DNA of 64,000 nucleotides, from the NCBI RefSeq assembly GCF_028752835.1, contig NZ_CP087952.1, positions 3,036,501 through 3,100,500 on the forward strand. The letters run 5' to 3'. The notes below the pieces were generated by a model that was not told the origin of the DNA, did no database searches, and saw only the letters and a program-made list of their open reading frames with translations. Position 1 is the stretch's first letter. Each line of letters opens with the position of its first letter. The position numbers were made by a program, and so were the translations under genes. Source of the stretch: Desulfosarcina sp. BuS5 (GTDB lineage: Bacteria > Desulfobacterota > Desulfobacteria > Desulfobacterales > BuS5). Positions 1 to 64,000 of this stretch are shown here, piece after piece.

Positions 1-97
1 CTATATGTTAAAGATAAAAACTATCGGCCAAATACTCCCTTCCAAAAACGGCACGGCGTTGCCCGGTCCCTCGCAAGCGCCTGGTTTGCCATTTCCA

Positions 98-352
98 TTA
101 TCGGGCAGCCTGTAGCTCCTCTCGGACGACACGGCGAAGGACTTCTTCGATGGGTTTCTCCTGACGCTCCATGTATGTTCGGAGAGCATCATTGAGCATC
201 GTCTGGTAGTTACCCCCGCCTTGTTCCTCCACCTTGGACCGGAACCACTCGATAATGTCACGATCAAGTCGGATGGTGATCCGAGCTTTCTTCCCGGGGG
301 AAGGAAGTACGGCACCCCGCTTACCTTTACTAAAGTCATATTTCGCCTTCAT
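98..352 (-). CDS. brnA: BrnA-type antitoxin
   Basis: This 84-residue protein is likely the antitoxin of a BrnT/BrnA type II toxin-antitoxin pair. BrnA proteins bind and neutralise BrnT and repress the shared operon. The stretch ARITIRLDRDIIEWFR (about residues 23-38) and the following GNYQTMLNDALRTYM fit the C-terminal ribbon-helix-helix of BrnA. The gene starts 17 bases inside the end of brnT, as in other BrnTA operons, so the two are translationally coupled with the toxin first. The C-terminal tail (KPIEEVLRRVVREEL) is charged and helical. The assignment is from family resemblance and gene order. Confidence 0.85.
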   Translation of the reverse strand: MKAKYDFSKGKRGAVLPSPGKKARITIRLDRDIIEWFRSKVEEQGGGNYQTMLNDALRTYMERQEKPIEEVLRRVVREELQAAR

Positions 353-602
353 ATTGTCTCACCTCGTAACGCACGGCCTTGCGTGCGGAAATGATCCTGA
401 TGTTGTCCTCCCGCCACGTGTAAACCACTACCAGTATACGGCCGAAGGCATCCATTCCAATGGTCACATAGCGTTGCTCACCTTGCCGAGAATCCTCAAG
501 CGTCACGGCATTTGGATCTTCGAAGACTGCGAATGTATCTACAAATGATATTCCGTGCCTGGATCTATTTTCTTTGGCCTTCGATTCATCCCATTCAAAC
601 AT
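336..602 (-). CDS. brnT: BrnT-type toxin (ribonuclease)
   Basis: This 88-residue protein resembles BrnT, a small RelE-fold ribonuclease that inhibits translation when free of BrnA. The family signature is visible: an N-terminal FEWDESKAKENRSRHGISF, a central EQRYVTIGMDAFGRILVVVYTWRED, and the C-terminal RIISARKAVRYE, which holds the basic and aromatic residues of the active face. Length matches the family. It is first in the operon and overlaps brnA by 17 bases. The promoter is probably in the AT-rich stretch just upstream (603-660), where BrnA would bind. No inactivating change is visible. Confidence 0.88.
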   Translation of the reverse strand: MFEWDESKAKENRSRHGISFVDTFAVFEDPNAVTLEDSRQGEQRYVTIGMDAFGRILVVVYTWREDNIRIISARKAVRYEVRQYEGEI

Positions 603-713
603 AGCATCCTATAATATGTACATATGTATGCACATGTCAAATTTTTTCTGGCGAACATACAGGGCGATTGCATCAAAATATGGCAGACCCACATGGATGA
701 TGTATTGCGAGGG

Positions 714-739
714 TAGAGACAAGGCATGCCTTGTCTCTA
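714..739. repeat. Perfect 26-bp palindrome of the dispersed GTAGGGGC-type family
   Basis: A perfect inverted repeat (half-site TAGAGACAAGGCA) lies in the gap 603-822 between brnT and the next gene. It resembles the other short palindromes flanked by TAGGGG/CCCCTA in this window. It could fold into a hairpin in RNA. No other feature is seen in this gap. Confidence 0.7.
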
Positions 740-822
740 ATATGTAATGATTGTTTCATAATCTACTAATTTCATCAGTCAAACACGTTCTGCACCTACG
801 TCCCCTTCGCGGCATAGGCAAA

Positions 823-1602
823 TTATGCCGCCCGCGATGATTCATTGCGCAGGCTGTTCAAATTTACTATGAGCTGAATCTCACCCATGGACAGTTTGAC
901 TCTATCTGCAATATCACAGACATTCATGCCCGATTTCGCCAGAGCGGCAGCCTCATCATACTTGTCAACCATTTCTGAATTGTTTAATTCTACTTGATCA
1001 TATTTATCTGAATCGACAGGTTCCGGCTCCTTGGAAATTTCTTCCAGGACAAATTTCTCCTGGACAAATTTCTCCTGGACAACTTTCTCTGGGACAACTT
1101 TCTCCGGGACAAATTTATTATCTGGGAGTTTTTCATCATTAATAGCATAAACAGCATCTATCAATGGCTTATCGATCATTTCTGAATTGCCTGATTCTAT
1201 TTGATCATATTCATTTTGATCATATTCGCCTGAATCGACAGATTCTTGATCATATTCATCTGAATCGACAGGTTCCGGCTCCTTGGAAATTTCTTCCAGG
1301 ACAAATTTCTCCTGGACAAATTTCTCCTGAACAGCTTTCTCCGGGACAGCTTTATTGTTTGAGAGTTTTTCATCATTAATAGCATCAACAATATCTATCA
1401 ATGACTTATTCAACTGTTGTTTAATAAGTTGCGCCATGACCGATTCATTAAAATTACCGGTCTGTACCTTCTGCTCAATTCCGGATATTTTGTGTCTTTT
1501 TTTAAAGGTGCTTATAACTATAAACAGAACTATAAAAACGCAAACAGACAACGCCGTCAAATCAAGTAGAATTTCGCATAATTCCATGGTAAAATATTCC
1601 AT
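823..1602 (-). CDS. Membrane-anchored DUF2802/DUF6115-like protein with internal duplication
   Basis: This 259-residue protein has one N-terminal membrane segment (about residues 10-32), a long acidic low-complexity middle, and a C-terminal 40-residue helix-turn-helix-like domain (KYDEAAALAKSGMNVCDIAD..). That domain matches the DUF2802/DUF6115 pattern found near flhF/flhG/fliA in other flagellar loci. The middle contains two copies of a block reading AINDEKL..NK..VPEK..VQEKFVQEKFVLEE, followed by SKEPEPVDSD. The DNA of the two copies is almost identical over about 70 bp (about 1010-1080 and 1259-1330), so the duplication is recent. It lies at the end of the flagellar cluster. Function is unknown; a role at the cell envelope is only inferred. 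Confidence 0.7.
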   Translation of the reverse strand: MEYFTMELCEILLDLTALSVCVFIVLFIVISTFKKRHKISGIEQKVQTGNFNESVMAQLIKQQLNKSLIDIVDAINDEKLSNNKAVPEKAVQEKFVQEKFVLEEISKEPEPVDSDEYDQESVDSGEYDQNEYDQIESGNSEMIDKPLIDAVYAINDEKLPDNKFVPEKVVPEKVVQEKFVQEKFVLEEISKEPEPVDSDKYDQVELNNSEMVDKYDEAAALAKSGMNVCDIADRVKLSMGEIQLIVNLNSLRNESSRAA

Positions 1603-1620
1603 AAGATCCTCTTTAAAGGA

Positions 1621-1905
1621 TTATATTTTAATATCTATTACTCCTCCATTACAGCTACTGCTCTTACCCTCATTTTCATCATGATCTTTGTTCTTATGAC
1701 TTTTATCCTGAACCTTTGCTGAGGCATTGATATCTTCCGACATGATCAATGTATACTCCTTTTTTTTATCTTCCCGCTTTTTACGAAACTCTTTTGCAAA
1801 ACGTCTTCCCTGTGAATTGCTCTGCTGCTGTTTTATCACCTTAACCCGGCCTGCGGAAGAAACCGGCGAATATATGTTCTGCAAATCCATCCCGCCACTC
1901 ACCAC
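1621..1905 (-). CDS. Small flagellar-locus hypothetical protein
   Basis: This ORF of at most 94 codons lies between fliA and the DUF2802-like gene. The GTG start gives MVSGGMDLQN; the ATG six codons in (1890) is at least as likely. It is hydrophilic, with a strongly basic middle (RRFAKEFRKKREDKKK) and an N-terminus, NIYSPVSSAGRVKVI, that I associate loosely with small proteins following fliA in related bacteria. The C-terminus ends GGVIDIKI. No catalytic motif is visible. Confidence rests on strand, position and spacing rather than on a recognised domain. Confidence 0.5.
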   Translation of the reverse strand: MVSGGMDLQNIYSPVSSAGRVKVIKQQQSNSQGRRFAKEFRKKREDKKKEYTLIMSEDINASAKVQDKSHKNKDHDENEGKSSSCNGGVIDIKI

Positions 1906-1925
1906 ACCTTTTTCATTTATCTATT

Positions 1926-2083
1926 TAGTGCCTGAACGGAAACTGCTAATTTTCCCAATTTCTGTGTCAGGAGACCAAATCTTAAATTAGGTTTAATCCT
2001 CAAAATATTTAATGTATTCCTGCGGTTAAAATTTTCTCCTTCCTTGAACTTGAAAAAATTTTCTAGTTTTCGTTCGGGCACTA
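1926..2083. repeat. MITE-like palindromic element with TA target duplication, abutting the fliA stop
   Basis: The ends are inverted: GTGCCTGAACGGAAACT at 1928 and, on the other strand, GTGCCCGAACGAAAACT reading inward from 2081. Each is flanked by TA (1926-1927 and 2082-2083), as expected for IS630/mariner-type transposition. The interior shares a core (TTAATCCTC.AAATA..TAATGTATTCCT) with the element at 8746-8890 and with 14510-14580. The right-hand TA plus the terminal G form the TAG stop codon of fliA. It has no coding capacity. Confidence 0.7.
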
Positions 2084-2842
2084 TTTATCCAGGATACCCA
2101 TGTTTCTCAATCTCTCCCGCAAATGAATTATTGCCTTGGCATGTATCTGGGAAACCCTGGATTCCGTAATATCCAGGACCTTGCCAATTTCTTTCATTGT
2201 TAATTCATCCTGATAATAAAGAGAAATCACAAGCTTTTCTTTTACAGGAACCACTGCAAGGATACATGATATTGCATCTTTTATTTCTTTTAACCTGATC
2301 ATGCTGAAGGCATCAGTCTCTGACTCCTGCATAAAAGAATTTACCAATTTTTCTTTTTCTTTGATTGAAGATATCCCAAGATCTTCAAAACTAATGAAAG
2401 AGATACCGGCATTTTGTTTAATTTTGTAAAACTGCTCAATACTCAGGCCCATATCTGCAGCCACTTCTATATCATTGGCTTCTCTACCTAATTGCTGTTC
2501 AAGCTTTAAACAGGTCATTTCCAGCTCACGAATTTTTTTTCTATTATCCCTGGACAGAAAATCCCTGGACCTGAGTTCACTTAACACAGCCCCTTTTATG
2601 CGATATACTGCATAGGTTATAAACTTGTTTTTCCGTTCCGGATCGTACCTGTCGACTGCCTGAATAAGCCCGATAACACCTGCATTAACAAGATCGTCAA
2701 TTTCGATAATATTTGAAGGGAGGTTGATTGCAATCCTGTAAACGATACGTTTGACATAGGGCAGGTACTTATTTATTAATTGTTTTCTAAACAGACTGTC
2801 ATCATGTTCATTTGTTTCCGCTATGAGGCCGGCAGGTTCCAT
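2081..2842 (-). CDS. fliA: Flagellar sigma factor sigma-28 (FliA)
   Basis: This 253-residue sigma-70-family protein has the FliA/WhiG architecture. Region 2 (about residues 25-95) contains LPSNIIEIDDLVNAGVIGLI and FITYAVYRIKGAVLSELR. Region 3 contains REANDIEVAADMGLS. Region 4 (about 195-245) contains LTMKEIGKVLDITESRVSQIH, the -35-binding helix-turn-helix. It directs RNA polymerase to late flagellar promoters, and sites of the right type occur upstream of flagellin and the TPR gene in this window. It follows flhG after a 10-bp gap, the usual flhF-flhG-fliA order. The stop codon is formed at the junction with a MITE-like element. No anti-sigma gene flgM was seen. Confidence 0.95.
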   Translation of the reverse strand: MEPAGLIAETNEHDDSLFRKQLINKYLPYVKRIVYRIAINLPSNIIEIDDLVNAGVIGLIQAVDRYDPERKNKFITYAVYRIKGAVLSELRSRDFLSRDNRKKIRELEMTCLKLEQQLGREANDIEVAADMGLSIEQFYKIKQNAGISFISFEDLGISSIKEKEKLVNSFMQESETDAFSMIRLKEIKDAISCILAVVPVKEKLVISLYYQDELTMKEIGKVLDITESRVSQIHAKAIIHLRERLRNMGILDK

Positions 2843-2852
2843 TTATTATTCC

Positions 2853-3761
2853 CTAATCATACTTTCTCATGAACAGGTTCTTCCCAAAAAAACTGTTGCT
2901 GCCATCCGGCAGACTGGGAGTCGGCGATTCGCAGATTCTTTTAGCCAATTCAACAAAGCACTCACTCGCCATAGCGCCGGGATATTTTTCACAAACTATT
3001 TTTTGCTTCTTTACACTTTGGACTACTTTTTTGTCGTATATTACATGTCCCATATACTCTATTGATATGTTCAGAAATCTATTTGTAACAAGCTGCAGCT
3101 GCCTGAAAACACCCTCAGCTTCATTAATCGAAGAAGCCGAATTTATTAATAATTTAAAGTAATTTTCTGAATACTTAATAGAAAGAACTTTCATTAATGC
3201 ATATGCATCGGTAATTGATGCCGGTTCAGGCGAAACAACAACCATTATTTCATGGGCTGAGACGTTAAAGTATATTACATTTGATGAAATTCCGGCAGCA
3301 GTATCGATGAGAAGTATATCGACTGGATCGATAATCAGGTTAAGTTCAGATAAAATTTTTTGTTGCTGCCCTTCTGATAAGTTTGTAAGCTCATTAATAC
3401 CTGACGAAGCGGGCAGTATTTTCATATTACCAGGACCATCAACAATAATCTCCGGGATACTCTTCTCTCCCATAATAACGTGGGACAGATTGTACCTGGG
3501 GGCAATCCCCAAAAATACATCTATGTTGCCAAGCCCCAAGTCAGCATCAAAAAGAAGTATTTTTTTACCAAGGCAGCTTAAGGCATATCCCAGGTTTGCT
3601 ACTATATTTGTCTTTCCAACTCCGCCTTTACCGCTGGTAATTGCTATTACGCGTGTTTCCGGCTTATATTTTTTGTTATTTAGGGCAGCCTCCGGATTCT
3701 GTTGTTTAGATATCCTTTTAGAAAGGCTTATGACCTTCTTATTCCGGTCAGTTGTATGCAT
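2853..3761 (-). CDS. flhG: Flagellar number regulator FlhG/FleN (MinD-like ATPase)
   Basis: This 302-residue ParA/MinD-family ATPase has a deviant Walker A, TSGKGGVGKTN (about residues 42-52), FDADLGLGNIDVFLG as the switch-I region, and ILLIDTAAGIS as Walker B. FlhG works with FlhF to limit the number and set the position of flagella, and in many bacteria restrains the FleQ-type activator. The N-terminal segment (KVISLSKRISKQQNPEA) may carry the glutamine-containing motif that stimulates FlhF GTPase. The tail GKNLFMRKYD could be membrane-associating. It lies 14 bp downstream of flhF and 10 bp upstream of fliA, so it is in their operon. Confidence 0.93.
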   Translation of the reverse strand: MHTTDRNKKVISLSKRISKQQNPEAALNNKKYKPETRVIAITSGKGGVGKTNIVANLGYALSCLGKKILLFDADLGLGNIDVFLGIAPRYNLSHVIMGEKSIPEIIVDGPGNMKILPASSGINELTNLSEGQQQKILSELNLIIDPVDILLIDTAAGISSNVIYFNVSAHEIMVVVSPEPASITDAYALMKVLSIKYSENYFKLLINSASSINEAEGVFRQLQLVTNRFLNISIEYMGHVIYDKKVVQSVKKQKIVCEKYPGAMASECFVELAKRICESPTPSLPDGSNSFFGKNLFMRKYD

Positions 3762-3775
3762 TATTGAGATATCTC

Positions 3776-5242
3776 CTATTTCAGGCTGCCGCCGGTTATA
3801 TTCTTATCCATAGATTCGTACAGCGCATTATAATTTTCCGCTATTTCCGGGATACACATTCTGCAAGGATAGAAGTTTTTACTTTCAGCTTCTTTCAAGC
3901 TTTTAAAAAAAATAATATTATTATGTTTAATCTTTCCAACAGATTTACATTCCGGACGATGAAAAATGTCCGAATTCTTGTTGGCAACATAATATCCATC
4001 ATAATCCTGAACAGGAAGAACTTCAGCAGCCTGCCGGCCGGCATTACCCTCTTCCTGATCCGTTAAACAAATCCCGCACTTTTCCTTGTTTAGTATAAAA
4101 TCCGCCAACAGGTCTGTTGATGCCGCGCATATATGCTCCGGAACCTGCTGCCCGGTTGTAAAATATGCAACAGGTATTTTCTTAAAAAAGAGGAGATTTA
4201 AAATGTTGCCATGAAAAACGCTTTCATCCAGTTTTGTAAATATAGATGCGTGGATCGAAATCGCATCAAAACTCTCAACTATATCAATAAGATCAGAAGT
4301 TTGAGTTGAGGAACTCAATGCAAGATAGATAGCGGCGAAATCAATGTTTTTAAAACTATTTTTCAATTCCTTTAATTTATCCTTCTCACTTCGACCGATT
4401 CCGGGAGTATCTATCAAGATAAGATCATAATCATTAAAGCTGTTCAGCGCATTCATAAGTTCATCCCCGCATGACACGCTCTCCATTGGAATGCCGATAA
4501 TCCTTGCATAAATACCAAGCTGTTCAATAGTGCCAATCCTGTAATTATCAAGGGTAATAAGCGCCACCCGTTTATTCATTTTTACGGCATAAACAGCAGC
4601 CAGTTTTGCAATAGTTGTGGTTTTACCCACACCGGTCGGACCTACCAGGGCAACTATTTTTTTTTCCCCTTCAGCAAGAGCCATCGGCTTTGAAAGAAAA
4701 TTCTTCCTGTCAAAAAAATCTGACAAATATTCTTTAAGATCAACATCCGACGCAATTTTATTTAAAGGCAAGCTTTCATTTATCTCACCCGCCAATTCAA
4801 GCGCCAAATCCTCATCCATTCCTTGCGCAATAAATTTTCCAGTCAAGACAGTTAATTGCCTGTCACGCTCCCGGCGCGTGTCAACTTTTATCTCTTTATG
4901 CGAAGTTCTTTTTTTCAACACCCTGAAAGGATCCTGAATCAACTCCGAGATACTTTTTTTTTTCAACGAGGATTGAATATCAGTAATATCCTGCCGATCC
5001 CGGTAATCTATTGTTGTTTTTTTTCTATAATTACCCTCATTGAATAAAGTCTTGTCAGTAAGATTATCCTTTCTGTCTGTTGCTGCAGTGATCTCTACCA
5101 GAGCCTTTTTCGTACTACCAAATATTCTTCTGCCCTGCTTTAAAGTTTTTGCAGAAAGAATAACGGCATCAGCTCCAAATTCCCGTTTAACCATCCTTAA
5201 GGCTTCAGTCATATTCTGAGCTTCAAATCTTTTAATCTGCAT
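3776..5242 (-). CDS. flhF: FlhF SRP-family GTPase with C-terminal Ada-like zinc domain
   Basis: This 488-residue protein has the FlhF N-terminal segment (MQIKRFEAQNMTEALRMVK), a B-domain, and an SRP-type NG GTPase with P-loop GPTGVGKTT (about residue 200) followed by LITLDNYRIG and ILIDTPGIGRS. FlhF marks the pole or insertion site for the flagellum. The unusual part is the last 70 residues. They read YYVANKNSDIFHRPECKSV...PCRMC, with potential ligands His428, Cys432, Cys460 and Cys463. This matches the small zinc-binding module seen at the ends of Ada-like and nuclease proteins. The fused domain is in frame and no frameshift is apparent. The gene follows flhA by 18 bp. Confidence 0.93.
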   Translation of the reverse strand: MQIKRFEAQNMTEALRMVKREFGADAVILSAKTLKQGRRIFGSTKKALVEITAATDRKDNLTDKTLFNEGNYRKKTTIDYRDRQDITDIQSSLKKKSISELIQDPFRVLKKRTSHKEIKVDTRRERDRQLTVLTGKFIAQGMDEDLALELAGEINESLPLNKIASDVDLKEYLSDFFDRKNFLSKPMALAEGEKKIVALVGPTGVGKTTTIAKLAAVYAVKMNKRVALITLDNYRIGTIEQLGIYARIIGIPMESVSCGDELMNALNSFNDYDLILIDTPGIGRSEKDKLKELKNSFKNIDFAAIYLALSSSTQTSDLIDIVESFDAISIHASIFTKLDESVFHGNILNLLFFKKIPVAYFTTGQQVPEHICAASTDLLADFILNKEKCGICLTDQEEGNAGRQAAEVLPVQDYDGYYVANKNSDIFHRPECKSVGKIKHNNIIFFKSLKEAESKNFYPCRMCIPEIAENYNALYESMDKNITGGSLK

Positions 5243-5260
5243 TTCTCAATCCTACTATTC

Positions 5261-7357
5261 CTACTTTCTCAATCCTACTGTTCCTAAGGATTTTATTTGC
5301 ACATTGCTTAAAATATCGTTGAATGAAAGAACTGCCAGGTCAGGGATAAACCGATCTATCAGTTTTTTAAAATGAGTCCGAATCTGAGCCGAACATAAAA
5401 CAACAGGCTGATAATTTGAGTCTGTAAAAGCTTCAAGGGTTTCTGAGAGTGAATGCATAATATTCTGCACGATTGCCGGATCCATGGATATAAAACCCCC
5501 ATGTTCAGTTTGCTGGACGGCATCGGCTATTTCCTTCTCAAGCATCGGATCGAGTGTTATTACCGAAATATCACCTTCCTCACCCTGATAAAATTTGGTA
5601 ATCGTTCTGGCCAGGGATTCGCGCACATATTCCGTCAGCAAACCAATATCTTTAACCACCGGTGCCCAGTCAGCCAATGTCTCCAGAATTGTGAGAAAAT
5701 CACGGACAGGAACTCTCTCTGCAAGCAAATTCTGCAGAACCTTCAAAACACCTCCCAGGGTCATTAAATTAGGTACCAGCTCTTCAACTACCTTGGGATG
5801 GGATTCTTTGATTCTATCCAACAACTGCTGAACTTCCTGTCTTCCTATCAGTTCATGCGCATTGCGTCTTATGATATCGGCAAGATGTGTAGTCAAAACC
5901 GTGGCGGGATCGACTACGGTATATCCCAGTGAAACAGCATGCTCTTTTTCTTCTTCTCTAATCCAGTATGCCGGAAGACCGAAAGTGGGCTCTTTTGTAT
6001 CTATTCCTTTGATCTTTTCTTCTATACCTCCGGGATTCATTGCCAGATAGTAATTCATCATCAGCCCGCCCCCGGCTATCTCGTTGCCTTTAAGCTTAAT
6101 CCTGTAATCGCCCGGTTTAAGCTGCATATTATCCTGGATATGAATTGAAGGAACGACAATACCAAGCTCTTCTACAATCTGCCTCCTGATCGACTTAATC
6201 CTGTCGAGAATTTCACCGTTCCGTTCAACATCCACGAGGGGTATGAGGCCGTAACCCACTTCAAGGCCGAGTATATCCACAGGTGGAAGAGGGACCACAT
6301 TGTCAGGCAGCTCATCCACGTCTTCAAGAACTTCTTTGCCTTCATCCTCCTTTACTGCATCTTCTTTTTTTTGAGAGACAACATAGGCTATTATCCCGGC
6401 AAAAACGGCCAGGGAGAAAAACGGGCCGGCCGGAAGACCCGGGACAAGACCGAGTCCGAAAAGCACACCCGATGTGATTGCAATCGCGCGCGGCTGATCG
6501 AAAATCTGATATGCTACTTCCTTACCCAGGTTGGATTCGGATCCGGCTCTGGTTACTATAATACCGGCTGCGGTCGAAATAATCAGGGCCGGAATCTGGC
6601 TGACCAGCCCGTCTCCGACTGTAAGCAGGGTATAATTCTCGGCTGCTTTGGCAAAGCTCATGCTATTTTGAAATACACCTATGGTGAGTCCGCCTGCTAT
6701 ATTGACCAGGGTAATTATTATTCCGGCTATCGCGTCTCCACGCACAAATTTATTGGCACCATCCATGGCACCGTAATATTCGGCTTCCCTGGATATTTTA
6801 GCCCGTTTTTCACGCGCTTCCTGTTCATCGATAAGACCGGCATTCAAATCGGCATCTATGCTCATCTGCTTTCCGGGCATGGCATCCAGGGTAAAACGGG
6901 CGGCGACTTCCGCAATTCTTCCGGCGCCTTTGGTAATAACCATAAAATTAATCACAACCAGTATAATAAAGACTATAACCCCCACCAGATAATTGCCACC
7001 AACAACAAAGCTTCCAAATGCATTGATAACTTTTCCGGCTGCTGTTACGCCTTCGTTGCCGTGCAGCAGGATAATACGTGTTGAGGCCACATTCAGGGAA
7101 AGTCTGAAAAGAGTTATAATAAGAAGTATTGAAGGAAAGGCAGAGAGATCTAACGGCTTTATTATATAAAGACCGACCAGTAGTATAGTGATGGCAATTG
7201 TAATATTGAATGCCAGCAGCAGATCAAGCATGAAGGTGGGCATGGGCATAATCATAACAGACAGAATCCCCACAACCGACAATGGCAAGACTATGTCACT
7301 GTGCCTCATTAACAAATTATTTTTCCAAGAATATCCTATTTGATTCGTAAGTTCCAT
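5261..7357 (-). CDS. flhA: Flagellar export gate protein FlhA
   Basis: This 698-residue protein is full length for FlhA. The N-terminal half (about 20-330) holds some eight membrane segments. It includes the cytoplasmic FHIPEP-type region around GRIAEVAARFTLDAMPGKQMSIDADLNAGLID, whose charged residues are linked to proton-driven export. The C-terminal half is the cytoplasmic ring-forming domain that docks chaperone-substrate complexes. It includes PAYWIREEE, the ATVLTTHLADIIRRNAHEL segment and LAVLSFNDI near the end. The gene is followed closely by flhF and separated from flhB by an element-containing gap. Confidence 0.96.
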   Translation of the reverse strand: MELTNQIGYSWKNNLLMRHSDIVLPLSVVGILSVMIMPMPTFMLDLLLAFNITIAITILLVGLYIIKPLDLSAFPSILLIITLFRLSLNVASTRIILLHGNEGVTAAGKVINAFGSFVVGGNYLVGVIVFIILVVINFMVITKGAGRIAEVAARFTLDAMPGKQMSIDADLNAGLIDEQEAREKRAKISREAEYYGAMDGANKFVRGDAIAGIIITLVNIAGGLTIGVFQNSMSFAKAAENYTLLTVGDGLVSQIPALIISTAAGIIVTRAGSESNLGKEVAYQIFDQPRAIAITSGVLFGLGLVPGLPAGPFFSLAVFAGIIAYVVSQKKEDAVKEDEGKEVLEDVDELPDNVVPLPPVDILGLEVGYGLIPLVDVERNGEILDRIKSIRRQIVEELGIVVPSIHIQDNMQLKPGDYRIKLKGNEIAGGGLMMNYYLAMNPGGIEEKIKGIDTKEPTFGLPAYWIREEEKEHAVSLGYTVVDPATVLTTHLADIIRRNAHELIGRQEVQQLLDRIKESHPKVVEELVPNLMTLGGVLKVLQNLLAERVPVRDFLTILETLADWAPVVKDIGLLTEYVRESLARTITKFYQGEEGDISVITLDPMLEKEIADAVQQTEHGGFISMDPAIVQNIMHSLSETLEAFTDSNYQPVVLCSAQIRTHFKKLIDRFIPDLAVLSFNDILSNVQIKSLGTVGLRK

Positions 7358-7524
7358 AATGGTTTAATTTTGAATATTAAATGTTGGATGTTTTTTTGAA
7401 TTTTACTCGGTTGCTATAAATTTTCAGATAATTAATTTCATAAGGACAAGCAGTGAAAATATTTATGTTTAAATCTATATTAAAGCACATGCATCTTTCA
7501 TGCCTGATTAGATGTAATCCCCTT
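7358..7524. other. Leader region upstream of flhA
   Basis: This AT-rich gap precedes flhA; with the adjoining element (7525-7684) it makes a 307-bp separation from flhB. On the minus strand AGGCATGAAAGATGCA (7490-7505) has the GG-N10-GC skeleton of a sigma-54 promoter, but only part of the consensus around it. It is a weak candidate for a separate flhA-flhF-flhG-fliA promoter. Confidence 0.3.
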
Positions 7525-7684
7525 AGGAAACTTCTAAAAAATAATCTACTCATATCGTGCAGAACTTTTGTTCGTCTTCAAGGCGTGATGGCAGGTGCAT
7601 AGTGAGCTATGTGCCTGTTATCGCAACGTAGAAGACGAGCAAAAGGGCAAGCAGGATGGGTAGATTATTTTTTGGAAATTCCCT
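7525..7684. repeat. Family-A palindromic MITE-like element at the flhB 3' end
   Basis: This is a 160-bp imperfect palindrome. The outer arms read AGGAAACTTCTAAAAAATAATC from the left and AGGGAATTTCCAAAAAATAATC from the right. The interior is an inverted pair around CAAGGCGTGAT / ATCGCAACGTAGAAG with a central GTGCATAGTGAGCTATGTGC. Three relatives lie at 27023, 38972 and 60857. The right arm encodes the last residues of FlhB and its TAA stop. Confidence 0.75.
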
Positions 7685-8735
7685 TAAGCCTGTAAACATA
7701 AGCAAGAACCTCAGCAACCGCCTGATATAGACTGACAGGAATCAAGTCATCAATCTCAACAGTTTTGTAAAGTGTCTGGGCCAATGGCTTTTCCTCTACA
7801 ATAGGAATACTATGCTCCATGGCTATTGCCCTGATACGTTCTGCAACAAACCCGGAGCCTTTGGCGGTCACCTTGGGTGCTGTCATTTTTTTGGCATCGA
7901 ATTGCAACGCTATCGCAAGCCTGGTAGGGTTGGTAATAATAACATCTGCTTCATGAACCGCTTCCATCATTCTGCGCCGGGCCATTTCCATCTGGGCGCT
8001 TCTGATCCTGGACTTGATTTTTGGATCACCTTCGCTCTGTTTGGCCTCATCCTTAACTTCCTGTTTTGTCATCTTCAGGCCTTTGACATGTTGCCACTTT
8101 TGAAAGGCAAAATCGAGCGCCGCCAGAATTATCAAAGCTATACAGGTATAAAAACAGATCTTAAAAGATACCTGACCGATAAAAATCAGTATTTCCCAAA
8201 CTTCCATCCTTATAAGCAACGGGAACTTGTCAGCCTCGCCCCTGAGCATTATAAAGGCAACTCCACCCACTACACCTGTTTTGATAAGCATCTTTACAAG
8301 CTCAACATAAGATTTCAGGGAAAAGAGCTTTTTCATCCCCTTTACAGGATCCATTTTAGAAAATTTGGGAGTGAGCGGTTTCCCGGTAAATAAAAAACCG
8401 AATTGGGCTACATGCCCTATGACACCGGCTAAAACAACTGCCCCCATAAGAGGAGCCAGAATTATTATTATTTCCTTGAAAACACTAAATAATAATAATC
8501 TAAGAGACATCACCCCAATGGATACTACGCCGATATTTTGCAACAAACCCTTCATAAAATTTATCAGTCGATCAAACATCCAGGAACCTGCAAAGAAAAA
8601 TACACATAAAGAAAAAAGAAGTATTAAAACAGACGGCACCTCTTTGCTGACCGCCACCTGCCCTTCCTGCCTGGCCTTGGCAAGTTTTTTCCCGGTCGGT
8701 TGTTCGGTTTTCTCCTGATCACTCTCTCCGGCCAT
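7665..8735 (-). CDS. flhB: Flagellar export switch protein FlhB (NPTR variant)
   Basis: This 356-residue protein is typical in length. It has four membrane segments in the first 210 residues and a cytoplasmic C-terminal domain. FlhB normally self-cleaves at Asn-Pro in an NPTH motif to switch export from rod/hook to filament substrates. Here the motif reads NPTRLAIAL (about residue 268), so the conserved His is Arg; the codon is AGG on the coding strand. Asn and Pro, the scissile pair, are kept. The last residues (GISKK) and the stop come from a palindromic element. An AAGGA ribosome site precedes the ATG, just after another element that separates it from fliR. Confidence 0.95.
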   Translation of the reverse strand: MAGESDQEKTEQPTGKKLAKARQEGQVAVSKEVPSVLILLFSLCVFFFAGSWMFDRLINFMKGLLQNIGVVSIGVMSLRLLLFSVFKEIIIILAPLMGAVVLAGVIGHVAQFGFLFTGKPLTPKFSKMDPVKGMKKLFSLKSYVELVKMLIKTGVVGGVAFIMLRGEADKFPLLIRMEVWEILIFIGQVSFKICFYTCIALIILAALDFAFQKWQHVKGLKMTKQEVKDEAKQSEGDPKIKSRIRSAQMEMARRRMMEAVHEADVIITNPTRLAIALQFDAKKMTAPKVTAKGSGFVAERIRAIAMEHSIPIVEEKPLAQTLYKTVEIDDLIPVSLYQAVAEVLAYVYRLKGISKK

Positions 8736-8745
8736 ATAAATTCCT

Positions 8746-8890
8746 TAGTGTCCGTCCATAAATAGGATAATTTGTTCGAGATCAAGGCGTGCTAAAATTT
8801 TAACCGCAGGCATACATTAAGTATTTCGAGGATTAAAATTTTAGCGCAACGCAGATATCGGGCAAATTAGCCATTTATGGACGGACACTA
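8746..8890. repeat. MITE-like element between fliR and flhB with TA duplication
   Basis: The perfect inverted ends GTGTCCGTCCATAAAT lie at 8748 and reading inward from 8888, each flanked by TA. It fills the fliR-flhB gap: one end completes the fliR TAG stop and the other stops just before the flhB ribosome binding site. The core (TTAACCGCAGG.ATACATTAAGTATTTCGAGGATTAA) is shared with the element downstream of fliA. Confidence 0.8.
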
Positions 8891-9664
8891 CATCGCATTT
8901 AATAAAATATAAATATCCCTTCCCATATTATTAAAAATTTGAATAAAATAAGATGTTAAATACGGAAGGGTTATGCCTAGAAACAAGAGTCCCACGGCAA
9001 TTTTCAGGGGCATGGCAACGATCATGATATTCATTTGGGGAACTGTTCTTGCCACCAGACCGAATGCAACACTTGTTAACAGCAAGGCCACCATGATGGG
9101 AGCGCCGGCCTTTACTGCTATGATGAACATGTTGCCGGTAAGGATTATAAGGTATTCAATTAATGAATTGCCGAACTGGAAACTCAACGGAGGAACCATG
9201 TTAAAACTATCGGCAATGGCACGTAAAAAAAAATGATGCGCATTGATGGATAAAAACATTAAAAGCGCAACAAGATTGAATATTTGACCTATATTTGAAA
9301 CCTGGGTACCCATGTTCGGATCCAGAACACGGGATATACCCAGGCCCATCTGTATTCCGGCTATCTGACCCGCAAGTTGAATACCTGAAAATAGAAGTTT
9401 GACTGAAAGTCCGATAATAACTCCCAGCATTATTTCACCCGCAACACCTAAAGCGAATGGCAATAATCCTGTAAAGACCGGGAAGGAATCGAATTTAATT
9501 AAAGGGAAAAGAATGATACTTACAGCAAAAGAAAGCCCGACCTTAAAAATAACCGGGATATTTCTGTTCTCGAAAACAGGCACGACCATCATGATTGATG
9601 TTATCCGCAAAAAAATGAGCAAAAAGAACTGAATTTGAGATAGCGGAATGTTGATAATATTCAT
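8888..9664 (-). CDS. fliR: Flagellar export gate protein FliR
   Basis: This 258-residue, very hydrophobic protein fits FliR in length and in its run of about six membrane segments. The N-terminal LLIFLRITSIMMVVPVFENR is the family hallmark (R-x-x-x-x-x-x-x-P-x-F). GLVARTVPQMNIMIVAMPLK (about residue 200) is the conserved loop with the P-x-x-N motif. With FliP and FliQ it forms the core export channel. It stands between fliQ and flhB as usual. Its TAG stop is made at the junction with the downstream element. Confidence 0.95.
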   Translation of the reverse strand: MNIINIPLSQIQFFLLIFLRITSIMMVVPVFENRNIPVIFKVGLSFAVSIILFPLIKFDSFPVFTGLLPFALGVAGEIMLGVIIGLSVKLLFSGIQLAGQIAGIQMGLGISRVLDPNMGTQVSNIGQIFNLVALLMFLSINAHHFFLRAIADSFNMVPPLSFQFGNSLIEYLIILTGNMFIIAVKAGAPIMVALLLTSVAFGLVARTVPQMNIMIVAMPLKIAVGLLFLGITLPYLTSYFIQIFNNMGRDIYILLNAM

Positions 9665-9770
9665 TGGTTGAGGTTTGTTTTAATCTCGGCCATTTTGAGA
9701 TAAAATCAAGCCCCTTTTGTTTTTAGGTTGAAGGTATTCAGGCTAAAGGCTGAAGGCCTCTTAACATAGA

Positions 9771-10040
9771 TCATCGTATATAATTTGGAATATTGATAAT
9801 AACATTCTGGGTAAAGGTGATAATTATCTGGAGCATCCAGGGGAAAAAGATCAGCAGCGCCAAACCTACAGCAAGCATTTTAGGAATAAAGACCAGGGTC
9901 ATTTCATTGATTGAAGTTACTGCCTGAAACATACTCACCAGGATTCCGGCAACCAGTCCGAAAAGTAACACCGGCCCTGCCAGCATAAAAGCTATTTTTA
10001 AAGCTTCAAAAAAAAATCCTGTTATAAATTCTTGCGTCAT
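9771..10040 (-). CDS. fliQ: Flagellar export gate protein FliQ
   Basis: This 89-residue protein has two membrane helices separated by a short loop, as in all FliQ proteins. The central TSINEMTLVFIPKMLAV is the family's most conserved stretch (QxxTxxNExTLxFxPK). Four FliQ subunits wrap the FliP-FliR core of the export gate. The start is 7 bp after the fliP stop. A gap of about 105 bp with nothing recognisable separates it from fliR. Confidence 0.95.
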   Translation of the reverse strand: MTQEFITGFFFEALKIAFMLAGPVLLFGLVAGILVSMFQAVTSINEMTLVFIPKMLAVGLALLIFFPWMLQIIITFTQNVIINIPNYIR

Positions 10041-10047
10041 GAATTCC

Positions 10048-10827
10048 TCATGAAAAACTTTTAACTAATGATCCGACAATCAAATTCCATCCATCTGCCA
10101 GCACAAACAGCATCAACTTGAAGGGCAGGGAAACCATAATCGGAGGCAGCATCATCATTCCCATTGATAAAAGAACAGATGCAACGACCATATCAACTAT
10201 AAGAAATGGAACATAGAGAAGGAATCCGATTATAAAAGCGCTTTTCAACTCACTTATGATGAAAGAAGGAACAAGAATACTTGTAGGAATATCATTTATA
10301 TTTTTCGGCCTTTTTAAATCCGCTATTTTAACCAGCATTGCCAGATCTTTTTCCCTGGTCTGCTTGAACATAAACCCTCTTACAGGCTGTATGGCTGTTT
10401 CCAATGCCTTTTTTCCACTTATTTTTTTTTCCATATACGGTGTTAAAGCATTCCGGTTAATATTCTGCCATACAGGTGTCATAACAAAAAAGGTAAGGAA
10501 AAGTGAAAGTCCTATAATTATTTGATTGGGAGGCATCTGCTGAGTGCCTATTGCCTGGCGCAGGAGAGAAAGGACAATTACAATCCTGGTAAAAGATGTC
10601 AGCATGATTAAAATTGCAGGAACCAGGGAGAGGACAGTTAACAGCAAAAATACTTTAAGAACAACTGCCGCTTCATCAGGATTGTCTATATCCGCATTTT
10701 TCAAATCTATGCTTATCAAAGGAGCAGATCCACTTGCTGTATTGCCCCAGGTATTATCAGGCAGCATCCCTGTAGTTATGGATACAAACAACCAGATAAA
10801 AAGATATTTTTTTAGAATACTATTCAT
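10048..10827 (-). CDS. fliP: Flagellar export gate protein FliP
   Basis: This 259-residue protein has a cleavable-type signal sequence (YLFIWLFVSITTGMLPDNTWG), a short periplasmic segment, and four membrane segments. The conserved ILIMLTSFTRIVIVLSLLRQAIGTQQ is present, as is the C-terminal FLLYVPFLIVDMVVASVLLSMGMMM with PPIMVSLPFKLMLFVL. FliP pentamers form the entrance of the export channel. The gene overlaps the end of fliO by 4 bp, so translation is coupled. Confidence 0.96.
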   Translation of the reverse strand: MNSILKKYLFIWLFVSITTGMLPDNTWGNTASGSAPLISIDLKNADIDNPDEAAVVLKVFLLLTVLSLVPAILIMLTSFTRIVIVLSLLRQAIGTQQMPPNQIIIGLSLFLTFFVMTPVWQNINRNALTPYMEKKISGKKALETAIQPVRGFMFKQTREKDLAMLVKIADLKRPKNINDIPTSILVPSFIISELKSAFIIGFLLYVPFLIVDMVVASVLLSMGMMMLPPIMVSLPFKLMLFVLADGWNLIVGSLVKSFS

Positions 10828-11204
10828 TTGCTTAGGGGGTATCTCTTCCCTTTTAAAATAATATTGCCGAGTTTTTCAGAAAAAAATGATCCTTGTTTCA
10901 TACTTCCTGTTTCATGCAGCTCTTTCGTAATATCTTCTCTATCAATTCTGGTCAGAAAAGAAATATTATCATTAGTAATACCCAGAACCAGTACAGCGCC
11001 AGGCACCTCAACAAGTGAGATATTTTTTTTTACTCCTATGAAAGTGCTATCCAGAACCTTTATAAGTTTATTGTCAGAATTGTTATAATATTTTTTTATC
11101 CCTTTTTTGAACAAATAAAAGAGCAGGAGCAGGCTGACCAAAACAATAATAAGTGCAAAAAACAGATTGAGCGCTGTTGTTACCATGTCAGGGCTATTAC
11201 TCAT
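10824..11204 (-). CDS. fliO: Flagellar protein FliO
   Basis: This 126-residue protein has one N-terminal membrane segment (about residues 12-32) and a small cytoplasmic domain (KLIKVLDSTFIGVKKNISLVEV, then GAVLVLGITNDNISFL). FliO helps assemble the FliP ring and is the least conserved export protein. Identification rests on the fold pattern and position: it overlaps fliN and fliP by 4 bp each. Confidence 0.88.
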   Translation of the reverse strand: MSNSPDMVTTALNLFFALIIVLVSLLLLFYLFKKGIKKYYNNSDNKLIKVLDSTFIGVKKNISLVEVPGAVLVLGITNDNISFLTRIDREDITKELHETGSMKQGSFFSEKLGNIILKGKRYPLSK

Positions 11205-11596
11205 TTTAAGCTCTCTAAACGTTCCATGGGACTGACTATTTCTGTAAGTCGAATTCCATATTTATCATTTACTACCACTACTTCACCCTTGGCAACCAAC
11301 CTTTGATTGGCAAGTACTTCCAATGTCTCACCAGCCGGCTTCGAAAGCTCAATAACTGCCCCTTGCGCAAGTTTAAGCAAATCATTTATAACCATTCTCG
11401 TACGGCCAAGTTCAATTGTTATATCCAAGGGTATGTCGAGTATAACTTCCAGATTATTCTTGCCGTTATCATCTGACAACTCGGAAACGTAAGCTGATTC
11501 AGCAGGATTATCCATATTACTTTTCCGCATTATCTTATCCATAACTAAAGAACCACTATTCCCGGAATCGACCATTTTTTGTTCAGAATCATTCAT
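11201..11596 (-). CDS. fliN: Flagellar motor switch protein FliN
   Basis: This 131-residue protein ends in a full SpoA domain (about residues 50-128): ILDIPLDITIELGRTRM, LLKLAQGAVIELSKPAGE, and ANQRLVAKGEVVVVNDKYG. FliN forms the lower C-ring with FliM and binds FliH to recruit the export ATPase. The first 45 residues are polar and variable. The start overlaps the end of fliM by 8 bp. Confidence 0.95.
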   Translation of the reverse strand: MNDSEQKMVDSGNSGSLVMDKIMRKSNMDNPAESAYVSELSDDNGKNNLEVILDIPLDITIELGRTRMVINDLLKLAQGAVIELSKPAGETLEVLANQRLVAKGEVVVVNDKYGIRLTEIVSPMERLESLK

Positions 11597-12584
11597 AAAT
11601 AGATTTACCTGTATTTTTTCGAATCATTGTTGATATTTGAACAGCGCGATTCCCTTTTATTACTCCAGGGAAACCCTTATATTTTTTTACGCCTTCTACT
11701 TTTACTGTAATTGTATCATCAGGTCCTGTATCTAGTCCGATTACATCGTTTAATTCAAAATTCAACAAATCGCGAACAGTATATTTATTTCTTCCAAGCT
11801 CTCCTATTAAATTTACTTTTGTTTCCTGAAGCAATTCAAGAAACTGGTCTCTCCATACATTTTCCATATTTTTTCCCATCATATATGTAGAGGAGAGCTT
11901 ATCTTTTATCGGCTCCAGCATTAAATAGGGAATGCATATATGGATGTTACCCGAAACATCATTCCATTTCACAGAAAAAAGCACTATTATCATTAAATCT
12001 TCATTTGCGGCCATATGAACAAAATCAGGCTTTGTTTCCATTGAATCCGGAACCATTTTAATGGGATAGGCTATATTCCAAGCTTCTTCAAAACTTTTTA
12101 ATACAATGCCGGCAAATTTTGCCATCATTCTTCTTTCAATAGGAGTAAAATCTCTTACCTGGGGAAGAGGAGTCCCATCACCGCTGAACATGCACTCTAT
12201 TAAAGAAAAGGCGAGATTCGGCTCAACCACAAGCAGCCCGGAGCCTATAAGAGGCTCTAATTTAAATGTGCATAAACTGACAGGACTTGAAAATGCAGAG
12301 ATAAACTCCTCATATCTTACCATTTCAGTTGAAACAAATCCAATCTCAAAAGGCTTATACAGGGTTGAAGCGAGTGATGTTTGAAGTAAAAATGTAAATC
12401 TGTCATAAATTTCCACAAGAGCATGGAATTGATCATGCAGCATTGTGCTTTTTGACATAAGGTCATAAGGCTCAACGACTATCTCGACTTCCTGCTGCTC
12501 GTCAGGCTCTAAATCCACTTCTCCACTATCCATTGAGGATAGGAGAGCATCTATTTCTTCCTGTGATAATACCTGATCAGACAT
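11589..12584 (-). CDS. fliM: Flagellar motor switch protein FliM
   Basis: This 331-residue protein is of normal FliM length. The first residues, DQVLSQEEIDALLSSMD, are the CheY-phosphate docking peptide. A CheC-like middle domain (about 45-230) holds GSGLLVVEPNLAFSLIECMF near the FliG-contact region. A C-terminal SpoA domain follows. It passes chemotaxis signals to the rotor. It begins 1 bp after fliL and lies in the operon driven by the sigma-54 promoter at 13103. Confidence 0.96.
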   Translation of the reverse strand: MSDQVLSQEEIDALLSSMDSGEVDLEPDEQQEVEIVVEPYDLMSKSTMLHDQFHALVEIYDRFTFLLQTSLASTLYKPFEIGFVSTEMVRYEEFISAFSSPVSLCTFKLEPLIGSGLLVVEPNLAFSLIECMFSGDGTPLPQVRDFTPIERRMMAKFAGIVLKSFEEAWNIAYPIKMVPDSMETKPDFVHMAANEDLMIIVLFSVKWNDVSGNIHICIPYLMLEPIKDKLSSTYMMGKNMENVWRDQFLELLQETKVNLIGELGRNKYTVRDLLNFELNDVIGLDTGPDDTITVKVEGVKKYKGFPGVIKGNRAVQISTMIRKNTGKSIYE

Positions 12585-12585
12585 T

Positions 12586-13047
12586 CTATTGTATTACGAA
12601 TTCGGTAAAGTAGATGTTTTTAACATAATCGCTTGTCAACAGGCCGTTAAGTTTGATTACCAGCTCATCTCTAAGCGCGGCTTTGCCTTGAGAGCTGTTG
12701 AGTTCTTCAAATGTCTTGGATGGAATTATCATTAGAACCTTATCCCTTATCTGGGGCAAGCGTTTTTCCAGTTTTTCCTTAATTTCTTCACCAGTCAGTT
12801 CCAGGTCCATTGTGATTCTCAGATAGCGTTTGCCTCCTTGATCAGCAAGATTTACTATAAAGGTACTGAGGGAAAACAAAGGGCCAATGGTATTCTCCGG
12901 AACCTCTTCAGCAACGTTTTGCTGCTCGGCTGCCACAGTTTGCGGCGCTGAAGCCATCTTGCTCCATAAAATGAAAAAACCTGCGCCCATCATACCCATC
13001 ATCAGCAGAAAAACAGCAGCAATAACAATTAATAACTTATTGGACAT
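12586..13047 (-). CDS. fliL: Flagellar basal body protein FliL
   Basis: This 153-residue inner-membrane protein has one transmembrane segment (about residues 5-28), a linker, and a periplasmic stomatin-like domain. The domain includes PLFSLSTFIVNLADQGGKRY, then MDLELTG and the C-terminal YFTEFVIQ. FliL rings surround stators and support torque. A GGAGGAGAT ribosome site precedes the start. It is the first gene after a strong sigma-54 promoter. Confidence 0.93.
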   Translation of the reverse strand: MSNKLLIVIAAVFLLMMGMMGAGFFILWSKMASAPQTVAAEQQNVAEEVPENTIGPLFSLSTFIVNLADQGGKRYLRITMDLELTGEEIKEKLEKRLPQIRDKVLMIIPSKTFEELNSSQGKAALRDELVIKLNGLLTSDYVKNIYFTEFVIQ

Positions 13048-13102
13048 TCTCTATCTCCTCCAGACTTCAATCTTCAGCCGGTTTGAATTGATAATAATTA
13101 AA

Positions 13103-13118
13103 TGCAAAAACGGTGCCA
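13103..13118 (-). promoter_or_regulatory. Sigma-54 (-24/-12) promoter of the fliL operon
   Basis: On the minus strand the sequence is TGGCACCGTTTTTGCA, matching TGGCAC-N5-TTGCA perfectly at the -24 and -12 elements. It lies 56 bp before the fliL start codon. It implies RpoN control of fliL-fliM-fliN-fliO-fliP-fliQ-fliR and perhaps beyond. The likely activator is the AAA+ regulator at 23767-24879. Confidence 0.85.
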
Positions 13119-13167
13119 CAGGAAACAAAAAAAAGAGGGGGATACTTAGGTTTTAAGAGATAGGATA

Positions 13168-13192
13168 AGGGCACGATGCATCGTGCCCCTAC
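13168..13192. repeat. Short palindrome, GGGCACGATGCATCGTGCCC type
   Basis: This is a perfect palindrome followed by CTAC, in the fliL-flgE gap. It is a member of the dispersed family with AGGGGCAC or GGGTTCA arms found in at least six other intergenic positions in this window. It could act as a hairpin terminator or attenuator between flgE and fliL, though no T-run follows. Confidence 0.6.
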
Positions 13193-13234
13193 TGTTGGAA
13201 TAAAGTTGTCAGCTGTCAATTGTCAACCGCTCTT

Positions 13235-14446
13235 CTATCGTTTAATATTGATAAGCTCTGCAAGAATTTCATCGCTGGTTGTAATTACCTTGGAATTCGC
13301 CTGAAAGGCTCTCTGGGTCGTTATCATCTGTACAAACTCGTCAGAGAGATCTACATTCGACATTTCGAGTGAACTGGGGCTTACGCTGCCAAGACTGCCG
13401 CTTCCCGGCATCCCTATCGTGGCCTGACCGGAATTGACAGATGTGGAATAAAGATTGCTACCCATCTTTGCCAAGCCGGAATAGCTGGCAAAATCAGCTA
13501 AAGCTATTTGAGCAAAAGGGGTCATTGTTCCATTTGAGTAAAGACCTGTAAAAACTCCGTCTTCATCAACCGAAACTCCTTGCAAACTACCTGAGGCATA
13601 TCCGTCCTGGGTCTGGGAACTGGCGGCGGATGCTCCTGAATACCCGGTGAGACTACCGTTGGTGGATCCATTTTCATAAAGATCCCAGGTAATATCCTGG
13701 GTCGAGGTTGCGCCATTGGTTAATGTTAATTGTATTACAGAATCAGTTGCTGGAGCCGTTAAATTACCATTCCCATCAAAGGTTACCTGTATGGCGGCTG
13801 AAGTGACACTGCCTGCAGAAGCAGGAATTGAAGGAGTAGCCGTCCATTTCCCCGTTGCAGTGTTCTTAAATGTCAGGGTTAGTGGAATAGCATTTCCCAA
13901 AGAATCATAAACTGTTAATGAATTAGTATATTCATCACCGACTTCAGCGGTTGAATCAAGATTTATGCCCATTAAAAATTCATCAGTAGCCAAAGGGATA
14001 CTATTCGCTGACGGAAGGGCTATATCACTCAGTTCTGGAGCAAAATCTCCATTAGCATCAATAGCGTATCCTTGAACCGTAAGCCCATCCTGTGTGGTAA
14101 GATTACCATCTTTATCAAAATCAAACTTGCCTGCTCTGGTATAAAGTTGCGAACCGTCGTCATTATTTACAATAAAAAGCCCCTTCCCGTTTACAGCCAG
14201 ATCGGTAACACTGGTTGTATTTTCCAGTGAACCTGAATCCCACACAGGATTTACTCCTGCCAGGGTAACGCCCCTGCCTATCTGATTCTCCGTAGAACCA
14301 AGAGAAGCGCTGAAAATATTGGCAAAAGATACCTTGGAAGTTTTGAATCCGGTTGTATTAACATTTGCAATATTATCGCCAATAACCGACATGGCTTTTG
14401 TGTTTACTTTCAGGCCGGATATGCCTGCATATAAAGAACCAATCAT
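13235..14446 (-). CDS. flgE: Flagellar hook protein FlgE
   Basis: The start is placed at 14446, where AGGGAG precedes the ATG; an upstream start at 14482 would add 12 unlikely residues. The resulting 403-residue protein begins MIGSLYAGISGLKVNT and has the rod-hook signature NIANVNTTGFKTSKVSF. It ends with the family's C-terminal coiled segment (DEFVQMITTQRAFQANSKVI). The middle contains Ser/Thr/Gly-rich surface domains. It polymerises into the hook after export. It is separated from flgD by a 273-bp gap full of repeat fragments. Confidence 0.95.
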   Translation of the reverse strand: MIGSLYAGISGLKVNTKAMSVIGDNIANVNTTGFKTSKVSFANIFSASLGSTENQIGRGVTLAGVNPVWDSGSLENTTSVTDLAVNGKGLFIVNNDDGSQLYTRAGKFDFDKDGNLTTQDGLTVQGYAIDANGDFAPELSDIALPSANSIPLATDEFLMGINLDSTAEVGDEYTNSLTVYDSLGNAIPLTLTFKNTATGKWTATPSIPASAGSVTSAAIQVTFDGNGNLTAPATDSVIQLTLTNGATSTQDITWDLYENGSTNGSLTGYSGASAASSQTQDGYASGSLQGVSVDEDGVFTGLYSNGTMTPFAQIALADFASYSGLAKMGSNLYSTSVNSGQATIGMPGSGSLGSVSPSSLEMSNVDLSDEFVQMITTQRAFQANSKVITTSDEILAELINIKR

Positions 14447-14719
14447 ATTATTTCTCCCTTGAGCCAATTTCAAAACGCCCACTTTTGCCCGATCTCTACG
14501 TCAGTCTAAAATTTTAATCCTCGAAATACTCAATGTATTCCTGTGGTTAAAGTTTTAGCCTTCCTTGACCTCGAACAAAATTGAACATTTTGAAACCGGC
14601 TCCCTTGTAAAAAAGTTTAACTGGATTTAACTGCAAAAACGCTGAGATATTACATTAAAATTCAAGCAATTTCCTCTGCGCTTTCTGCGTCCTTGTGCGG
14701 TAAAAACACCGGTTCTGAT
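14447..14719. repeat. flgE-flgD gap filled with repeat fragments
   Basis: Two fragments are recognisable. At about 14510-14580 lies a core shared with the TA-flanked elements at 1926 and 8746. At about 14629-14712 lies a fragment of family C in reverse orientation: its ACGCTGAGATATTACATTAAAA and GCGCTTTCTGCGTCC match 39530-39600 and 57660-57730. Neither looks complete. No promoter or gene was found. Confidence 0.6.
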
Positions 14720-15379
14720 CTAATCCTTAACCTCTATTATATCACCCAAGGCTATTGGCCTGTTCCCAACGAGCAATTCCGCCTTGTTGTCCTTGAATGT
14801 GACTCCTTTTACTCTGCCCGCAGTATAGGTTGCTGCATCGACACGTTCCCCGCTTCCATCATAGGCCATAATCTCAAACCGATATTCACCGTCAGTAACT
14901 GCATTTCCTTGATTATCGGTTCCGTCCCATTCCATAGTCTGCTCACCTGGATCAAGCGCGCCTGTTTCAATAATTTTAACAAGATTATCATTTACATCGT
15001 ATATATTGACAACGGCATCGTCCGCTTGCTCAGTTAGTTTAAAAAATAAACTATCCGTGATTCCGTTGTTTACGCTAATAGTATCTCCTATCGCCCTTAT
15101 ATCCTTACCAATAAAGGAGACCGCCTGCGAATTATTGATTGATGCCTGATAAAGCCGGGCATGTTCTAAATTTTTATTAACATTGTTAAGTTGCTCCAGC
15201 GAGCTGAATTGAGCCAGTTGAGCTGTAAAAGCGGTGCTGTCCATTGGATTCAAGGGATCCTGATACTGCAGTTGAGTTACAAGCAGTTCCAGAAACGCAT
15301 CCTTACCCATTTCATTTGGCCTGGGAGTCGACAAACCGCTCACAGCGCCGCCGACACTCTCTAATCCCGTAATTGTCAT
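14720..15379 (-). CDS. flgD: Hook-capping protein FlgD
   Basis: The start at 15379 is chosen because GGAGGTGATGATCAAATG gives a strong ribosome site; an upstream start (15418) would overlap fliK. The 219-residue protein has the FlgD N-terminal signature KDAFLELLVTQLQYQDPLNP and FTAQLAQFSSLEQL. A FlgD Ig-like/tudor part (about 100-205) contains GEQTMEWDGTDNQGNAV. FlgD caps the growing hook. Downstream is flgE. Confidence 0.94.
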   Translation of the reverse strand: MTITGLESVGGAVSGLSTPRPNEMGKDAFLELLVTQLQYQDPLNPMDSTAFTAQLAQFSSLEQLNNVNKNLEHARLYQASINNSQAVSFIGKDIRAIGDTISVNNGITDSLFFKLTEQADDAVVNIYDVNDNLVKIIETGALDPGEQTMEWDGTDNQGNAVTDGEYRFEIMAYDGSGERVDAATYTAGRVKGVTFKDNKAELLVGNRPIALGDIIEVKD

Positions 15380-15398
15380 TTGATCATCACCTCCTGCT

Positions 15399-16946
15399 TC
15401 ATGCAAAAACACCGACAAGACTGGTCCCGCGCTCTTTTTTCATAATTGCAGCAGGCGCTTCCGGTTCATCCACAACTTTATCATCTAAATCCCTGTCGGC
15501 ATATTTTCTGTTTTTCATTTCAAAAAATTCATTATTACCTTCTCTGCCGCCGTTCCGGTACGAATCTTCCGCCACAAGCACATCAAATCTATCTATTTCA
15601 AAACCATGATTGCTAAGTTCTCCTTTAAGATGATGGAGATTATTCTCGATGAGCTCTTTTACATAGGGAGTATCCGCCATGATTTTAACCATAACATGGT
15701 GATTATCGGTTACTATTTTCAAGTTTAAATGGCCAAGAGAATCCGGCTTAAGACTGATCCTCATCTCATTTTGACCTTTTCGCAAGGTTAATACCGCCTT
15801 GTCGATTACCTGTGACAAAACTTCCGTGGCCGCAGGTTTTTGGGCAGGTTCATCACCTTTTACCGCGCCGGCGGGTTGTTCCGGAAAATGACTTTTCAAG
15901 AAGATATGACCGATTTCTTTATTTTCACCTACGACTTGAATCTTGCTGATATTTGAATCTTTATTCTTGAGATCCTGCATTTGCGTAAAAACCGGTTCAG
16001 CAATTTTAGGGACTACATCGGACGCATAATTCACACCAGCGCCCTCCTGTGCCTGCAACGGCGCTTTATTGAATCCGTTCTGAGCCGGAGCTGCTTTTGA
16101 TTCAAGTTTACCCAAAAACGCCTTTTTATTAAAACCCTCCCGACTGCCGGACTTATCATCAAATCTTTCATCTAATCCCGTAAATGGAGTCTCTTTTTTT
16201 TGAAGAGAAATTTGATCATGTTTTTTGATACTCTGATCCTGATCCGCTATATCTTTTTTAGCAACATCAATTCCTGCTTCAGCTTGAGACTGCCTGGAGG
16301 TTTCAGACAAAACTTCTTCCCCGGGGCTTATCTCATATCCATTCTTCAAGTGTAAGAATTCGAGGGGATTGTTAATAGTTTTAATATTTGCTTTTTCACT
16401 TGCATCTGTCCCGATTTTATCAAGCTTAATTCTATCAGCTTGAACCCCATTATTTTTTATTGCAAGATCAGTATCTTCAACATCGGGCTGCGCAATCAAC
16501 ACTCCGGTTTTTGAGCCATTTATATCCACCGATTCAAAAAATTTAACTGACTCGATTTTATCGGCAAACTCCGTTTTATTTTCAGAAAAATCTATTATTC
16601 CAGACTTATCAGTTACCGGTGTTTCCAAATTACTAAAACCGGAAACGGAAAAAATAAAGCATCCTTCACAGGTCTTTTTTTTATTAATTTCGGAATCGTT
16701 CTCTTCATCTTGGATATCTTCTTCATCCAGGGATTTAAAATTTCCATCATGCTGTTTTAAAGAAGTCCGACCTTCCGACACAGTATTGATTTGCTCGTTT
16801 AGCAAACCTGCAAACGCGGACAAAAAAGCCCCCTTTTCCTCTGCCAGATTACCTGTTTTTTCAAGGGATTTTATACTTTTCCCATTCTCAACAACTTCCG
16901 GGAAACCGTTGTTAATATCCTGAAAAATCAAGATATCAGTTTGCAT
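15399..16946 (-). CDS. fliK: Hook-length control protein FliK
   Basis: This 515-residue protein has a long, polar, poorly conserved N-terminal ruler region and a C-terminal Flg_hook domain (about 390-475). The domain reads GQNEMRISLKPDSLGHLNLK, then MADTPYVKELIENNLHHLKG, the export-switch part that contacts FlhB. It overlaps fliJ by 11 bp. The N-terminal part is rich in Lys, Asp and Glu, consistent with an unfolded export substrate. Since FlhB here lacks the NPTH histidine, this is the partner whose switching would be affected. Confidence 0.9.
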   Translation of the reverse strand: MQTDILIFQDINNGFPEVVENGKSIKSLEKTGNLAEEKGAFLSAFAGLLNEQINTVSEGRTSLKQHDGNFKSLDEEDIQDEENDSEINKKKTCEGCFIFSVSGFSNLETPVTDKSGIIDFSENKTEFADKIESVKFFESVDINGSKTGVLIAQPDVEDTDLAIKNNGVQADRIKLDKIGTDASEKANIKTINNPLEFLHLKNGYEISPGEEVLSETSRQSQAEAGIDVAKKDIADQDQSIKKHDQISLQKKETPFTGLDERFDDKSGSREGFNKKAFLGKLESKAAPAQNGFNKAPLQAQEGAGVNYASDVVPKIAEPVFTQMQDLKNKDSNISKIQVVGENKEIGHIFLKSHFPEQPAGAVKGDEPAQKPAATEVLSQVIDKAVLTLRKGQNEMRISLKPDSLGHLNLKIVTDNHHVMVKIMADTPYVKELIENNLHHLKGELSNHGFEIDRFDVLVAEDSYRNGGREGNNEFFEMKNRKYADRDLDDKVVDEPEAPAAIMKKERGTSLVGVFA

Positions 16947-17424
16947 GATTAAGTTTCCTTTCCGAAATTATTGTTTTTTTTTGGTCAGTAACGCTCCTGA
17001 AAAAATTATTAACAGCCACCTCATTGATAAAACGCTGTTCTTTTTTGCCTAATTTACGGGCATATGCTTCCAGTCCCTTTTCTTTTAATTTTTCCAATGC
17101 TTTCCTATTCTTTACAGCCTCCAGGAGAACTATACGTTTGCTCTCAACCTCCCTTTCCACTCCAAGGAGTCTCTTGTCCTGTTTGTCAATATCGGCCGCA
17201 AGGCGTTGAATAAAATTATGGTATATAAAATTATCGCCGGCAGTAATCCCCCTGCTTGTCTTTCGCTCCAGTTCGGTCATAACTTTCTCCCGCTCTTGTT
17301 CAAAATTCATCTTTTTATTCATCTCTTCCTTCAGCAACCTTTGCGAATCCGCCAACTCCTTATGAAAGGATTCTTCTATAGATTTTCTATGGCTCAAAAG
17401 TGCTTCAAGAGTAAAGTGATACAT
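16936..17424 (-). CDS. fliJ: Flagellar export chaperone FliJ
   Basis: This 162-residue protein is almost entirely charged coiled coil, as FliJ is. It starts MYHFTLEALLSHRKSIEES, which fits the family's F-x-L-x-x-L-L-x-x-R start. FliJ sits in the centre of the FliI hexamer and links it to FlhA. It lies 20 bp downstream of fliI and overlaps fliK. Confidence 0.9.
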   Translation of the reverse strand: MYHFTLEALLSHRKSIEESFHKELADSQRLLKEEMNKKMNFEQEREKVMTELERKTSRGITAGDNFIYHNFIQRLAADIDKQDKRLLGVEREVESKRIVLLEAVKNRKALEKLKEKGLEAYARKLGKKEQRFINEVAVNNFFRSVTDQKKTIISERKLNHAN

Positions 17425-17444
17425 ATTTAGTAACGCTTATAAGT

Positions 17445-18779
<1,335 letters not shown>

Positions 18780-18784
18780 TTTAT

Positions 18785-19525
18785 TTATTTGAAAAGCTCC
18801 TCTGAAAATGTCTCTTCGATAACCAGCAACTGTTTCTCTATTCTGGCATCGATCTCACCCGAATCGGTCTCCACAAGACACCCGCCCCTGGAAATTTTAG
18901 AATCAGCTTCAAAACTAACGCTACTTTTTGCAAGTATATCATCAAGTTGTGAAGATCCGGCGCTCTGAATATAAGATAGGTCAGAAGGATTGATTTTTAT
19001 TCTGACATTTTCATCATCCATGATCTTTTTCAAAGCCTCTTTAATAATTTTAATGACAGAATTATTATTTTTCTCAATCTCAGTGCACAAAATTTTTCCT
19101 GCTATTAAGAATGCAAGTTTTACGGCTGATTTTTCAGCGTTTTCGCAGATACCTTTCTTAAATTCTTCTAATTCAACAACAGCTTCCCGTAATTCATCAA
19201 CAATTGATAACACAATCTTTTTTTCTGATTCTTTTCCGATTTTTTTTCCTTTTTCCAAACCTTCAGAATATGCCTCTTTTTTAATATTGATGATCTCATT
19301 TTTTTTTGAATCATCAGATACTTCAGTAAAGGATTGATTCAACGGAGATCCTGATAAAAAATTCTTCCCTTCAGCAAAAACGATACGCCTGAATCCATCA
19401 TCATTAACTCCGGAATCTATGACTGCCGCAGTTTGCTCAAGCATAATATCAGGAAAAGAATGCTCCTTTAACAACTCTTTTTCATTCGAATTTCCGGTTT
19501 TCAGCAAATTATCCAATGAATTCAT
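18785..19525 (-). CDS. fliH: Flagellar export regulator FliH
   Basis: This 246-residue, Glu/Lys-rich protein has a C-terminal FliH/HrpE-like domain (about 120-240, KSAVKLAFLIAGKILCTEIEKN, then RGGCLVETDSGEIDARI). The central SEGLEKGKKIGKESEKK is the glycine-spaced helical stem typical of FliH. It tethers FliI to FliN and inhibits its ATPase. It overlaps fliG by 17 bp and precedes fliI. Confidence 0.92.
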   Translation of the reverse strand: MNSLDNLLKTGNSNEKELLKEHSFPDIMLEQTAAVIDSGVNDDGFRRIVFAEGKNFLSGSPLNQSFTEVSDDSKKNEIINIKKEAYSEGLEKGKKIGKESEKKIVLSIVDELREAVVELEEFKKGICENAEKSAVKLAFLIAGKILCTEIEKNNNSVIKIIKEALKKIMDDENVRIKINPSDLSYIQSAGSSQLDDILAKSSVSFEADSKISRGGCLVETDSGEIDARIEKQLLVIEETFSEELFK

Positions 19526-20483
19526 CCCCCCCGCGTCCAGCTATTACCACTTCTCCCTTGCTTTCTTTGTCCTGAATGATATTTGTAATATTTTGTTGAG
19601 CGTCTGATACATCCTTCATCCTTACTGCTCCTAAAGAGTCTATTTCTTCTTTTAAAATTTCCCTTGCCCTGTCCGACATATTTTTAAAGACTTTTTCTTT
19701 CACATCTTCTGAAGCCGCTTTTAATGCCAATGCGAGGTCCTGGGTTTCAACACTTCTCAAGACACCCTGCATACCTTTGTCATCGACCAGAACCAGATCG
19801 TCGAAAACAAACATCATCTGTTTAATCTGTTCCACCATCTCATGATCCGTCTCTTCCAATTCCTCTAAAATCATTCCTCCGATAGTACCGTCTATCTGGT
19901 TTAATAACCCTGCCAGCAGCCCTATGCCATCTGCTTCCTTCATGGCATCACTCTTGCCGCCTTTCAAAGAATCTTCAAAGACCGCATTTATCTCCGCAAG
20001 CATTCCGGGCACTATCTTTTTAAGCTTCGCAATTCTGTACGCCACATCCGATTTAATTTCATCCGGAAGATTCATTATTACCTCGCTGGCCTTATTCTGG
20101 TCTATATGAGCTATAATAATGGCAATAGTCTGTGGATGTTCATCCTTGACCATACGCACCAACTGATCGGGGTTCATTGATTTTATGGCGTTAAGGTTAT
20201 TTTCGGAAGCGCGTATAGCCTCATTTTCCTTTCCATATTCTTCATTTTTTCTGTGTTGTTTTTCGTTTTTGCCTGCATTTTCTTCTTCCTTCATTCTGGT
20301 AAACTCTTGAGCGACCTTTTCAGCAAGTTCCGGTTGTATGTCGCCCATTTCATTCACAAGAGTATTTATTTTTTCTTTTTCCGCGTCACTCAAAGTGTTT
20401 ATCAGTTTACTGCAGGCATCTTTGCCGAATGATTTAACAAGAACAGCCACCTTTACCGAACCTGACAAGTTGTTAGTATTCAT
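19509..20483 (-). CDS. fliG: Flagellar motor switch protein FliG
   Basis: This 324-residue protein has all three FliG domains. The middle domain contains MNPDQLVRMVKDEHPQTIA (EHPQ motif, about residues 105-123). The torque helix lies near the end (DRAREILKEEIDSLGAVRMK), with the charged residues that contact the stator. It joins the MS ring to FliM. The N-terminal part carries a Lys/Glu-rich insertion (EEENAGKNEKQHRKNEEYG, about 70-88) not usual in FliG. It starts 6 bp after fliF. Confidence 0.96.
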   Translation of the reverse strand: MNTNNLSGSVKVAVLVKSFGKDACSKLINTLSDAEKEKINTLVNEMGDIQPELAEKVAQEFTRMKEEENAGKNEKQHRKNEEYGKENEAIRASENNLNAIKSMNPDQLVRMVKDEHPQTIAIIIAHIDQNKASEVIMNLPDEIKSDVAYRIAKLKKIVPGMLAEINAVFEDSLKGGKSDAMKEADGIGLLAGLLNQIDGTIGGMILEELEETDHEMVEQIKQMMFVFDDLVLVDDKGMQGVLRSVETQDLALALKAASEDVKEKVFKNMSDRAREILKEEIDSLGAVRMKDVSDAQQNITNIIQDKESKGEVVIAGRGGDEFIG

Positions 20484-20489
20484 AGATGC

Positions 20490-22136
20490 TTATTCCTCTT
20501 GCAACCAGTTCCGCATCAGTTTGGCTGAATTTTCAGTATCAGTGTTTATCATCTCCAATGCCTTTTCACTGAACGGCAGCCTCTTGTTCTGCTGTTTGAA
20601 ACCTTTTTCAAGTTCGCCGACCGTCATAGGAAGCTCCCTTAACAATTCAACATCACCTCCAGGAGAAGTCAGCCACCTGATCAATGGCCGCACAATAAAA
20701 ATAAACGCCAACAGCAATGTAAATACGGAAAAAACATACTTCAGCAAGATTTTATTCTGTTTTAATATCGATAACCAGCCTTCAGGTTCCACATCTGAAC
20801 CAGACAGGGTCAATCGTGAAGTTTCAAAAGGAATATTAACTATCTCTATTTCATCCCCTCTTTTTGCATCAAAGTTTACTGCTCTTTTAACGATACCTTC
20901 CAGTTTTTCCATCTCTTCTTTGGTTCTTGGTATGTATATCCACTCGCCATTATCCTTATTTTCCTTGCCGGCCTTGTCTTCCTTAACATTACCAGCGCTT
21001 TTTTCTTGCTTGCCTATTTTATATTCATATTTTCCGTCTACCATCACGGCAATTGACAGCCTGGTAATAGCGCCCACCGGTTCTATAATATGGTTTATTA
21101 TTTTTCCAATCTCATAATTTACCGTTTGATCCTTTTTTTCAAAATTTTTGTTTGCCTTGGATACAGAAGCATCATTCTTAACAGGAGCTATATTTGATGA
21201 AACGCCGGGAATTCCGGATTGTACATCATCCGTTCCACTCGATATTGCACTTAAAAGCTGTTCACTTCTAACAACCTTGTTTTCCGGATAATATTTTTCT
21301 TCAGTCTTCTCTTGTTTTTTAAAATTAAGCGAACATGAAATTCTGACAACTGATTTGTTGTTTCCAAGCCCTGTGTCAAGCATCGTCTTGACCCGCTTTT
21401 CAAGACTCTTTTCAAGACCCTCTTTAAATTCCAGTTGATCATGGCTTATTTTACCTGTGACCGATTCACCTCTATCGCCTGAAAGCATATTTCCATTACT
21501 ATCTATCACAGTAACATTTTCAGGGGCCAAACCGGAAACACTTGATGATACAAGATAAACAATCCCATGAACCTGATCCCGGCTCAACATTCTGCTGCGA
21601 CGCATACTTAAAACTACTGAAGCTGTCGCAAGTTCATCCCGGTCGATAAAGAGAGACCTTGACGGCATAACAATATGAACCCTGGCGCTTTCTACTTCAT
21701 CAAATTTACTGATGGTTCTTGACAACTCTCCCTGGAGCGCTCTCTGGTAATTTACATTCTGCACAAATTCGGTAACACCAAGACTAGTATTGTCAAAAAT
21801 TTCAAATCCGACGCTTCCGCCTTGGGGCAGCCCCTGGGAAGCCAGCTCCATCCTTTTTTCATAAATCAGGTCATTTGGTATTGAAATTGATGTGCCATTA
21901 GAAGAAATCTTGTAATCCACCTTGTTTTCTTTTAATTTTGAAAGAATTACCCCGGCATCTTCCGGAGACAGATTCTTATAAAGAATTCCGAACTCAGGAT
22001 TTGTTGTCCAGCTTATTATAAAAATAAATCCGGTAATAACAGCAGCCACAACCGTCAAAAATATAACTCTTTTGACTGGAGAAAGATTTGCCAATATGCT
22101 TTTCAACTGATTAAAAAAATCGGGAGAAGCAGACAT
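20490..22136 (-). CDS. fliF: Flagellar MS-ring protein FliF
   Basis: This 548-residue protein has two membrane segments (about 22-42 and 445-465) bracketing a large periplasmic part. The N-terminal ring-building motifs are present (FGILYKNLSPEDAGVILSKL, then GLPQGGSVGFEIFD and REL..TISKFDEVESARVHIV). The C-terminal tail that binds FliG is retained (DTENSAKLMRNWLQEE). It forms the MS ring, the base for the export gate. The operon continues without gaps into fliG. Confidence 0.97.
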   Translation of the reverse strand: MSASPDFFNQLKSILANLSPVKRVIFLTVVAAVITGFIFIISWTTNPEFGILYKNLSPEDAGVILSKLKENKVDYKISSNGTSISIPNDLIYEKRMELASQGLPQGGSVGFEIFDNTSLGVTEFVQNVNYQRALQGELSRTISKFDEVESARVHIVMPSRSLFIDRDELATASVVLSMRRSRMLSRDQVHGIVYLVSSSVSGLAPENVTVIDSNGNMLSGDRGESVTGKISHDQLEFKEGLEKSLEKRVKTMLDTGLGNNKSVVRISCSLNFKKQEKTEEKYYPENKVVRSEQLLSAISSGTDDVQSGIPGVSSNIAPVKNDASVSKANKNFEKKDQTVNYEIGKIINHIIEPVGAITRLSIAVMVDGKYEYKIGKQEKSAGNVKEDKAGKENKDNGEWIYIPRTKEEMEKLEGIVKRAVNFDAKRGDEIEIVNIPFETSRLTLSGSDVEPEGWLSILKQNKILLKYVFSVFTLLLAFIFIVRPLIRWLTSPGGDVELLRELPMTVGELEKGFKQQNKRLPFSEKALEMINTDTENSAKLMRNWLQEE

Positions 22137-22145
22137 CTATGCCCT

Positions 22146-22454
22146 TTAAACCTGCATCCGTTTTATTTCTTCATAGGCCGCGACTATCTTGTTGCGAACC
22201 TTCATCATTAACCGAAAAGAGACATCCGCTTTTTCAAGAGCAATCATAGTGCCGTGGATATCGGTTTCTTTACCGGTAACAAGATTATGAGCTGCCTTAT
22301 CAGCTTCTTTTTGCAGCCGGTTTACTTCCCCGATCGACTCTGTCAGTATTTTTCCAAACGAGCCTTTATCCTTTACAGATTCGGAAGAAATTATTTTATC
22401 TAAATGCGAAGGAACAGATAATTCAACATTATTTTTTACAGCAAATTCATTCAT
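22146..22454 (-). CDS. fliE: Flagellar basal-body adaptor FliE
   Basis: This 102-residue protein matches FliE in length and in its C-terminal half, HGTMIALEKADVSFRLMMKV followed by RNKIVAAYEEIKRMQV. FliE links the MS ring/export gate to the proximal rod. It is 2 bp downstream of flgC and 9 bp upstream of fliF. Confidence 0.95.
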   Translation of the reverse strand: MNEFAVKNNVELSVPSHLDKIISSESVKDKGSFGKILTESIGEVNRLQKEADKAAHNLVTGKETDIHGTMIALEKADVSFRLMMKVRNKIVAAYEEIKRMQV

Positions 22455-22456
22455 AA

Positions 22457-22903
22457 TTAACGTCCTATTTCCAAAGCCTTTAAGGCCATTTTTTTGCTGG
22501 CATTAACAGCCGTTACATTTGCCTCATAACTTCTGGTGGCGGAAATCATATTAACCATCTCTTCGATTAAATTGACATTAGGCAGTTTAACATATCCCTT
22601 TTCATCAGCATCAGGATGCCCAGGATCGTATCTGGTTTGCGAAGGTCGAGGGTCATTGATAACATCAACGACCTCAACGCCTGATCCGCAGCCTGTGATT
22701 TCCGTATCAAGCATATTCTTGAAAGACCGTGGTTCCGAACAAGCGGCAAAAACAGCTTCCTGCCTTTTATATGGTCCGCCCCGGGGTGTTCTGGTAGTAT
22801 TGACATTGGCTAAATTGCATGCAATCAAATTCATACGTAATCTTTGCGCAGTCAGTCCTGAAGAGCTTATGCGCAAAGCGTTAAAAATATTCATCTCACT
22901 CAA
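22457..22903 (-). CDS. flgC: Flagellar proximal rod protein FlgC
   Basis: This 148-residue rod protein has the N-terminal signature ALRISSSGLTAQRLRMNLIA followed by CNLANVNTTRTPRGG. The C-terminus is the usual helix VNLIEEMVNMISATRSYEAN followed by VTAVNASKKMALKAL. It overlaps the end of flgB by 4 bp. Confidence 0.96.
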   Translation of the reverse strand: MSEMNIFNALRISSSGLTAQRLRMNLIACNLANVNTTRTPRGGPYKRQEAVFAACSEPRSFKNMLDTEITGCGSGVEVVDVINDPRPSQTRYDPGHPDADEKGYVKLPNVNLIEEMVNMISATRSYEANVTAVNASKKMALKALEIGR

Positions 22904-23319
22904 CCTCCTGTAATTACGTTTTTCAATAATTGAAACTTCCAGGACAAAATTTGGGCCGTAGCATTGTACATCAGACTATTCTCAGACAGCTTTGACATCT
23001 CTTTATCTATATCGACAGTGTTGCCGTCGGCCCTGAAATTGTTTCGTGGTGCCTTTTCGGTTCTATATTCTATATTCTCAAAAGCCCCCCTTCCAGCGGG
23101 AAGATGCCCGGGCTGTGTCTTGCGTATACTGACTTCAGCCTTTGCGCCTGTTATTTTTTTAATCTCATTTTCAAAAACAAGATCAAAAGCCTTATATCCC
23201 GGAGTATCCCCATTGGTTATATTGGAGACTATCGTATTATGTTTGATTGATCTCAAATCCAGGGCTTTACCAAGAACTGATAACATCCCGTCAAATAATC
23301 CATTACCATTCATCTCCAT
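22900..23319 (-). CDS. flgB: Flagellar proximal rod protein FlgB
   Basis: The open frame runs back to 23445, but the extra 42 residues do not resemble FlgB. GGAGG lies 11 bp before an ATG at 23319, giving a 139-residue protein, the usual size. It contains ALDLRSIKHNTIVSNITNGD followed by TPGYKAFDLVFE, the rod-protein signature, and ends with the C-terminal helix SLMYNATAQILSWKFQLLK. It begins the long flgB-flgC-fliE-fliF operon. Confidence 0.93.
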   Translation of the reverse strand: MEMNGNGLFDGMLSVLGKALDLRSIKHNTIVSNITNGDTPGYKAFDLVFENEIKKITGAKAEVSIRKTQPGHLPAGRGAFENIEYRTEKAPRNNFRADGNTVDIDKEMSKLSENSLMYNATAQILSWKFQLLKNVITGG

Positions 23320-23766
23320 AGTTTTCCGTACCTCCATTGATTCACAAATGTTCACTGCAGATATCATACCATTTACATACGTCGAAGCGACTATAGATAC
23401 TAAAACTTCGACATAAGGATTTTTAAATAAAGAGGTAGCTTTCAACGCCTACGTTACGAGGGGTTTTAAAACGCGTACAGGCGCGTAATTGCATAAATAA
23501 AGGTGTTTGTATGACTGTGTGGCTATTAAGTTTACTCAATTAACCTATTGATATAATTAGTATTTCATACTATTATCTTTGCTTAAATCCTTATATCGGA
23601 GTTTTAGATAGATATTAACAAGTTGAATTAACAATAGATATAATATATTATTTTTCTGGAATAACTATTTTTCGCACTTAAAATACTTAACCTGAGGGTA
23701 ATTTTTACCTATTGATTTTCAGTAGGGGCGGATTCCATATCAGCCAAAAGGTACTATTGGGTTAAG
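23320..23766. other. AT-rich gap upstream of flgB, promoter not identified
   Basis: This roughly 450-bp stretch separates flgB from the upstream regulator gene. A sigma-54 site matching TGGCAC-N5-TTGC was looked for on the minus strand and not found; neither was a good sigma-28 site. The flgB operon may be read from the regulator's promoter or from a site too weak to recognise by eye. Confidence 0.5.
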
Positions 23767-24879
23767 TCAATTACTTGACGGTTGGGATTCAAATATTGAG
23801 CATTGATGAAATTGCTGAGGTTTTAAATGATGCCGCTTAATCTTTTCCACAAGAGTAGTCCGTTTAAGATGCAATAGTTTAGCAGCCTTGTTTTTTACCC
23901 ATTTGGTCTTTTCCAGCGACTGGAATATTAGAGCTTTTTCAAATTCATTGACCGCGGAATTAAGGCATATACCTTCTTTGGAAATCTCTATACTTGTCCG
24001 AATGACTTTATCTTCTTTTGTTTTCATATTATCAGGCAAATCAGATGGTATAATCCTGCCTTCTCCCTTTATTACTACTATCCTCTCAATGATATTTTTG
24101 AGTTCCCTTACATTACCCGGCCAGGAATATTTCACCATCAAGTCCATGGCATCATCTGTAATGCCTTCAATATTGCCGTTATTATGTTGATTAAATTTTT
24201 TAATATAATAATCAACTAGTAAAGGTATATCGGAACTACGTTCATTCAATGACGGCAGGGTTACGGGAATAACATACAGACGATAAAAAAGATCTTCCCT
24301 GAAATTACCCTTCTTTACTTCATCTGCCAGATTCCTATGGGTAGCAGCCACGATTCGCACATCCACTTTTATACTTTTTACGCCGCCGACCCGCTCAAAC
24401 TCCCTTTCTTCCAGGACTCTGAGCACCTTTACCTGAAGGTCAGGACTCATATCCCCGATTTCATCGAGAAATATTGTGCCACCGTTGGCCTGTTCAAATT
24501 TCCCTGATTTCTGTGTAGTAGCGCCTGTAAAAGCGCCTCTAACATGACCGAAAAGTTCACTCTCCAGTAAATTTTCAGGAATAGCTCCGCAATTTATTGG
24601 AACAAAAGGCTTGTTTCTTCTATGTGAACTCTGATGGATAGCTCGAGCTGCCAACTCTTTTCCGGTCCCGCTCTTGCCACTGATAAGAATAGTACTATCA
24701 CTGTCGGATATTTTGTCTATTAACCGGAATACCTGCTCCATTTTGTCACTCCTGCCGATTATCCCCATATAACTATGAGGTTCCTCTTTTTTGGGAGTTT
24801 CTTCAACAAAGTTTTTTTTATATAGACCCGGATTTACGACTGTACTATTATTATAGGCTAAATTTAACAATTCGAACAC
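23767..24879 (-). CDS. Sigma-54-dependent flagellar activator lacking a receiver domain
   Basis: This 370-residue bacterial enhancer-binding protein has a short N-terminal segment (about 40 residues) in place of a receiver or GAF domain. The AAA+ core follows: Walker A SGKSGTGKE (about 67-75), an intact GAFTGA loop (115-120) for sigma-54 contact, Walker B GGTIFLDEIGDM, and the arginine-finger region FREDLFYRLYVIPV. A Fis-type helix-turn-helix closes it (WVKNKAAKLLHLKRTTLVEK). It resembles FleQ/FlrA/FlgR regulators but without regulatory input, so it may be constitutive or controlled by FlhG. Its likely target is the sigma-54 promoter before fliL. Confidence 0.88.
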   Translation of the reverse strand: MFELLNLAYNNSTVVNPGLYKKNFVEETPKKEEPHSYMGIIGRSDKMEQVFRLIDKISDSDSTILISGKSGTGKELAARAIHQSSHRRNKPFVPINCGAIPENLLESELFGHVRGAFTGATTQKSGKFEQANGGTIFLDEIGDMSPDLQVKVLRVLEEREFERVGGVKSIKVDVRIVAATHRNLADEVKKGNFREDLFYRLYVIPVTLPSLNERSSDIPLLVDYYIKKFNQHNNGNIEGITDDAMDLMVKYSWPGNVRELKNIIERIVVIKGEGRIIPSDLPDNMKTKEDKVIRTSIEISKEGICLNSAVNEFEKALIFQSLEKTKWVKNKAAKLLHLKRTTLVEKIKRHHLKPQQFHQCSIFESQPSSN

Positions 24880-25658
24880 TCCTTTTAGTTATAAGTACCC
24901 GCGCATATATTTTTTGATGTTTTAAAAATCAAAACCGTTTTGATTTTATAAAAATATTATACTGAAAGATTGGTAATCGGAAGATTAAACTGATCGCTAA
25001 CGGTTTTTACCTGATTTCTGCTCCGTCATCTTGTAAAGGCATCATGCAAAGTCTATACCAAACATTTGAAAACGACAAATTATCTAAACAAGGTTTCACA
25101 GGCATAAATTCTCAGCATTTGATATAATTACTACATAAAGTATATTTAATTTTTTTTATGATGATTAGACAGTATATTTTGTGGTAGGCAAATCTTTCTC
25201 CTGGAGAAAAGAAGATGGCCTGTCATTAGAGATAAAAAATGAAGAGTAATTCAAAAAGGCGACCAAAACCGTAATACGCCCATTTTTTTGCAACTTGCAA
25301 CAAAAGTAAACAAGAGAATTTATTTTCTCGTATTTATTGTTATACATTAATCTGGGCATCCTTCATTAAAAGCCAAAAATAGTTAACACTTTTTCCCAGG
25401 TTAGAACCGATATTTTCACCGCAGAGAACGCAGAAAGCGCAGAGGAACTGCTTAATTTTTTCAGAAGAAAATCAATATGCTTTTTACAAACTTGCAACTT
25501 GCAAACATATAAATACCCGTACCCGCCCAATCAAAACGTAAAATAGGGGCACAAGATATTGTGCCCCTGCAGAAATTGTTTCTCGTTCCCACGTTGGAGT
25601 ATAGAACCACGCATAAATAAAAGTGTAAAACAAATTTTTGAAGGGTGCCTTAAACAGG
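24880..25658. other. Repeat-containing intergenic region
   Basis: About 780 bp without a convincing gene. At about 25352-25445 a degenerate fragment of family C is visible (GGCATCCTTCATTAAAAGCC, TAGTTAACACTTTTT, then TTCACCGCAGAGAACGCAG). A short palindrome GGGGCACAAGATATTGTGCC lies at 25547-25566. A dispersed TCTCGTTCCCACGTTGGAG-like sequence begins near 25580. A 64-codon frame at 25165-25359 has no recognisable content. Confidence 0.55.
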
Positions 25659-26402
25659 CTAGAAAGCAGCCTTGGCTTCATCAAGAGAAAATGCTATTTT
25701 GATCTCGCTTGTTTCTGCAAATCCTTTAAGTCCTTCGCTCAAAGCTTCGGTGCCGACTATTTGGGTATTGAGGTTAACTTTTTTACATGCCTGCAAAACC
25801 TGCACTATCACTTTAATTAAAGACATATTCGTCTCTGCAGCCTTACTTAAATCAAGAATCAGTTTGCTGATTCCGGACTTTACTATATCTTGCAATTTTG
25901 TCTTAAGAAAACCCTCCACCTGGGTATTAACCTGCCTGTTAACCTTTGCAGGCATAGTCATAACCTGGACATCGTCTTCAAGGGAAAAATATTGCCTGGA
26001 TGCATCGGCTGCAATCTCTTCGGCTTTTTTAGCTTCAAGCTGCACCACCTTTTCTGCCCTCTCGATCAATTGCTCTCCTTTAAAAGGCTTTACCATATAA
26101 TCCTTGACGCCCATTTTAACAATCTGCATAACATTATCTTTGCCGGATTCTGCGGTAAGCATTATTACCGGTATATCTTGAAGGTCGGGCTCGCCCTTTA
26201 ATTTTTCAAGCATCTCGATTCCATTCATCACCGGCATGGTAATATCAAGAACAATCAAGTCCGGTTTTTCTTTGGCAGCGGCAGCTAAACCCTCTACCCC
26301 GTTTTCCGCCTCAGAAAGTTTGCAGTCAAAAGGCTTGAAAGCCTTCTTTACGATCATACGTATGGTTTTACTATCATCAACAGTAAGAATTTTTACAGTC
26401 AT
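25659..26402 (-). CDS. CheY-like receiver fused to a STAS-like domain
   Basis: The start at 26402 follows a GGTGGGGG ribosome site and gives 247 residues beginning MTVKILTVDDSKTIRM. The receiver domain (1-120) has the acidic pair VDDS, phosphoacceptor Asp in LIVLDITMPVMNG, Thr in VIMLTAES and Lys in MVKPFKG. After a helical linker, residues about 150-247 look like a STAS domain (KLILDLSKAAETNMSLIKVI, then VVGTEALSEG-like LNTQIVGTEALSEGLKGF). Such a protein could couple phosphorylation to a partner switch. It lies 24 bp downstream of cheX, and CheX-type phosphatases act on CheY-like receivers, so the two probably work together. Confidence 0.82.
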   Translation of the reverse strand: MTVKILTVDDSKTIRMIVKKAFKPFDCKLSEAENGVEGLAAAAKEKPDLIVLDITMPVMNGIEMLEKLKGEPDLQDIPVIMLTAESGKDNVMQIVKMGVKDYMVKPFKGEQLIERAEKVVQLEAKKAEEIAADASRQYFSLEDDVQVMTMPAKVNRQVNTQVEGFLKTKLQDIVKSGISKLILDLSKAAETNMSLIKVIVQVLQACKKVNLNTQIVGTEALSEGLKGFAETSEIKIAFSLDEAKAAF

Positions 26403-26426
26403 TTTTTCCCCCACCTTAACTCTATG

Positions 26427-26906
26427 CTAACCAGCTATCTTAATAAAAACTTCAGCCAAAGCCTTGTCCTCTCCGCTGATAAAATTAATACGTTCCTGTT
26501 TGATCCAGCCCTTTGATTCAATCTTGAAGTCAGAACCTGCGGTAGTTGACGGTATAGAGAGTTGGCAATCAAAACCTGCATCGCACAGACGTGACTTGAG
26601 ATCACCCCCTACCATATTGCTCAATTCACCGATAACATCATGAATCTCTTCATCAGATTCAATCTCGTCCGGTTCCATGCCAAGCATTGCAGCCGTGATA
26701 TTTTCCGCAAACGTATTACCCACGTGCAGGTTTATGCACCCCATTACTTTGCCCGCAAAACATACTGTACCAACTATCCTATCACTGTTTATCTCTCCGG
26801 AACAGGCCCCATCAAGCTCCACCTCCATGGAAAGCATAGTATCAAATACATCAGTAATGGAATTAACAAGATAATTTTTTAAATCAAGAGCATTTAATTC
26901 ATCCAT
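26427..26906 (-). CDS. cheX: CheX-type CheY-phosphatase
   Basis: This 159-residue protein has the CheC/CheX fold pattern. The active-site helix is EIHDVIGELSNMVGGDLKSR (about residues 89-108), containing the E-x-x-N motif that dephosphorylates CheY-P. The N-terminal NYLVNSITDVFDTMLSM and the strand GTVCFAGKVMGCINLHVG are typical of CheX. It is translated just before the receiver-STAS gene, its probable substrate. Confidence 0.85.
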   Translation of the reverse strand: MDELNALDLKNYLVNSITDVFDTMLSMEVELDGACSGEINSDRIVGTVCFAGKVMGCINLHVGNTFAENITAAMLGMEPDEIESDEEIHDVIGELSNMVGGDLKSRLCDAGFDCQLSIPSTTAGSDFKIESKGWIKQERINFISGEDKALAEVFIKIAG

Positions 26907-27022
26907 ATCATTATCCTCTATAGAGCTTCAGAGTAAAACCTAAATTAAGCGATTTTTTACTCAATCTGCACAGATCTCTTGTCTATAAAGATATTATTAT
27001 ATATCTTCGTAAACAATTGCTA

Positions 27023-27182
27023 AGGGAACTTACAGAAAATAATCTATGCATCCTGCTTGCCCTTTTGTCCGCCTTCTACGTTGCGGTAACAGTTGTATAG
27101 TTCACTATGCAACTGTTACCACGCCTTGAAGACGAACAAAAAATCTGCACGATATGCGTAGATTATTTCCTTCCAGTTCCCT
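27023..27182. repeat. Family-A palindromic MITE-like element
   Basis: This 160-bp element lies in the 346-bp gap between cheX and the sensor kinase gene. Arms read AGGGAACTTACAGAAAATAATC from the left and AGGGAACTGGAAGGAAATAATC from the right. The interior contains CACGCCTTGAAGACGAACAAAA and its inverted counterpart. The rest of the gap (26907-27022, 27183-27252) is AT-rich without a recognised promoter. Confidence 0.75.
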
Positions 27183-27252
27183 AAACGTAAATTAAAATTT
27201 GCTGGAAAATAAACTCCGGTTATTCTTTTTATTGGCTTATAATAAAAAAACT

Positions 27253-28560
27253 TTAGTTTTTTTTCCCGTCGGCAGGCAAAAAAATTGAAAAAATAGATCC
27301 TTTACTCAAGACGCTCTTCACTTTTATTGTTCCTCCATGATAATTTACGATTCCATAACTGATTGACAGGCCTAACCCTGTTCCATAAACAGGCTCCTTG
27401 GTAGTAAAGAATGGATCAAAGATCCTATTAATGTCCTCTTCACGTATTCCGCATCCGTTATCTTCAATCTTGACCTCGATTAAATCGGATTCACTTTCAG
27501 GATTACCGTTTTCGGAAGAAAGCCTTGTGGACAGATAAATTGTTCCGCCATCAGGCATGGCATCCCTTGCGTTAGAAAGAAGATTTAAGACAACCTGCGC
27601 AAGATCCTCTTGATTACCCATCACCCAGGGAAGATTCTCTGTAAAATTCTTTATAATATTGATATGATCAAACTTAAAGTCACAACCTGCCAGGAGGATA
27701 GAGCTTTCCAGGAGATCATTTATATTAAAATAAGCTGCTTCGGATTTAAAATTATGAAAAAAAATAGACAGGCTCTTTATAATTTCGGCTATCCGGTTGG
27801 ACTGCTTCTGCATTATATCAAGATAATTTATAGCGTGCCGGCTCAAAGACGTATCCATCTTTATCAACTGTATATGCCCTGTAATTATGTTCAATGGATT
27901 TAATATTTCATGGGAAGCGCCGGAAGTTAAACGTCCGATTGATGCCAGCTTTTCAGCTTGAAATATCTGTGCCTGTGCTTTCATGCGAGACTGTTGTTCC
28001 TTTTTTAAATTTTCATATAAAATTGTATTCTCCATCACAAGAGAACACTGCCTCGAAAGCAAAGTTAAAAGTTTAATGTTTTCCCGGGTTATAAAATTTT
28101 CATTTATATCCGTTAATATCAGAACGACACCCAGTGTCCTTTTAATAGTGGAAAGCGGCAGCATTATAACAGTCTTTACTTCTTTGAATACTTGAGGCGG
28201 TATAACGGCGGGTTTTCTGCGCTGTATCACCCATGCAAACATTCCGCATTCTATCTGACTATCTACTTCTTTACGGCAAGCGGCTCCCCTATCTTCAGGC
28301 GCCGCTTCCTCTAAAATAAAATCATGGGTCTCTTCATCAACCAGGAATAACGCACATGCATCAACATCTATCAGGTTTTTAATATCATTTAAAAAAAGAG
28401 TCCATATCTGATTAATATTAAAGGTAATATCAATTTTATCCTGAAATCGGATCAACCGTTCCATTCTGTCGATCAGTTCCAATATATCTTGATGACCCTT
28501 TTCAAGAAAAGCCACCTGCTTCCGGCACTCTTCCAGTTCTTTTTTAACAATTTCCGACAT
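27253..28560 (-). CDS. Cytosolic sensor histidine kinase (GAF-HisKA-HATPase)
   Basis: This 435-residue protein has a short N-terminal coiled segment, a GAF-like sensor domain (about 45-195, DACALFLVDEETHDFILEE), and a HisKA domain with the phosphoacceptor in LASIGRLTSGASHEILNPL (His about 215). The catalytic domain has N box VLNLLSNARDAMPDGG, G1 EDNGCGI and G2 TGLGLSISYG. No membrane segment is predicted. It follows the HDOD gene by about 30 bp. Partners could be the receiver at 29901-30272 or the receiver-STAS protein; this is inferred from neighbourhood only. Confidence 0.9.
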   Translation of the reverse strand: MSEIVKKELEECRKQVAFLEKGHQDILELIDRMERLIRFQDKIDITFNINQIWTLFLNDIKNLIDVDACALFLVDEETHDFILEEAAPEDRGAACRKEVDSQIECGMFAWVIQRRKPAVIPPQVFKEVKTVIMLPLSTIKRTLGVVLILTDINENFITRENIKLLTLLSRQCSLVMENTILYENLKKEQQSRMKAQAQIFQAEKLASIGRLTSGASHEILNPLNIITGHIQLIKMDTSLSRHAINYLDIMQKQSNRIAEIIKSLSIFFHNFKSEAAYFNINDLLESSILLAGCDFKFDHINIIKNFTENLPWVMGNQEDLAQVVLNLLSNARDAMPDGGTIYLSTRLSSENGNPESESDLIEVKIEDNGCGIREEDINRIFDPFFTTKEPVYGTGLGLSISYGIVNYHGGTIKVKSVLSKGSIFSIFLPADGKKN

Positions 28561-28591
28561 AAAATCCTGCTATATATTCCCAGCCTCCCCC

Positions 28592-29452
28592 CTACGCGGT
28601 AATAGACAGATTGATACTATCAAACTCGGTTTCAATCTCATGCATAATAGGTTCAATCACACTTATGTTCAGCTCTAAAACTTCCCAGGCGTTTTTATTT
28701 AAAGGCGGGATCCTGTTATCCCCTCCTGAGCCGATATCAAGTGCCCGGCAGAGTATGTCTGCCAGATGAATGATAGCAGCCTCCAGCATAAAACCATCCG
28801 CAGCGTCAGGTTGATGATGATTTGCAATAACAGCTTCAATTTTTGCAGGGAGACTCCATCTTTGCGCAAGCAGTCTACCTATATCGGCGTGCGTATATCC
28901 CAAAACACGTTCTTCGGCCGAGAATAAAAGAATATTATCTTTTTCAACAATAGAAACAATCTGCGCAAAATCTTCGGGTAAAAAAAGCATCTCTACTATT
29001 TTGCCGATATCATGTAAAATGCCTGATACAAAAAGCTCTTCAATCCTCTCATATTTAAGATAAGACCCTATTATTTTAGCTCCCACGGCGCAGCCTATGG
29101 AATGGTCCCATAACTTCTCCCGATTAAAACCGGTCTTCCTTTTTTTATTAGAAAAGAGCTCTAAAATGGAGGTTGTCAGCAGCAAATTCCTGATAGCGTC
29201 AAAACCTAACAAAACTATCGCGCCGGTTACAGTGGAAACCTTCCTGGGGAATCCGTAAAATGATGAATTGACAAGTCTCAACAGTCTGGCAGTAAGAACC
29301 TGGTCATCGACAACAACGCCGGCGAGATCCTGCGCTGAAGTTCTGGGGTTATTCACAAGCTCGGTTATTCTCAAAACAGTTCTAGGCAAGGTCGGCAGAT
29401 CTTCTATTTTTCGAATAATTCTGTTTAATTTAGCCTGTTCCATTTTCTTCAT
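28592..29452 (-). CDS. HDOD domain signalling protein
   Basis: This 286-residue protein is a single HDOD domain. IEDLPTLPRTVLRITELVNN and LVNSSFYGFPRKVSTVTGAI are characteristic of the family's N-terminal part. The HD-like core GILHDIGKIVEMLFLPED (about residues 145-160) is followed by YTHADIGRLLAQRWSLP. HDOD proteins take part in signalling of motility and chemotaxis in deltaproteobacteria without known enzymatic activity. Its start overlaps the end of the upstream small gene by 23 bp. Confidence 0.88.
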   Translation of the reverse strand: MKKMEQAKLNRIIRKIEDLPTLPRTVLRITELVNNPRTSAQDLAGVVVDDQVLTARLLRLVNSSFYGFPRKVSTVTGAIVLLGFDAIRNLLLTTSILELFSNKKRKTGFNREKLWDHSIGCAVGAKIIGSYLKYERIEELFVSGILHDIGKIVEMLFLPEDFAQIVSIVEKDNILLFSAEERVLGYTHADIGRLLAQRWSLPAKIEAVIANHHQPDAADGFMLEAAIIHLADILCRALDIGSGGDNRIPPLNKNAWEVLELNISVIEPIMHEIETEFDSINLSITA

Positions 29453-29780
29453 ATCCGGTCTGGAGCCTTTTATTCAAAACCTTTTCCGCGGCTCTCATTA
29501 TCTCGACCATTACCTTGTCTTCCAATACCCCGATAAATTTATCCATTAAGTCTCTTTTAATTATTTCCTGCAGCTCAATCTCTACCTTAACATACTTTTT
29601 ATCTACTTCTTCAGTCTCAGCCTCTATCCATACGTTTGTCACCCCCCATGACTTTAATATACGGATGTTATTGCCATAGAGTGTTGTGCCTTCGGAAAGG
29701 AGCAGCAACCCCTGAAAATTATGAACAGGTTTTGCAAGTACCATATCAGGCTTTAAATCATCCAATTCAAGTTTTTTCAT
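29430..29780 (-). CDS. Small protein resembling the N-terminal domain of HD-GYP regulators
   Basis: This 116-residue protein reads LELDDLKPDMVLAKPVHNFQ and LLLLSEGTTLYGNNIRILKSW, the pattern of the small beta-rich domain (DUF3391-like) in front of HD-GYP or HDOD domains. Here it is a separate gene overlapping the HDOD gene by 23 bp, so the pair may form the split equivalent of one protein. The C-terminal half is helical and charged. Ribosome site GAGGCGCTG precedes the ATG. A TA-flanked element separates it from the receiver gene upstream. Confidence 0.65.
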   Translation of the reverse strand: MKKLELDDLKPDMVLAKPVHNFQGLLLLSEGTTLYGNNIRILKSWGVTNVWIEAETEEVDKKYVKVEIELQEIIKRDLMDKFIGVLEDKVMVEIMRAAEKVLNKRLQTGYEENGTG

Positions 29781-29799
29781 CAGCGCCTCATGACTCTAC

Positions 29800-29905
29800 T
29801 ATAGACCGTCACATAATTCATTTCACAAGGCTATAGCGAGGAAATAATACTAATCGTATATCTCCTACCGATAACACAGTGAAATTATTTATGTGACAGC
29901 CTATA
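29800..29905. repeat. MITE-like element with TATA/TA duplication, abutting a receiver stop codon
   Basis: Inverted ends: GACCGTCACATAATTCATTT at 29804 and GGCTGTCACATAAATAATTT reading inward from 29901. Both are flanked by TATA. It lies between the receiver gene and the next gene of the operon. Its terminal G with the TA forms the receiver's TAG stop codon, as at fliA and fliR. The ends differ in sequence from those two, so it is a separate family with the same target preference. Confidence 0.7.
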
Positions 29906-30272
29906 ATTCCTGCCATCCCTGCAGCGCTTGTAAAAGAGCGCCGAATTCAACCGGTTTCTGGATATATTTATAGGCGCCCCCCTGCATTGCTTTTTGGATG
30001 GTCTCCACATCGCCAAAGGCAGACAGCATAATTACTCCGGTAGACCTGTCCATACCTTTTATGCTTTGAAGTACATCAATACCGTCCATTCCCGGCATCC
30101 TGATATCAAGCAATACCATTTGAGGTCTTAAAGTCTTGAATTTCAAGATGGCATCTTCTCCGCCGGAGGCCGTAGTAACTTTATAACCCTGTATCGTTAA
30201 AAACTCCTCCAGCAGATCGCATATCAATACTTCATCATCTACTACCATTATTTTATTCAATTTTCGCGCCAT
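29901..30272 (-). CDS. Single-domain response regulator
   Basis: This 123-residue receiver has all catalytic positions: VVDDE near residue 11, phosphoacceptor Asp in VLLDIRMPGMDG (about 56), Ser in VIMLSAFG and Lys in YIQKPVEF. It has no output domain. Signalling is probably by phosphotransfer or direct protein contact, perhaps with the sensor kinase at 27253-28560 encoded three genes downstream. The stop TAG lies at the junction with a palindromic element. Confidence 0.9.
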   Translation of the reverse strand: MARKLNKIMVVDDEVLICDLLEEFLTIQGYKVTTASGGEDAILKFKTLRPQMVLLDIRMPGMDGIDVLQSIKGMDRSTGVIMLSAFGDVETIQKAMQGGAYKYIQKPVEFGALLQALQGWQEL

Positions 30273-30304
30273 TTTATTTTCCTTTGAAAACTTATCGTGC
30301 GGCA

Positions 30305-30360
30305 GGGGTTTAAAATTTTGCCCCCCCGATAGATAGTGTTCAAAATTTTGAACCCCTACA
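30305..30360. repeat. Two adjacent short palindromes
   Basis: GGGGTTTAAAATTTTGCCCC-like (30305-30327) and GTTCAAAATTTTGAAC followed by CCCTAC (30338-30359) lie between the TPR gene and the receiver gene. They belong to the family dispersed through intergenic gaps here. They could form a transcript hairpin at the end of the TPR gene. Confidence 0.55.
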
Positions 30361-31546
30361 CCACCCCGGAAAACCCTGTAAACTGATCTCCTTTTGGATC
30401 CATTTTAAGGCCGAAACTATCATTCCCGCTAAACTTGAATTCAATGTGTGACGGATCTATGGTTCCATCGCCGGCTTCATTCTGTTTAATTGTAAAACTC
30501 ACAACTGCGGTTAAGGATTCTTCATCGTAAAATATATTATTTGGTAACAACGAAATATTAACTTCTGTCGAATTAATCGGCATCCCGAAATTATATGCCT
30601 GCCCGGGACCATTCTGAGTTGATCTGTTTATTGACCAGTTAAATTTATTTTCCACAGAAGCTTTATCCATTTCCTTGCTGAACACAAATTCCATGGTAAA
30701 AGATTTTGAAGCGCCTGGAGCTTCGAGGTAAGAATCCAAAGCTGAAACAGAAGTATTTTTGGGCATTGTATAGCCAAAAGTACTGCTGGAAAAAGGGAAC
30801 TCAATTCGTGGAGGATCAACCTTATACATATAACGGCTAAGCGTATCCGCCAGCCCCGGGTCTTTATTCTCCAAAAAATCGACCATCTTCTGGGCATCAT
30901 CCATTAAACCCATATCCGAATAAGCATAACCTATTTCGGCATAAGCATCATAAAAATCCTTCTTTTTTCGAATAGCTTCCTCAAAGAATGCTACAGCGTC
31001 ATCGAATCGCTCCTGTTTGCTGCGTACAAGACCAAGCCCATATGCTCCATTTGCATTTTCCGGAGCCAGGTTTTTGACTTTATTAAAAATATTTTCAGCA
31101 TCCCCAAGCCGGCCGGTGGCAAGGTGCGACTGCCCCAGGGAATAATAATTAACAGCATCAGGATTAATTTTTACAGCTTCCTCATATTCCTGTTCCGCTT
31201 CTTCATATTGTTCTTCAGAATAATAAAGATTTCCAAGCTTGATATGTGAAGCATCATCCAGCGGATTCAACTTTATTGCTGCTTTATATGTTTTAACAGC
31301 ATTATCCATGTCATCTAATTTAAGGTAGGCGTTGGCCATATAATTAGAAGCTGCTGAAGAATATTCCGAATTTGGTGCAAGACCAATCGATCTTTTAAAT
31401 TCCTTAACCGCGCCCTTATAATCTTCTTTGCCATATAGATCAATTCCATTGGAAAGAGCGTTGTTTGACAAATTTTCAAGCTGTGCAGGCTGACTTGTAA
31501 GAGCTGCAAATATATTTTGGCTAAAATCTGTTTCCAATAAATTCAT
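30356..31546 (-). CDS. TPR protein with a C-terminal beta-rich domain, likely in the sigma-28 regulon
   Basis: This 396-residue protein has six or so TPR repeats (about residues 30-235: GIDLYGKEDYKGAVKEFKRS, then IKLGNLYYSEEQYEEAEQEY). The C-terminal domain (about 245-396) is rich in Asn, Ser and Phe with alternating hydrophobic residues (YNFGMPINSTEVNISLLPNN). It suggests a beta-sandwich similar to Big/SbsA-type Ig modules. No signal peptide or membrane segment is visible. A good sigma-28 promoter precedes it, divergent from flagellin, implying late expression with the filament. A role as a flagellin chaperone, cap or filament-associated protein is possible but unproven. Confidence 0.75.
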   Translation of the reverse strand: MNLLETDFSQNIFAALTSQPAQLENLSNNALSNGIDLYGKEDYKGAVKEFKRSIGLAPNSEYSSAASNYMANAYLKLDDMDNAVKTYKAAIKLNPLDDASHIKLGNLYYSEEQYEEAEQEYEEAVKINPDAVNYYSLGQSHLATGRLGDAENIFNKVKNLAPENANGAYGLGLVRSKQERFDDAVAFFEEAIRKKKDFYDAYAEIGYAYSDMGLMDDAQKMVDFLENKDPGLADTLSRYMYKVDPPRIEFPFSSSTFGYTMPKNTSVSALDSYLEAPGASKSFTMEFVFSKEMDKASVENKFNWSINRSTQNGPGQAYNFGMPINSTEVNISLLPNNIFYDEESLTAVVSFTIKQNEAGDGTIDPSHIEFKFSGNDSFGLKMDPKGDQFTGFSGVV

Positions 31547-31621
31547 GTAGTACCTCTTTCTTTAAGGACAGATATGATGGTCTGCCCATATGCTTCCCAT
31601 TATAAAAAAGAGCTTATTATT

Positions 31622-31648
31622 ATATCGGCATAATAAAAAATTACTTTA
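31622..31648 (-). promoter_or_regulatory. Sigma-28 promoter of the TPR gene
   Basis: On the minus strand TAAAGTAA is followed by 11 bp and GCCGATAT, against the consensus TAAAGTTT-N11-GCCGATAA. The -10 element matches 7 of 8 and the -35 core TAAAG is perfect. It lies about 75 bp before the TPR gene start. Confidence 0.85.
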
Positions 31649-31660
31649 ACCAAAATTGAA

Positions 31661-31737
31661 AGGGCACAAAATTTTGTGCCCCTACAGGCAAAACAACAGG
31701 AATGGTCATCGTAGGGGCACAAAATCTTGTGCCCTTT
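31661..31737. repeat. Pair of short palindromes in the TPR-flagellin gap
   Basis: AGGGCACAAAATTTTGTGCC (31661-31680) and GGGGCACAAAATCTTGTGCC (31714-31733) lie between the two divergent sigma-28 promoters. Their arms are those of the dispersed palindrome family. The pair could isolate the two promoters or be inert. Confidence 0.6.
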
Positions 31738-31790
31738 CCCATCCCAATACACCCGGCCAACAGAATGGTAGAAAAATTAAAAAAAATTAT

Positions 31791-31817
31791 TAAAGTTTTT
31801 TTCTATATATCCGATAT
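31791..31817 (+). promoter_or_regulatory. Sigma-28 promoter of flagellin
   Basis: TAAAGTTT (31791-31798) is perfect for the sigma-28 -35 element. After 11 bp TCCGATAT matches 6 of 8 positions of the -10 element. It lies about 127 bp before the flagellin start, giving a leader with two purine-rich Shine-Dalgarno-like stretches (GAAAGGAGGG at 31852, AAAGGAG at 31932). Confidence 0.88.
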
Positions 31818-31944
31818 CATTTTTAACGAAGCAAAAACAAAAGAAAGGAGGGAAAAATAAACTTAAATAGTAGCATTAATTGACAATGAAAAACGGCAAG
31901 AATGCCAAAAATCATCAAAAAAATCCTAGAAAAGGAGACTTATC

Positions 31945-32781
31945 ATGTCAAGCGGAATTACATTAACATCAGGGATGCGAAACAATTTGTTCAGCCTGCA
32001 ATCTACAGCAACATTGATGGAAAGAACACAGACCAGGCTTTCATCAGGGAAAAAAGTCAACACTTCCCTGGATGATCCGATTAACTTTTTTACAGCGCAG
32101 GAACATACTCTGCGAGCTACGGATCTGGCTTCTCGTAAAGATGCCATGTCTGAAGCTATTCAAACAGTTAAGGCGGCAAATAACGGCATCGAAGGGATAA
32201 CAGAGCTGATTTCCAACGCCAAGGCACTTGCGCAGTCAGCTCTGTCTGCATCAACAACAACTGAAGCCAATACATATGCATGTCAGTATGAAGAAGTTCT
32301 TAGTCAGATTACCCAAATGTCGGATAATTCAGGGTATAAAGGAATCAACCTCCTGGACGGGTCAGATGATACAATAACAGTCCAGTTTGCCCCGACAACA
32401 AATGACGCAAGTTTAACAATAACCGGATTTGAAGCCTGCTCCGGCGGCCTTTCGATTACTAGTAACTCAGGTAGCTGGGCTGGTTCCTCGGCTAATTGCT
32501 CCACTGCTATAACTGCAGCCATCTCAAGTCTTGATAATGCCAGGGACACACTTAGAACGGAATCCAAGAAACTGGCGACCAACCTGGGTATTGTTACTGC
32601 CAGGCAGGATTTTACAACAAAGATGATAAATACCCTTGACGAAGGCGCAGCAAATCTTGTAAATGCGGATCTTAACGAAGAAGGGGCCAATATGCTTATG
32701 CTCCAGACACGCCAGGCTCTTGGCACTTCATCCCTGAGTATGGCTTCACAGGCAGCGCAATCCGTATTAAGGCTGTTTTAA
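31945..32781 (+). CDS. fliC: Flagellin
   Basis: This 278-residue flagellin is of the short type, with D0/D1 core domains and almost no variable outer domain. The N-terminal signature QTRLSSGKKVNTSLDDP (about 29-45) and LRATDLASRKDAMSEAIQTV are present, and the C-terminus is the conserved helix ALGTSSLSMASQAAQSVLRL. The region between (about 140-195) is rich in Ser, Thr, Asn and Gly, suitable for O-glycosylation by the OGT-type enzyme nearby. It contains two cysteines (CSGG, ANCST) close together in the surface part, unusual for flagellin. It stands alone behind a sigma-28 promoter and is followed by flbT/flaF. Confidence 0.95.
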   Translation: MSSGITLTSGMRNNLFSLQSTATLMERTQTRLSSGKKVNTSLDDPINFFTAQEHTLRATDLASRKDAMSEAIQTVKAANNGIEGITELISNAKALAQSALSASTTTEANTYACQYEEVLSQITQMSDNSGYKGINLLDGSDDTITVQFAPTTNDASLTITGFEACSGGLSITSNSGSWAGSSANCSTAITAAISSLDNARDTLRTESKKLATNLGIVTARQDFTTKMINTLDEGAANLVNADLNEEGANMLMLQTRQALGTSSLSMASQAAQSVLRLF

Positions 32782-32894
32782 AAAACCAGGCAGACTTTTT
32801 TATATATAGACCTCGTACTTTTAGCAATATTAATTAGACGCTATGACATCTAATAATCTGAATATATTTATAATTAAAACTATAGTGTAAAGCT

Positions 32895-32925
32895 GCATAA
32901 AAATTGGACACGGCAATTTTTATGC
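32895..32925 (+). terminator. Hairpin downstream of flagellin
   Basis: A perfect 12-bp inverted repeat, GCATAAAAATTG with loop GACACGG and its complement, lies about 115 bp after the flagellin stop. No run of T follows, so it may be a processing or stability hairpin rather than an intrinsic terminator. Confidence 0.4.
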
Positions 32926-32961
32926 CATCATGTTGTTTAAATTAATCCAATAAGTTAGAAA

Positions 32962-32988
32962 TAAAGTTTATAAAAACATTGTCGAATT
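32962..32988 (+). promoter_or_regulatory. Candidate sigma-28 promoter before the 253-residue gene
   Basis: TAAAGTTT is perfect for the -35 element and after 11 bp GTCGAATT keeps the CGA core of the -10 element. It is weaker than the flagellin promoter. It lies about 210 bp before the start codon, with a palindromic element in between. Confidence 0.5.
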
Positions 32989-33068
32989 CAAATACCGAGG
33001 TCTGATATATGGATAGAGAAGGAAAATTGCGGCGGGAATAATATATTTTCCGCCGTAATTTATCCAAA

Positions 33069-33182
33069 GATTTTCATATAAATAATTTTACTGAATGATT
33101 GGTCGTAAGAGGGTTCAAGATGTTGAACCCCTACCGGCCCTGTGCTAAATTTTAAAATTGAATAATTTTTTATATGAAAATC
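33069..33182. repeat. Palindromic element with inverted ends GATTTTCATATAAA
   Basis: The ends GATTTTCATATAAATAATTT (33069) and GATTTTCATATAAAAAATTA (reading inward from 33182) are inverted. Inside lies a short palindrome with GTTCA/TGAAC arms (33109-33134). The element ends just before the ribosome binding site of the next gene. The rest of the gap (32782-33068) is AT-rich; a second hairpin with CGGCGG arms lies near 33027-33058. Confidence 0.65.
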
Positions 33183-33200
33183 AATACAAGGAGGTGAAAA

Positions 33201-33962
33201 ATGCAGATTACAAAATCAAATTTTATTTATAATAAGGATGTTGCCTCCGTCTCTATTTCAGATCAAAACAGAATAACGCAATCTCAAAAATCTAATTCTG
33301 AAAATACAATTGTACCTGGAAAGACTGAACAAAAACCAGATGGTTTTGTAGGACGTGACTTGATTCTCAACCGCTTAAACCTGTTAAAATCTGATTTAAA
33401 AGGAGTAGCAAAAAGCATTCGTTCCTCAGACAACGCTATGAAAACAGCAGAAAAACATGTTGATAATATGAAAAATCAATTGGGAAAAATTGTAAAAAAT
33501 TATCCACCTTTTCCGCAAGATAGTCAGGAACGTATAGCCATTCTGCGAAATTACAGCTCTATAAGAAAAATAATAGATAAATTAACTATTCCGCCTCGGG
33601 AGGATTTTATCCCTGAAACAATAACATGGCAAAATACTTTTCAGGAAAAATTTTCAGAAAAAAACATACCGGACATTCCGGAACTTACGCCAACCAACAC
33701 AGACAGTGAAATTTCAGCTTCCCTGGAAAAACTTGAAATCGTAAAGGCAGACTTGCAGCAAAACCGAACCGACTTGAAAAATGAAACAGATACTCTAAAT
33801 CTTTCCGATATATACCATAAAATAAACGACAAGCTGATAAAGCCTTTAAATATTCATAAAGTAGACCCTGGGCAGCTAAGTGTTGGATTAAGGAATGAGC
33901 TTGCAGATCAAACAGGTAGAAGCCTGGGTACGGATCATTCAACTTTAAAAGATTTATTATGA
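33201..33962 (+). CDS. Unnamed flagellar-locus protein upstream of flbT
   Basis: I do not recognise a named family. The 253-residue protein is hydrophilic with no signal or membrane segment. Its central part (about 70-145) reads AMKTAEKHVDNMKNQLGKIV and KNYPPFPQDSQERIAILRNY, then SSIRKIIDKLTIPP. This resembles the flagellin-like helical region that precedes insertion domains in filament proteins. A second helical part (about 170-205) follows. GGAGGTGA precedes the ATG. It is 6 bp upstream of flbT and probably cotranscribed from a sigma-28-like promoter. A role in flagellin handling is inferred from its place only. Confidence 0.65.
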   Translation: MQITKSNFIYNKDVASVSISDQNRITQSQKSNSENTIVPGKTEQKPDGFVGRDLILNRLNLLKSDLKGVAKSIRSSDNAMKTAEKHVDNMKNQLGKIVKNYPPFPQDSQERIAILRNYSSIRKIIDKLTIPPREDFIPETITWQNTFQEKFSEKNIPDIPELTPTNTDSEISASLEKLEIVKADLQQNRTDLKNETDTLNLSDIYHKINDKLIKPLNIHKVDPGQLSVGLRNELADQTGRSLGTDHSTLKDLL

Positions 33963-33968
33963 TAAACC

Positions 33969-34379
33969 ATGGCTCTTAAAATAACCCTGAAACCGAATGA
34001 GCGGATTATTATCGGCGAAGCCGTAATAACCAACGGCAACAGTCAGGCATGCAACCTTATTATAGAAAATAAAGTTCCGATTCTGCGCCAAAAAGATATT
34101 TTAAAAGAAAATAATGCTAATACACTTGGTCAAAAAATATATTTTACGATTCAGCTAATGTACATTGATGATGATAACCTGGTTGAATATCATAAAATGT
34201 ATTGGGAGCTTGTAAATAATATTATCCAAACCGTTCCTGAAGTTTTAAAATTTATAGATAATATAAGCGAAAATATATTAGGCTGTGACTATTATCAGGC
34301 GCTTAAGTCTGCCAAACAACTTGTTAATTATGAAACCGAGGTGTTAAACTATGAGCAACAACCCCCTGAATGCATATAA
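33969..34379 (+). CDS. flbT: FlbT-like flagellin translation regulator
   Basis: This 136-residue protein fits FlbT: it starts MALKITLKPNERIIIGEAVI and contains QKIYFTIQLMYIDDDN. In Caulobacter FlbT binds the flagellin mRNA leader and represses its translation until the hook is complete. The flagellin leader here is long (about 125 nt), consistent with such control. The frame overlaps flaF by 29 bp. FlbT is best known from Alphaproteobacteria. Confidence 0.85.
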   Translation: MALKITLKPNERIIIGEAVITNGNSQACNLIIENKVPILRQKDILKENNANTLGQKIYFTIQLMYIDDDNLVEYHKMYWELVNNIIQTVPEVLKFIDNISENILGCDYYQALKSAKQLVNYETEVLNYEQQPPECI

Positions 34380-34803
34380 GATAATCGAAAAAACAACAAT
34401 CTCCGGACGTGAAACCGAAGCCAGGGTTCTGAATAAAGCCGCGCAAAAGCTGAAAAATTGTCAAAACAACTGGAAAACAGACAGCCGTGGTTATCCTGAT
34501 TCTATAACTGGGATTAAACTTGATGAAGCGCTTAATTTTAATCAGAGGCTCTGGAGTATCTTTCAGGCTGAGCTATCTAAACAGGAAAATCCGCTTCCTG
34601 TTAATTTAAAACAAAATTTACTAAGACTAAGCACATTTATAGATAAGAGAATTTTTGAACTCATTGCTTATCCTGTCAAAGATAAACTTACAATAATAAT
34701 AAAAATAAATCAGAACATAGCAGCCGGACTTAACAATTCCGCACAGGACTTGACTGCCCAATTGCCGGAACCGACCATTATGACGGCTCGTGCCGCGTTG
34801 TAG
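34351..34803 (+). CDS. flaF: FlaF-like flagellin export/assembly factor
   Basis: This 150-residue protein has the FlaF pattern NAYKIIEKTTISGRETEARV near the N-terminus and ALNFNQRLWSIFQAELS in the middle. In Caulobacter FlaF promotes flagellin secretion and opposes FlbT. The overlap with flbT suggests coupled synthesis of antagonists. The C-terminal end extends somewhat past the typical family length. Confidence 0.83.
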   Translation: MSNNPLNAYKIIEKTTISGRETEARVLNKAAQKLKNCQNNWKTDSRGYPDSITGIKLDEALNFNQRLWSIFQAELSKQENPLPVNLKQNLLRLSTFIDKRIFELIAYPVKDKLTIIIKINQNIAAGLNNSAQDLTAQLPEPTIMTARAAL

Positions 34804-34807
34804 GGAT

Positions 34808-34852
34808 GTAGGGGTTCAATATTGTAAGGGTTCAAGATTTTGAACCCCTACA
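34808..34852. repeat. Short palindrome between flaF and the OGT gene
   Basis: TAGGGGTTCAATATTG is followed by GGGTTCAAGATTTTGAACCC and CTACATCC. The two converging genes end here, so this hairpin could serve as a bidirectional terminator; the last codons of the minus-strand gene run into it. Confidence 0.55.
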
Positions 34853-37269
34853 TCCGATATATGCTGCGGATTTTTGCCGGATAAAAAAAGATCCCACATT
34901 GCAGCATATCCCTTTTCCAAATTCCTTACAAAACGAGGGGTATCGAAAAGCGGCATGATATTACGGTTTTTAGCCAGTTTATCCCTGATTGCTTCAAGCC
35001 TCTCAGGGTTTTCTGCAAGTTGCACAGCCAACGCTTCATAATCATTCAGATTATCAGCTATCAACTCCGGCAAACCGACAGCAGTTAAAAGGCTTGCGGA
35101 TACCCTGGAAGCAAAATGCCTACCTATCAGAGCTACTACCGGAACACCAGCCCACAAAGCATCGCTGGTAGTTGTGTGACCATTTACAATTCGCGTATCC
35201 AATGCCAGATCTGCAAGTCCAAGGCGCTCCAGATGCTTATCCTTTGGCATTTTTTCCGCAAATATCAAACGATTTGGGTTTATTCTCCTTACTTTAGCTT
35301 CTTCCCTTAAATTTTTTTCGGAAGCTTTACCGCCCGTAAAGAGCCACAGCACGCTCCCAGGTACTCCGGCAAGAATGTTCATCCATGTATTAAAGATTAG
35401 AGGTTCTATCTTATAGGTCTGGTTAAAAGAGCTGAAAATAAAGCCTTTTTCAGGCAGGCCGAAATCTTTTCTTGTCAGACTCTCTTCAGCTATCAACTGC
35501 GTATTATCATTAACCTGATAAGAATGAGGCAAAAAAAGAAATTTTTCACTATAAAATGGAGCATGCTCTTCAGGGGTTACGATTCTATCGGTTATAATAT
35601 AGTCAATAAAATCGGCGCCTGTTGTTCCGGGAAAACCAAGATACGAGGCTTGAATAGGTGCCGGTCTGAACGAGCATATTCCTAAACGCCCTCCCCTGGT
35701 ATGCCCGTTAAGATCAATAAGAATATCGACCCCATCTTTAAATATCTGCTGCGCGGCCTCTATATCACTAAAGCTGCGGATATCAACAAACCTGTCGCTC
35801 TCCCTTTTAATCCTCTCCCGGAATCGGCTTTTATCGTCTGTTCCGAATGAGTAGCAATATACCTTAAATCTATTCCTATCGTGCAGTCCGAACATACTTA
35901 GCATAAGATGAGACGTGGCATGATCACGAAAATCATTTGAAAGATATCCTATTATAATTTTCTTTTTAAAATGTTTGCGATCATCGAATAAAAAAGCTCC
36001 GGCAGACTCCGGATGTTTGGCTGTATTTTTACACCATTTTTTGGCCACAACAAAATTTTGCTGCAAATTATCGTTTCTTGTAATATTTATAAAAGAAGGC
36101 TCATGAATTTTTTCACCCAGCATTATAGCCTGATTTGTAAAATCATCCAGCATTGAGGAAAAAAACTTAAACCCCTTCCAGTCACAGGTTTGCTGCAACT
36201 GATGAACCAGATAACTGCATGCTTGCGCATAGCCAGGCCTTAATTCAATTGCTTTTTGAAAACATGGAATAGCTTCATCATGCCGGCCAAGGCTTTTTAA
36301 TGCAATTCCCTTAAAATTAAATGCCTCCGGGCAAGTCTGATCAAGCTTCAACACATTATCATAACAGGCGGCCGCTTCCTGAAATTTTTCCATATCATAA
36401 AAAGCTATGCCCATATTTAAAAATGCTTCCGCATAATCACCGTTAAGCTCCAAGGCCTTTTGATAACAAAAAATTGATCTATCGGGAAGATGCCTGCTTC
36501 TTAAGGTATTTCCCAGGTTATTCCAGGCCTGGTAATAACCCGGCTTTATTTTTAAAGCATTTTGATAAGATAATTCTGCAGCTTCAAATTTATTCTGCTC
36601 TTGATAAAGATTACCAAGATTATTATACGCTTCTGCAAAATCAGGCTTTTTTTCCAGAGTTTTTTCATAACAGGATATAGCATCATCAATTTTCCCGGTC
36701 TCCCTGAACGTATTACCTAAATTATAATATGCATCAGCGAACCCAGGGTTTATCTGCAAAACTTTCCTGTAACAGAATACAGCATCCTTAATTTTTCCGA
36801 TCTCCCTGCAAGCGTTACCCATATTATAGTATGCATCAGCAGATTCAGGATTTATCTCCAATGCTTTTCTATAACAGCAGACCGCATCATCAACCTGCCT
36901 TTTTTTTATAAATGTATTGCCCAAATTAACATGAATTTCACAAAAATCCGGTTTGATTTTCAACGCCTTTTTGTAACACAATACAGCATTATCAAAACTG
37001 CCGCTATCTCTATATGCGTTGCCAAGATTATTATAGTAAACAGGCTTGCCGGGATTAATGCCGACTGCCCGGCCGATTAAATCTATTGCAGCGGCATAAT
37101 TTTTTGTCTGGTTTGCGATCACCCCGAGAAGATGCAGGCAGTCCGAATTAAACGGATAATCCATAAGTATTCTTTTATAGATTTTTTCAGCAGCCTTAAA
37201 GTCCCCGGCTTTATGATATCTTAACCCATCGGATAACTCACAGGAAATATTTATTGAATGATTTGCCAT
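34816..37269 (-). CDS. TPR-containing O-GlcNAc-transferase-type glycosyltransferase (GT41)
   Basis: This 817-residue protein has ten or more tandem 34-residue TPRs (about 10-370), e.g. PVYYNNLGNAYRDSGSFDNA. The GT41/SPINDLY catalytic part follows (about 430-790), with IIGYLSNDFRDHATSHLM, VDILIDLNGHTRGGRLGI, APIQASYLGFPGTTGADFID and FSSFNQTYKIEPLIFNTWM. The C-terminal lobe holds the UDP-sugar site (GHTTTSDALWAGVPVVAL). These enzymes transfer GlcNAc or a related sugar to Ser/Thr. Its place beside flagellin suggests it glycosylates flagellin; this is inference. The TPR DNA is itself repetitive, a possible source of fragments such as the one at 57258. Confidence 0.9.
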   Translation of the reverse strand: MANHSINISCELSDGLRYHKAGDFKAAEKIYKRILMDYPFNSDCLHLLGVIANQTKNYAAAIDLIGRAVGINPGKPVYYNNLGNAYRDSGSFDNAVLCYKKALKIKPDFCEIHVNLGNTFIKKRQVDDAVCCYRKALEINPESADAYYNMGNACREIGKIKDAVFCYRKVLQINPGFADAYYNLGNTFRETGKIDDAISCYEKTLEKKPDFAEAYNNLGNLYQEQNKFEAAELSYQNALKIKPGYYQAWNNLGNTLRSRHLPDRSIFCYQKALELNGDYAEAFLNMGIAFYDMEKFQEAAACYDNVLKLDQTCPEAFNFKGIALKSLGRHDEAIPCFQKAIELRPGYAQACSYLVHQLQQTCDWKGFKFFSSMLDDFTNQAIMLGEKIHEPSFINITRNDNLQQNFVVAKKWCKNTAKHPESAGAFLFDDRKHFKKKIIIGYLSNDFRDHATSHLMLSMFGLHDRNRFKVYCYSFGTDDKSRFRERIKRESDRFVDIRSFSDIEAAQQIFKDGVDILIDLNGHTRGGRLGICSFRPAPIQASYLGFPGTTGADFIDYIITDRIVTPEEHAPFYSEKFLFLPHSYQVNDNTQLIAEESLTRKDFGLPEKGFIFSSFNQTYKIEPLIFNTWMNILAGVPGSVLWLFTGGKASEKNLREEAKVRRINPNRLIFAEKMPKDKHLERLGLADLALDTRIVNGHTTTSDALWAGVPVVALIGRHFASRVSASLLTAVGLPELIADNLNDYEALAVQLAENPERLEAIRDKLAKNRNIMPLFDTPRFVRNLEKGYAAMWDLFLSGKNPQHISDVGVQNLEPLQY

Positions 37270-37400
37270 AAGTTACGCACTTTATTGTCCGGATCAGGAT
37301 TTGCAGGATTCATAGATTAACATGATTAAATTTTGGATTAAAAACCAATTGAAACAATTATTTCGTCCCCGTTCCTTACATATAATATAAATTTTAATTT

Positions 37401-38957
37401 TCAGTTTAAAATTTGAGTTTTGCTATGTTTTGCAACTATCCACTCCCCAACATTTCGGTCCATAAATTCAACACCGAAGAGATAGATTTTTTTGTTTGTT
37501 CCCTGATACTTCTCGAAATACTTTTTTTCCTTAATCTGGTTTAAAGCTTTATCCTTATCCCCATTGAATTTAAATTCAAAAATGTAGATGTCATTATCAA
37601 TGATTACGGCATCTATCCTGCCCTTGTTTGTTTTTATTTCTGCTTCTACTTTCAGACCTATAAGAGAAAATACCAGGTAAAAGATTGTCTGGTAATATTT
37701 TTCTTTGTTTATTTGAAGATCGTAGGGGATGTTGGCAAAAAAAATGCGCAAGGTGTCAAAAAACAGCTCAAAGTCATGGTATCTTAATGCATCAATCATT
37801 TTCCATGCATAACCATGCACAAATTCTTTTTCCACAAAGGAATATGCCTCACCCAGGCATTCTGTCATTGAATTTTTTACTTCAAAATTAGGATATGCCA
37901 GGGTGTATTCCATTCTTTCTTTATTATATCCTGCAATCGTCAGATAACCGGTTTGAAAAAGTATTGGTATGGTTTTCAGGTTTTCTATTTCGCATGAGCT
38001 GAATGATGATTCACTTATATTGACTCCATCTAATCCGGTTATATCAAAGTCTTTTTCTTTGATTAGTTTAATTAAAAAACTTGGAGTAGCACTCTCAAAC
38101 CAGTAGTTGCTAAAATCAAATTTTTTAAACAAAAGAAGCGCTGAGAATGGATTAAAAACCTTTGTACAGCCTTTGCTAAAACAGAAACCATTATACCAAT
38201 ACGTTATTTTTTCAATCAACACGGCCTTAGTGATATTTTCGGTCTTTGCAAACTGATCTATATGATCTTTAAAAAAAGTTTTCATTTCCTGCATGGTTAT
38301 TCCAAGAAATGATGAATATCCGGTATCCATAGAAATGTCTTCTAAATTATTTAACCCGCTAAAAACACCCGCCTTTGAAAATTTGCTCACACCTGTAAGA
38401 AACACAAACCTGATATGTTCATCACAGGCTTTTATAATGTTATAAAACCCCTTTAATACCTCCCTGATCTCAACTGCCAGCTTTTTATTTTCTATATTGT
38501 CAATGATCGGCTTGTCGTATTCATCAATAAGGATAACGACTTTATTGATCTGGCTTAATTTGGTCAAAAGTTCATCAAATGCTTCATCATATTGATCCCG
38601 CGTAAGCGAAATTCCGTATTTTTCGGCTATGTTTTTTAATTGATAGAGTATAAAGCCCTTCAGGTCATCCCTGCTTTCTGCTTTTTTTTTACTGAAATCT
38701 ATCCTCACTACCGGATGTTTTTCCCACTTATAGTCTGACTTGTATATCCACAGCCCCTTAAACAGTTCTTTTTCACCTTCAAATATTTCATTTAAAGTGG
38801 AAATCAAAAGGCTTTTGCCGAATCTTCTTGGCCTGGCAAGAAAATATACACTCCCCTGGTGAAGCAATTTATAAACATGCTCCGTCTTATCTACATACAG
38901 ATAATTGCCATCTATTAATTTACGAAATGTTTGTATTCCTATTGGAAAATTTTTCAT
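37401..38957 (-). CDS. AAA-ATPase_like / PD-(D/E)XK protein, 518 residues (intact paralogue)
   Basis: This protein begins with an AAA-ATPase_like domain (PF09820 type): N-terminal MKNFPIGIQTFRKLIDGNYL, a P-loop lacking the first Gly (RPRRFGKSLLIS, about 41-52), Walker B KVVILIDEYDKP (about 140-150), and FVFLTGVSKFSKAGVFSGLN. The C-terminal nuclease-like domain (PDDEXK_9 type) has Asp in GRIDAVIIDNDIYIFEFKFN (about 448-467), giving a D...ExK triad. The family is widespread, often multicopy, and of unknown function. A family-A MITE lies 15 bp before the start. Its first 143 codons or so and the upstream DNA are duplicated at 60412-61344. Confidence 0.85.
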   Translation of the reverse strand: MKNFPIGIQTFRKLIDGNYLYVDKTEHVYKLLHQGSVYFLARPRRFGKSLLISTLNEIFEGEKELFKGLWIYKSDYKWEKHPVVRIDFSKKKAESRDDLKGFILYQLKNIAEKYGISLTRDQYDEAFDELLTKLSQINKVVILIDEYDKPIIDNIENKKLAVEIREVLKGFYNIIKACDEHIRFVFLTGVSKFSKAGVFSGLNNLEDISMDTGYSSFLGITMQEMKTFFKDHIDQFAKTENITKAVLIEKITYWYNGFCFSKGCTKVFNPFSALLLFKKFDFSNYWFESATPSFLIKLIKEKDFDITGLDGVNISESSFSSCEIENLKTIPILFQTGYLTIAGYNKERMEYTLAYPNFEVKNSMTECLGEAYSFVEKEFVHGYAWKMIDALRYHDFELFFDTLRIFFANIPYDLQINKEKYYQTIFYLVFSLIGLKVEAEIKTNKGRIDAVIIDNDIYIFEFKFNGDKDKALNQIKEKKYFEKYQGTNKKIYLFGVEFMDRNVGEWIVAKHSKTQILN

Positions 38958-39459
38958 ATTATTGCCTTTTTAGGGAACTGAAAAGAAATAATCTACGTAT
39001 ATTACGCAGAACTTTTGTTCGTTTTCAAGGCGTGATGACAGGTGCATACTCGAACTATGTGCCTGTTATCACAACAAAGAAAACGGGCAAAAGGGCAAGC
39101 AGGATGCGTAGATTATTTCCTGGGAGTTCCTTTAATTTCACAATTCGGATTATCTGAATTCAGATGTTCGGTCACTTGAATAATCAATGGTTATTTTCCC
39201 GCTATAAAAGCCACAAAATCGCGCTCCCATCCGTTTTTGGAAAAGCATATCTCGTCTGTTTGAGCTCTAAGGTGGGTAAAAACCAAGTTTTCCAGAAATT
39301 TACCACGGTTCTCAAAAAAAGAATAACATCCGATTCTCTCCTGTTAAAAGCGATATTTTCACCGCAGAGTATGCAGAAAGCGCAGATGAACTGCAACCCA
39401 TATCTTTTTCAAACAAGCTGAGAGAGAAATGTTGTTGCTGGAACAATAACAGGTTTTTT
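38527..39459. repeat. Left copy of a 933-bp direct repeat
   Basis: This segment matches 60412-61344 with no gap and about 15 base differences seen by eye. It contains the 5' part of the 518-residue AAA gene (up to Walker B), a family-A MITE, a non-coding stretch, and the last codons of the AAA_14 gene (VPATTFLSQL tail, about 39420-39459). At its right edge family C begins directly. Confidence 0.9.
38972..39132. repeat. Family-A MITE-like element upstream of the 518-residue gene
   Basis: This 161-bp palindrome has arms AGGGAACTGAAAAGAAATAA and, from the right, AAGGAACTCCCAGGAAATAA. It occupies the presumed promoter region, so it could carry the promoter. The equivalent copy is at 60857-61017. 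Confidence 0.75.
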
Positions 39460-39460
39460 C
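39133..39460. other. Non-coding stretch between MITE A and element C
   Basis: No gene is supported. ORFs seen here on both strands lie in repeat DNA, including CACCGCAGAGTATGCAGAAA (39360-39379), which is related to family C. The last 40 bp are the duplicated tail of the AAA_14 ATPase gene and have lost the rest of that gene. Confidence 0.6.
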
Positions 39461-39656
39461 GGCATCCTTCATTCTCAGTTTACATTTATTTTGTATAAAA
39501 AATTAAATTTTACCGCCGAAAACGCAAAAAACGCAGAGAAAACTACTTGATTTTTAATGTAATATCTCAGCGTTTTCAGCGAACTCTGCGGTAAAATACT
39601 GATTCTGACATTAAAAAAAAGTGTTAACTACTTTTGGGCATTAATGAAAGATGCCA
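39461..39656. repeat. Family-C palindromic element (left copy)
   Basis: Ends are inverted: GGCATCCTTCATT at 39461 and GGCATCTTTCATT reading inward from 39656. Inside, TTACCGCCGAAAACGCAAAA faces GCGAACTCTGCGGTAAAA. It is almost identical to 57596-57790, and fragments lie at about 14629 and 25352. The right end overlaps the last codons of the adjacent transposase-like fragment. No target duplication is visible here, unlike the right copy. Confidence 0.8.
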
Positions 39657-39937
39657 AATATTCGATTCTTAATCTTGTCCACTTTTCTTTTCAATCTTTT
39701 ATTTTCTGTCATTTCTCCGGAGATTTTATTATATCCCACTGTAATGGCAGCGCCTGATACGCCACCAAAAAAATCACCCAGTTTACTGCACGTTATGCCG
39801 CTAAGATTTCTTGCAAAATAGATTGCAAGCGACTTGGTTTTATTTTTTTTACGTCCTTTTTCGTCGTTTCTGAGCAAAAGAAAGAGGTCTTTTACCCAAT
39901 TTGTAAAATCAGCATCTCCAATTTTAACTTCATAAAA
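39641..39937 (-). pseudogene. C-terminal fragment of a Y1-type transposase with DnaA-like tail
   Basis: The frame after an in-frame TAA reads EVKIGDADFTNWVKDLFLLL, then RNDEKGRKKNKTKSLAIYFA and RNLSGITCSKLGDFFGGVSG. This is the DnaA C-terminal-like helix-turn-helix found at the end of REP-associated tyrosine transposases (RAYT). The catalytic HUH domain is missing, so this is a remnant. Its last residues (GIFH) are encoded by the end of family C. The overlap suggests the element inserted at, or was born from, the end of such a gene. Confidence 0.6.
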
Positions 39938-40281
39938 TTAAGCAATTTATATGCCACAAAAAAATAAGCCTGCAAATACGTTCTGTGTAATCTGCGTAAT
40001 CTGTGGATTAAAGTCACTCTGTTATATTAAACCGATAGTAAAGTAATATTTAGAAGCAGACAAAAAGGTCAGGATGTTGACGCCAGGAAAGAATGACCCC
40101 AAGGTAATAGTGAAATTGAAAAAAGTTCTACAGGATGCCAGGCAAAGGAAGCCGTGTTTTAACATCTTTGTGCGAGCCCTTAATCTCAGACAGACTCATC
40201 CCTTTTATTTTCAATTCTTTAATCTCTTCAATGACAGCAATATTCTCAACAATGTAGTGCCTCTGCCCACCGTCGGTTCTT
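39938..40281. other. Left border region of the array, with a MerR-like HTH fragment
   Basis: On the minus strand a frame from 40310 to 40128 starts inside the end of array copy 1. After the border it reads RTDGGQRHYIVENIAVIEEI and KELKIKGMSLSEIKGSHKD. This resembles the first winged-helix part of MerR regulators (DGGxRxY...I..IK.L...G.SL.EIK). It is cut at its N-terminus by the array edge and ends soon after. The remainder (39938-40127) is AT-rich with a dispersed ..CTGTGTAATCTGCGTAATCTG-type repeat near 39980. Confidence 0.5.
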
Positions 40282-42063
40282 TTAAAGTCTATAAAAGCAT
40301 ATCCTCTCAAATCCCAATGCCACTACTACAAATTTTTGCAGCCGCAGGTTACCATGCCTTTGTTCAAGTTTTTCACCATACTCTTTTACCTGTTTTTTAC
40401 CATCTTCCATTTGCGTTACAATTTCAGGTACCTGATACAGCTCATCTTTAGACAGCTTTTTCGCCTGTTCAGCGCTTAATCCTGAATCTTTTAGCTTTAC
40501 AAACTTAAACTCAATCAAAACATCAAATACTTTGCCGTATCTTTTATCCGGCCTGATGATCATGGTTAGATCAGCATAGCGTCGGTCAATCTCTTTTTCA
40601 GAATCCATGATATAGATAATGTCGTTGTAAAGCAGTGTCAAAAATGCTGTCTTTAGTGTCAATTCATTTGCCCACCTGTAATCCCTGTTATGAAAAACCT
40701 TGAAATATCTCTCCTCCATGAATCTACACAAAGGAGCCATATCTCCTTTCTGGTACACCAGTTCTGCAGCATCTCTGCCATCATCCCTGTCATCAGGCTC
40801 CGGCAAAAACATTTTTTGAACCCGCTCCACATATAGACTCTGCATAACGAGATTGGGTACTTTTAAAATTACTTTTAGTTCTTCAGTATCACCCGCAATG
40901 GTCAATACTCCGAAATAGTAAAGAAAAGAGACCAGGAATGTATTATCTCTGGATTTATCCGTCAGCATATCTTTAAGTCCAAAACGATCTTCAATATCTG
41001 ATATTACAACATCTTGATCTTTTTGCACCAGGTTCATTAAAAGATCTCTTCCACGGGGAATCTGAGCAATATACTCAAGCTTTGCCTCATCTACTGCAAG
41101 GTTTGAATCCAGCATTTTTCTCGGATAGCTGCACATTTTTTCAAACTGTTCAAAAAAATACAAAGAAAGCGTTGGATTATAAATTTGTTCATCTGTTGTA
41201 TGAGAAAAAGTATAACCATTATAGTAAGTCTGCATTAAACTTGCAGCTTCCCGGGCTTTTTCTTTTTCAAAACCGCATTTATCAACAATATCTTTGAGTA
41301 CATTCTCAATTTCATTCTGCTTAAACCCGCACAGGTCATTAAACTCCGGCTCAAAGTAAATATTCTTTGCAATATTATACCCGCTTGTAATATCGCTCAT
41401 AACAACAGGTGAAACCCCTGTAATAAACACACGGTCAAACATAGAACCTGAAGTTGATGCTTTTACTGCTTTAAAAAAAGTTCTAAGAGGACCCTCTTCA
41501 TGCACAAGCGCTTTATATCTGCCTTCAGAGCTTTGAACCCCCATCATAACTGTATTTGCAAAATTATCATACTCATCTATTAGAAGATATACAGGATATG
41601 GGGTCATGCGGGCTGAAGTAATAAGAGATTTCATTGAAAAAAGGGCATCTTCCCGATCGATCTCAATCGCAGGCAATTCAAATCCTTTATAATTATAAAC
41701 TTTATAAAATTCGATAATACATGCATTAATATGATTAAAAAGAGCCTTTTTAACATCTTCAGCGCTGCCGGTGGGATCAACACATGAAAAATCGAGCTTT
41801 AAAATAAAATATGAATTACGTAGATCAGTTGGATTTTTTCCGATCTTCAATCCACCAAAGAGCTCTTCAAATTCGTCTTTTTTTGCCACATCATAGTAAT
41901 TTTCCAGCATGGAGAGCACAAGGCTTTTACCAAAACGCCTGGGACGAATAAAGAGTTGAAAATCCGAATTTTCAAGCAGAGGTATTTTATCTGTTCTGTC
42001 ACAGTAAAAATAATTTTTAGTATTAATCTTTTTAAAATCAGATATACCGTATGGATATTTCAT
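40282..42063 (-). CDS. Array copy 1: AAA-ATPase_like / PD-(D/E)XK protein
   Basis: All copies share this plan over 593 residues. The P-loop lacks its first Gly (RPRRFGKS, 40-47), Walker B is VYLLIDEYDN (158-167), and a sensor-like strand is RVFITGVSPVV (211-221). A linker follows, then a C-terminal nuclease-like domain with Asp498 (RYADLTMII) and Glu518-Phe-Lys520 (VLIEFKF). The family (PF09820 with PF08011-like nuclease) is of unknown function. Copy 1 is the last transcribed and most divergent at the C-terminus (MFLPEP, GRDAAELV, KVFDV, LKDSGLS). Blocks: start FKKINTK, EELFGG, middle block A (INACIIEFYKVYN), SGSMF, FKQNEIENV. Ribosome site AAAGGAGCAGACA precedes the ATG, as in all copies. 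Confidence 0.88.
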   Translation of the reverse strand: MKYPYGISDFKKINTKNYFYCDRTDKIPLLENSDFQLFIRPRRFGKSLVLSMLENYYDVAKKDEFEELFGGLKIGKNPTDLRNSYFILKLDFSCVDPTGSAEDVKKALFNHINACIIEFYKVYNYKGFELPAIEIDREDALFSMKSLITSARMTPYPVYLLIDEYDNFANTVMMGVQSSEGRYKALVHEEGPLRTFFKAVKASTSGSMFDRVFITGVSPVVMSDITSGYNIAKNIYFEPEFNDLCGFKQNEIENVLKDIVDKCGFEKEKAREAASLMQTYYNGYTFSHTTDEQIYNPTLSLYFFEQFEKMCSYPRKMLDSNLAVDEAKLEYIAQIPRGRDLLMNLVQKDQDVVISDIEDRFGLKDMLTDKSRDNTFLVSFLYYFGVLTIAGDTEELKVILKVPNLVMQSLYVERVQKMFLPEPDDRDDGRDAAELVYQKGDMAPLCRFMEERYFKVFHNRDYRWANELTLKTAFLTLLYNDIIYIMDSEKEIDRRYADLTMIIRPDKRYGKVFDVLIEFKFVKLKDSGLSAEQAKKLSKDELYQVPEIVTQMEDGKKQVKEYGEKLEQRHGNLRLQKFVVVALGFERICFYRL

Positions 42064-42162
42064 TGTCTGCTCCTTTTAACGGCCTGATTGCCAGCGTTTT
42101 TTGTTAAAAAACTTTTTAGAAAGCCATAATATTTGGAAGATTTTTCATATTATTGCCTTTTT
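42064..42162 (-). other. 99-bp spacer with a 10-codon leader ORF (one of eight)
   Basis: On the minus strand after a copy's stop comes GGCAATAATATG, then a short ORF (42148 to 42116) coding MKNLPNIMAF, then an inverted TTTTTTAACAAAAAA-type stretch and the ribosome site AAAGGAG of the next copy. The upstream and first codons match the start of the 518-residue paralogue (ATTATG AAAAATCTTCC, as at 60835-60850). The same spacer recurs every 1881 bp up to 55231-55329. In the spacer at 43945-44043 the last leader residue is Leu. Confidence 0.75.
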
Positions 42163-43944
42163 TTAAAGTCTATAAAAGCATATCCTCTCAAATCCCAATG
42201 CCACTACTACAAATTTTTGCAGCCGCAGGTTACCATGCCTTTGTTCAAGTTTTTCACCATACTCTTTTACCTGTTTTTTACCATCTTCCATTTGCATTAC
42301 AATTTCAGGTACCTGATACAGCTCATCTTTAGACAGCTTTTTCGCCTGTTCAGCGCTTAATCCTGCATTTTTAAGCTTTACAAACTTAAACTCAATCAAA
42401 ACATCAAATACGTTGCCATATCTTTTATCCGGCCTGATGATCATGGTCAGATCTGCATATCTGCGGTCAATCTCTTTTTCAGAATCCATGATATAGATAA
42501 TATCGTTGTAAAGCAGTGTCAGGAATGCTGTTTTTAGTGTCAGCTCATTTGCCCATCTGTAATCCCTGTTATGAAAAACCTTGAAATATCTCTCTTCCAT
42601 AAACCTGCACAAAAGAGTCATATCCCCTTTTTGATATACTTTTTTTGCAGCATCTTTACCATCATCCCTGTCATCAGGCTCCGGCAAAAGCATTTTTTGA
42701 ACCCGCTCCACATATAGACTTTGCATAACGAGATTGGGAACTTTTAAAATAACTTCCATATCTTCAGTATCACCTGCAATGGTGAGTACTCCGAAATAAT
42801 AAAGAAAAGAAACCAGGAATGTATTATCTCTGGATTTATCCGTCAGCATCTCTTCTATACCGAATCGTTTACTGATTTTTTCTGCTACAACCTGCTGATC
42901 TTTTTCCATCAGGCTCATTAAAAGATCACTTCCTTTTGGAATTTGAGCAATATATTTAAGCTTTGCTTCATCTACTGCAAGATTGTCATCTAACATCTCT
43001 CTTGGATAACTGCATCTTTTTTCAAACTGTTTAAAAAAATATAAACAAAGAGTTGGGTTATAAATTTGTTCATCTGCTGTATGGGAAAAGGTATAACCAT
43101 TATAATAAGTCTTCATTAAACTTGCAGCTTCCCGGGCTTTTTCTTTTTCAAAACCGCATTTATCAACAATATTTTTGAGTACATCCTCAATTTCATTATG
43201 CTTAAACCCGCACAGATCATTAAACTCAGGTTCAAAATAAATATTTTCAGCAATATTATACCCGCTTGTAATATCGCTCATAACAACAGGTGAAACCCCT
43301 GTTATAAAAACACGGTCAAACATGGAACTTGAAGTTGAGGATTTTACTGCTTTAAAAAAAGTTCTAAGAGGACCCTCTTCATGCACAAGAGCTTTGTACC
43401 TGCCTTCAGAGCTTTGAACCCCCATCATTACTGTATTGGCAAAATTATCATACTCATCTATTAAAAGATATACAGGATATGGGGTCATGCGGGAAGCGCT
43501 GACAAGAGATTTTAAAGAGTATAGAGCATCATCAAAATTGACTTTTATTTGAGGTAATTCATACCCTTTATATTTATAAAAAGCATAAAATCCTTCAATA
43601 CAACCGTTAATATGATTAAAAAGAGCCCTTTTCACATCTTCAGCGCTTCCTGTGGGATCAACACACGAAAAATCAAATCTCAAAATAAAATATGAATTAC
43701 GCAATTCTGTGGGGTTTTTCCCGATTTTTAAATCACCAAAGATCGCTTCAAATTCATCCTTTTTTGCCACATCATAATAGTTTTCCAGCATTGAAAGCAC
43801 AAGGCTTTTGCCAAAACGTCTGGGACGGATAAAGAGTTGGGATTTTGTATTTTCAAGCAGAGGTATTTTATCTGTTTTATCGCAATAAAAATATTTTTCC
43901 AAAATAATACTACTAAAATCAGAAATACCGTATGGATATTTCAT
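42163..43944 (-). CDS. Array copy 2: AAA-ATPase_like / PD-(D/E)XK protein
   Basis: Same length and motifs as copy 1. It has the alternative start block FSSIILEKYF, EAIFGD, middle block G (INGCIEGFYAFYKYKGYELP), SSTSSS, and FKHNEIEDV. It alone carries a distinct stretch at residues 316-366 (REMLDDN, PKGSDLLMSLMEKD, EKISKRFGIEEML), where all other copies read RK.LDSN...ISDIEDRFGLKDML. It then rejoins the DMEV/KDAAKKV type, with TLLC for APLC. The first half matches copy 5. D498 and E518xK520 are kept. Confidence 0.88.
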   Translation of the reverse strand: MKYPYGISDFSSIILEKYFYCDKTDKIPLLENTKSQLFIRPRRFGKSLVLSMLENYYDVAKKDEFEAIFGDLKIGKNPTELRNSYFILRFDFSCVDPTGSAEDVKRALFNHINGCIEGFYAFYKYKGYELPQIKVNFDDALYSLKSLVSASRMTPYPVYLLIDEYDNFANTVMMGVQSSEGRYKALVHEEGPLRTFFKAVKSSTSSSMFDRVFITGVSPVVMSDITSGYNIAENIYFEPEFNDLCGFKHNEIEDVLKNIVDKCGFEKEKAREAASLMKTYYNGYTFSHTADEQIYNPTLCLYFFKQFEKRCSYPREMLDDNLAVDEAKLKYIAQIPKGSDLLMSLMEKDQQVVAEKISKRFGIEEMLTDKSRDNTFLVSFLYYFGVLTIAGDTEDMEVILKVPNLVMQSLYVERVQKMLLPEPDDRDDGKDAAKKVYQKGDMTLLCRFMEERYFKVFHNRDYRWANELTLKTAFLTLLYNDIIYIMDSEKEIDRRYADLTMIIRPDKRYGNVFDVLIEFKFVKLKNAGLSAEQAKKLSKDELYQVPEIVMQMEDGKKQVKEYGEKLEQRHGNLRLQKFVVVALGFERICFYRL

Positions 43945-44043
43945 TGTCTGCTCCTTTTAACGGCCTGATTGCCGGCGTTTTTTGTTAAAAAACTTTTTAC
44001 AAAGCCATAATATTTGGAAGATTTTTCATATTATTGCCTTTTT

Positions 44044-45825
44044 TTAAAGTCTATAAAAGCATATCCTCTCAAATCCCAATGCCACTACTACAAATTTTTT
44101 GAGCCGCAGGTTACCATGCCTTTGTTCAAGTTTTTCACCATACTCTTTTACCTGTTTTTTACCATCTTCCATTTGCGTTACAATTTCAGGTACCTGATAC
44201 AGCTCATCTTTAGACAGCTTTTTCGCCTGTTCAGCACTTAATCCTGCATTTTTAAGCTTTACAAACTTAAACTCAATCAAAACATCAAATACGTTGCCGT
44301 ATCTTTTATCCGGCCTGATGATCATGGTCAGATCTGCATATCTGCGGTCAATCTCTTTTTCAGAATCCATGATATAGATAATATCGTTGTAAAGCAGTGT
44401 CAGGAATGCTGTCTTTAATGTCAGTTCATTTGTCCACCTGTAATCCCTGTTATGAAAAACCTTGAAATATCTCTCTTCCATAAACCTGCACAAAGGAGCC
44501 ATATCCCCTTTTTGATATACTTTTTTTGCAGCATCTTTACCATCATCCCTGTCATCAGGCTCCGGCAAAAGCATTTTTTGAACCCGCTCCACATATAGAC
44601 TTTGCATAACGAGATTGGGAACTTTTAAAATAACTTCCATATCTTCAGTATCACCTGCAATGGTGAGTACTCCGAAATAATAAAGAAAAGAGACTAAAAA
44701 TGTATTGTCGCGGGATTTATCCGTCAGCATATCTTTAAGTCCAAAACGATCTTCAATATCTGATATTACAACATCTTGATCTTTTTGCACCAGGTTCATT
44801 AAAAGATCTCTTCCACGGGGAATCTGAGCAATATACTCAAGCTTTGCCTCATCTACTGCAAGGTTTGAATCCAGCATTTTTCTCGGATAGCTGCACATTT
44901 TTTCAAACTGTTCAAAAAAATACAAAGAAAGCGTTGGATTATAAATTTGTTCATCTGTTGTATGAGAAAAAGTATAACCATTATAGTAAGTCTGCATTAA
45001 ACTTGCAGCTTCCCGGGCTTTTTCTTTTTCAAAACCGCATTTATCAACAATATCTTTGAGTACATTCTCAATTTCATTCTGCTTAAACCCGCACAGGTCA
45101 TTAAACTCCGGCTCAAAGTAAATATTCTTTGCAATATTATACCCGCTTGTAATATCGCTCATAACAACAGGTGAAACCCCTGTTATAAAAACACGGTCAA
45201 ACATGGAGCTTGAAGTTGATGCTTTTACTGCTTTAAAAAAAGTTCTAAGCGGACCCTCTTCATGCACAAGCGCTTTGTACCTGCCTTCAGAACTTTGAAC
45301 CCCCATCATAACTGTATTTGCAAAATTATCATACTCATCTATTAGAAGATATACAGGATATGGGGTCATGCGGGCTGAAGTAATAAGAGATTTCATTGAA
45401 AAAAGGGCATCTTCCCGATCGATCTCAATCGCAGGCAATTCAAATCCTTTATAATTATAAACTTTATAAAATTCGATAATACATGCATTAATATGATTAA
45501 AAAGAGCCCTTTTCACATCTTCAGCGCTTCCTGTGGGATCAACACACGAAAAATCAAATCTCAAAATAAAATATGAATTACGCAATTCTGTGGGATTTTT
45601 CCCGATTTTTAAATCACCAAAAATCGCTTCAAATTCATCCTTTTTTGCCACATCATAATAGTTTTCCAGCATTGAAAGCACAAGGCTTTTGCCAAAACGT
45701 CTGGGACGGATAAAGAGTTGGGATTTTGTATTTTCAAGCAGAGGTATTTTATCTGTTTTATCGCAATAAAAATATTTTTCCAAAATAATACTACTAAAAT
45801 CAAAAATACCGTATGGATATTTCAT
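44044..45825 (-). CDS. Array copy 3: AAA-ATPase_like / PD-(D/E)XK protein
   Basis: This copy combines the FSSIILEKYF start block (with Ser8 changed to Phe, GIFDF) and EAIFGD with middle block A (INACIIEFYKVYN), otherwise seen only in copies 1 and 4. It has ASTSSS, FKQNEIENV, DMEV, KDAAKKV, Thr in RWTNEL, IVTQ and the LRLKKF ending. The junction between start type and block A lies between residues 91 and 113, a recombination breakpoint. All motif residues are intact. Confidence 0.88.
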   Translation of the reverse strand: MKYPYGIFDFSSIILEKYFYCDKTDKIPLLENTKSQLFIRPRRFGKSLVLSMLENYYDVAKKDEFEAIFGDLKIGKNPTELRNSYFILRFDFSCVDPTGSAEDVKRALFNHINACIIEFYKVYNYKGFELPAIEIDREDALFSMKSLITSARMTPYPVYLLIDEYDNFANTVMMGVQSSEGRYKALVHEEGPLRTFFKAVKASTSSSMFDRVFITGVSPVVMSDITSGYNIAKNIYFEPEFNDLCGFKQNEIENVLKDIVDKCGFEKEKAREAASLMQTYYNGYTFSHTTDEQIYNPTLSLYFFEQFEKMCSYPRKMLDSNLAVDEAKLEYIAQIPRGRDLLMNLVQKDQDVVISDIEDRFGLKDMLTDKSRDNTFLVSFLYYFGVLTIAGDTEDMEVILKVPNLVMQSLYVERVQKMLLPEPDDRDDGKDAAKKVYQKGDMAPLCRFMEERYFKVFHNRDYRWTNELTLKTAFLTLLYNDIIYIMDSEKEIDRRYADLTMIIRPDKRYGNVFDVLIEFKFVKLKNAGLSAEQAKKLSKDELYQVPEIVTQMEDGKKQVKEYGEKLEQRHGNLRLKKFVVVALGFERICFYRL

Positions 45826-45924
45826 TGTCTGCTCCTTTTAACGGCCTGATTGCCAGCGTTTTTTGTTAAAAAACTTTTTAGAAAGCCATAATATTTGGAA
45901 GATTTTTCATATTATTGCCTTTTT

Positions 45925-47706
45925 TTAAAGTCTATAAAAGCATATCCTCTCAAATCCCAATGCCACTACTACAAATTTTTGCAGCCGCAGGTTACCATGC
46001 CTTTGTTCAAGTTTTTCACCATACTCTTTTACCTGTTTTTTACCATCTTCCATTTGCATTACAATTTCAGGTACCTGATACAGCTCATCTTTAGACAGCT
46101 TTTTCGCCTGTTCAGCGCTTAATCCTGCATTTTTAAGCTTTACAAACTTAAACTCAATCAAAACATCAAATACGTTGCCGTATCTTTTATCCGGCCTGAT
46201 GATCATGGTTAGATCAGCATAGCGTCGGTCAATCTCTTTTTCAGAATCCATGATATAGATAATATCGTTGTAAAGCAGTGTCAGGAATGCTGTCTTTAGT
46301 GTCAGTTCATTTGTCCACCTGTAATCCCTGTTATGAAAAACCTTGAAATATCTCTCTTCCATAAACCTGCACAAAGGAGCCATATCCCCTTTTTGATATA
46401 CTTTTTTTGCAGCATCTTTACCATCATCCCTGTCATCAGGCTCCGGCAAAAGCATTTTTTGAACCCGCTCCACATATAGACTTTGCATAACGAGATTGGG
46501 AACTTTTAAAATAACTTCCATATCTTCAGTATCACCTGCAATGGTGAGTACTCCGAAATAATAAAGAAAAGAGACTAAAAATGTATTGTCGCGGGATTTA
46601 TCCGTCAGCATATCTTTAAGTCCAAAACGATCTTCAATATCTGATATTACAACATCTTGATCTTTTTGCACCAGGTTCATTAAAAGATCTCTTCCACGGG
46701 GAATCTGAGCAATATACTCAAGCTTTGCCTCATCTACTGCAAGGTTTGAATCCAGCATTTTTCTCGGATAGCTGCACATTTTTTCAAACTGTTCAAAAAA
46801 ATACAAAGAAAGCGTTGGATTATAAATTTGTTCATCTGTTGTATGAGAAAAAGTATAACCATTATAGTAAGTCTGCATTAAACTTGCAGCTTCCCGGGCT
46901 TTTTCTTTTTCAAAACCGCATTTATCAACAATATCTTTGAGTACATTCTCAATTTCATTCTGCTTAAACCCGCACAGGTCATTAAACTCCGGCTCAAAGT
47001 AAATATTCTTTGCAATATTATACCCGCTTGTAATATCGCTCATAACAACAGGTGAAACCCCTGTAATAAACACACGGTCAAACATAGAACCTGAAGTTGA
47101 TGCTTTTACTGCTTTAAAAAAAGTTCTAAGAGGACCCTCTTCATGCACAAGCGCTTTATATCTGCCTTCAGAGCTTTGAACCCCCATCATAACTGTATTT
47201 GCAAAATTATCATACTCATCTATTAGAAGATATACAGGATATGGGGTCATGCGGGCTGAAGTAATAAGAGATTTCATTGAAAAAAGGGCATCTTCCCGAT
47301 CGATCTCAATCGCAGGCAATTCAAATCCTTTATAATTATAAACTTTATAAAATTCGATAATACATGCATTAATATGATTAAAAAGAGCCTTTTTAACATC
47401 TTCAGCGCTGCCGGTGGGATCAACACATGAAAAATCGAGCTTTAAAATAAAATATGAATTACGTAGATCAGTTGGATTTTTTCCGATCTTCAATCCACCA
47501 AAGAGCTCTTCAAATTCGTCTTTTTTTGCCACATCATAGTAATTTTCCAGCATGGAGAGCACAAGGCTTTTACCAAAACGCCTGGGACGAATAAAGAGTT
47601 GAAAATCCGAATTTTCAAGCAGAGGTATTTTATCTGTTCTGTCACAGTAAAAATAATTTTTAGTATTAATCTTTTTAAAATCAGATATACCGTATGGATA
47701 TTTCAT
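45925..47706 (-). CDS. Array copy 4: AAA-ATPase_like / PD-(D/E)XK protein
   Basis: From the start to about residue 390 this copy is the same as copy 1 (FKKINTK, EELFGG, block A, SGSMF, FKQNEIENV, ISDIEDRFGLKDML). From there to the C-terminus it follows copy 3 and copy 7 (DMEV, LLPEP, KDAAKKV, RWTNEL). It is therefore a clear two-parent chimera, with a break near residues 393-398. It ends LRLQKF. Motifs are intact. Confidence 0.88.
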   Translation of the reverse strand: MKYPYGISDFKKINTKNYFYCDRTDKIPLLENSDFQLFIRPRRFGKSLVLSMLENYYDVAKKDEFEELFGGLKIGKNPTDLRNSYFILKLDFSCVDPTGSAEDVKKALFNHINACIIEFYKVYNYKGFELPAIEIDREDALFSMKSLITSARMTPYPVYLLIDEYDNFANTVMMGVQSSEGRYKALVHEEGPLRTFFKAVKASTSGSMFDRVFITGVSPVVMSDITSGYNIAKNIYFEPEFNDLCGFKQNEIENVLKDIVDKCGFEKEKAREAASLMQTYYNGYTFSHTTDEQIYNPTLSLYFFEQFEKMCSYPRKMLDSNLAVDEAKLEYIAQIPRGRDLLMNLVQKDQDVVISDIEDRFGLKDMLTDKSRDNTFLVSFLYYFGVLTIAGDTEDMEVILKVPNLVMQSLYVERVQKMLLPEPDDRDDGKDAAKKVYQKGDMAPLCRFMEERYFKVFHNRDYRWTNELTLKTAFLTLLYNDIIYIMDSEKEIDRRYADLTMIIRPDKRYGNVFDVLIEFKFVKLKNAGLSAEQAKKLSKDELYQVPEIVMQMEDGKKQVKEYGEKLEQRHGNLRLQKFVVVALGFERICFYRL

Positions 47707-47805
47707 TGTCTGCTCCTTTTAACGGCCTGATTGCCAGCGTTTTTTGTTAAAAAACTTTTTAGAAAGCCATAATATTTGGAAGATTTTTCATATTATTGCC
47801 TTTTT

Positions 47806-49587
47806 TTAAAGTCTATAAAAGCATATCCTCTCAAATCCCAATGCCACTACTACAAATTTTTGCAGCCGCAGGTTACCATGCCTTTGTTCAAGTTTTTCAC
47901 CATACTCTTTTACCTGTTTTTTACCATCTTCCATTTGCATTACAATTTCAGGTACCTGATACAGCTCATCTTTAGACAGCTTTTTCGCCTGTTCAGCGCT
48001 TAATCCTGCATTTTTAAGCTTTACAAACTTAAACTCAATCAAAACATCAAATACGTTGCCGTATCTTTTATCCGGCCTGATGATCATGGTCAGATCTGCA
48101 TATCTGCGGTCAATCTCTTTTTCAGAATCCATGATATAGATAATATCGTTGTAAAGCAGTGTCAGGAATGCTGTTTTTAGTGTCAGCTCATTTGCCCATC
48201 TGTAATCCCTGTTATGAAAAACCTTGAAATATCTCTCCTCCATGAATCTACACAAAGGAGCCATATCCCCTTTTTGATAGATCTTTTCTGCGGCAAGTTT
48301 TCCATCATCCCTGTCATCAGGCTCCGGCAAAAGCATTTTTTGAACCCGCTCCACATATAGACTTTGCATAACGAGATTGGGAACTTTTAAGATTACCTTT
48401 AGATCTTCTGTATCACCTGCAATGGTGAGTACTCCGAAATAATAAAGAAAAGAGACTAAAAATGTATTGTCGCGGGATTTATCCGTCAGCATATCTTTAA
48501 GTCCAAAACGATCTTCAATATCTGATATTACAACATCTTGATCTTTTTGCACCAGGTTCATTAAAAGATCTCTTCCACGGGGAATCTGAGCAATATACTC
48601 AAGCTTTGCCTCATCTACTGCAAGGTTTGAGTCCAGTATTTTTCTCGGGTAGCTGCATCTTTTTTCAAACTGTTTAAAAAAATATAAACAAAGAGTTGGG
48701 TTATAAATTTGTTCATCTGCTGTATGGGAAAAGGTATAACCATTATAATAAGTCTTCATTAAACTTGCAGCTTCCCGGGCTTTTTCTTTTTCAAAACCGC
48801 ATTTATCAACAATATTTTTGAGTACATCCTCAATTTCATTATGCTTAAACCCGCACAGATCATTAAACTCAGGTTCAAAATAAATATTTTCAGCAATATT
48901 ATACCCGCTTGTAATATCGCTCATAACAACAGGTGAAACCCCTGTTATAAAAACACGGTCAAACATGGAACTTGAAGTTGAGGATTTTACTGCTTTAAAA
49001 AAAGTTCTAAGAGGACCCTCTTCATGCACAAGAGCTTTGTACCTGCCTTCAGAGCTTTGAACCCCCATCATTACTGTATTGGCAAAATTATCATACTCAT
49101 CTATTAAAAGATATACAGGATATGGGGTCATGCGGGAAGCGCTGACAAGAGATTTTAAAGAGTATAGAGCATCATCAAAATTGACTTTTATTTGAGGTAA
49201 TTCATACCCTTTATATTTATAAAAAGCATAAAATCCTTCAATACAACCGTTAATATGATTAAAAAGAGCCCTTTTCACATCTTCAGCGCTTCCTGTGGGA
49301 TCAACACACGAAAAATCAAATCTCAAAATAAAATATGAATTACGCAATTCTGTGGGGTTTTTCCCGATTTTTAAATCACCAAAGATCGCTTCAAATTCAT
49401 CCTTTTTTGCCACATCATAATAGTTTTCCAGCATTGAAAGCACAAGGCTTTTGCCAAAACGTCTGGGACGGATAAAGAGTTGGGATTTTGTATTTTCAAG
49501 CAGAGGTATTTTATCTGTTTTATCGCAATAAAAATATTTTTCCAAAATAATACTACTAAAATCAGAAATACCGTATGGATATTTCAT
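47806..49587 (-). CDS. Array copy 5: AAA-ATPase_like / PD-(D/E)XK protein
   Basis: The first 315 residues are those of copy 2 (FSSIILEKYF, EAIFGD, block G with EGFYAF, SSTSSS, FKHNEIEDV). After that it switches to RKILDSN...ISDIEDRFGLKDML and the DLKV/KLAAEKI type shared with copies 6, 8 and 9. Ile317 in place of Met is shared only with copy 6. It ends IVMQ...LRLQKF. Motifs are intact. Confidence 0.88.
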   Translation of the reverse strand: MKYPYGISDFSSIILEKYFYCDKTDKIPLLENTKSQLFIRPRRFGKSLVLSMLENYYDVAKKDEFEAIFGDLKIGKNPTELRNSYFILRFDFSCVDPTGSAEDVKRALFNHINGCIEGFYAFYKYKGYELPQIKVNFDDALYSLKSLVSASRMTPYPVYLLIDEYDNFANTVMMGVQSSEGRYKALVHEEGPLRTFFKAVKSSTSSSMFDRVFITGVSPVVMSDITSGYNIAENIYFEPEFNDLCGFKHNEIEDVLKNIVDKCGFEKEKAREAASLMKTYYNGYTFSHTADEQIYNPTLCLYFFKQFEKRCSYPRKILDSNLAVDEAKLEYIAQIPRGRDLLMNLVQKDQDVVISDIEDRFGLKDMLTDKSRDNTFLVSFLYYFGVLTIAGDTEDLKVILKVPNLVMQSLYVERVQKMLLPEPDDRDDGKLAAEKIYQKGDMAPLCRFMEERYFKVFHNRDYRWANELTLKTAFLTLLYNDIIYIMDSEKEIDRRYADLTMIIRPDKRYGNVFDVLIEFKFVKLKNAGLSAEQAKKLSKDELYQVPEIVMQMEDGKKQVKEYGEKLEQRHGNLRLQKFVVVALGFERICFYRL

Positions 49588-49686
49588 TGTCTGCTCCTTT
49601 TAACGGCCTGATTGCCGGCGTTTTTTGTTAAAAAACTTTTTAGAAAGCCATAATATTTGGAAGATTTTTCATATTATTGCCTTTTT

Positions 49687-51468
49687 TTAAAGTCTATAAA
49701 AACATATCCTCTCAAATCCCAATGCCACCACTACAAATTTTTTGAGCCGCAGGTTACCATGCCTTTGTTCAAGTTTTTCACCATACTCTTTTACCTGTTT
49801 TTTACCATCTTCCATTTGCATTACAATTTCAGGTACCTGATACAGCTCATCTTTAGACAGCTTTTTCGCCTGTTCAGCGCTTAATCCTGCATTTTTAAGC
49901 TTTACAAACTTAAACTCAATCAAAACATCAAATACGTTGCCGTATCTTTTATCCGGCCTGATGATCATGGTCAGATCTGCATATCTGCGGTCAATCTCTT
50001 TTTCAGAATCCATGATATAGATAATATCGTTGTAAAGCAGTGTCAGGAATGCTGTTTTTAGTGTCAGCTCATTTGCCCATCTGTAATCCCTGTTATGAAA
50101 AACCTTGAAATATCTCTCTTCCATAAACCTGCACAAAGGAGCCATATCCCCTTTTTGATAGATCTTTTCTGCGGCAAGTTTTCCATCATCCCTGTCATCA
50201 GGCTCCGGCAAAAGCATTTTTTGAACCCGCTCCACATATAGACTTTGCATAACGAGATTGGGAACTTTTAAGATTACCTTTAGATCTTCTGTATCACCTG
50301 CAATGGTGAGTACTCCGAAATAATAAAGAAAAGAGACTAAAAATGTATTGTCGCGGGATTTATCCGTCAGCATATCTTTAAGTCCAAAACGATCTTCAAT
50401 ATCTGATATTACAACATCTTGATCTTTTTGCACCAGGTTCATTAAAAGATCTCTTCCACGGGGAATCTGAGCAATATACTCAAGCTTTGCCTCATCTACT
50501 GCAAGGTTTGAGTCCAGTATTTTTCTCGGGTAGCTGCATCTTTTTTCAAACTGTTTAAAAAAATATAAACAAAGAGTTGGGTTATAAATTTGTTCATCTG
50601 CTGTATGGGAAAAGGTATAACCATTATAATAAGTCTTCATTAAACTTGCAGCTTCCCGGGCTTTTTCTTTTTCAAAACCGCATTTATCAACAATATTTTT
50701 GAGTACATCCTCAATTTCATTATGCTTAAACCCGCACAGATCATTAAACTCAGGTTCAAAATAAATATTTTCAGCAATATTATACCCGCTTGTAATATCG
50801 CTCATAACAACAGGTGAAACCCCTGTAATAAACACACGGTCAAACATGGAGCTTGAAGTTGAGGATTTTACTGCTTTAAAAAAAGTTCTAAGAGGACCCT
50901 CTTCATGCACAAGAGCTTTGTACCTGCCTTCAGAGCTTTGAACCCCCATCATTACTGTATTTGCAAAATTATCATACTCATCTATTAGAAGATATACAGG
51001 ATATGGGGTCATGCGGGAAGCGCTGACAAGAGATTTTAAAGAGTATAGAGCATCATCAAAATTGACTTTTATTTGAGGTAATTCATACCCTTTATATTTA
51101 TAAAAAGCATAAAATTCTTCAATACAACCGTTAATATGATTAAAAAGAGCCCTTTTCACATCTTCAGCGCTTCCTGTGGGATCAACACACGAAAAATCAA
51201 ATCTCAAAATAAAATATGAATTACGGAATTCTGTGGGATTTTTCCCGATTTTTAAATCACCAAAAATCGCTTCAAATTCATCCTTTTTTGCCACATCATA
51301 ATAGTTTTCCAGCATGGAGAGCACAAGGCTTTTACCAAAACGCCTGGGACGAATAAAGAGTTGAAAATCCGAATTTTCAAGCAGAGGTATTTTATCTGTT
51401 CTATCACAGTAAAAATAATTTTTAGTATTAATCTTTTTAAAATCAGATATACCGTATGGATATTTCAT
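49687..51468 (-). CDS. Array copy 6: AAA-ATPase_like / PD-(D/E)XK protein
   Basis: This copy has the FKKINTK/ENSDFQ start (as copies 1 and 4) joined to EAIFGD with a private Phe in PTEFRNSY, then middle block G in its EEFYAF form (shared with copy 8). SSTSSS, FKHNEIEDV, RKILDSN, DLKV and KLAAEKI follow, ending LRLKKF. The break between start type and block G lies around residues 55-65. The spacer before its ATG has TGCCTGCTCC where others have TGTCTGCTCC on the plus strand. Confidence 0.88.
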   Translation of the reverse strand: MKYPYGISDFKKINTKNYFYCDRTDKIPLLENSDFQLFIRPRRFGKSLVLSMLENYYDVAKKDEFEAIFGDLKIGKNPTEFRNSYFILRFDFSCVDPTGSAEDVKRALFNHINGCIEEFYAFYKYKGYELPQIKVNFDDALYSLKSLVSASRMTPYPVYLLIDEYDNFANTVMMGVQSSEGRYKALVHEEGPLRTFFKAVKSSTSSSMFDRVFITGVSPVVMSDITSGYNIAENIYFEPEFNDLCGFKHNEIEDVLKNIVDKCGFEKEKAREAASLMKTYYNGYTFSHTADEQIYNPTLCLYFFKQFEKRCSYPRKILDSNLAVDEAKLEYIAQIPRGRDLLMNLVQKDQDVVISDIEDRFGLKDMLTDKSRDNTFLVSFLYYFGVLTIAGDTEDLKVILKVPNLVMQSLYVERVQKMLLPEPDDRDDGKLAAEKIYQKGDMAPLCRFMEERYFKVFHNRDYRWANELTLKTAFLTLLYNDIIYIMDSEKEIDRRYADLTMIIRPDKRYGNVFDVLIEFKFVKLKNAGLSAEQAKKLSKDELYQVPEIVMQMEDGKKQVKEYGEKLEQRHGNLRLKKFVVVALGFERICFYRL

Positions 51469-51567
51469 TGCCTGCTCCTTTTAACGGCCTGATTGCCGGC
51501 GTTTTTTGTTAAAAAACTTTTTAGAAAGCCATAATATTTGGAAGATTTTTCATATTATTGCCTTTTT

Positions 51568-53349
51568 TTAAAGTCTATAAAAGCATATCCTCTCAAATCC
51601 CAATGCCACTACTACAAATTTTTGCAGCCGCAGGTTACCATGCCTTTGTTCAAGTTTTTCACCATACTCTTTTACCTGTTTTTTACCATCTTCCATTTGC
51701 ATTACAATTTCAGGTACCTGATACAGCTCATCTTTAGACAGCTTTTTCGCCTGTTCAGCGCTTAATCCTGCATTTTTAAGCTTTACAAACTTAAACTCAA
51801 TCAAAACATCAAATACGTTGCCGTATCTTTTATCCGGCCTGATGATCATGGTTAGATCAGCATAGCGTCGGTCAATCTCTTTTTCAGAATCCATGATATA
51901 GATAATATCGTTGTAAAGCAGTGTCAGGAATGCTGTCTTTAGTGTCAGTTCATTTGTCCACCTGTAATCCCTGTTATGAAAAACCTTGAAATATCTCTCT
52001 TCCATAAACCTGCACAAAGGAGCCATATCCCCTTTTTGATATACTTTTTTTGCAGCATCTTTACCATCATCCCTGTCATCAGGCTCCGGCAAAAGCATTT
52101 TTTGAACCCGCTCCACATATAGACTTTGCATAACGAGATTGGGAACTTTTAAAATAACTTCCATATCTTCAGTATCACCTGCAATGGTGAGTACTCCGAA
52201 ATAATAAAGAAAAGAGACTAAAAATGTATTGTCGCGGGATTTATCCGTCAGCATATCTTTAAGTCCAAAACGATCTTCAATATCTGATATTACAACATCT
52301 TGATCTTTTTGCACCAGGTTCATTAAAAGATCTCTTCCACGGGGAATCTGAGCAATATACTCAAGCTTTGCCTCATCTACTGCAAGGTTTGAATCCAGCA
52401 TTTTTCTCGGATAGCTGCATCTTTTTTCAAACTGTTTAAAAAAATATAAACAAAGAGTTGGGTTATAAATTTGTTCATCTGCTGTATGGGAAAAGGTATA
52501 ACCATTATAATAAGTCTTCATTAAACTTGCAGCTTCCCGGGCTTTTTCTTTTTCAAAACCGCATTTATCAACAATCTTTTTGAGTACATATTCAATTTCA
52601 TTATGCTTAAACCCGCACAGATCATTAAACTCAGGTTCAAAATAGATATTCTCAGCAATATTATACCCGCTTGTAATATCGCTCATAACAACAGGTGAAA
52701 CCCCTGTAATAAACACACGGTCAAACATAGAGCTTGAGGTTGAGGCTTTTACTGCTTTAAAAAAAGTTCTAAGAGGACCCTCTTCATGCACAAGCGCTTT
52801 ATATCTGCCTTCAGAGCTTTGAACCCCCATCATAACTGTATTTGCAAAATTATCATACTCATCTATAAGCAGATAAATCGGGTATGGAGTCATGCGGATT
52901 GAAGCAATAAGAGAATCGATCGAATAAAGGGCGTCTTCCCGATTAATTTCAATATTTGGAATTTCAAACCCTTTGTAATTATAAAATTTATAAAATCCAT
53001 CAATTCGTACATTAATATGATTAAAAAGAGCCCTTTTCACATCTTCAGCGCTTCCTGTGGGATCAACACACGAAAAATCAAATCTCAAAATAAAATATGA
53101 ATTACGCAATTCTGTGGGGTTTTTCCCGATTTTTAAATCACCAAAGATCGCTTCAAATTCATCCTTTTTTGCCACATCATAATAGTTTTCCAGCATTGAA
53201 AGCACAAGGCTTTTGCCAAAACGTCTGGGACGGATAAAGAGTTGGGATTTTGTATTTTCAAGCAGAGGTATTTTATCTGTTTTATCGCAATAAAAATATT
53301 TTTCCAAAATAATACTACTAAAATCAGAAATACCGTATGGATATTTCAT
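51568..53349 (-). CDS. Array copy 7: AAA-ATPase_like / PD-(D/E)XK protein
   Basis: This copy carries the third middle block, V (INVRIDGFYKFYNYKGFEIP, DALYSIDSLIASIRMTPYPI), shared only with copy 9. Around it are the FSSIILEKYF start, EAIFGD, ASTSSS and an H-type region with private residues (EIEYVLKKIV). The C-terminal part is of the DMEV/KDAAKKV/RWTNEL type, ending LRLQKF. All motif residues are present. Confidence 0.88.
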   Translation of the reverse strand: MKYPYGISDFSSIILEKYFYCDKTDKIPLLENTKSQLFIRPRRFGKSLVLSMLENYYDVAKKDEFEAIFGDLKIGKNPTELRNSYFILRFDFSCVDPTGSAEDVKRALFNHINVRIDGFYKFYNYKGFEIPNIEINREDALYSIDSLIASIRMTPYPIYLLIDEYDNFANTVMMGVQSSEGRYKALVHEEGPLRTFFKAVKASTSSSMFDRVFITGVSPVVMSDITSGYNIAENIYFEPEFNDLCGFKHNEIEYVLKKIVDKCGFEKEKAREAASLMKTYYNGYTFSHTADEQIYNPTLCLYFFKQFEKRCSYPRKMLDSNLAVDEAKLEYIAQIPRGRDLLMNLVQKDQDVVISDIEDRFGLKDMLTDKSRDNTFLVSFLYYFGVLTIAGDTEDMEVILKVPNLVMQSLYVERVQKMLLPEPDDRDDGKDAAKKVYQKGDMAPLCRFMEERYFKVFHNRDYRWTNELTLKTAFLTLLYNDIIYIMDSEKEIDRRYADLTMIIRPDKRYGNVFDVLIEFKFVKLKNAGLSAEQAKKLSKDELYQVPEIVMQMEDGKKQVKEYGEKLEQRHGNLRLQKFVVVALGFERICFYRL

Positions 53350-53448
53350 TGTCTGCTCCTTTTAACGGCCTGATTGCCGGCGTTTTTTGTTAAAAAACTT
53401 TTTAGAAAGCCATAATATTTGGAAGATTTTTCATATTATTGCCTTTTT

Positions 53449-55230
53449 TTAAAGTCTATAAAAACATATCCTCTCAAATCCCAATGCCACCACTACAAAT
53501 TTTTTGAGCCGCAGGTTACCATGCCTTTGTTCAAGTTTTTCACCATACTCTTTTACCTGTTTTTTACCATCTTCCATTTGCATTACAATTTCAGGTACCT
53601 GATACAGCTCATCTTTAGACAGCTTTTTCGCCTGTTCAGCGCTTAATCCTGCATTTTTAAGCTTTACAAACTTAAACTCAATCAAAACATCAAATACGTT
53701 GCCGTATCTTTTATCCGGCCTGATGATCATGGTCAGATCTGCATATCTGCGGTCAATCTCTTTTTCAGAATCCATGATATAGATAATATCGTTGTAAAGC
53801 AGTGTCAGGAATGCTGTTTTTAGTGTCAGCTCATTTGCCCATCTGTAATCCCTGTTATGAAAAACCTTGAAATATCTCTCCTCCATGAATCTACACAAAG
53901 GAGCCATATCCCCTTTTTGATAGATCTTTTCTGCGGCAAGTTTTCCATCATCCCTGTCATCAGGCTCCGGCAAAAGCATTTTTTGAACCCGCTCCACATA
54001 TAGACTTTGCATAACGAGATTGGGAACTTTTAAGATTACCTTTAGATCTTCTGTATCACCTGCAATGGTGAGTACTCCGAAATAATAAAGAAAAGAGACT
54101 AAAAATGTATTGTCGCGGGATTTATCCGTCAGCATATCTTTAAGTCCAAAACGATCTTCAATATCTGATATTACAACATCTTGATCTTTTTGCACCAGGT
54201 TCATTAAAAGATCTCTTCCACGGGGAATCTGAGCAATATACTCAAGCTTTGCCTCATCTACTGCAAGGTTTGAGTCCAGCATTTTTCTCGGATAGCTGCA
54301 CATTTTTTCAAACTGTTCAAAAAAATACAAAGAAAGCGTTGGATTATAAATTTGTTCATCTGTTGTATGAGAAAAAGTATAACCATTATAGTAAGTCTGC
54401 ATTAAACTTGCAGCTTCCCAGGCTTTTTCTTTTTCAAAACCGCATTTATCAACAATATCTTTGAGTACATTCTCAATTTCATTCTGCTTAAACCCGCACA
54501 GGTCATTAAACTCCGGCTCAAAGTAAATATTCTTTGCAATATTATACCCGCTTGTAATATCGCTCATAACAACAGGTGAAACCCCTGTTATAAAAACACG
54601 GTCAAACATGGAACTTGAAGTTGATGCTTTTACTGCTTTAAAAAAAGTTCTAAGAGGACCCTCTTCATGCACAAGCGCTTTGTACCTGCCTTCAGAGCTC
54701 TGAACTCCCATCATTACTGTATTGGCAAAATTATCATACTCATCTATTAGAAGATATACAGGATATGGGGTCATGCGGGAAGCGCTGACAAGAGATTTTA
54801 AAGAGTATAGAGCATCGTCAAAATTGACTTTTATTTGAGGTAATTCATACCCTTTATATTTATAAAAAGCATAAAATTCTTCAATACAACCGTTAATATG
54901 ATTAAAAAGAGCCCTTTTCACATCTTCAGCGCTTCCTGTGGGATCAACACACGAAAAATCAAATCTCAAAATAAAATATGAATTACGCAATTCTGTGGGA
55001 TTTTTCCCGATTTTTAAATCACCAAAAATCGCTTCAAATTCATCCTTTTTTGCCACATCATAATAGTTTTCCAGCATTGAAAGCACAAGGCTTTTGCCAA
55101 AACGTCTGGGACGGATAAAGAGTTGGGATTTTGTATTTTCAAGCAGAGGTATTTTATCTGTTTTATCGCAATAAAAATATTTTTCCAAAATAATACTACT
55201 AAAATCAGAAATACCGTATGGATATTTCAT
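53449..55230 (-). CDS. Array copy 8: AAA-ATPase_like / PD-(D/E)XK protein
   Basis: Start FSSIILEKYF, EAIFGD and block G (EEFYAF) as in copy 6 are joined after Walker B to ASTSSS and the FKQNEIENV type, as in copies 1, 3, 4 and 9. It has one private change, AWEAAS for AREAAS at residue 271. DLKV and KLAAEKI follow, ending LRLKKF. The switch from G-linked to Q-type sequence falls within residues 165-233, which are nearly invariant and so ideal for recombination. Confidence 0.88.
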   Translation of the reverse strand: MKYPYGISDFSSIILEKYFYCDKTDKIPLLENTKSQLFIRPRRFGKSLVLSMLENYYDVAKKDEFEAIFGDLKIGKNPTELRNSYFILRFDFSCVDPTGSAEDVKRALFNHINGCIEEFYAFYKYKGYELPQIKVNFDDALYSLKSLVSASRMTPYPVYLLIDEYDNFANTVMMGVQSSEGRYKALVHEEGPLRTFFKAVKASTSSSMFDRVFITGVSPVVMSDITSGYNIAKNIYFEPEFNDLCGFKQNEIENVLKDIVDKCGFEKEKAWEAASLMQTYYNGYTFSHTTDEQIYNPTLSLYFFEQFEKMCSYPRKMLDSNLAVDEAKLEYIAQIPRGRDLLMNLVQKDQDVVISDIEDRFGLKDMLTDKSRDNTFLVSFLYYFGVLTIAGDTEDLKVILKVPNLVMQSLYVERVQKMLLPEPDDRDDGKLAAEKIYQKGDMAPLCRFMEERYFKVFHNRDYRWANELTLKTAFLTLLYNDIIYIMDSEKEIDRRYADLTMIIRPDKRYGNVFDVLIEFKFVKLKNAGLSAEQAKKLSKDELYQVPEIVMQMEDGKKQVKEYGEKLEQRHGNLRLKKFVVVALGFERICFYRL

Positions 55231-55329
55231 TGTCTGCTCCTTTTAACGGCCTGATTGCCGGCGTTTTTTGTTAAAAAACTTTTTAGAAAGCCATAATATT
55301 TGGAAGATTTTTCATATTATTGCCTTTTT

Positions 55330-57111
55330 TTAAAGTCTATAAAAACATATCCTCTCAAATCCCAATGCCACCACTACAAATTTTTTGAGCCGCAGGTTAC
55401 CATGCCTTTGTTCAAGTTTTTCACCATACTCTTTTACCTGTTTTTTACCATCTTCCATTTGCATTACAATTTCAGGTACCTGATACAGCTCATCTTTAGA
55501 CAGCTTTTTCGCCTGTTCAGCGCTTAATCCTGCATTTTTAAGCTTTACAAACTTAAACTCAATCAAAACATCAAATACGTTGCCGTATCTTTTATCCGGC
55601 CTGATGATCATGGTCAGATCTGCATATCTGCGGTCAATCTCTTTTTCAGAATCCATGATATAGATAATATCGTTGTAAAGCAGTGTCAGGAATGCTGTTT
55701 TTAGTGTCAGCTCATTTGCCCATCTGTAATCCCTGTTATGAAAAACCTTGAAATATCTCTCCTCCATGAATCTACACAAAGGAGCCATATCCCCTTTTTG
55801 ATAGATCTTTTCTGCGGCAAGTTTTCCATCATCCCTGTCATCAGGCTCCGGCAAAAGCATTTTTTGAACCCGCTCCACATATAGACTTTGCATAACGAGA
55901 TTGGGAACTTTTAAGATTACCTTTAGATCTTCTGTATCACCTGCAATGGTGAGTACTCCGAAATAATAAAGAAAAGAGACTAAAAATGTATTGTCGCGGG
56001 ATTTATCCGTCAGCATATCTTTAAGTCCAAAACGATCTTCAATATCTGATATTACAACATCTTGATCTTTTTGCACCAAGTTCATTAAAAGATCTTTTCC
56101 ACGGGGAATCTGAGCAATATACTCAAGCTTTGCCTCATCTACTGCAAGGTTTGAATCCAGCATTTTTCTCGGATAGCTGCACATTTTTTCAAACTGTTCA
56201 AAAAAATACAAAGAAAGCGTTGGATTATAAATTTGTTCATCTGTTGTATGAGAAAAAGTATAACCATTATAATATGTCTGCATTAAACTTGCAGCTTCCC
56301 GGGCTTTTTCTTTTTCAAAACCGCATTTATCAACAATATCTTTGAGTACATTCTCAATTTCATTCTGCTTAAACCCGCACAGATCATTAAACTCCGGCTC
56401 AAAGTAAATATTCTTTGCAATATTATACCCGCTTGTAATATCGCTCATAACAACAGGCGAAACCCCTGTAATAAACACACGGTCAAACATAGAACCTGAA
56501 GTTGATGCTTTTACTGCTTTAAAAAAAGTTCTAAGAGGACCCTCTTCATGCACAAGCGCTTTATATCTGCCTTCAGAGCTTTGAACCCCCATCATAACTG
56601 TATTTGCAAAATTATCATACTCATCTATAAGCAGATAAATCGGGTATGGAGTCATGCGGATTGAAGCAATAAGAGAATCGATCGAATAAAGGGCGTCTTC
56701 CCGATTAATTTCAATATTTGGAATTTCAAACCCTTTATAATTATAAAATTTATAAAATCCATCAATTCGTACATTAATATGATTAAAAAGAGCCCTTTTC
56801 ACATCTTCAGCGCTTCCTGTGGGATCAACACACGAAAAATCAAATCTCAAAATAAAATATGAATTACGCAATTCTGTGGGGTTTTTCCCGATTTTTAAAT
56901 CACCAAAGATCGCTTCAAATTCATCCTTTTTTGCCACATCATAATAGTTTTCCAGCATTGAAAGCACAAGGCTTTTGCCAAAACGTCTTGGCCGGATAAA
57001 AAGTTGAGATTTTATATTTTCAAGCAAAGGTATTTTATTTGTTTTATCGCAATAAAAATATTTTTCCAAAATAATACTACTAAAATCAGAAATACCGTAT
57101 GGATATTTCAT
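55330..57111 (-). CDS. Array copy 9 (first transcribed): AAA-ATPase_like / PD-(D/E)XK protein
   Basis: This is the promoter-proximal unit. It has the FSSIILEKYF start with private TNKIPLLENIKSQ, EAIFGD, middle block V (shared with copy 7), SGSMF, FKQNEIENV with PRGKDLL, then DLKV/KLAAEKI, ending LRLKKF. It lacks the upstream leader ORF because the array's right edge lies only 18 bp before the ATG, just beyond its ribosome site. The promoter is therefore in unique DNA (57130 onward) or absent. Motifs are intact. Confidence 0.88.
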   Translation of the reverse strand: MKYPYGISDFSSIILEKYFYCDKTNKIPLLENIKSQLFIRPRRFGKSLVLSMLENYYDVAKKDEFEAIFGDLKIGKNPTELRNSYFILRFDFSCVDPTGSAEDVKRALFNHINVRIDGFYKFYNYKGFEIPNIEINREDALYSIDSLIASIRMTPYPIYLLIDEYDNFANTVMMGVQSSEGRYKALVHEEGPLRTFFKAVKASTSGSMFDRVFITGVSPVVMSDITSGYNIAKNIYFEPEFNDLCGFKQNEIENVLKDIVDKCGFEKEKAREAASLMQTYYNGYTFSHTTDEQIYNPTLSLYFFEQFEKMCSYPRKMLDSNLAVDEAKLEYIAQIPRGKDLLMNLVQKDQDVVISDIEDRFGLKDMLTDKSRDNTFLVSFLYYFGVLTIAGDTEDLKVILKVPNLVMQSLYVERVQKMLLPEPDDRDDGKLAAEKIYQKGDMAPLCRFMEERYFKVFHNRDYRWANELTLKTAFLTLLYNDIIYIMDSEKEIDRRYADLTMIIRPDKRYGNVFDVLIEFKFVKLKNAGLSAEQAKKLSKDELYQVPEIVMQMEDGKKQVKEYGEKLEQRHGNLRLKKFVVVALGFERICFYRL

Positions 57112-57257
57112 TGTCTGCTCCTTTTAACGGCTATCGCAACAATAATATTAAATTACGAATTTATTTTTGTGCAAACCCTAACGGTCTGATGCTCTTTCCT
57201 CTCCAGGAATACGAGTATGAATTAATTTTGTCAATCTTACCTGAAACAATCAAGTTG

Positions 57258-57443
57258 TTACATCTTCTGCACTTCACGAAGCCTTTCAATCGCATATGCA
57301 TTGCCCTGATCAATTTCCAGCACCTTGTTGTAAAACACCATTGCATCATCAACCTTTTTAAGTGACTCACATATCTGCCCCAGAATAAGCAAAGTTTCAA
57401 TATCGGTTGGATTGGCTTCTAAAAGCTTTTTTATATGAAACAC
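57258..57443 (-). pseudogene. C-terminal TPR gene fragment at the array's right border
   Basis: The frame reads MFHIKKLLEANPTDIETLLI, then LGQICESLKKVDDAMVFYNK and VLEIDQGNAYAIERL. This is one and a half TPR units followed by a stop. It looks like the end of a longer TPR or TPR-glycosyltransferase gene whose 5' part is missing. The only start is GTG with no good ribosome site. It lies directly upstream of copy 9, so the array was probably inserted beside or into this gene's end. Confidence 0.5.
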
Positions 57444-57595
57444 ACTCCCCTAAAAAAAGCGTAGGGGTACCATTGATTTTAAGGTAATCTTAAAATTATT
57501 AATATTATTAGTAGGTTATCAATGTTGTATAAATAAAATCAGTTCCTTGGTTAATAATAAGATTGCGGTAATCAGCTTTTCAATGAATTTATATG
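57444..57595. other. Non-coding stretch
   Basis: This AT-rich DNA lies between the TPR fragment and family C. No promoter or hairpin is convincing. The sequence TTTATATG at its right end is repeated after the element as a target duplication. Confidence 0.5.
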
Positions 57596-57790
57596 GGCAT
57601 CCTTCATTCTCAGTTTACATTTATTTTGTATAAAAAATTAAATTTTACCGCCGAGAACGCAAAAAACGCAGAGAAAACTACTTGATTTTTAATGTAATAT
57701 CTCAGCGTTCTCAGCGAACTCTGCGGTAAAATACTGATTCTGACATTAAAAAAAAGTGTTAACTACTTTTGGGCATTAATGAAAGATGCC
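57596..57790. repeat. Family-C palindromic element with 8-bp target duplication
   Basis: This 195-bp element has inverted ends GGCATCCTTCATT and GGCATCTTTCATT. It is flanked by TTTATATG on the left (57588-57595) and by TTTATATG on the right (57791-57798). It is nearly identical to 39461-39656. The duplication shows it moved here by transposition with a staggered cut, so it is a MITE mobilised by a DDE-type enzyme encoded elsewhere. Confidence 0.85.
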
Positions 57791-57834
57791 TTTATATGGT
57801 GATAAAAAAAATTGAATAGTTATGACCTTTATCA

Positions 57835-59244
57835 CTAAAATGCAACTGTTTCATTCTTTGTTGTGCCCGACAGGGCATGCTGGTTATATAGCTTCCCGCA
57901 GTCCAATAAAATTTCGATTTGAATCCTGACCGATTCTGTGGCTTGTTCATAAGCGACTGCAATCTGTTCTGCAGGCTCAAGATCGGTGATCCGGCGATGC
58001 TCAGACGATTCCAGCACGAGATGCCCGGTGTAATAATCCGCACCCCAGTTGATGTCATCATAATAACCGTGATGAAATGTTCCGCACAGCCAGTCTTCGG
58101 AAATATTTTTAAACCAGAGGGCGTCTATCGCAAACCCGCGCCTGCTGTTCAGCCGTATCTTTATTGTATCTGTTTCAACGGTCAGATATGATTTGTCCTG
58201 TTCAACATGCACGTTGGGCGGCATTTCAGACATCGAATCATTTTTCTGAGTTCCGGTTTGAATTAACCGCATTCGGCTGGGCTTTTCTTGATTAGATAAA
58301 GAGGATTCACATGATTCATGCTCTTTATTTATCCTGATCATCTTGTTAATCCTGTCGGAATAAACCTTCCACCGTTTTTCAGTGATATGCGTCCTGAAAT
58401 CGCTGCTCCATAGATAGCACAATTCCCGCCAGTCATCATCGTTTGGCACTGGATTTTCCTTAAGAGATTCAAAGATGCGCCAACAGGCTGTATTAATACC
58501 CAAGTCATCGCGGCCGGTAACCGCCCAGCGGGTGATATTATATTTTTCCTGCTTCTTTACCGGAATGGGTTATTCCGGCGATTCCAGGTGCAACCTGTAC
58601 CCGGCTTCAGGGAATTTCAGAAGATCGAGCGCCTGGCTCGGTCGTATGAAGCTAAAACGGCCATCACTCAATAATGCCTCAAAAAGCCGGTCAATACGAT
58701 TCCATTCTCCATCTTCATGCAGTGATGCTTCTGTATAATAACGGCCGGGCCGAAAATCAAAAATTTCCACATCGTTGCCATAAAAAAAAGCCCGTGATTC
58801 ATCAGACAGATGCCCGCAAAGATATTCCAGATACTCAGCGAGCTCCATTTCCCCGTGCGCATAACGCTGAAACTTCTGAAAGGCAATGGCTTTGTTCCAG
58901 ATAAGAGATATTTCCTCTCCATGCTGCCCACATGCGATCTGGGGAAGGTAGCGCCATTCCAGGTTCCACTCCGGGTGTAATCGGTAAGGATTATCCCGCT
59001 CCATGATAATAGCCCGATAACCAGCATCAATATAATGCTGCACCAGACCGGCGGAATAGGCCTGTTCATTTACAAGAGCAATATCAGGTCTAAAACCCAA
59101 CAACTGCTCGTAAAACGGCAGATCATATTTCTGTGCCAGACGCAACAAAGGCCGGTAGCAACGACGGATGACTTCCGGCCGCTGCTCTTCCTCAATGGAG
59201 GAATAAGCAATATTTAAATGAAAGATGGTATAGAGTTGAAGCAT
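57835..59244 (-). pseudogene. GH57-like glycoside hydrolase gene interrupted by a stop codon
   Basis: Two frames (59244-58570 and 58503-57835) are in phase and separated by a single TAA at 58570-58572. Translated through, the joint reads LHLESPE*PIPVKKQEKYN and then ITRWAVTGRDDLGINTACWR. The first part, LYTIFHLNIAYSSIEEEQRP, and the joint are typical of a GH57-related family (alpha-amylase/4-alpha-glucanotransferase superfamily). It likely acted on alpha-glucans. The second part also contains a dispersed repeat (about 58310-58370) encoding DRINKMIRINKEHESCESS, which looks like an insertion. The intact gene would be about 469 codons. It is probably inactive. Confidence 0.7.
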
Positions 59245-60011
59245 TAAGATAATAACCGTTCATGGGTTCAGAGGTTCATGGTTCAAGGCTCCAGACGAAA
59301 CCAATAACTAATGACACGCAGCAATTGACCAATGACTATTCTCTAACCTGGACAAGCCAGAACCAAAAAGGTTTTCTGATTCTCTTGCCAAAATAACACG
59401 AAAATCAGAGATAAAAATCTAATGACTGCGCAGCTCCAACCTCCATGCTCCGCCTAACTATAAGTTTTTAAAAAATTCTTTGCCTTTATCACGCGCTTTT
59501 TATTTTCGAATACACATTACATTAACAGCAGATTTATCCGGCTCAACATCAAATAAATTACAAAATGCTTTATATGTCCTGGGAAACCAGGAACCTCTGA
59601 TTGAATGTTTGAATGTTTGAATGTTTGCTTTATTAAGGTACTCCCCATTGTCAAGACAAAAAACAAGGTTTTTTAAGGTGCGCTTTTGAGCTATAAATAA
59701 TCCTGAAAATTAAAAAAATAATAGTAAATAAAAAAAATATGTTTCTGTTTATCATAAAAATGTTCATAAACAACTTAACTAATTGATTTAATAAATAATA
59801 ATACCATTCTAAAATGTTCATAACTTATTGATAAAATGTTTATAACTTTTTTGTATCTCATTAACATACTGTTAAAATTCAATATTAATATGTTTATAAC
59901 TTATGCCGCACGTTGAATAGGGCATTCACCAAAATATATTATTTTTACAACCTCACATTGATCACCATTGCTGATAAATCTTGCCTGTTACTTCCTTTAA
60001 TTTGTCCGATC
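59245..60011. other. AT-rich intergenic region with iterated ATGTTYATAA
   Basis: About 770 bp without a gene. TTGAATGT is repeated three times near 59602-59628. Four direct copies of ATGTT(C/T)ATAA occur at 59760-59769, 59814-59823, 59836-59845 and 59890-59899. On the other strand these read TTATGAACAT or TTATAAACAT, close to DnaA-box-like or iteron-like sequence. The neighbouring gene encodes a small RHH-like protein. Confidence 0.45.
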
Positions 60012-60209
60012 TTAACTATCAATTTCGTAATCATCCGGCAAATTCAAAAAATCTTTTTTCGCCAATTGACTCTCAATTAAATAACCAATTTGACCATTCC
60101 TCTTGAGCTGTGAAATCATCCACTGTGGTAATCTAATTGTCACAAGCTCTCGTTTCAAATGGTCTGGTTTCTTTTTTCGACCAGCCCCTGCACGTTTTCC
60201 TCCTCTCAT
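60012..60209 (-). CDS. Small basic ribbon-helix-helix-like protein
   Basis: The start at 60209 follows GGAGG and gives 65 residues beginning MRGGKRAGAGRKKKPDHLKR, a basic N-terminal arm. It continues ELVTIRLPQWMISQLKRNGQ, then IGYLIESQLAKKDF, consistent with a ribbon-helix-helix DNA-binding fold (short strand, two helices). Such small proteins occur with plasmid, phage or toxin-antitoxin loci. No toxin partner is seen beside it. The iterated sequences downstream (59760-59899) might be its binding sites, but this is a guess. Confidence 0.55.
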   Translation of the reverse strand: MRGGKRAGAGRKKKPDHLKRELVTIRLPQWMISQLKRNGQIGYLIESQLAKKDFLNLPDDYEIDS

Positions 60210-60335
60210 TTTTTTACCTCCAAAACATATAGTATGTTGAATTAAGTGCAACGCTATTCAAAAAATCATCCTAAAAATACGCTATATATTTGATTAGCGT
60301 TATGCAATATTCAAATAAACTCTACTACCAACTGA

Positions 60336-60842
60336 TTATGTGTTGGATAGTACGCTTTTATCTTGTTTGCAGCAGGAAACATTTTTTATAATATCAATAC
60401 GACTTAATGGTATAAGGATAACGACTTTATTGATCTGGCTTAATTTGGTCAAAAGTTCATCAAATGCTTCATCATATTGATCCCGCGTAAGCGAAATTCC
60501 GTATTTTTCGGCTATGTTTTTTAATTGATAGAGTATAAAGCCCTTCAGGTCATCCCTGCTTTCTGCTTTTTTTTTACTGAAATCTATCCTCACTACCGGA
60601 TGTTTTTCCCACTTATAGTCTGACTTGTATATCCACAGCCCCTTAAACAGTTCTTTTTCACCTTCAAATATTTCATTTAAAGTGGAAATCAAAAGGCTTT
60701 TGCCGAATCTTCTTGGCCTGGCAAGGAAATATACACTCCCCTGGTGAAGCAATTTATAAACATGCTCCGTCTTATCTACATACAGATAATTGCCATCTAT
60801 TAATTTACGAAATGTTTGTATTCCTATTGGAAGATTTTTCAT
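60336..60842 (-). pseudogene. Truncated copy of the 518-residue AAA gene
   Basis: The first 143 codons are the same as those of 37401-38957 with one or two changes (MKNLPIG for MKNFPIG). Identity ends within Walker B: LSQINKVVILI is followed by PLSRIDIIKNVSCCKQDKSV instead of DEYDK. The break is the left end of the right-hand direct repeat (60412). A protein of this length would lack Walker B's acidic residues and the nuclease domain, so it is probably non-functional. Confidence 0.85.
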
Positions 60843-61344
60843 ATTATTGCCTTTTTAGGGAACTGAAAAGAAATAATCTACGTATATTGCGCAGAACTTT
60901 TGTTCGTTTTCAAGGCGTGATGACAGGTGCATAGTCGAACTATGTGCCTGTTATCACAACAAAGAAAACGGGCAAAAGGGCAAGCAGGATGCGTAGATTA
61001 TTTCCTGGGAGTTCCCTTAATTTCACAATTCGGATTATCTGAATTCAGATGTTCGGTCACTTGAATAATCAATGGTTATTTTCCCGCTATAAAAGCCACA
61101 AAATCGCACTCCCATCCGTTTTTGAAAAAGTATATTTCGTCTGTTTGAGCTCTAAGGTGGGTAAAAACCAAGTTTTCCAGAAGTTTACCACGGTTCTCAA
61201 AAAAAGAATAACATCCGATTCTCTCCTTTTAAAACCGGTATTTTCACCGCAGAGTATGCAGAAAGCGCAGATGAACTGCAACCCATATCTTTTTCAAACA
61301 AGCTGGGAGAGAAATGTTGTTGCTGGAACAATAACAGGTTTTTT
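60412..61344. repeat. Right copy of the 933-bp direct repeat
   Basis: This matches 38527-39459 at a constant offset of 21885 bp with no indel. Beyond its right edge the AAA_14 gene continues intact, whereas in the left copy family C starts. Recombination between the copies would remove 21885 bp (element C, transposase remnant, array, GH57 gene) and give one intact AAA gene next to one intact AAA_14 gene. Confidence 0.9.
60857..61017. repeat. Family-A MITE-like element (copy within the right direct repeat)
   Basis: This is the same 161-bp palindrome as at 38972, with a few base changes (ATATTGCGC for ATATTACGC, CATAGTCG for CATACTCG). Its right arm ends GGGAGTTCCCTT. It was duplicated as part of the 933-bp repeat rather than inserted independently. 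Confidence 0.8.
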
Positions 61345-62496
61345 TACAGAAAAACAATCTTGCTCTATAAATTCAAGATCAAAGGCCACCTGGAAGGCAT
61401 GTTGGGCACCTGTTTTTTTCTGGAAATAAAAAAGATTTTTATTAAGACTTTGTTTGCCGGACGTTTTAACCTCTACGAGAAACCATGGAATATCATCACG
61501 GGTTACCAGGAAATCAACTTCTCGTTTTTCCTTATCTCGTAAATAATAAAGATGATATTCTCCAAGACCAATGTCAGTCCACCAATGCACAGCCTTTAAA
61601 AGATGGCTGGCCACAAAATTTTCATGCCTGGCGCCATCATTTTTGATACCACTCCAATCCCACAAAAAAATTTTTGGCTGTTTGCGAAGAGATTTTGGAA
61701 TATTACGAAACCATGGACGAACAGAAAAACAGTAATAAAGAGATTCAAGAGTGGCAATCCATCGGCACACAGTATCGACACTAACATTAATTTCATTTGC
61801 AAGGTTACTATAGTTGACAGACTGGCTAGCCTGGTATTGTAATATTTTCGCCAATACCTGAACCTGACCCACCTCCTGTATCCTTGTTAAATCACGCAGC
61901 TCTTCACGAAAGAGCAAATCCAGTCGCATCCGTTGCCAGCGGTTATAAAATCTTCTGTTATTAGCAAGATACGGTTCAGGAAAACCACTATATTGCAAAA
62001 GAGTATCAAGCTTATCCTGGGGAATTGAACCTGGCTTTCGGATCTCCGTTTCCAATAAAACCGGTTCAAAAATTTCAGCCACCGACTGGGGATGCATCCG
62101 ATACAGAAAATATCGTCCTAACAGGCTGTCTCCACCCTTTTTATAAACATCAAGCCGAGCACTGCCGGTAACAAGAATCTTGCATTGATCACCATAAATA
62201 TCAAAAAAACCCTTTAAAAAGGACTTCCACTTTGCATATTTATGGATTTCATCAAAAACTATGAGGACACTTTCCTCCCTTAGTAAAGAAAGACCGCAAC
62301 GAGTTGCCATTGCATCCGGCCCTTTAAGGAGAATTTTACGATCAGCCAGATTATCCCAATTTACATAACACCCCCGCTCTCCCTGGACCAGACGCGCGAC
62401 AGTGGTTTTACCCACCTGCCTTGGACCGGCGATAAAAATCATCTGCCGGTTGCTGTGGAGATGCTCTTCTATTATCTCGGAATAAATTCTCTTCAT
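61294..62496 (-). CDS. AAA_14 / DUF4143 ATPase
   Basis: The likely start is the Met at 62496 (MKRIYSEIIEEHLHSNRQMI), giving 400 residues; an upstream start at 62547 is possible. Walker A is IAGPRQVGKTTVARL, Walker B is VLIVFDEIHKYAKWKSFLKG, and KILVTGSARLDVYKKGGDSL is sensor 1. After a winged-helix part (NYSNLANEINVSVDTVCRWI) comes the DUF4143 nuclease-like domain: EVDFLVTRDDIPWFLVEVKT with D...ExK. It belongs to a widespread, mobile family of unknown function distinct from the array's. Its last codons lie within the 933-bp direct repeat. Confidence 0.87.
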   Translation of the reverse strand: MKRIYSEIIEEHLHSNRQMIFIAGPRQVGKTTVARLVQGERGCYVNWDNLADRKILLKGPDAMATRCGLSLLREESVLIVFDEIHKYAKWKSFLKGFFDIYGDQCKILVTGSARLDVYKKGGDSLLGRYFLYRMHPQSVAEIFEPVLLETEIRKPGSIPQDKLDTLLQYSGFPEPYLANNRRFYNRWQRMRLDLLFREELRDLTRIQEVGQVQVLAKILQYQASQSVNYSNLANEINVSVDTVCRWIATLESLYYCFSVRPWFRNIPKSLRKQPKIFLWDWSGIKNDGARHENFVASHLLKAVHWWTDIGLGEYHLYYLRDKEKREVDFLVTRDDIPWFLVEVKTSGKQSLNKNLFYFQKKTGAQHAFQVAFDLEFIEQDCFSVKKPVIVPATTFLSQLV

Positions 62497-62710
62497 TCCT
62501 GTTTTATAAAGTATTAACCCCAACCTGTAAATACCATTTTCTTGCATGTCGTAAATTAGTCCCTACCATTTTACGACATGCAAGAAAACAGGACAGCTAC
62601 TTGTACTCTGATGTATATGAAATAGTTATAAAAAATTCATTGGTGTTTTTAATCACAGCAGGTAAATCTTTGCAGCATCAATGAAGGATGTCCGGAAAAT
62701 CAGCCATAAG

Positions 62711-63991
62711 TTACGCAGCCTTTTCAGAGGCAAAAGTCTTTTTCCTTTTTTCCAGGCATTCTGAAAAAAGAGAAAGGATATCCTTACTTGTAATATTACT
62801 CTCCATGACAGACTCCAAAAGTAACAATGCATACTCAATTTTATGCGCGCCGAATAGCCCTTTGGCAAATTCATGACAGGCCACGGCCACTGCTGAAATA
62901 TTTAAAGTCTTTTTTAAAAGCGCAAGTCCATCCATACCCTTTTTTTTCATGCCGCTGCAGATATGTGCCATAACCAGCAAAAAACGGGCCGGGGGATATT
63001 CAGAAACCTGTATCAGTAAATTTTCAATAATAGAGATGGTTTCTTCAGGATTGCCACGAAATAATTCAGCATACGCATATGCATAAGGCGCTTCCTTCAT
63101 ATTAGGGAAAAGTTCCATCGCTTTTTTTGCAGACATGGATGCATCTTCATATTTCCCGATTTTTCCGTATGCAGAAGCCATATTGACGTAGGCATCCCCG
63201 ATAAATTTGTTATCCGGCCTAAGATCAAGCGCAAGAAATCTTTGCCATAAATCTATGGCTTCTTCATTTCTTTCAAGAACGCCGGCCTGGACCGCAAGCT
63301 CACGCAGGGCGATTTCGCTGTCGCCCATTTCTTCAAGTTTTGAAACACCCATAAAATAATATTTTTCACCTTTTTCAGCACAATTGTTTTCATCAAGCTT
63401 TCCGTAGTGATGAACAGGTATATCGCATATATAAACGCTTGCTTCTTCCCTTAGCAAAGAAGGATCAAGCATCTCATGCACCGGGTAATCAAACCTTAAC
63501 CGGCTGTCATTATGGAACAACCTTGCCTTGCGTGTCGGGATCCAGCCCGCGCCTGCTTCTTCATCAGGGTATTCACCGCTGTTGATCATCCATCCTATTA
63601 TATTCGTTTTATTTGTATAATTTCTTGTTGTAATTAGATAAGCAGCGAGTTTGTCAGTATTTCCGTCAATTATATTCCTGAAAGCCTTGTAATCAATAGA
63701 AGAGAGAACCTCATCCGCATCCAGTGTAAAAATCCATGCACCGGAAGCCATGGAAATTGAATAATTTCTTGCATCAGAAAAATCGTTGCCCCATTTATAG
63801 TCATATATTTTGGCTCCAAAAACCCTGGCCAAATCATTGGTTCTATCCGTAGAGCCTGTATCTATCACAATCATCTCATCGACAACGGGTTTTACACTTT
63901 GCAAACATTTTGCCAGATATTTTTCTTCATTTTTTACTATCATGCATAAAGAAACGGTTTTATCTTTTTTAATGCTTTTATCTATTTCCAT
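62711..63991 (-). CDS. GT2 glycosyltransferase with C-terminal TPRs
   Basis: This protein of at least 426 residues has a GT-A domain at the N-terminus (about 12-210): SLCMIVKNEEKYLAKCLQSV, IVIDTGSTDRTNDLARVFGA and WIFTLDADEVLSS with the DxD motif. The rest (about 230-420) is helical with TPR-like repeats (GDAYVNMASAYGKIGKYEDA). It probably transfers a sugar to a protein or surface polymer, and the TPR part may select the acceptor. Only 9 bases remain before the window edge, so an earlier start cannot be excluded. It is separated from the AAA_14 gene by about 160-210 bp. Confidence 0.85.
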   Translation of the reverse strand: MEIDKSIKKDKTVSLCMIVKNEEKYLAKCLQSVKPVVDEMIVIDTGSTDRTNDLARVFGAKIYDYKWGNDFSDARNYSISMASGAWIFTLDADEVLSSIDYKAFRNIIDGNTDKLAAYLITTRNYTNKTNIIGWMINSGEYPDEEAGAGWIPTRKARLFHNDSRLRFDYPVHEMLDPSLLREEASVYICDIPVHHYGKLDENNCAEKGEKYYFMGVSKLEEMGDSEIALRELAVQAGVLERNEEAIDLWQRFLALDLRPDNKFIGDAYVNMASAYGKIGKYEDASMSAKKAMELFPNMKEAPYAYAYAELFRGNPEETISIIENLLIQVSEYPPARFLLVMAHICSGMKKKGMDGLALLKKTLNISAVAVACHEFAKGLFGAHKIEYALLLLESVMESNITSKDILSLFSECLEKRKKTFASEKAA

Positions 63992-64000
63992 CGGCCCCAG

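What the first reader, a model, noticed from the sequence alone, without database searches (positions are those of the whole stretch)
40282..57111. Nine tandem AAA-ATPase_like/PD-(D/E)XK genes at an exact 1881-bp period
Seen: nine 593-codon ORFs, all intact and in one orientation, with 99-bp spacers and constant 1881-bp steps. Both the ATPase motifs and the D...ExK nuclease residues are kept in every copy. Known: the family (PF09820 plus PDDEXK_9-like) is widespread and often multicopy but has no established function. Inferred: retention of nine intact but non-identical copies suggests selection for dosage or diversity, as in defence, conflict or surface-variation systems, rather than simple decay.
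Basis: partly seen in the sequence, partly recalled or inferred. Interest (0 to 1): 0.92.

Follow-up and report, generated by a model that had tools for sequence, protein, structure and literature searches.

The report
Shuffled-cassette array of NLR-like ATPase-nucleases
Nine genes in a row encode the same ATP-driven, immune-receptor-like nuclease with a few interchangeable segments dealt out in different combinations, and relatives in three bacterial phyla vary at the same place in the protein, which suggests a bacterial recognition repertoire built by shuffling.

Summary
Nine intact 593-codon genes lie at 40282-57111 (minus strand) at exact 1881-bp steps with 99-bp spacers; two more such units lie just beyond the window (11 in all). 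Each joins a STAND/NLR-like ATPase core (predicted fold) to a PD-(D/E)XK nuclease. The copies are mosaics: two or three old alleles at each of four short segments, in 10 combinations among 11 genes, with purifying selection (dN/dS 0.17) and the checked active-site motifs kept. The strongest variable segment, VR1 (aa ~110-152), is a helical hairpin between strand beta-2 and Walker B. The same alleles occur in dispersed paralogues and in another MAG. Of 16 clusters of similar paralogues, 12 drop locally at VR1 and none at the P-loop. Two gene groups in another genome are 2x2 factorials of two cassettes. Fusobacterium and Persicobacter paralogues show the VR1 drop too; one Persicobacter pair is identical over the last ~1.17 kb while VR1 differs. 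My reading: a repertoire of NLR-like nucleases whose swappable cassettes set specificity. The shuffling is shown; the recognition role and any anti-phage function are inferred, and the neighbourhood scan gives them no clear support.

The parts
55330..57111 (-). Array copy A1 (first in gene sense), 593 aa. VR1 (aa 110-152) = 56656-56784; VR3 (aa 316-372) = 55996-56166. Modules (aa 6-36, VR1, VR3, aa 395-440): A,A,A,A
53449..55230 (-). Array copy A2, 593 aa; VR1 54775-54903; modules A,B,A,A
51568..53349 (-). Array copy A3, 593 aa; VR1 52894-53022; modules A,A,A,B
49687..51468 (-). Array copy A4, 593 aa; VR1 51013-51141; modules B,B,A,A
47806..49587 (-). Array copy A5, 593 aa (copy used for the structure model); VR1 49132-49260; modules A,B,A,A
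45925..47706 (-). Array copy A6, 593 aa; VR1 47251-47379; modules B,C,A,B
44044..45825 (-). Array copy A7, 593 aa; VR1 45370-45498; modules A,C,A,B
42163..43944 (-). Array copy A8, 593 aa; VR1 43489-43617; modules A,B,B,B
40282..42063 (-). Array copy A9 (last in gene sense), 593 aa; VR1 41608-41736; modules B,C,A,C
55231..55329 (-). One of eight 99-bp spacers (the others at -1881 steps down to 42064-42162): ribosome-binding site AAAAGGAG for the next gene, and at its other end a fossil leader plus the first five codons (MKNLP) of the 518-aa PF09820 subfamily. The terminator-like sites found in the array are all on the opposite strand
57112..57429 (-). Upstream flank shared with the flank of array B outside the window; carries the 3' end of a TPR-glycosyltransferase reading frame
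37401..38957 (-). 518-aa PF09820-PF08011 gene of another subfamily, downstream of the array
38527..39459 (-). Segment (5' part of the 518-aa gene plus upstream DNA) duplicated at 60412-61344, 98.5% identical, without a VR1 drop
60336..60842 (-). Truncated 168-aa copy of the 518-aa subfamily (PF09820 only)

Best explanation
The array is a combinatorial repertoire of single-chain STAND/NLR-like ATPases, each fused to a PD-(D/E)XK nuclease. The ATPase switch (P-loop, Walker B, sensor 1) and the nuclease are kept nearly constant. Short modules carry alternative, long-lived alleles: VR1 (helical hairpin between beta-2 and Walker B), a second module in the lid / winged-helix region, and here also the N-terminus. 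Homologous recombination between copies, in the array and elsewhere in the genome, homogenises the shared parts and deals the modules into new combinations; unequal exchange sets copy number. The modules probably decide what each protein senses or binds (an invader's DNA or protein, or a partner subunit); binding would switch the ATPase and unleash the nuclease, so that many specificities are carried at once. Shown here: repeat structure, mosaicism, cassette positions, sharing across loci and with another MAG, purifying selection, predicted fold. Inferred: that VR1 and VR3 set specificity, that the nuclease is active, that the context is conflict with phages or other mobile DNA.
For: Mosaic: 241 informative sites over the 11 copies, PHI-like permutation p about 0.001, Hudson-Kaplan minimum 24 exchanges, dN/dS 0.17; 11 distinct proteins, 10 module combinations. 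Sharing: the VR1 allele of A6, A7, A9, B2 is 98% identical to paralogues at two other chromosomal loci that are 83-88% identical to the array overall; the other two VR1 alleles match, at 88-90%, two different genes of one other MAG. Recurrence: 12 of 16 clusters have a pair that drops by >15 points over two windows at VR1, 5 at aa 226-315, 7 at aa 316-440, 0 at the P-loop; circular-shift p 5e-5, and 1e-4 without the window's cluster. Two gene groups in genome G118 are 2x2 factorials of two cassettes (L119, L115). Other phyla: the three most similar Fusobacterium pairs drop only at VR1; the Persicobacter pair L222/L224 has 0 differences in the last ~1.17 kb, 105 in ~200 nt around VR1 and 11 before. 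Fold: residues 1-413 match the archaeal ATPase 2qen (Z 18.2), then plant NLR RPP1 (15.7) and CED-4 (14.7); 423-592 match the CinB nuclease 7et0 (Z 12.5, 2.6 A over 130) (model pLDDT 83.5).
Against: No PADLOC-DB match for the array protein. Among 123 neighbours of 30 family loci in two genomes, no partner or defence system recurs in the lists shown; matches to PADLOC models there are nearly all by single proteins (lists capped at 25 families; no random-locus control). No long sensor domain of the NLR type. Four of 16 clusters lack a VR1 drop, and 2 of 16 drop in the nuclease; the window's 518-aa gene and its partial duplicate show none. In G318 other regions drop too (aa 181-240 in 32-39% of pairs, aa 346-421 in 28-39%). 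Below 80% backbone identity no pair shares VR1 at 86% or more (0 of 1007), so sharing is seen only among fairly close relatives. dN/dS at aa 121-160 (0.38) and 321-360 (0.61) is raised but below 1. Drift of loosely constrained surface segments plus gene conversion of the rest gives part of the pattern without a recognition role.
Confidence: 0.5

Rival explanations
1. Neutral concerted evolution: unequal crossing-over and gene conversion homogenise the copies except where divergence blocks recombination; VR1 and VR3 are just poorly constrained surface segments that drifted and became recombination-resistant islands.
For: Segments aa 481-593, next to the spacer, have low dS as well as low dN (dS 0.02-0.11). 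VR1 is the least conserved of the nine segments compared even between distant members (mean 0.50 nt identity where the backbone is below 80%). No VR1 sharing at 86% or more beyond that distance (0 of 1007).
Against: The same discrete VR1 alleles recur in paralogues at other loci (98% against 83-88% overall) and in two genes of another MAG; 2x2 factorials; all 11 copies intact with dN/dS 0.17; the drop sits at the same place in 12 of 16 clusters.
Confidence: 0.25
2. Mobile or selfish nuclease family: DUF1703 genes spread as self-propagating elements, variable modules giving target-site preference, tandem copies being repeated insertions.
For: Patchy presence with high copy number when present: 21 of 58 genomes (own included), 0-43 matches each; 14 dispersed copies with the whole domain in G318; degenerate fragments in the window's genome.
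Against: The array arose by local duplication: all nine spacers (eight in array A, one in B) keep one and the same junction, inside a neighbouring family gene. Terminal repeats and target duplications were not searched for.
Confidence: 0.12
3. Secreted or injected effector repertoire acting on other cells, as proposed for the Cardinium DUF1703 expansion.
For: Siozios 2019 (PMC6387759, passages read) reports predicted secretion and intragenic recombination among Cardinium paralogues; the nuclease resembles Wolbachia CinB in fold.
Against: The N-terminus here runs straight into the ATPase core in the model (helix 10-15, strand 35-39), leaving little room for a signal peptide; no predictor was run.
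Confidence: 0.08
4. Assembly artefact: collapsed or chimeric repeat units.
For: Near-identical repeats are hard to assemble; no reads could be inspected.
Against: The same cassette pattern appears in separately assembled genomes, two of them single-contig (G118, G318), and in two records of other phyla titled complete, including copies separated by about 3 kb (L113).
Confidence: 0.05

Closest known systems
DUF1703 family (PF09820 + PF08011/PDDEXK_9), Knizewski 2007 (PMC1913061) and its Cardinium expansion, Siozios 2019 (PMC6387759)
   Same: Same domains, same altered Walker A (RPRRFGKS), DEYD Walker B, PD-(D/E)XK motifs; multicopy expansion and intragenic recombination among paralogues already reported for Cardinium and a Rickettsia (passages).
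   Different: The passages I read do not report exact-step tandem arrays, fixed hypervariable cassettes, 2x2 module shuffling or shared alleles between species; in Cardinium the paralogues average 39% amino-acid identity without homogenisation.
STAND NTPases / NLRs (archaeal ATPase structures 2qen and 2fna, CED-4, plant RPP1; the STAND label is recalled)
   Same: The predicted core matches these structures; clustered, recombining copies resemble plant NLR clusters (recalled).
   Different: No long C-terminal sensor domain; a nuclease follows the core directly, and the variable modules lie inside the core.
HsdS specificity subunits of type I restriction-modification (recalled)
   Same: Two exchangeable modules in a constant frame, recombined between loci.
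   Different: Unrelated protein; here the modules sit in an ATPase fused to a nuclease; no methylase domain.
AAA_14-DUF4143 ATPases (PADLOC PDC-S01 models), one copy at 61294-62547
   Same: Another multicopy ATPase family in the same genome (27 matches).
   Different: No constant-step array among its 27 matches; no near-identical paralogue pair among the 23 ORFs compared, so cassette behaviour could not be tested.

Membership tests
DUF1703 (PF09820 + PF08011) | Both Pfam domains above the curated cut-off | tested here: met
   copies A1 and A9, PF09820 151.9 and 159.2 bits (cut-off 26.1), PF08011 28.7 and 29.8 (25.5)
DUF1703 (PF09820 + PF08011) | Walker A RPRRFGKS, Walker B DEYD, PD-(D/E)XK residues | tested here: met
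   in all 11 copies; RPRRFGK, D163-E164, D166, E467, D498, E518 and K520 invariant in the 35-sequence alignment
STAND/NLR-like NTPase | NBD-HD-WHD core fold | tested here: met
   2qen Z 18.2 (3.9 A, 314 aligned), RPP1 7dfv Z 15.7 (3.9 A, 289), CED-4 2a5y Z 14.7 (4.5 A, 299); on a predicted model only
STAND/NLR-like NTPase | C-terminal repeat or other long sensor domain | tested here: not met
   of 593 residues, 1-423 align with the core and 423-593 with the nuclease, which leaves no room for one. NLR-like core, not a typical NLR
PD-(D/E)XK nuclease | Fold and catalytic residues | tested here: met
   7et0 Z 12.5, 2.6 A over 130 residues; D498, E518, K520. Activity not testable here
Known anti-phage defence system | Match to a PADLOC-DB model | tested here: not met
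   no family at E <= 0.1 for copy A1
Known anti-phage defence system | Located in defence islands | tested here: inconclusive
   123 neighbours of 30 loci; single restriction-modification, CRISPR-type and toxin-antitoxin matches, no recurring partner in the lists shown; capped lists, no random-locus control
Type I RM specificity subunit (HsdS) | HsdS homology | tested here: not met
   only PF09820 and PF08011 in copies A1 and A9; analogy of behaviour only
Silent-cassette antigenic variation | One expressed gene plus incomplete silent donors | tested here: inconclusive
   all 11 array units are full length with start codon, ribosome-binding site and active-site motifs, which speaks against it; but degenerate fragments exist elsewhere and expression is not testable here

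The most novel reading that the evidence does not exclude
Bacteria of at least three phyla carry an NLR-like innate repertoire in which recognition modules lie inside the ATPase switch itself (VR1 between beta-2 and Walker B, plus a lid/winged-helix module) and are recombined between tandem and dispersed paralogues, giving combinatorial specificities of an ATP-gated nuclease: a prokaryotic counterpart of plant NLR gene clusters.
Probability: 0.35. Interest if true: 0.92.

Novelty: new variant of a known kind. Interest (0 to 1): 0.8.

Why it matters
PF09820-PDDEXK_9 genes are often multicopy, and I found no paper that establishes their function. A fixed hypervariable cassette in an otherwise constant ATPase-nuclease says where to look: natural pairs that differ almost only at VR1 are ready-made swap experiments. 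If VR1 sets specificity, this would be a large, unrecognised class of recombining recognition proteins in bacteria, probably under-counted because draft assemblies break inside the arrays (seen once here, G002:C362; otherwise inferred).

Tried and rejected
Chance or a simple repeat artefact: rejected, since nine intact ORFs at an exact step with purifying selection cannot be chance. Array confined to the window: rejected, two more units lie outside. Dosage only: does not explain reassorted alleles. Hypermutation of the diversity-generating-retroelement type: not favoured, because alleles are discrete and shared across loci; an RT-like ORF lies beside another family gene (L123) and was not pursued.

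Led nowhere: the first structure job (14 sequences) gave pLDDT 44.5 and was not used for fold search; the second (35 sequences) was used. PDB sequence search found no relative (best E 0.27). The 518-aa gene as query found nothing in viral contigs. Spacer RNA folding is unremarkable (z -0.48). Promoter scans are at or below chance (6 found, 5.6 expected; 29 found, 61.7 expected). Paper searches showed no account of fixed cassettes or exact-step arrays in this family; one search listed 10 of 39 papers and 12 of 1,541. Papers seen: passages of PMC6387759, PMC10952713, PMC12039267 and PMC1913061; all others only as search listings. The DUF4143 family was meant as a paralogue control, but its only near-identical 'pair' is one ORF seen in two overlapping loci. 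The PHI-like test is my own implementation (500 or 1000 permutations); it was significant for the window array, L114, L115, L119, G318 and the Persicobacter set, and not for the six Fusobacterium copies (p 0.24). One search missed reverse-strand loci, mended. In one search I compared Persicobacter L220/L222, which is not the near-identical pair; one search showed that the pair is L222/L224. For distant subfamilies the positions of VR2 and VR3 depend on the alignment. Clusters were collected largely because they are arrays, so 12 of 16 is not a random sample; a cluster counts if any pair in it drops; the 48 pairs are not independent. The neighbourhood scan used 30 loci of two genomes and left out one 4,450-aa neighbour.
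Full report
What is there. Nine 593-codon genes run on the minus strand from 57111 to 40282 at exact 1881-bp steps, with eight 99-bp spacers that differ by 0-2 nt. Outside the window, two more 593-aa units, also 1881 apart, lie at C1:3104487-3108149 (array B), and both arrays share their upstream flank, the 3' end of a TPR-glycosyltransferase frame. The genome (4.18 Mb, 2 contigs) has 31 PF09820 matches. Every one of the 11 units keeps RPRRFGKS, LIDEYD, ITGV, E467, D498 and EFK at 518-520. Each start is preceded by AAAAGGAG, and the seven terminator-like sites found in the array are all on the opposite strand, so one transcript through several genes is possible but not shown.

How the array began. 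The first 30 bp of each of the nine spacers (eight in A, one in B) match the leader and first five codons (MKNLP) of the 518-aa PF09820 subfamily: 30 of 30 with the truncated copy at 60336-60842, 29 of 30 with the gene at 37401-38957. After array B comes the tail of such a gene. The simplest history is a 593-aa gene next to a 518-aa gene, a junction formed inside the latter, and later unequal exchange copying that one junction into every spacer. This is inferred from the sequence.

Mosaic structure. Among the nine window copies 282 sites vary. Over all 11 copies, 241 biallelic informative sites give a PHI-like value of 0.09 against 0.53 under permutation (p about 0.001), with at least 24 exchanges. 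Overall dN/dS is 0.17; by 40-codon segment it is highest at aa 321-360 (0.61), 521-560 (0.42, at very low divergence), 121-160 (0.38) and 1-40 (0.36). At protein level there are two N-terminal alleles (aa 6-36), three at VR1 (aa 110-152; 55-69% identical to each other), two at VR3 (aa 316-372) and three at aa 395-440, in 10 combinations over 11 copies.

The alleles are older than the array. In the VR1 window, A6, A7, A9 and B2 are 98% identical to paralogues at C1:2690 kb and C1:1449 kb that are 83-88% identical to the array overall; A2, A4, A5, A8 and B1 are 90-91% identical to a paralogue (C1:1356 kb) that is 73-76% identical overall, and 88-89% to gene L055 of another MAG; A1 and A3 are 89-90% identical to L056, a second gene of that MAG. 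VR3 behaves likewise: A8 and B2 match one paralogue at 92%, while the rest match the other paralogue and both MAG genes at 88-92%. There is a limit: among 49 near relatives no pair with backbone identity below 80% shares VR1 at 86% or more (0 of 1007).

The pattern recurs in the family. I collected full-length relatives from this genome and others, mostly of the order, and grouped similar paralogues (143 pairs with median window identity of at least 85%, 16 clusters). A drop of more than 15 points over two windows, in at least one pair, occurs at VR1 in 12 of 16 clusters, at aa 226-315 in 5, at aa 316-440 in 7, at the N-terminus in 3, between Walker B and sensor 1 in 2, in the nuclease in 2, at aa 441-465 in 1, and at the P-loop in none; circular shifts give p 5e-5, and 1e-4 without the window's own cluster. 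Among the 49 near relatives, pairs with more than 93% backbone identity have VR1 below 75% in 52% of cases and VR3 in 33% (n = 48 each), against 0% in seven other segments (n 39-57). These pairs are not independent. A recent duplication in the window (38527-39459 and 60412-61344, 98.5%) shows no VR1 drop.

Factorial groups. Genome G118 (one contig, 6.9 Mb, 49 PF09820 matches) has several tandem groups with near-constant steps, for example 1587, 1587, 1581, 1586 and 1714, 1715, 1718. In L119 (three adjacent genes and one 3.7 kb away), copies 1/3 and 2/4 share VR1 while 1/2 and 3/4 share the second module: all four combinations of two by two. The four-gene array L115 has a 2x2 pattern as well, with the second module further downstream.

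Other phyla. In Persicobacter (Bacteroidota), genes L222 and L224, 3.4 kb apart, have 116 differences: 11 in the first 300 nt, 105 in the next ~200 nt around VR1, none in the last ~1.17 kb; L220 and L222 are identical over the first 300 nt and differ after that, so L222 looks like a recombinant. The three most similar pairs of six Fusobacterium copies drop only at VR1. In G318, a more distant genome of the same phylum with 14 dispersed copies that have the whole domain, I examined 12: 67% of the 28 most similar pairs drop at VR1, but 32-39% also drop at aa 181-240 and 28-39% at aa 346-421. Arrays are therefore not required; the cassette is the common feature.

What the protein is. The AlphaFold2 model (35 sequences, pLDDT 83.5, pTM 0.69) aligns over residues 1-413 with the archaeal ATPases 2qen (Z 18.2) and 2fna (17.4), then with plant NLR RPP1 (15.7), CED-4 (14.7) and an archaeal Orc2 (14.0); residues 423-592 align with the CinB nuclease (Z 12.5, 2.6 A, 130 residues). 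Foldseek itself ranked Cdc6/Orc1 first. Knizewski 2007 (PMC1913061, passages) had predicted an AAA+ module, a small helical region and a PD-(D/E)XK domain. VR1 covers most of helix 101-125, the loop after it and helix 140-151, between strand 85-91 and the Walker B strand 158-163.

What it does. A constant switch and nuclease with exchangeable modules at fixed places, kept in several intact versions, points to recognition. The likeliest use is conflict with phages or other mobile DNA, because nucleases joined to STAND ATPases are known from defence (recalled) and PF09820 is listed for RdrA, PARIS1 and Old-tin (PMC10952713, table passage). Against this, PADLOC-DB has no match for the array protein. 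At 30 loci in two genomes I scanned 123 neighbours: at 1e-5, 89 PADLOC families are matched among 55 neighbours in the window's genome and 37 among 68 in G118, nearly all of those shown by one protein each (for example type II and III methyltransferases, RtcR, Cas12f-like, AriA); the Pfam families shown are mainly metabolic, sugar and redox ones with a few PIN, PemK and HEPN genes (25 families shown per list; no random-locus control).

Distribution. 21 of 58 relatives, own genome included, with 0-43 matches each; 33 of 297 genomes of the phylum (at most 10 candidates scored per genome); 42 of 72,556 plasmid records; 24 of 50,697 phage records, all listed as 'Bacteriophage sp.' from human faecal samples.

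What is new. Expansion and recombination of this family were reported for Cardinium (PMC6387759, passages). In the searches listed under Tried and rejected I found no report of exact-step arrays, of a fixed VR1 cassette, of factorial shuffling or of alleles shared between species. I call it a new variant of a known kind: cassette shuffling is known elsewhere, but not, as far as I could find, inside the switch domain of an NLR-like ATPase-nuclease.

Noticed in passing
window 31945-32781, 34816-37269, 62711-63991; L032 7897-17157: Arrays A and B sit among a flagellin-like ORF, a TPR-GT41 protein, a TPR-GT2 protein and large glycosyltransferase-like and radical-SAM-like frames (the L032 labels are my reading of the translations); possible protein glycosylation island.
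   Followed up: partly
G000 whole genome; window 61294-62547: 27 DUF4143 (AAA_14-type) matches in the same genome, three of them close together at C1:2013458-2017116.
   Followed up: partly
G318 (same phylum, 1.8 Mb, one contig): Fourteen dispersed PF09820 copies with the whole domain, 13 of them with open frames of 518-519 aa, in a genome of only 1.8 Mb.
   Followed up: partly
G405 (same phylum, 3.5 Mb): 135 first-look PF09820 candidates, only 10 scored; possibly an extreme expansion.
   Followed up: no
G000:C1:1426337-1426799, 2695903-2696090, 1901947-1902099, 2413548-2414119, 316097-316378: Short fragments of the 593-aa subfamily (71-93% identity) scattered in the chromosome; remnants or possible sequence donors.
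   Followed up: no
L123 1212-1751: ORF with a reverse-transcriptase-like match (PADLOC RT, E 2.9e-12, 75 residues) beside a dispersed family gene.
   Followed up: no
window 1035-1348: Runs of 15-bp repeats (consensus AAATTTCTCCGGGAC and variants) inside the ORF at 823-1602.
   Followed up: no
L177, L178, L180 (three IMG/VR contigs, 50-119 kb): Two adjacent PF09820-type genes (590 and 570 aa, about 70 bp apart) at the same locus coordinates on three contigs listed as viral; may be prophage or host DNA.
   Followed up: no
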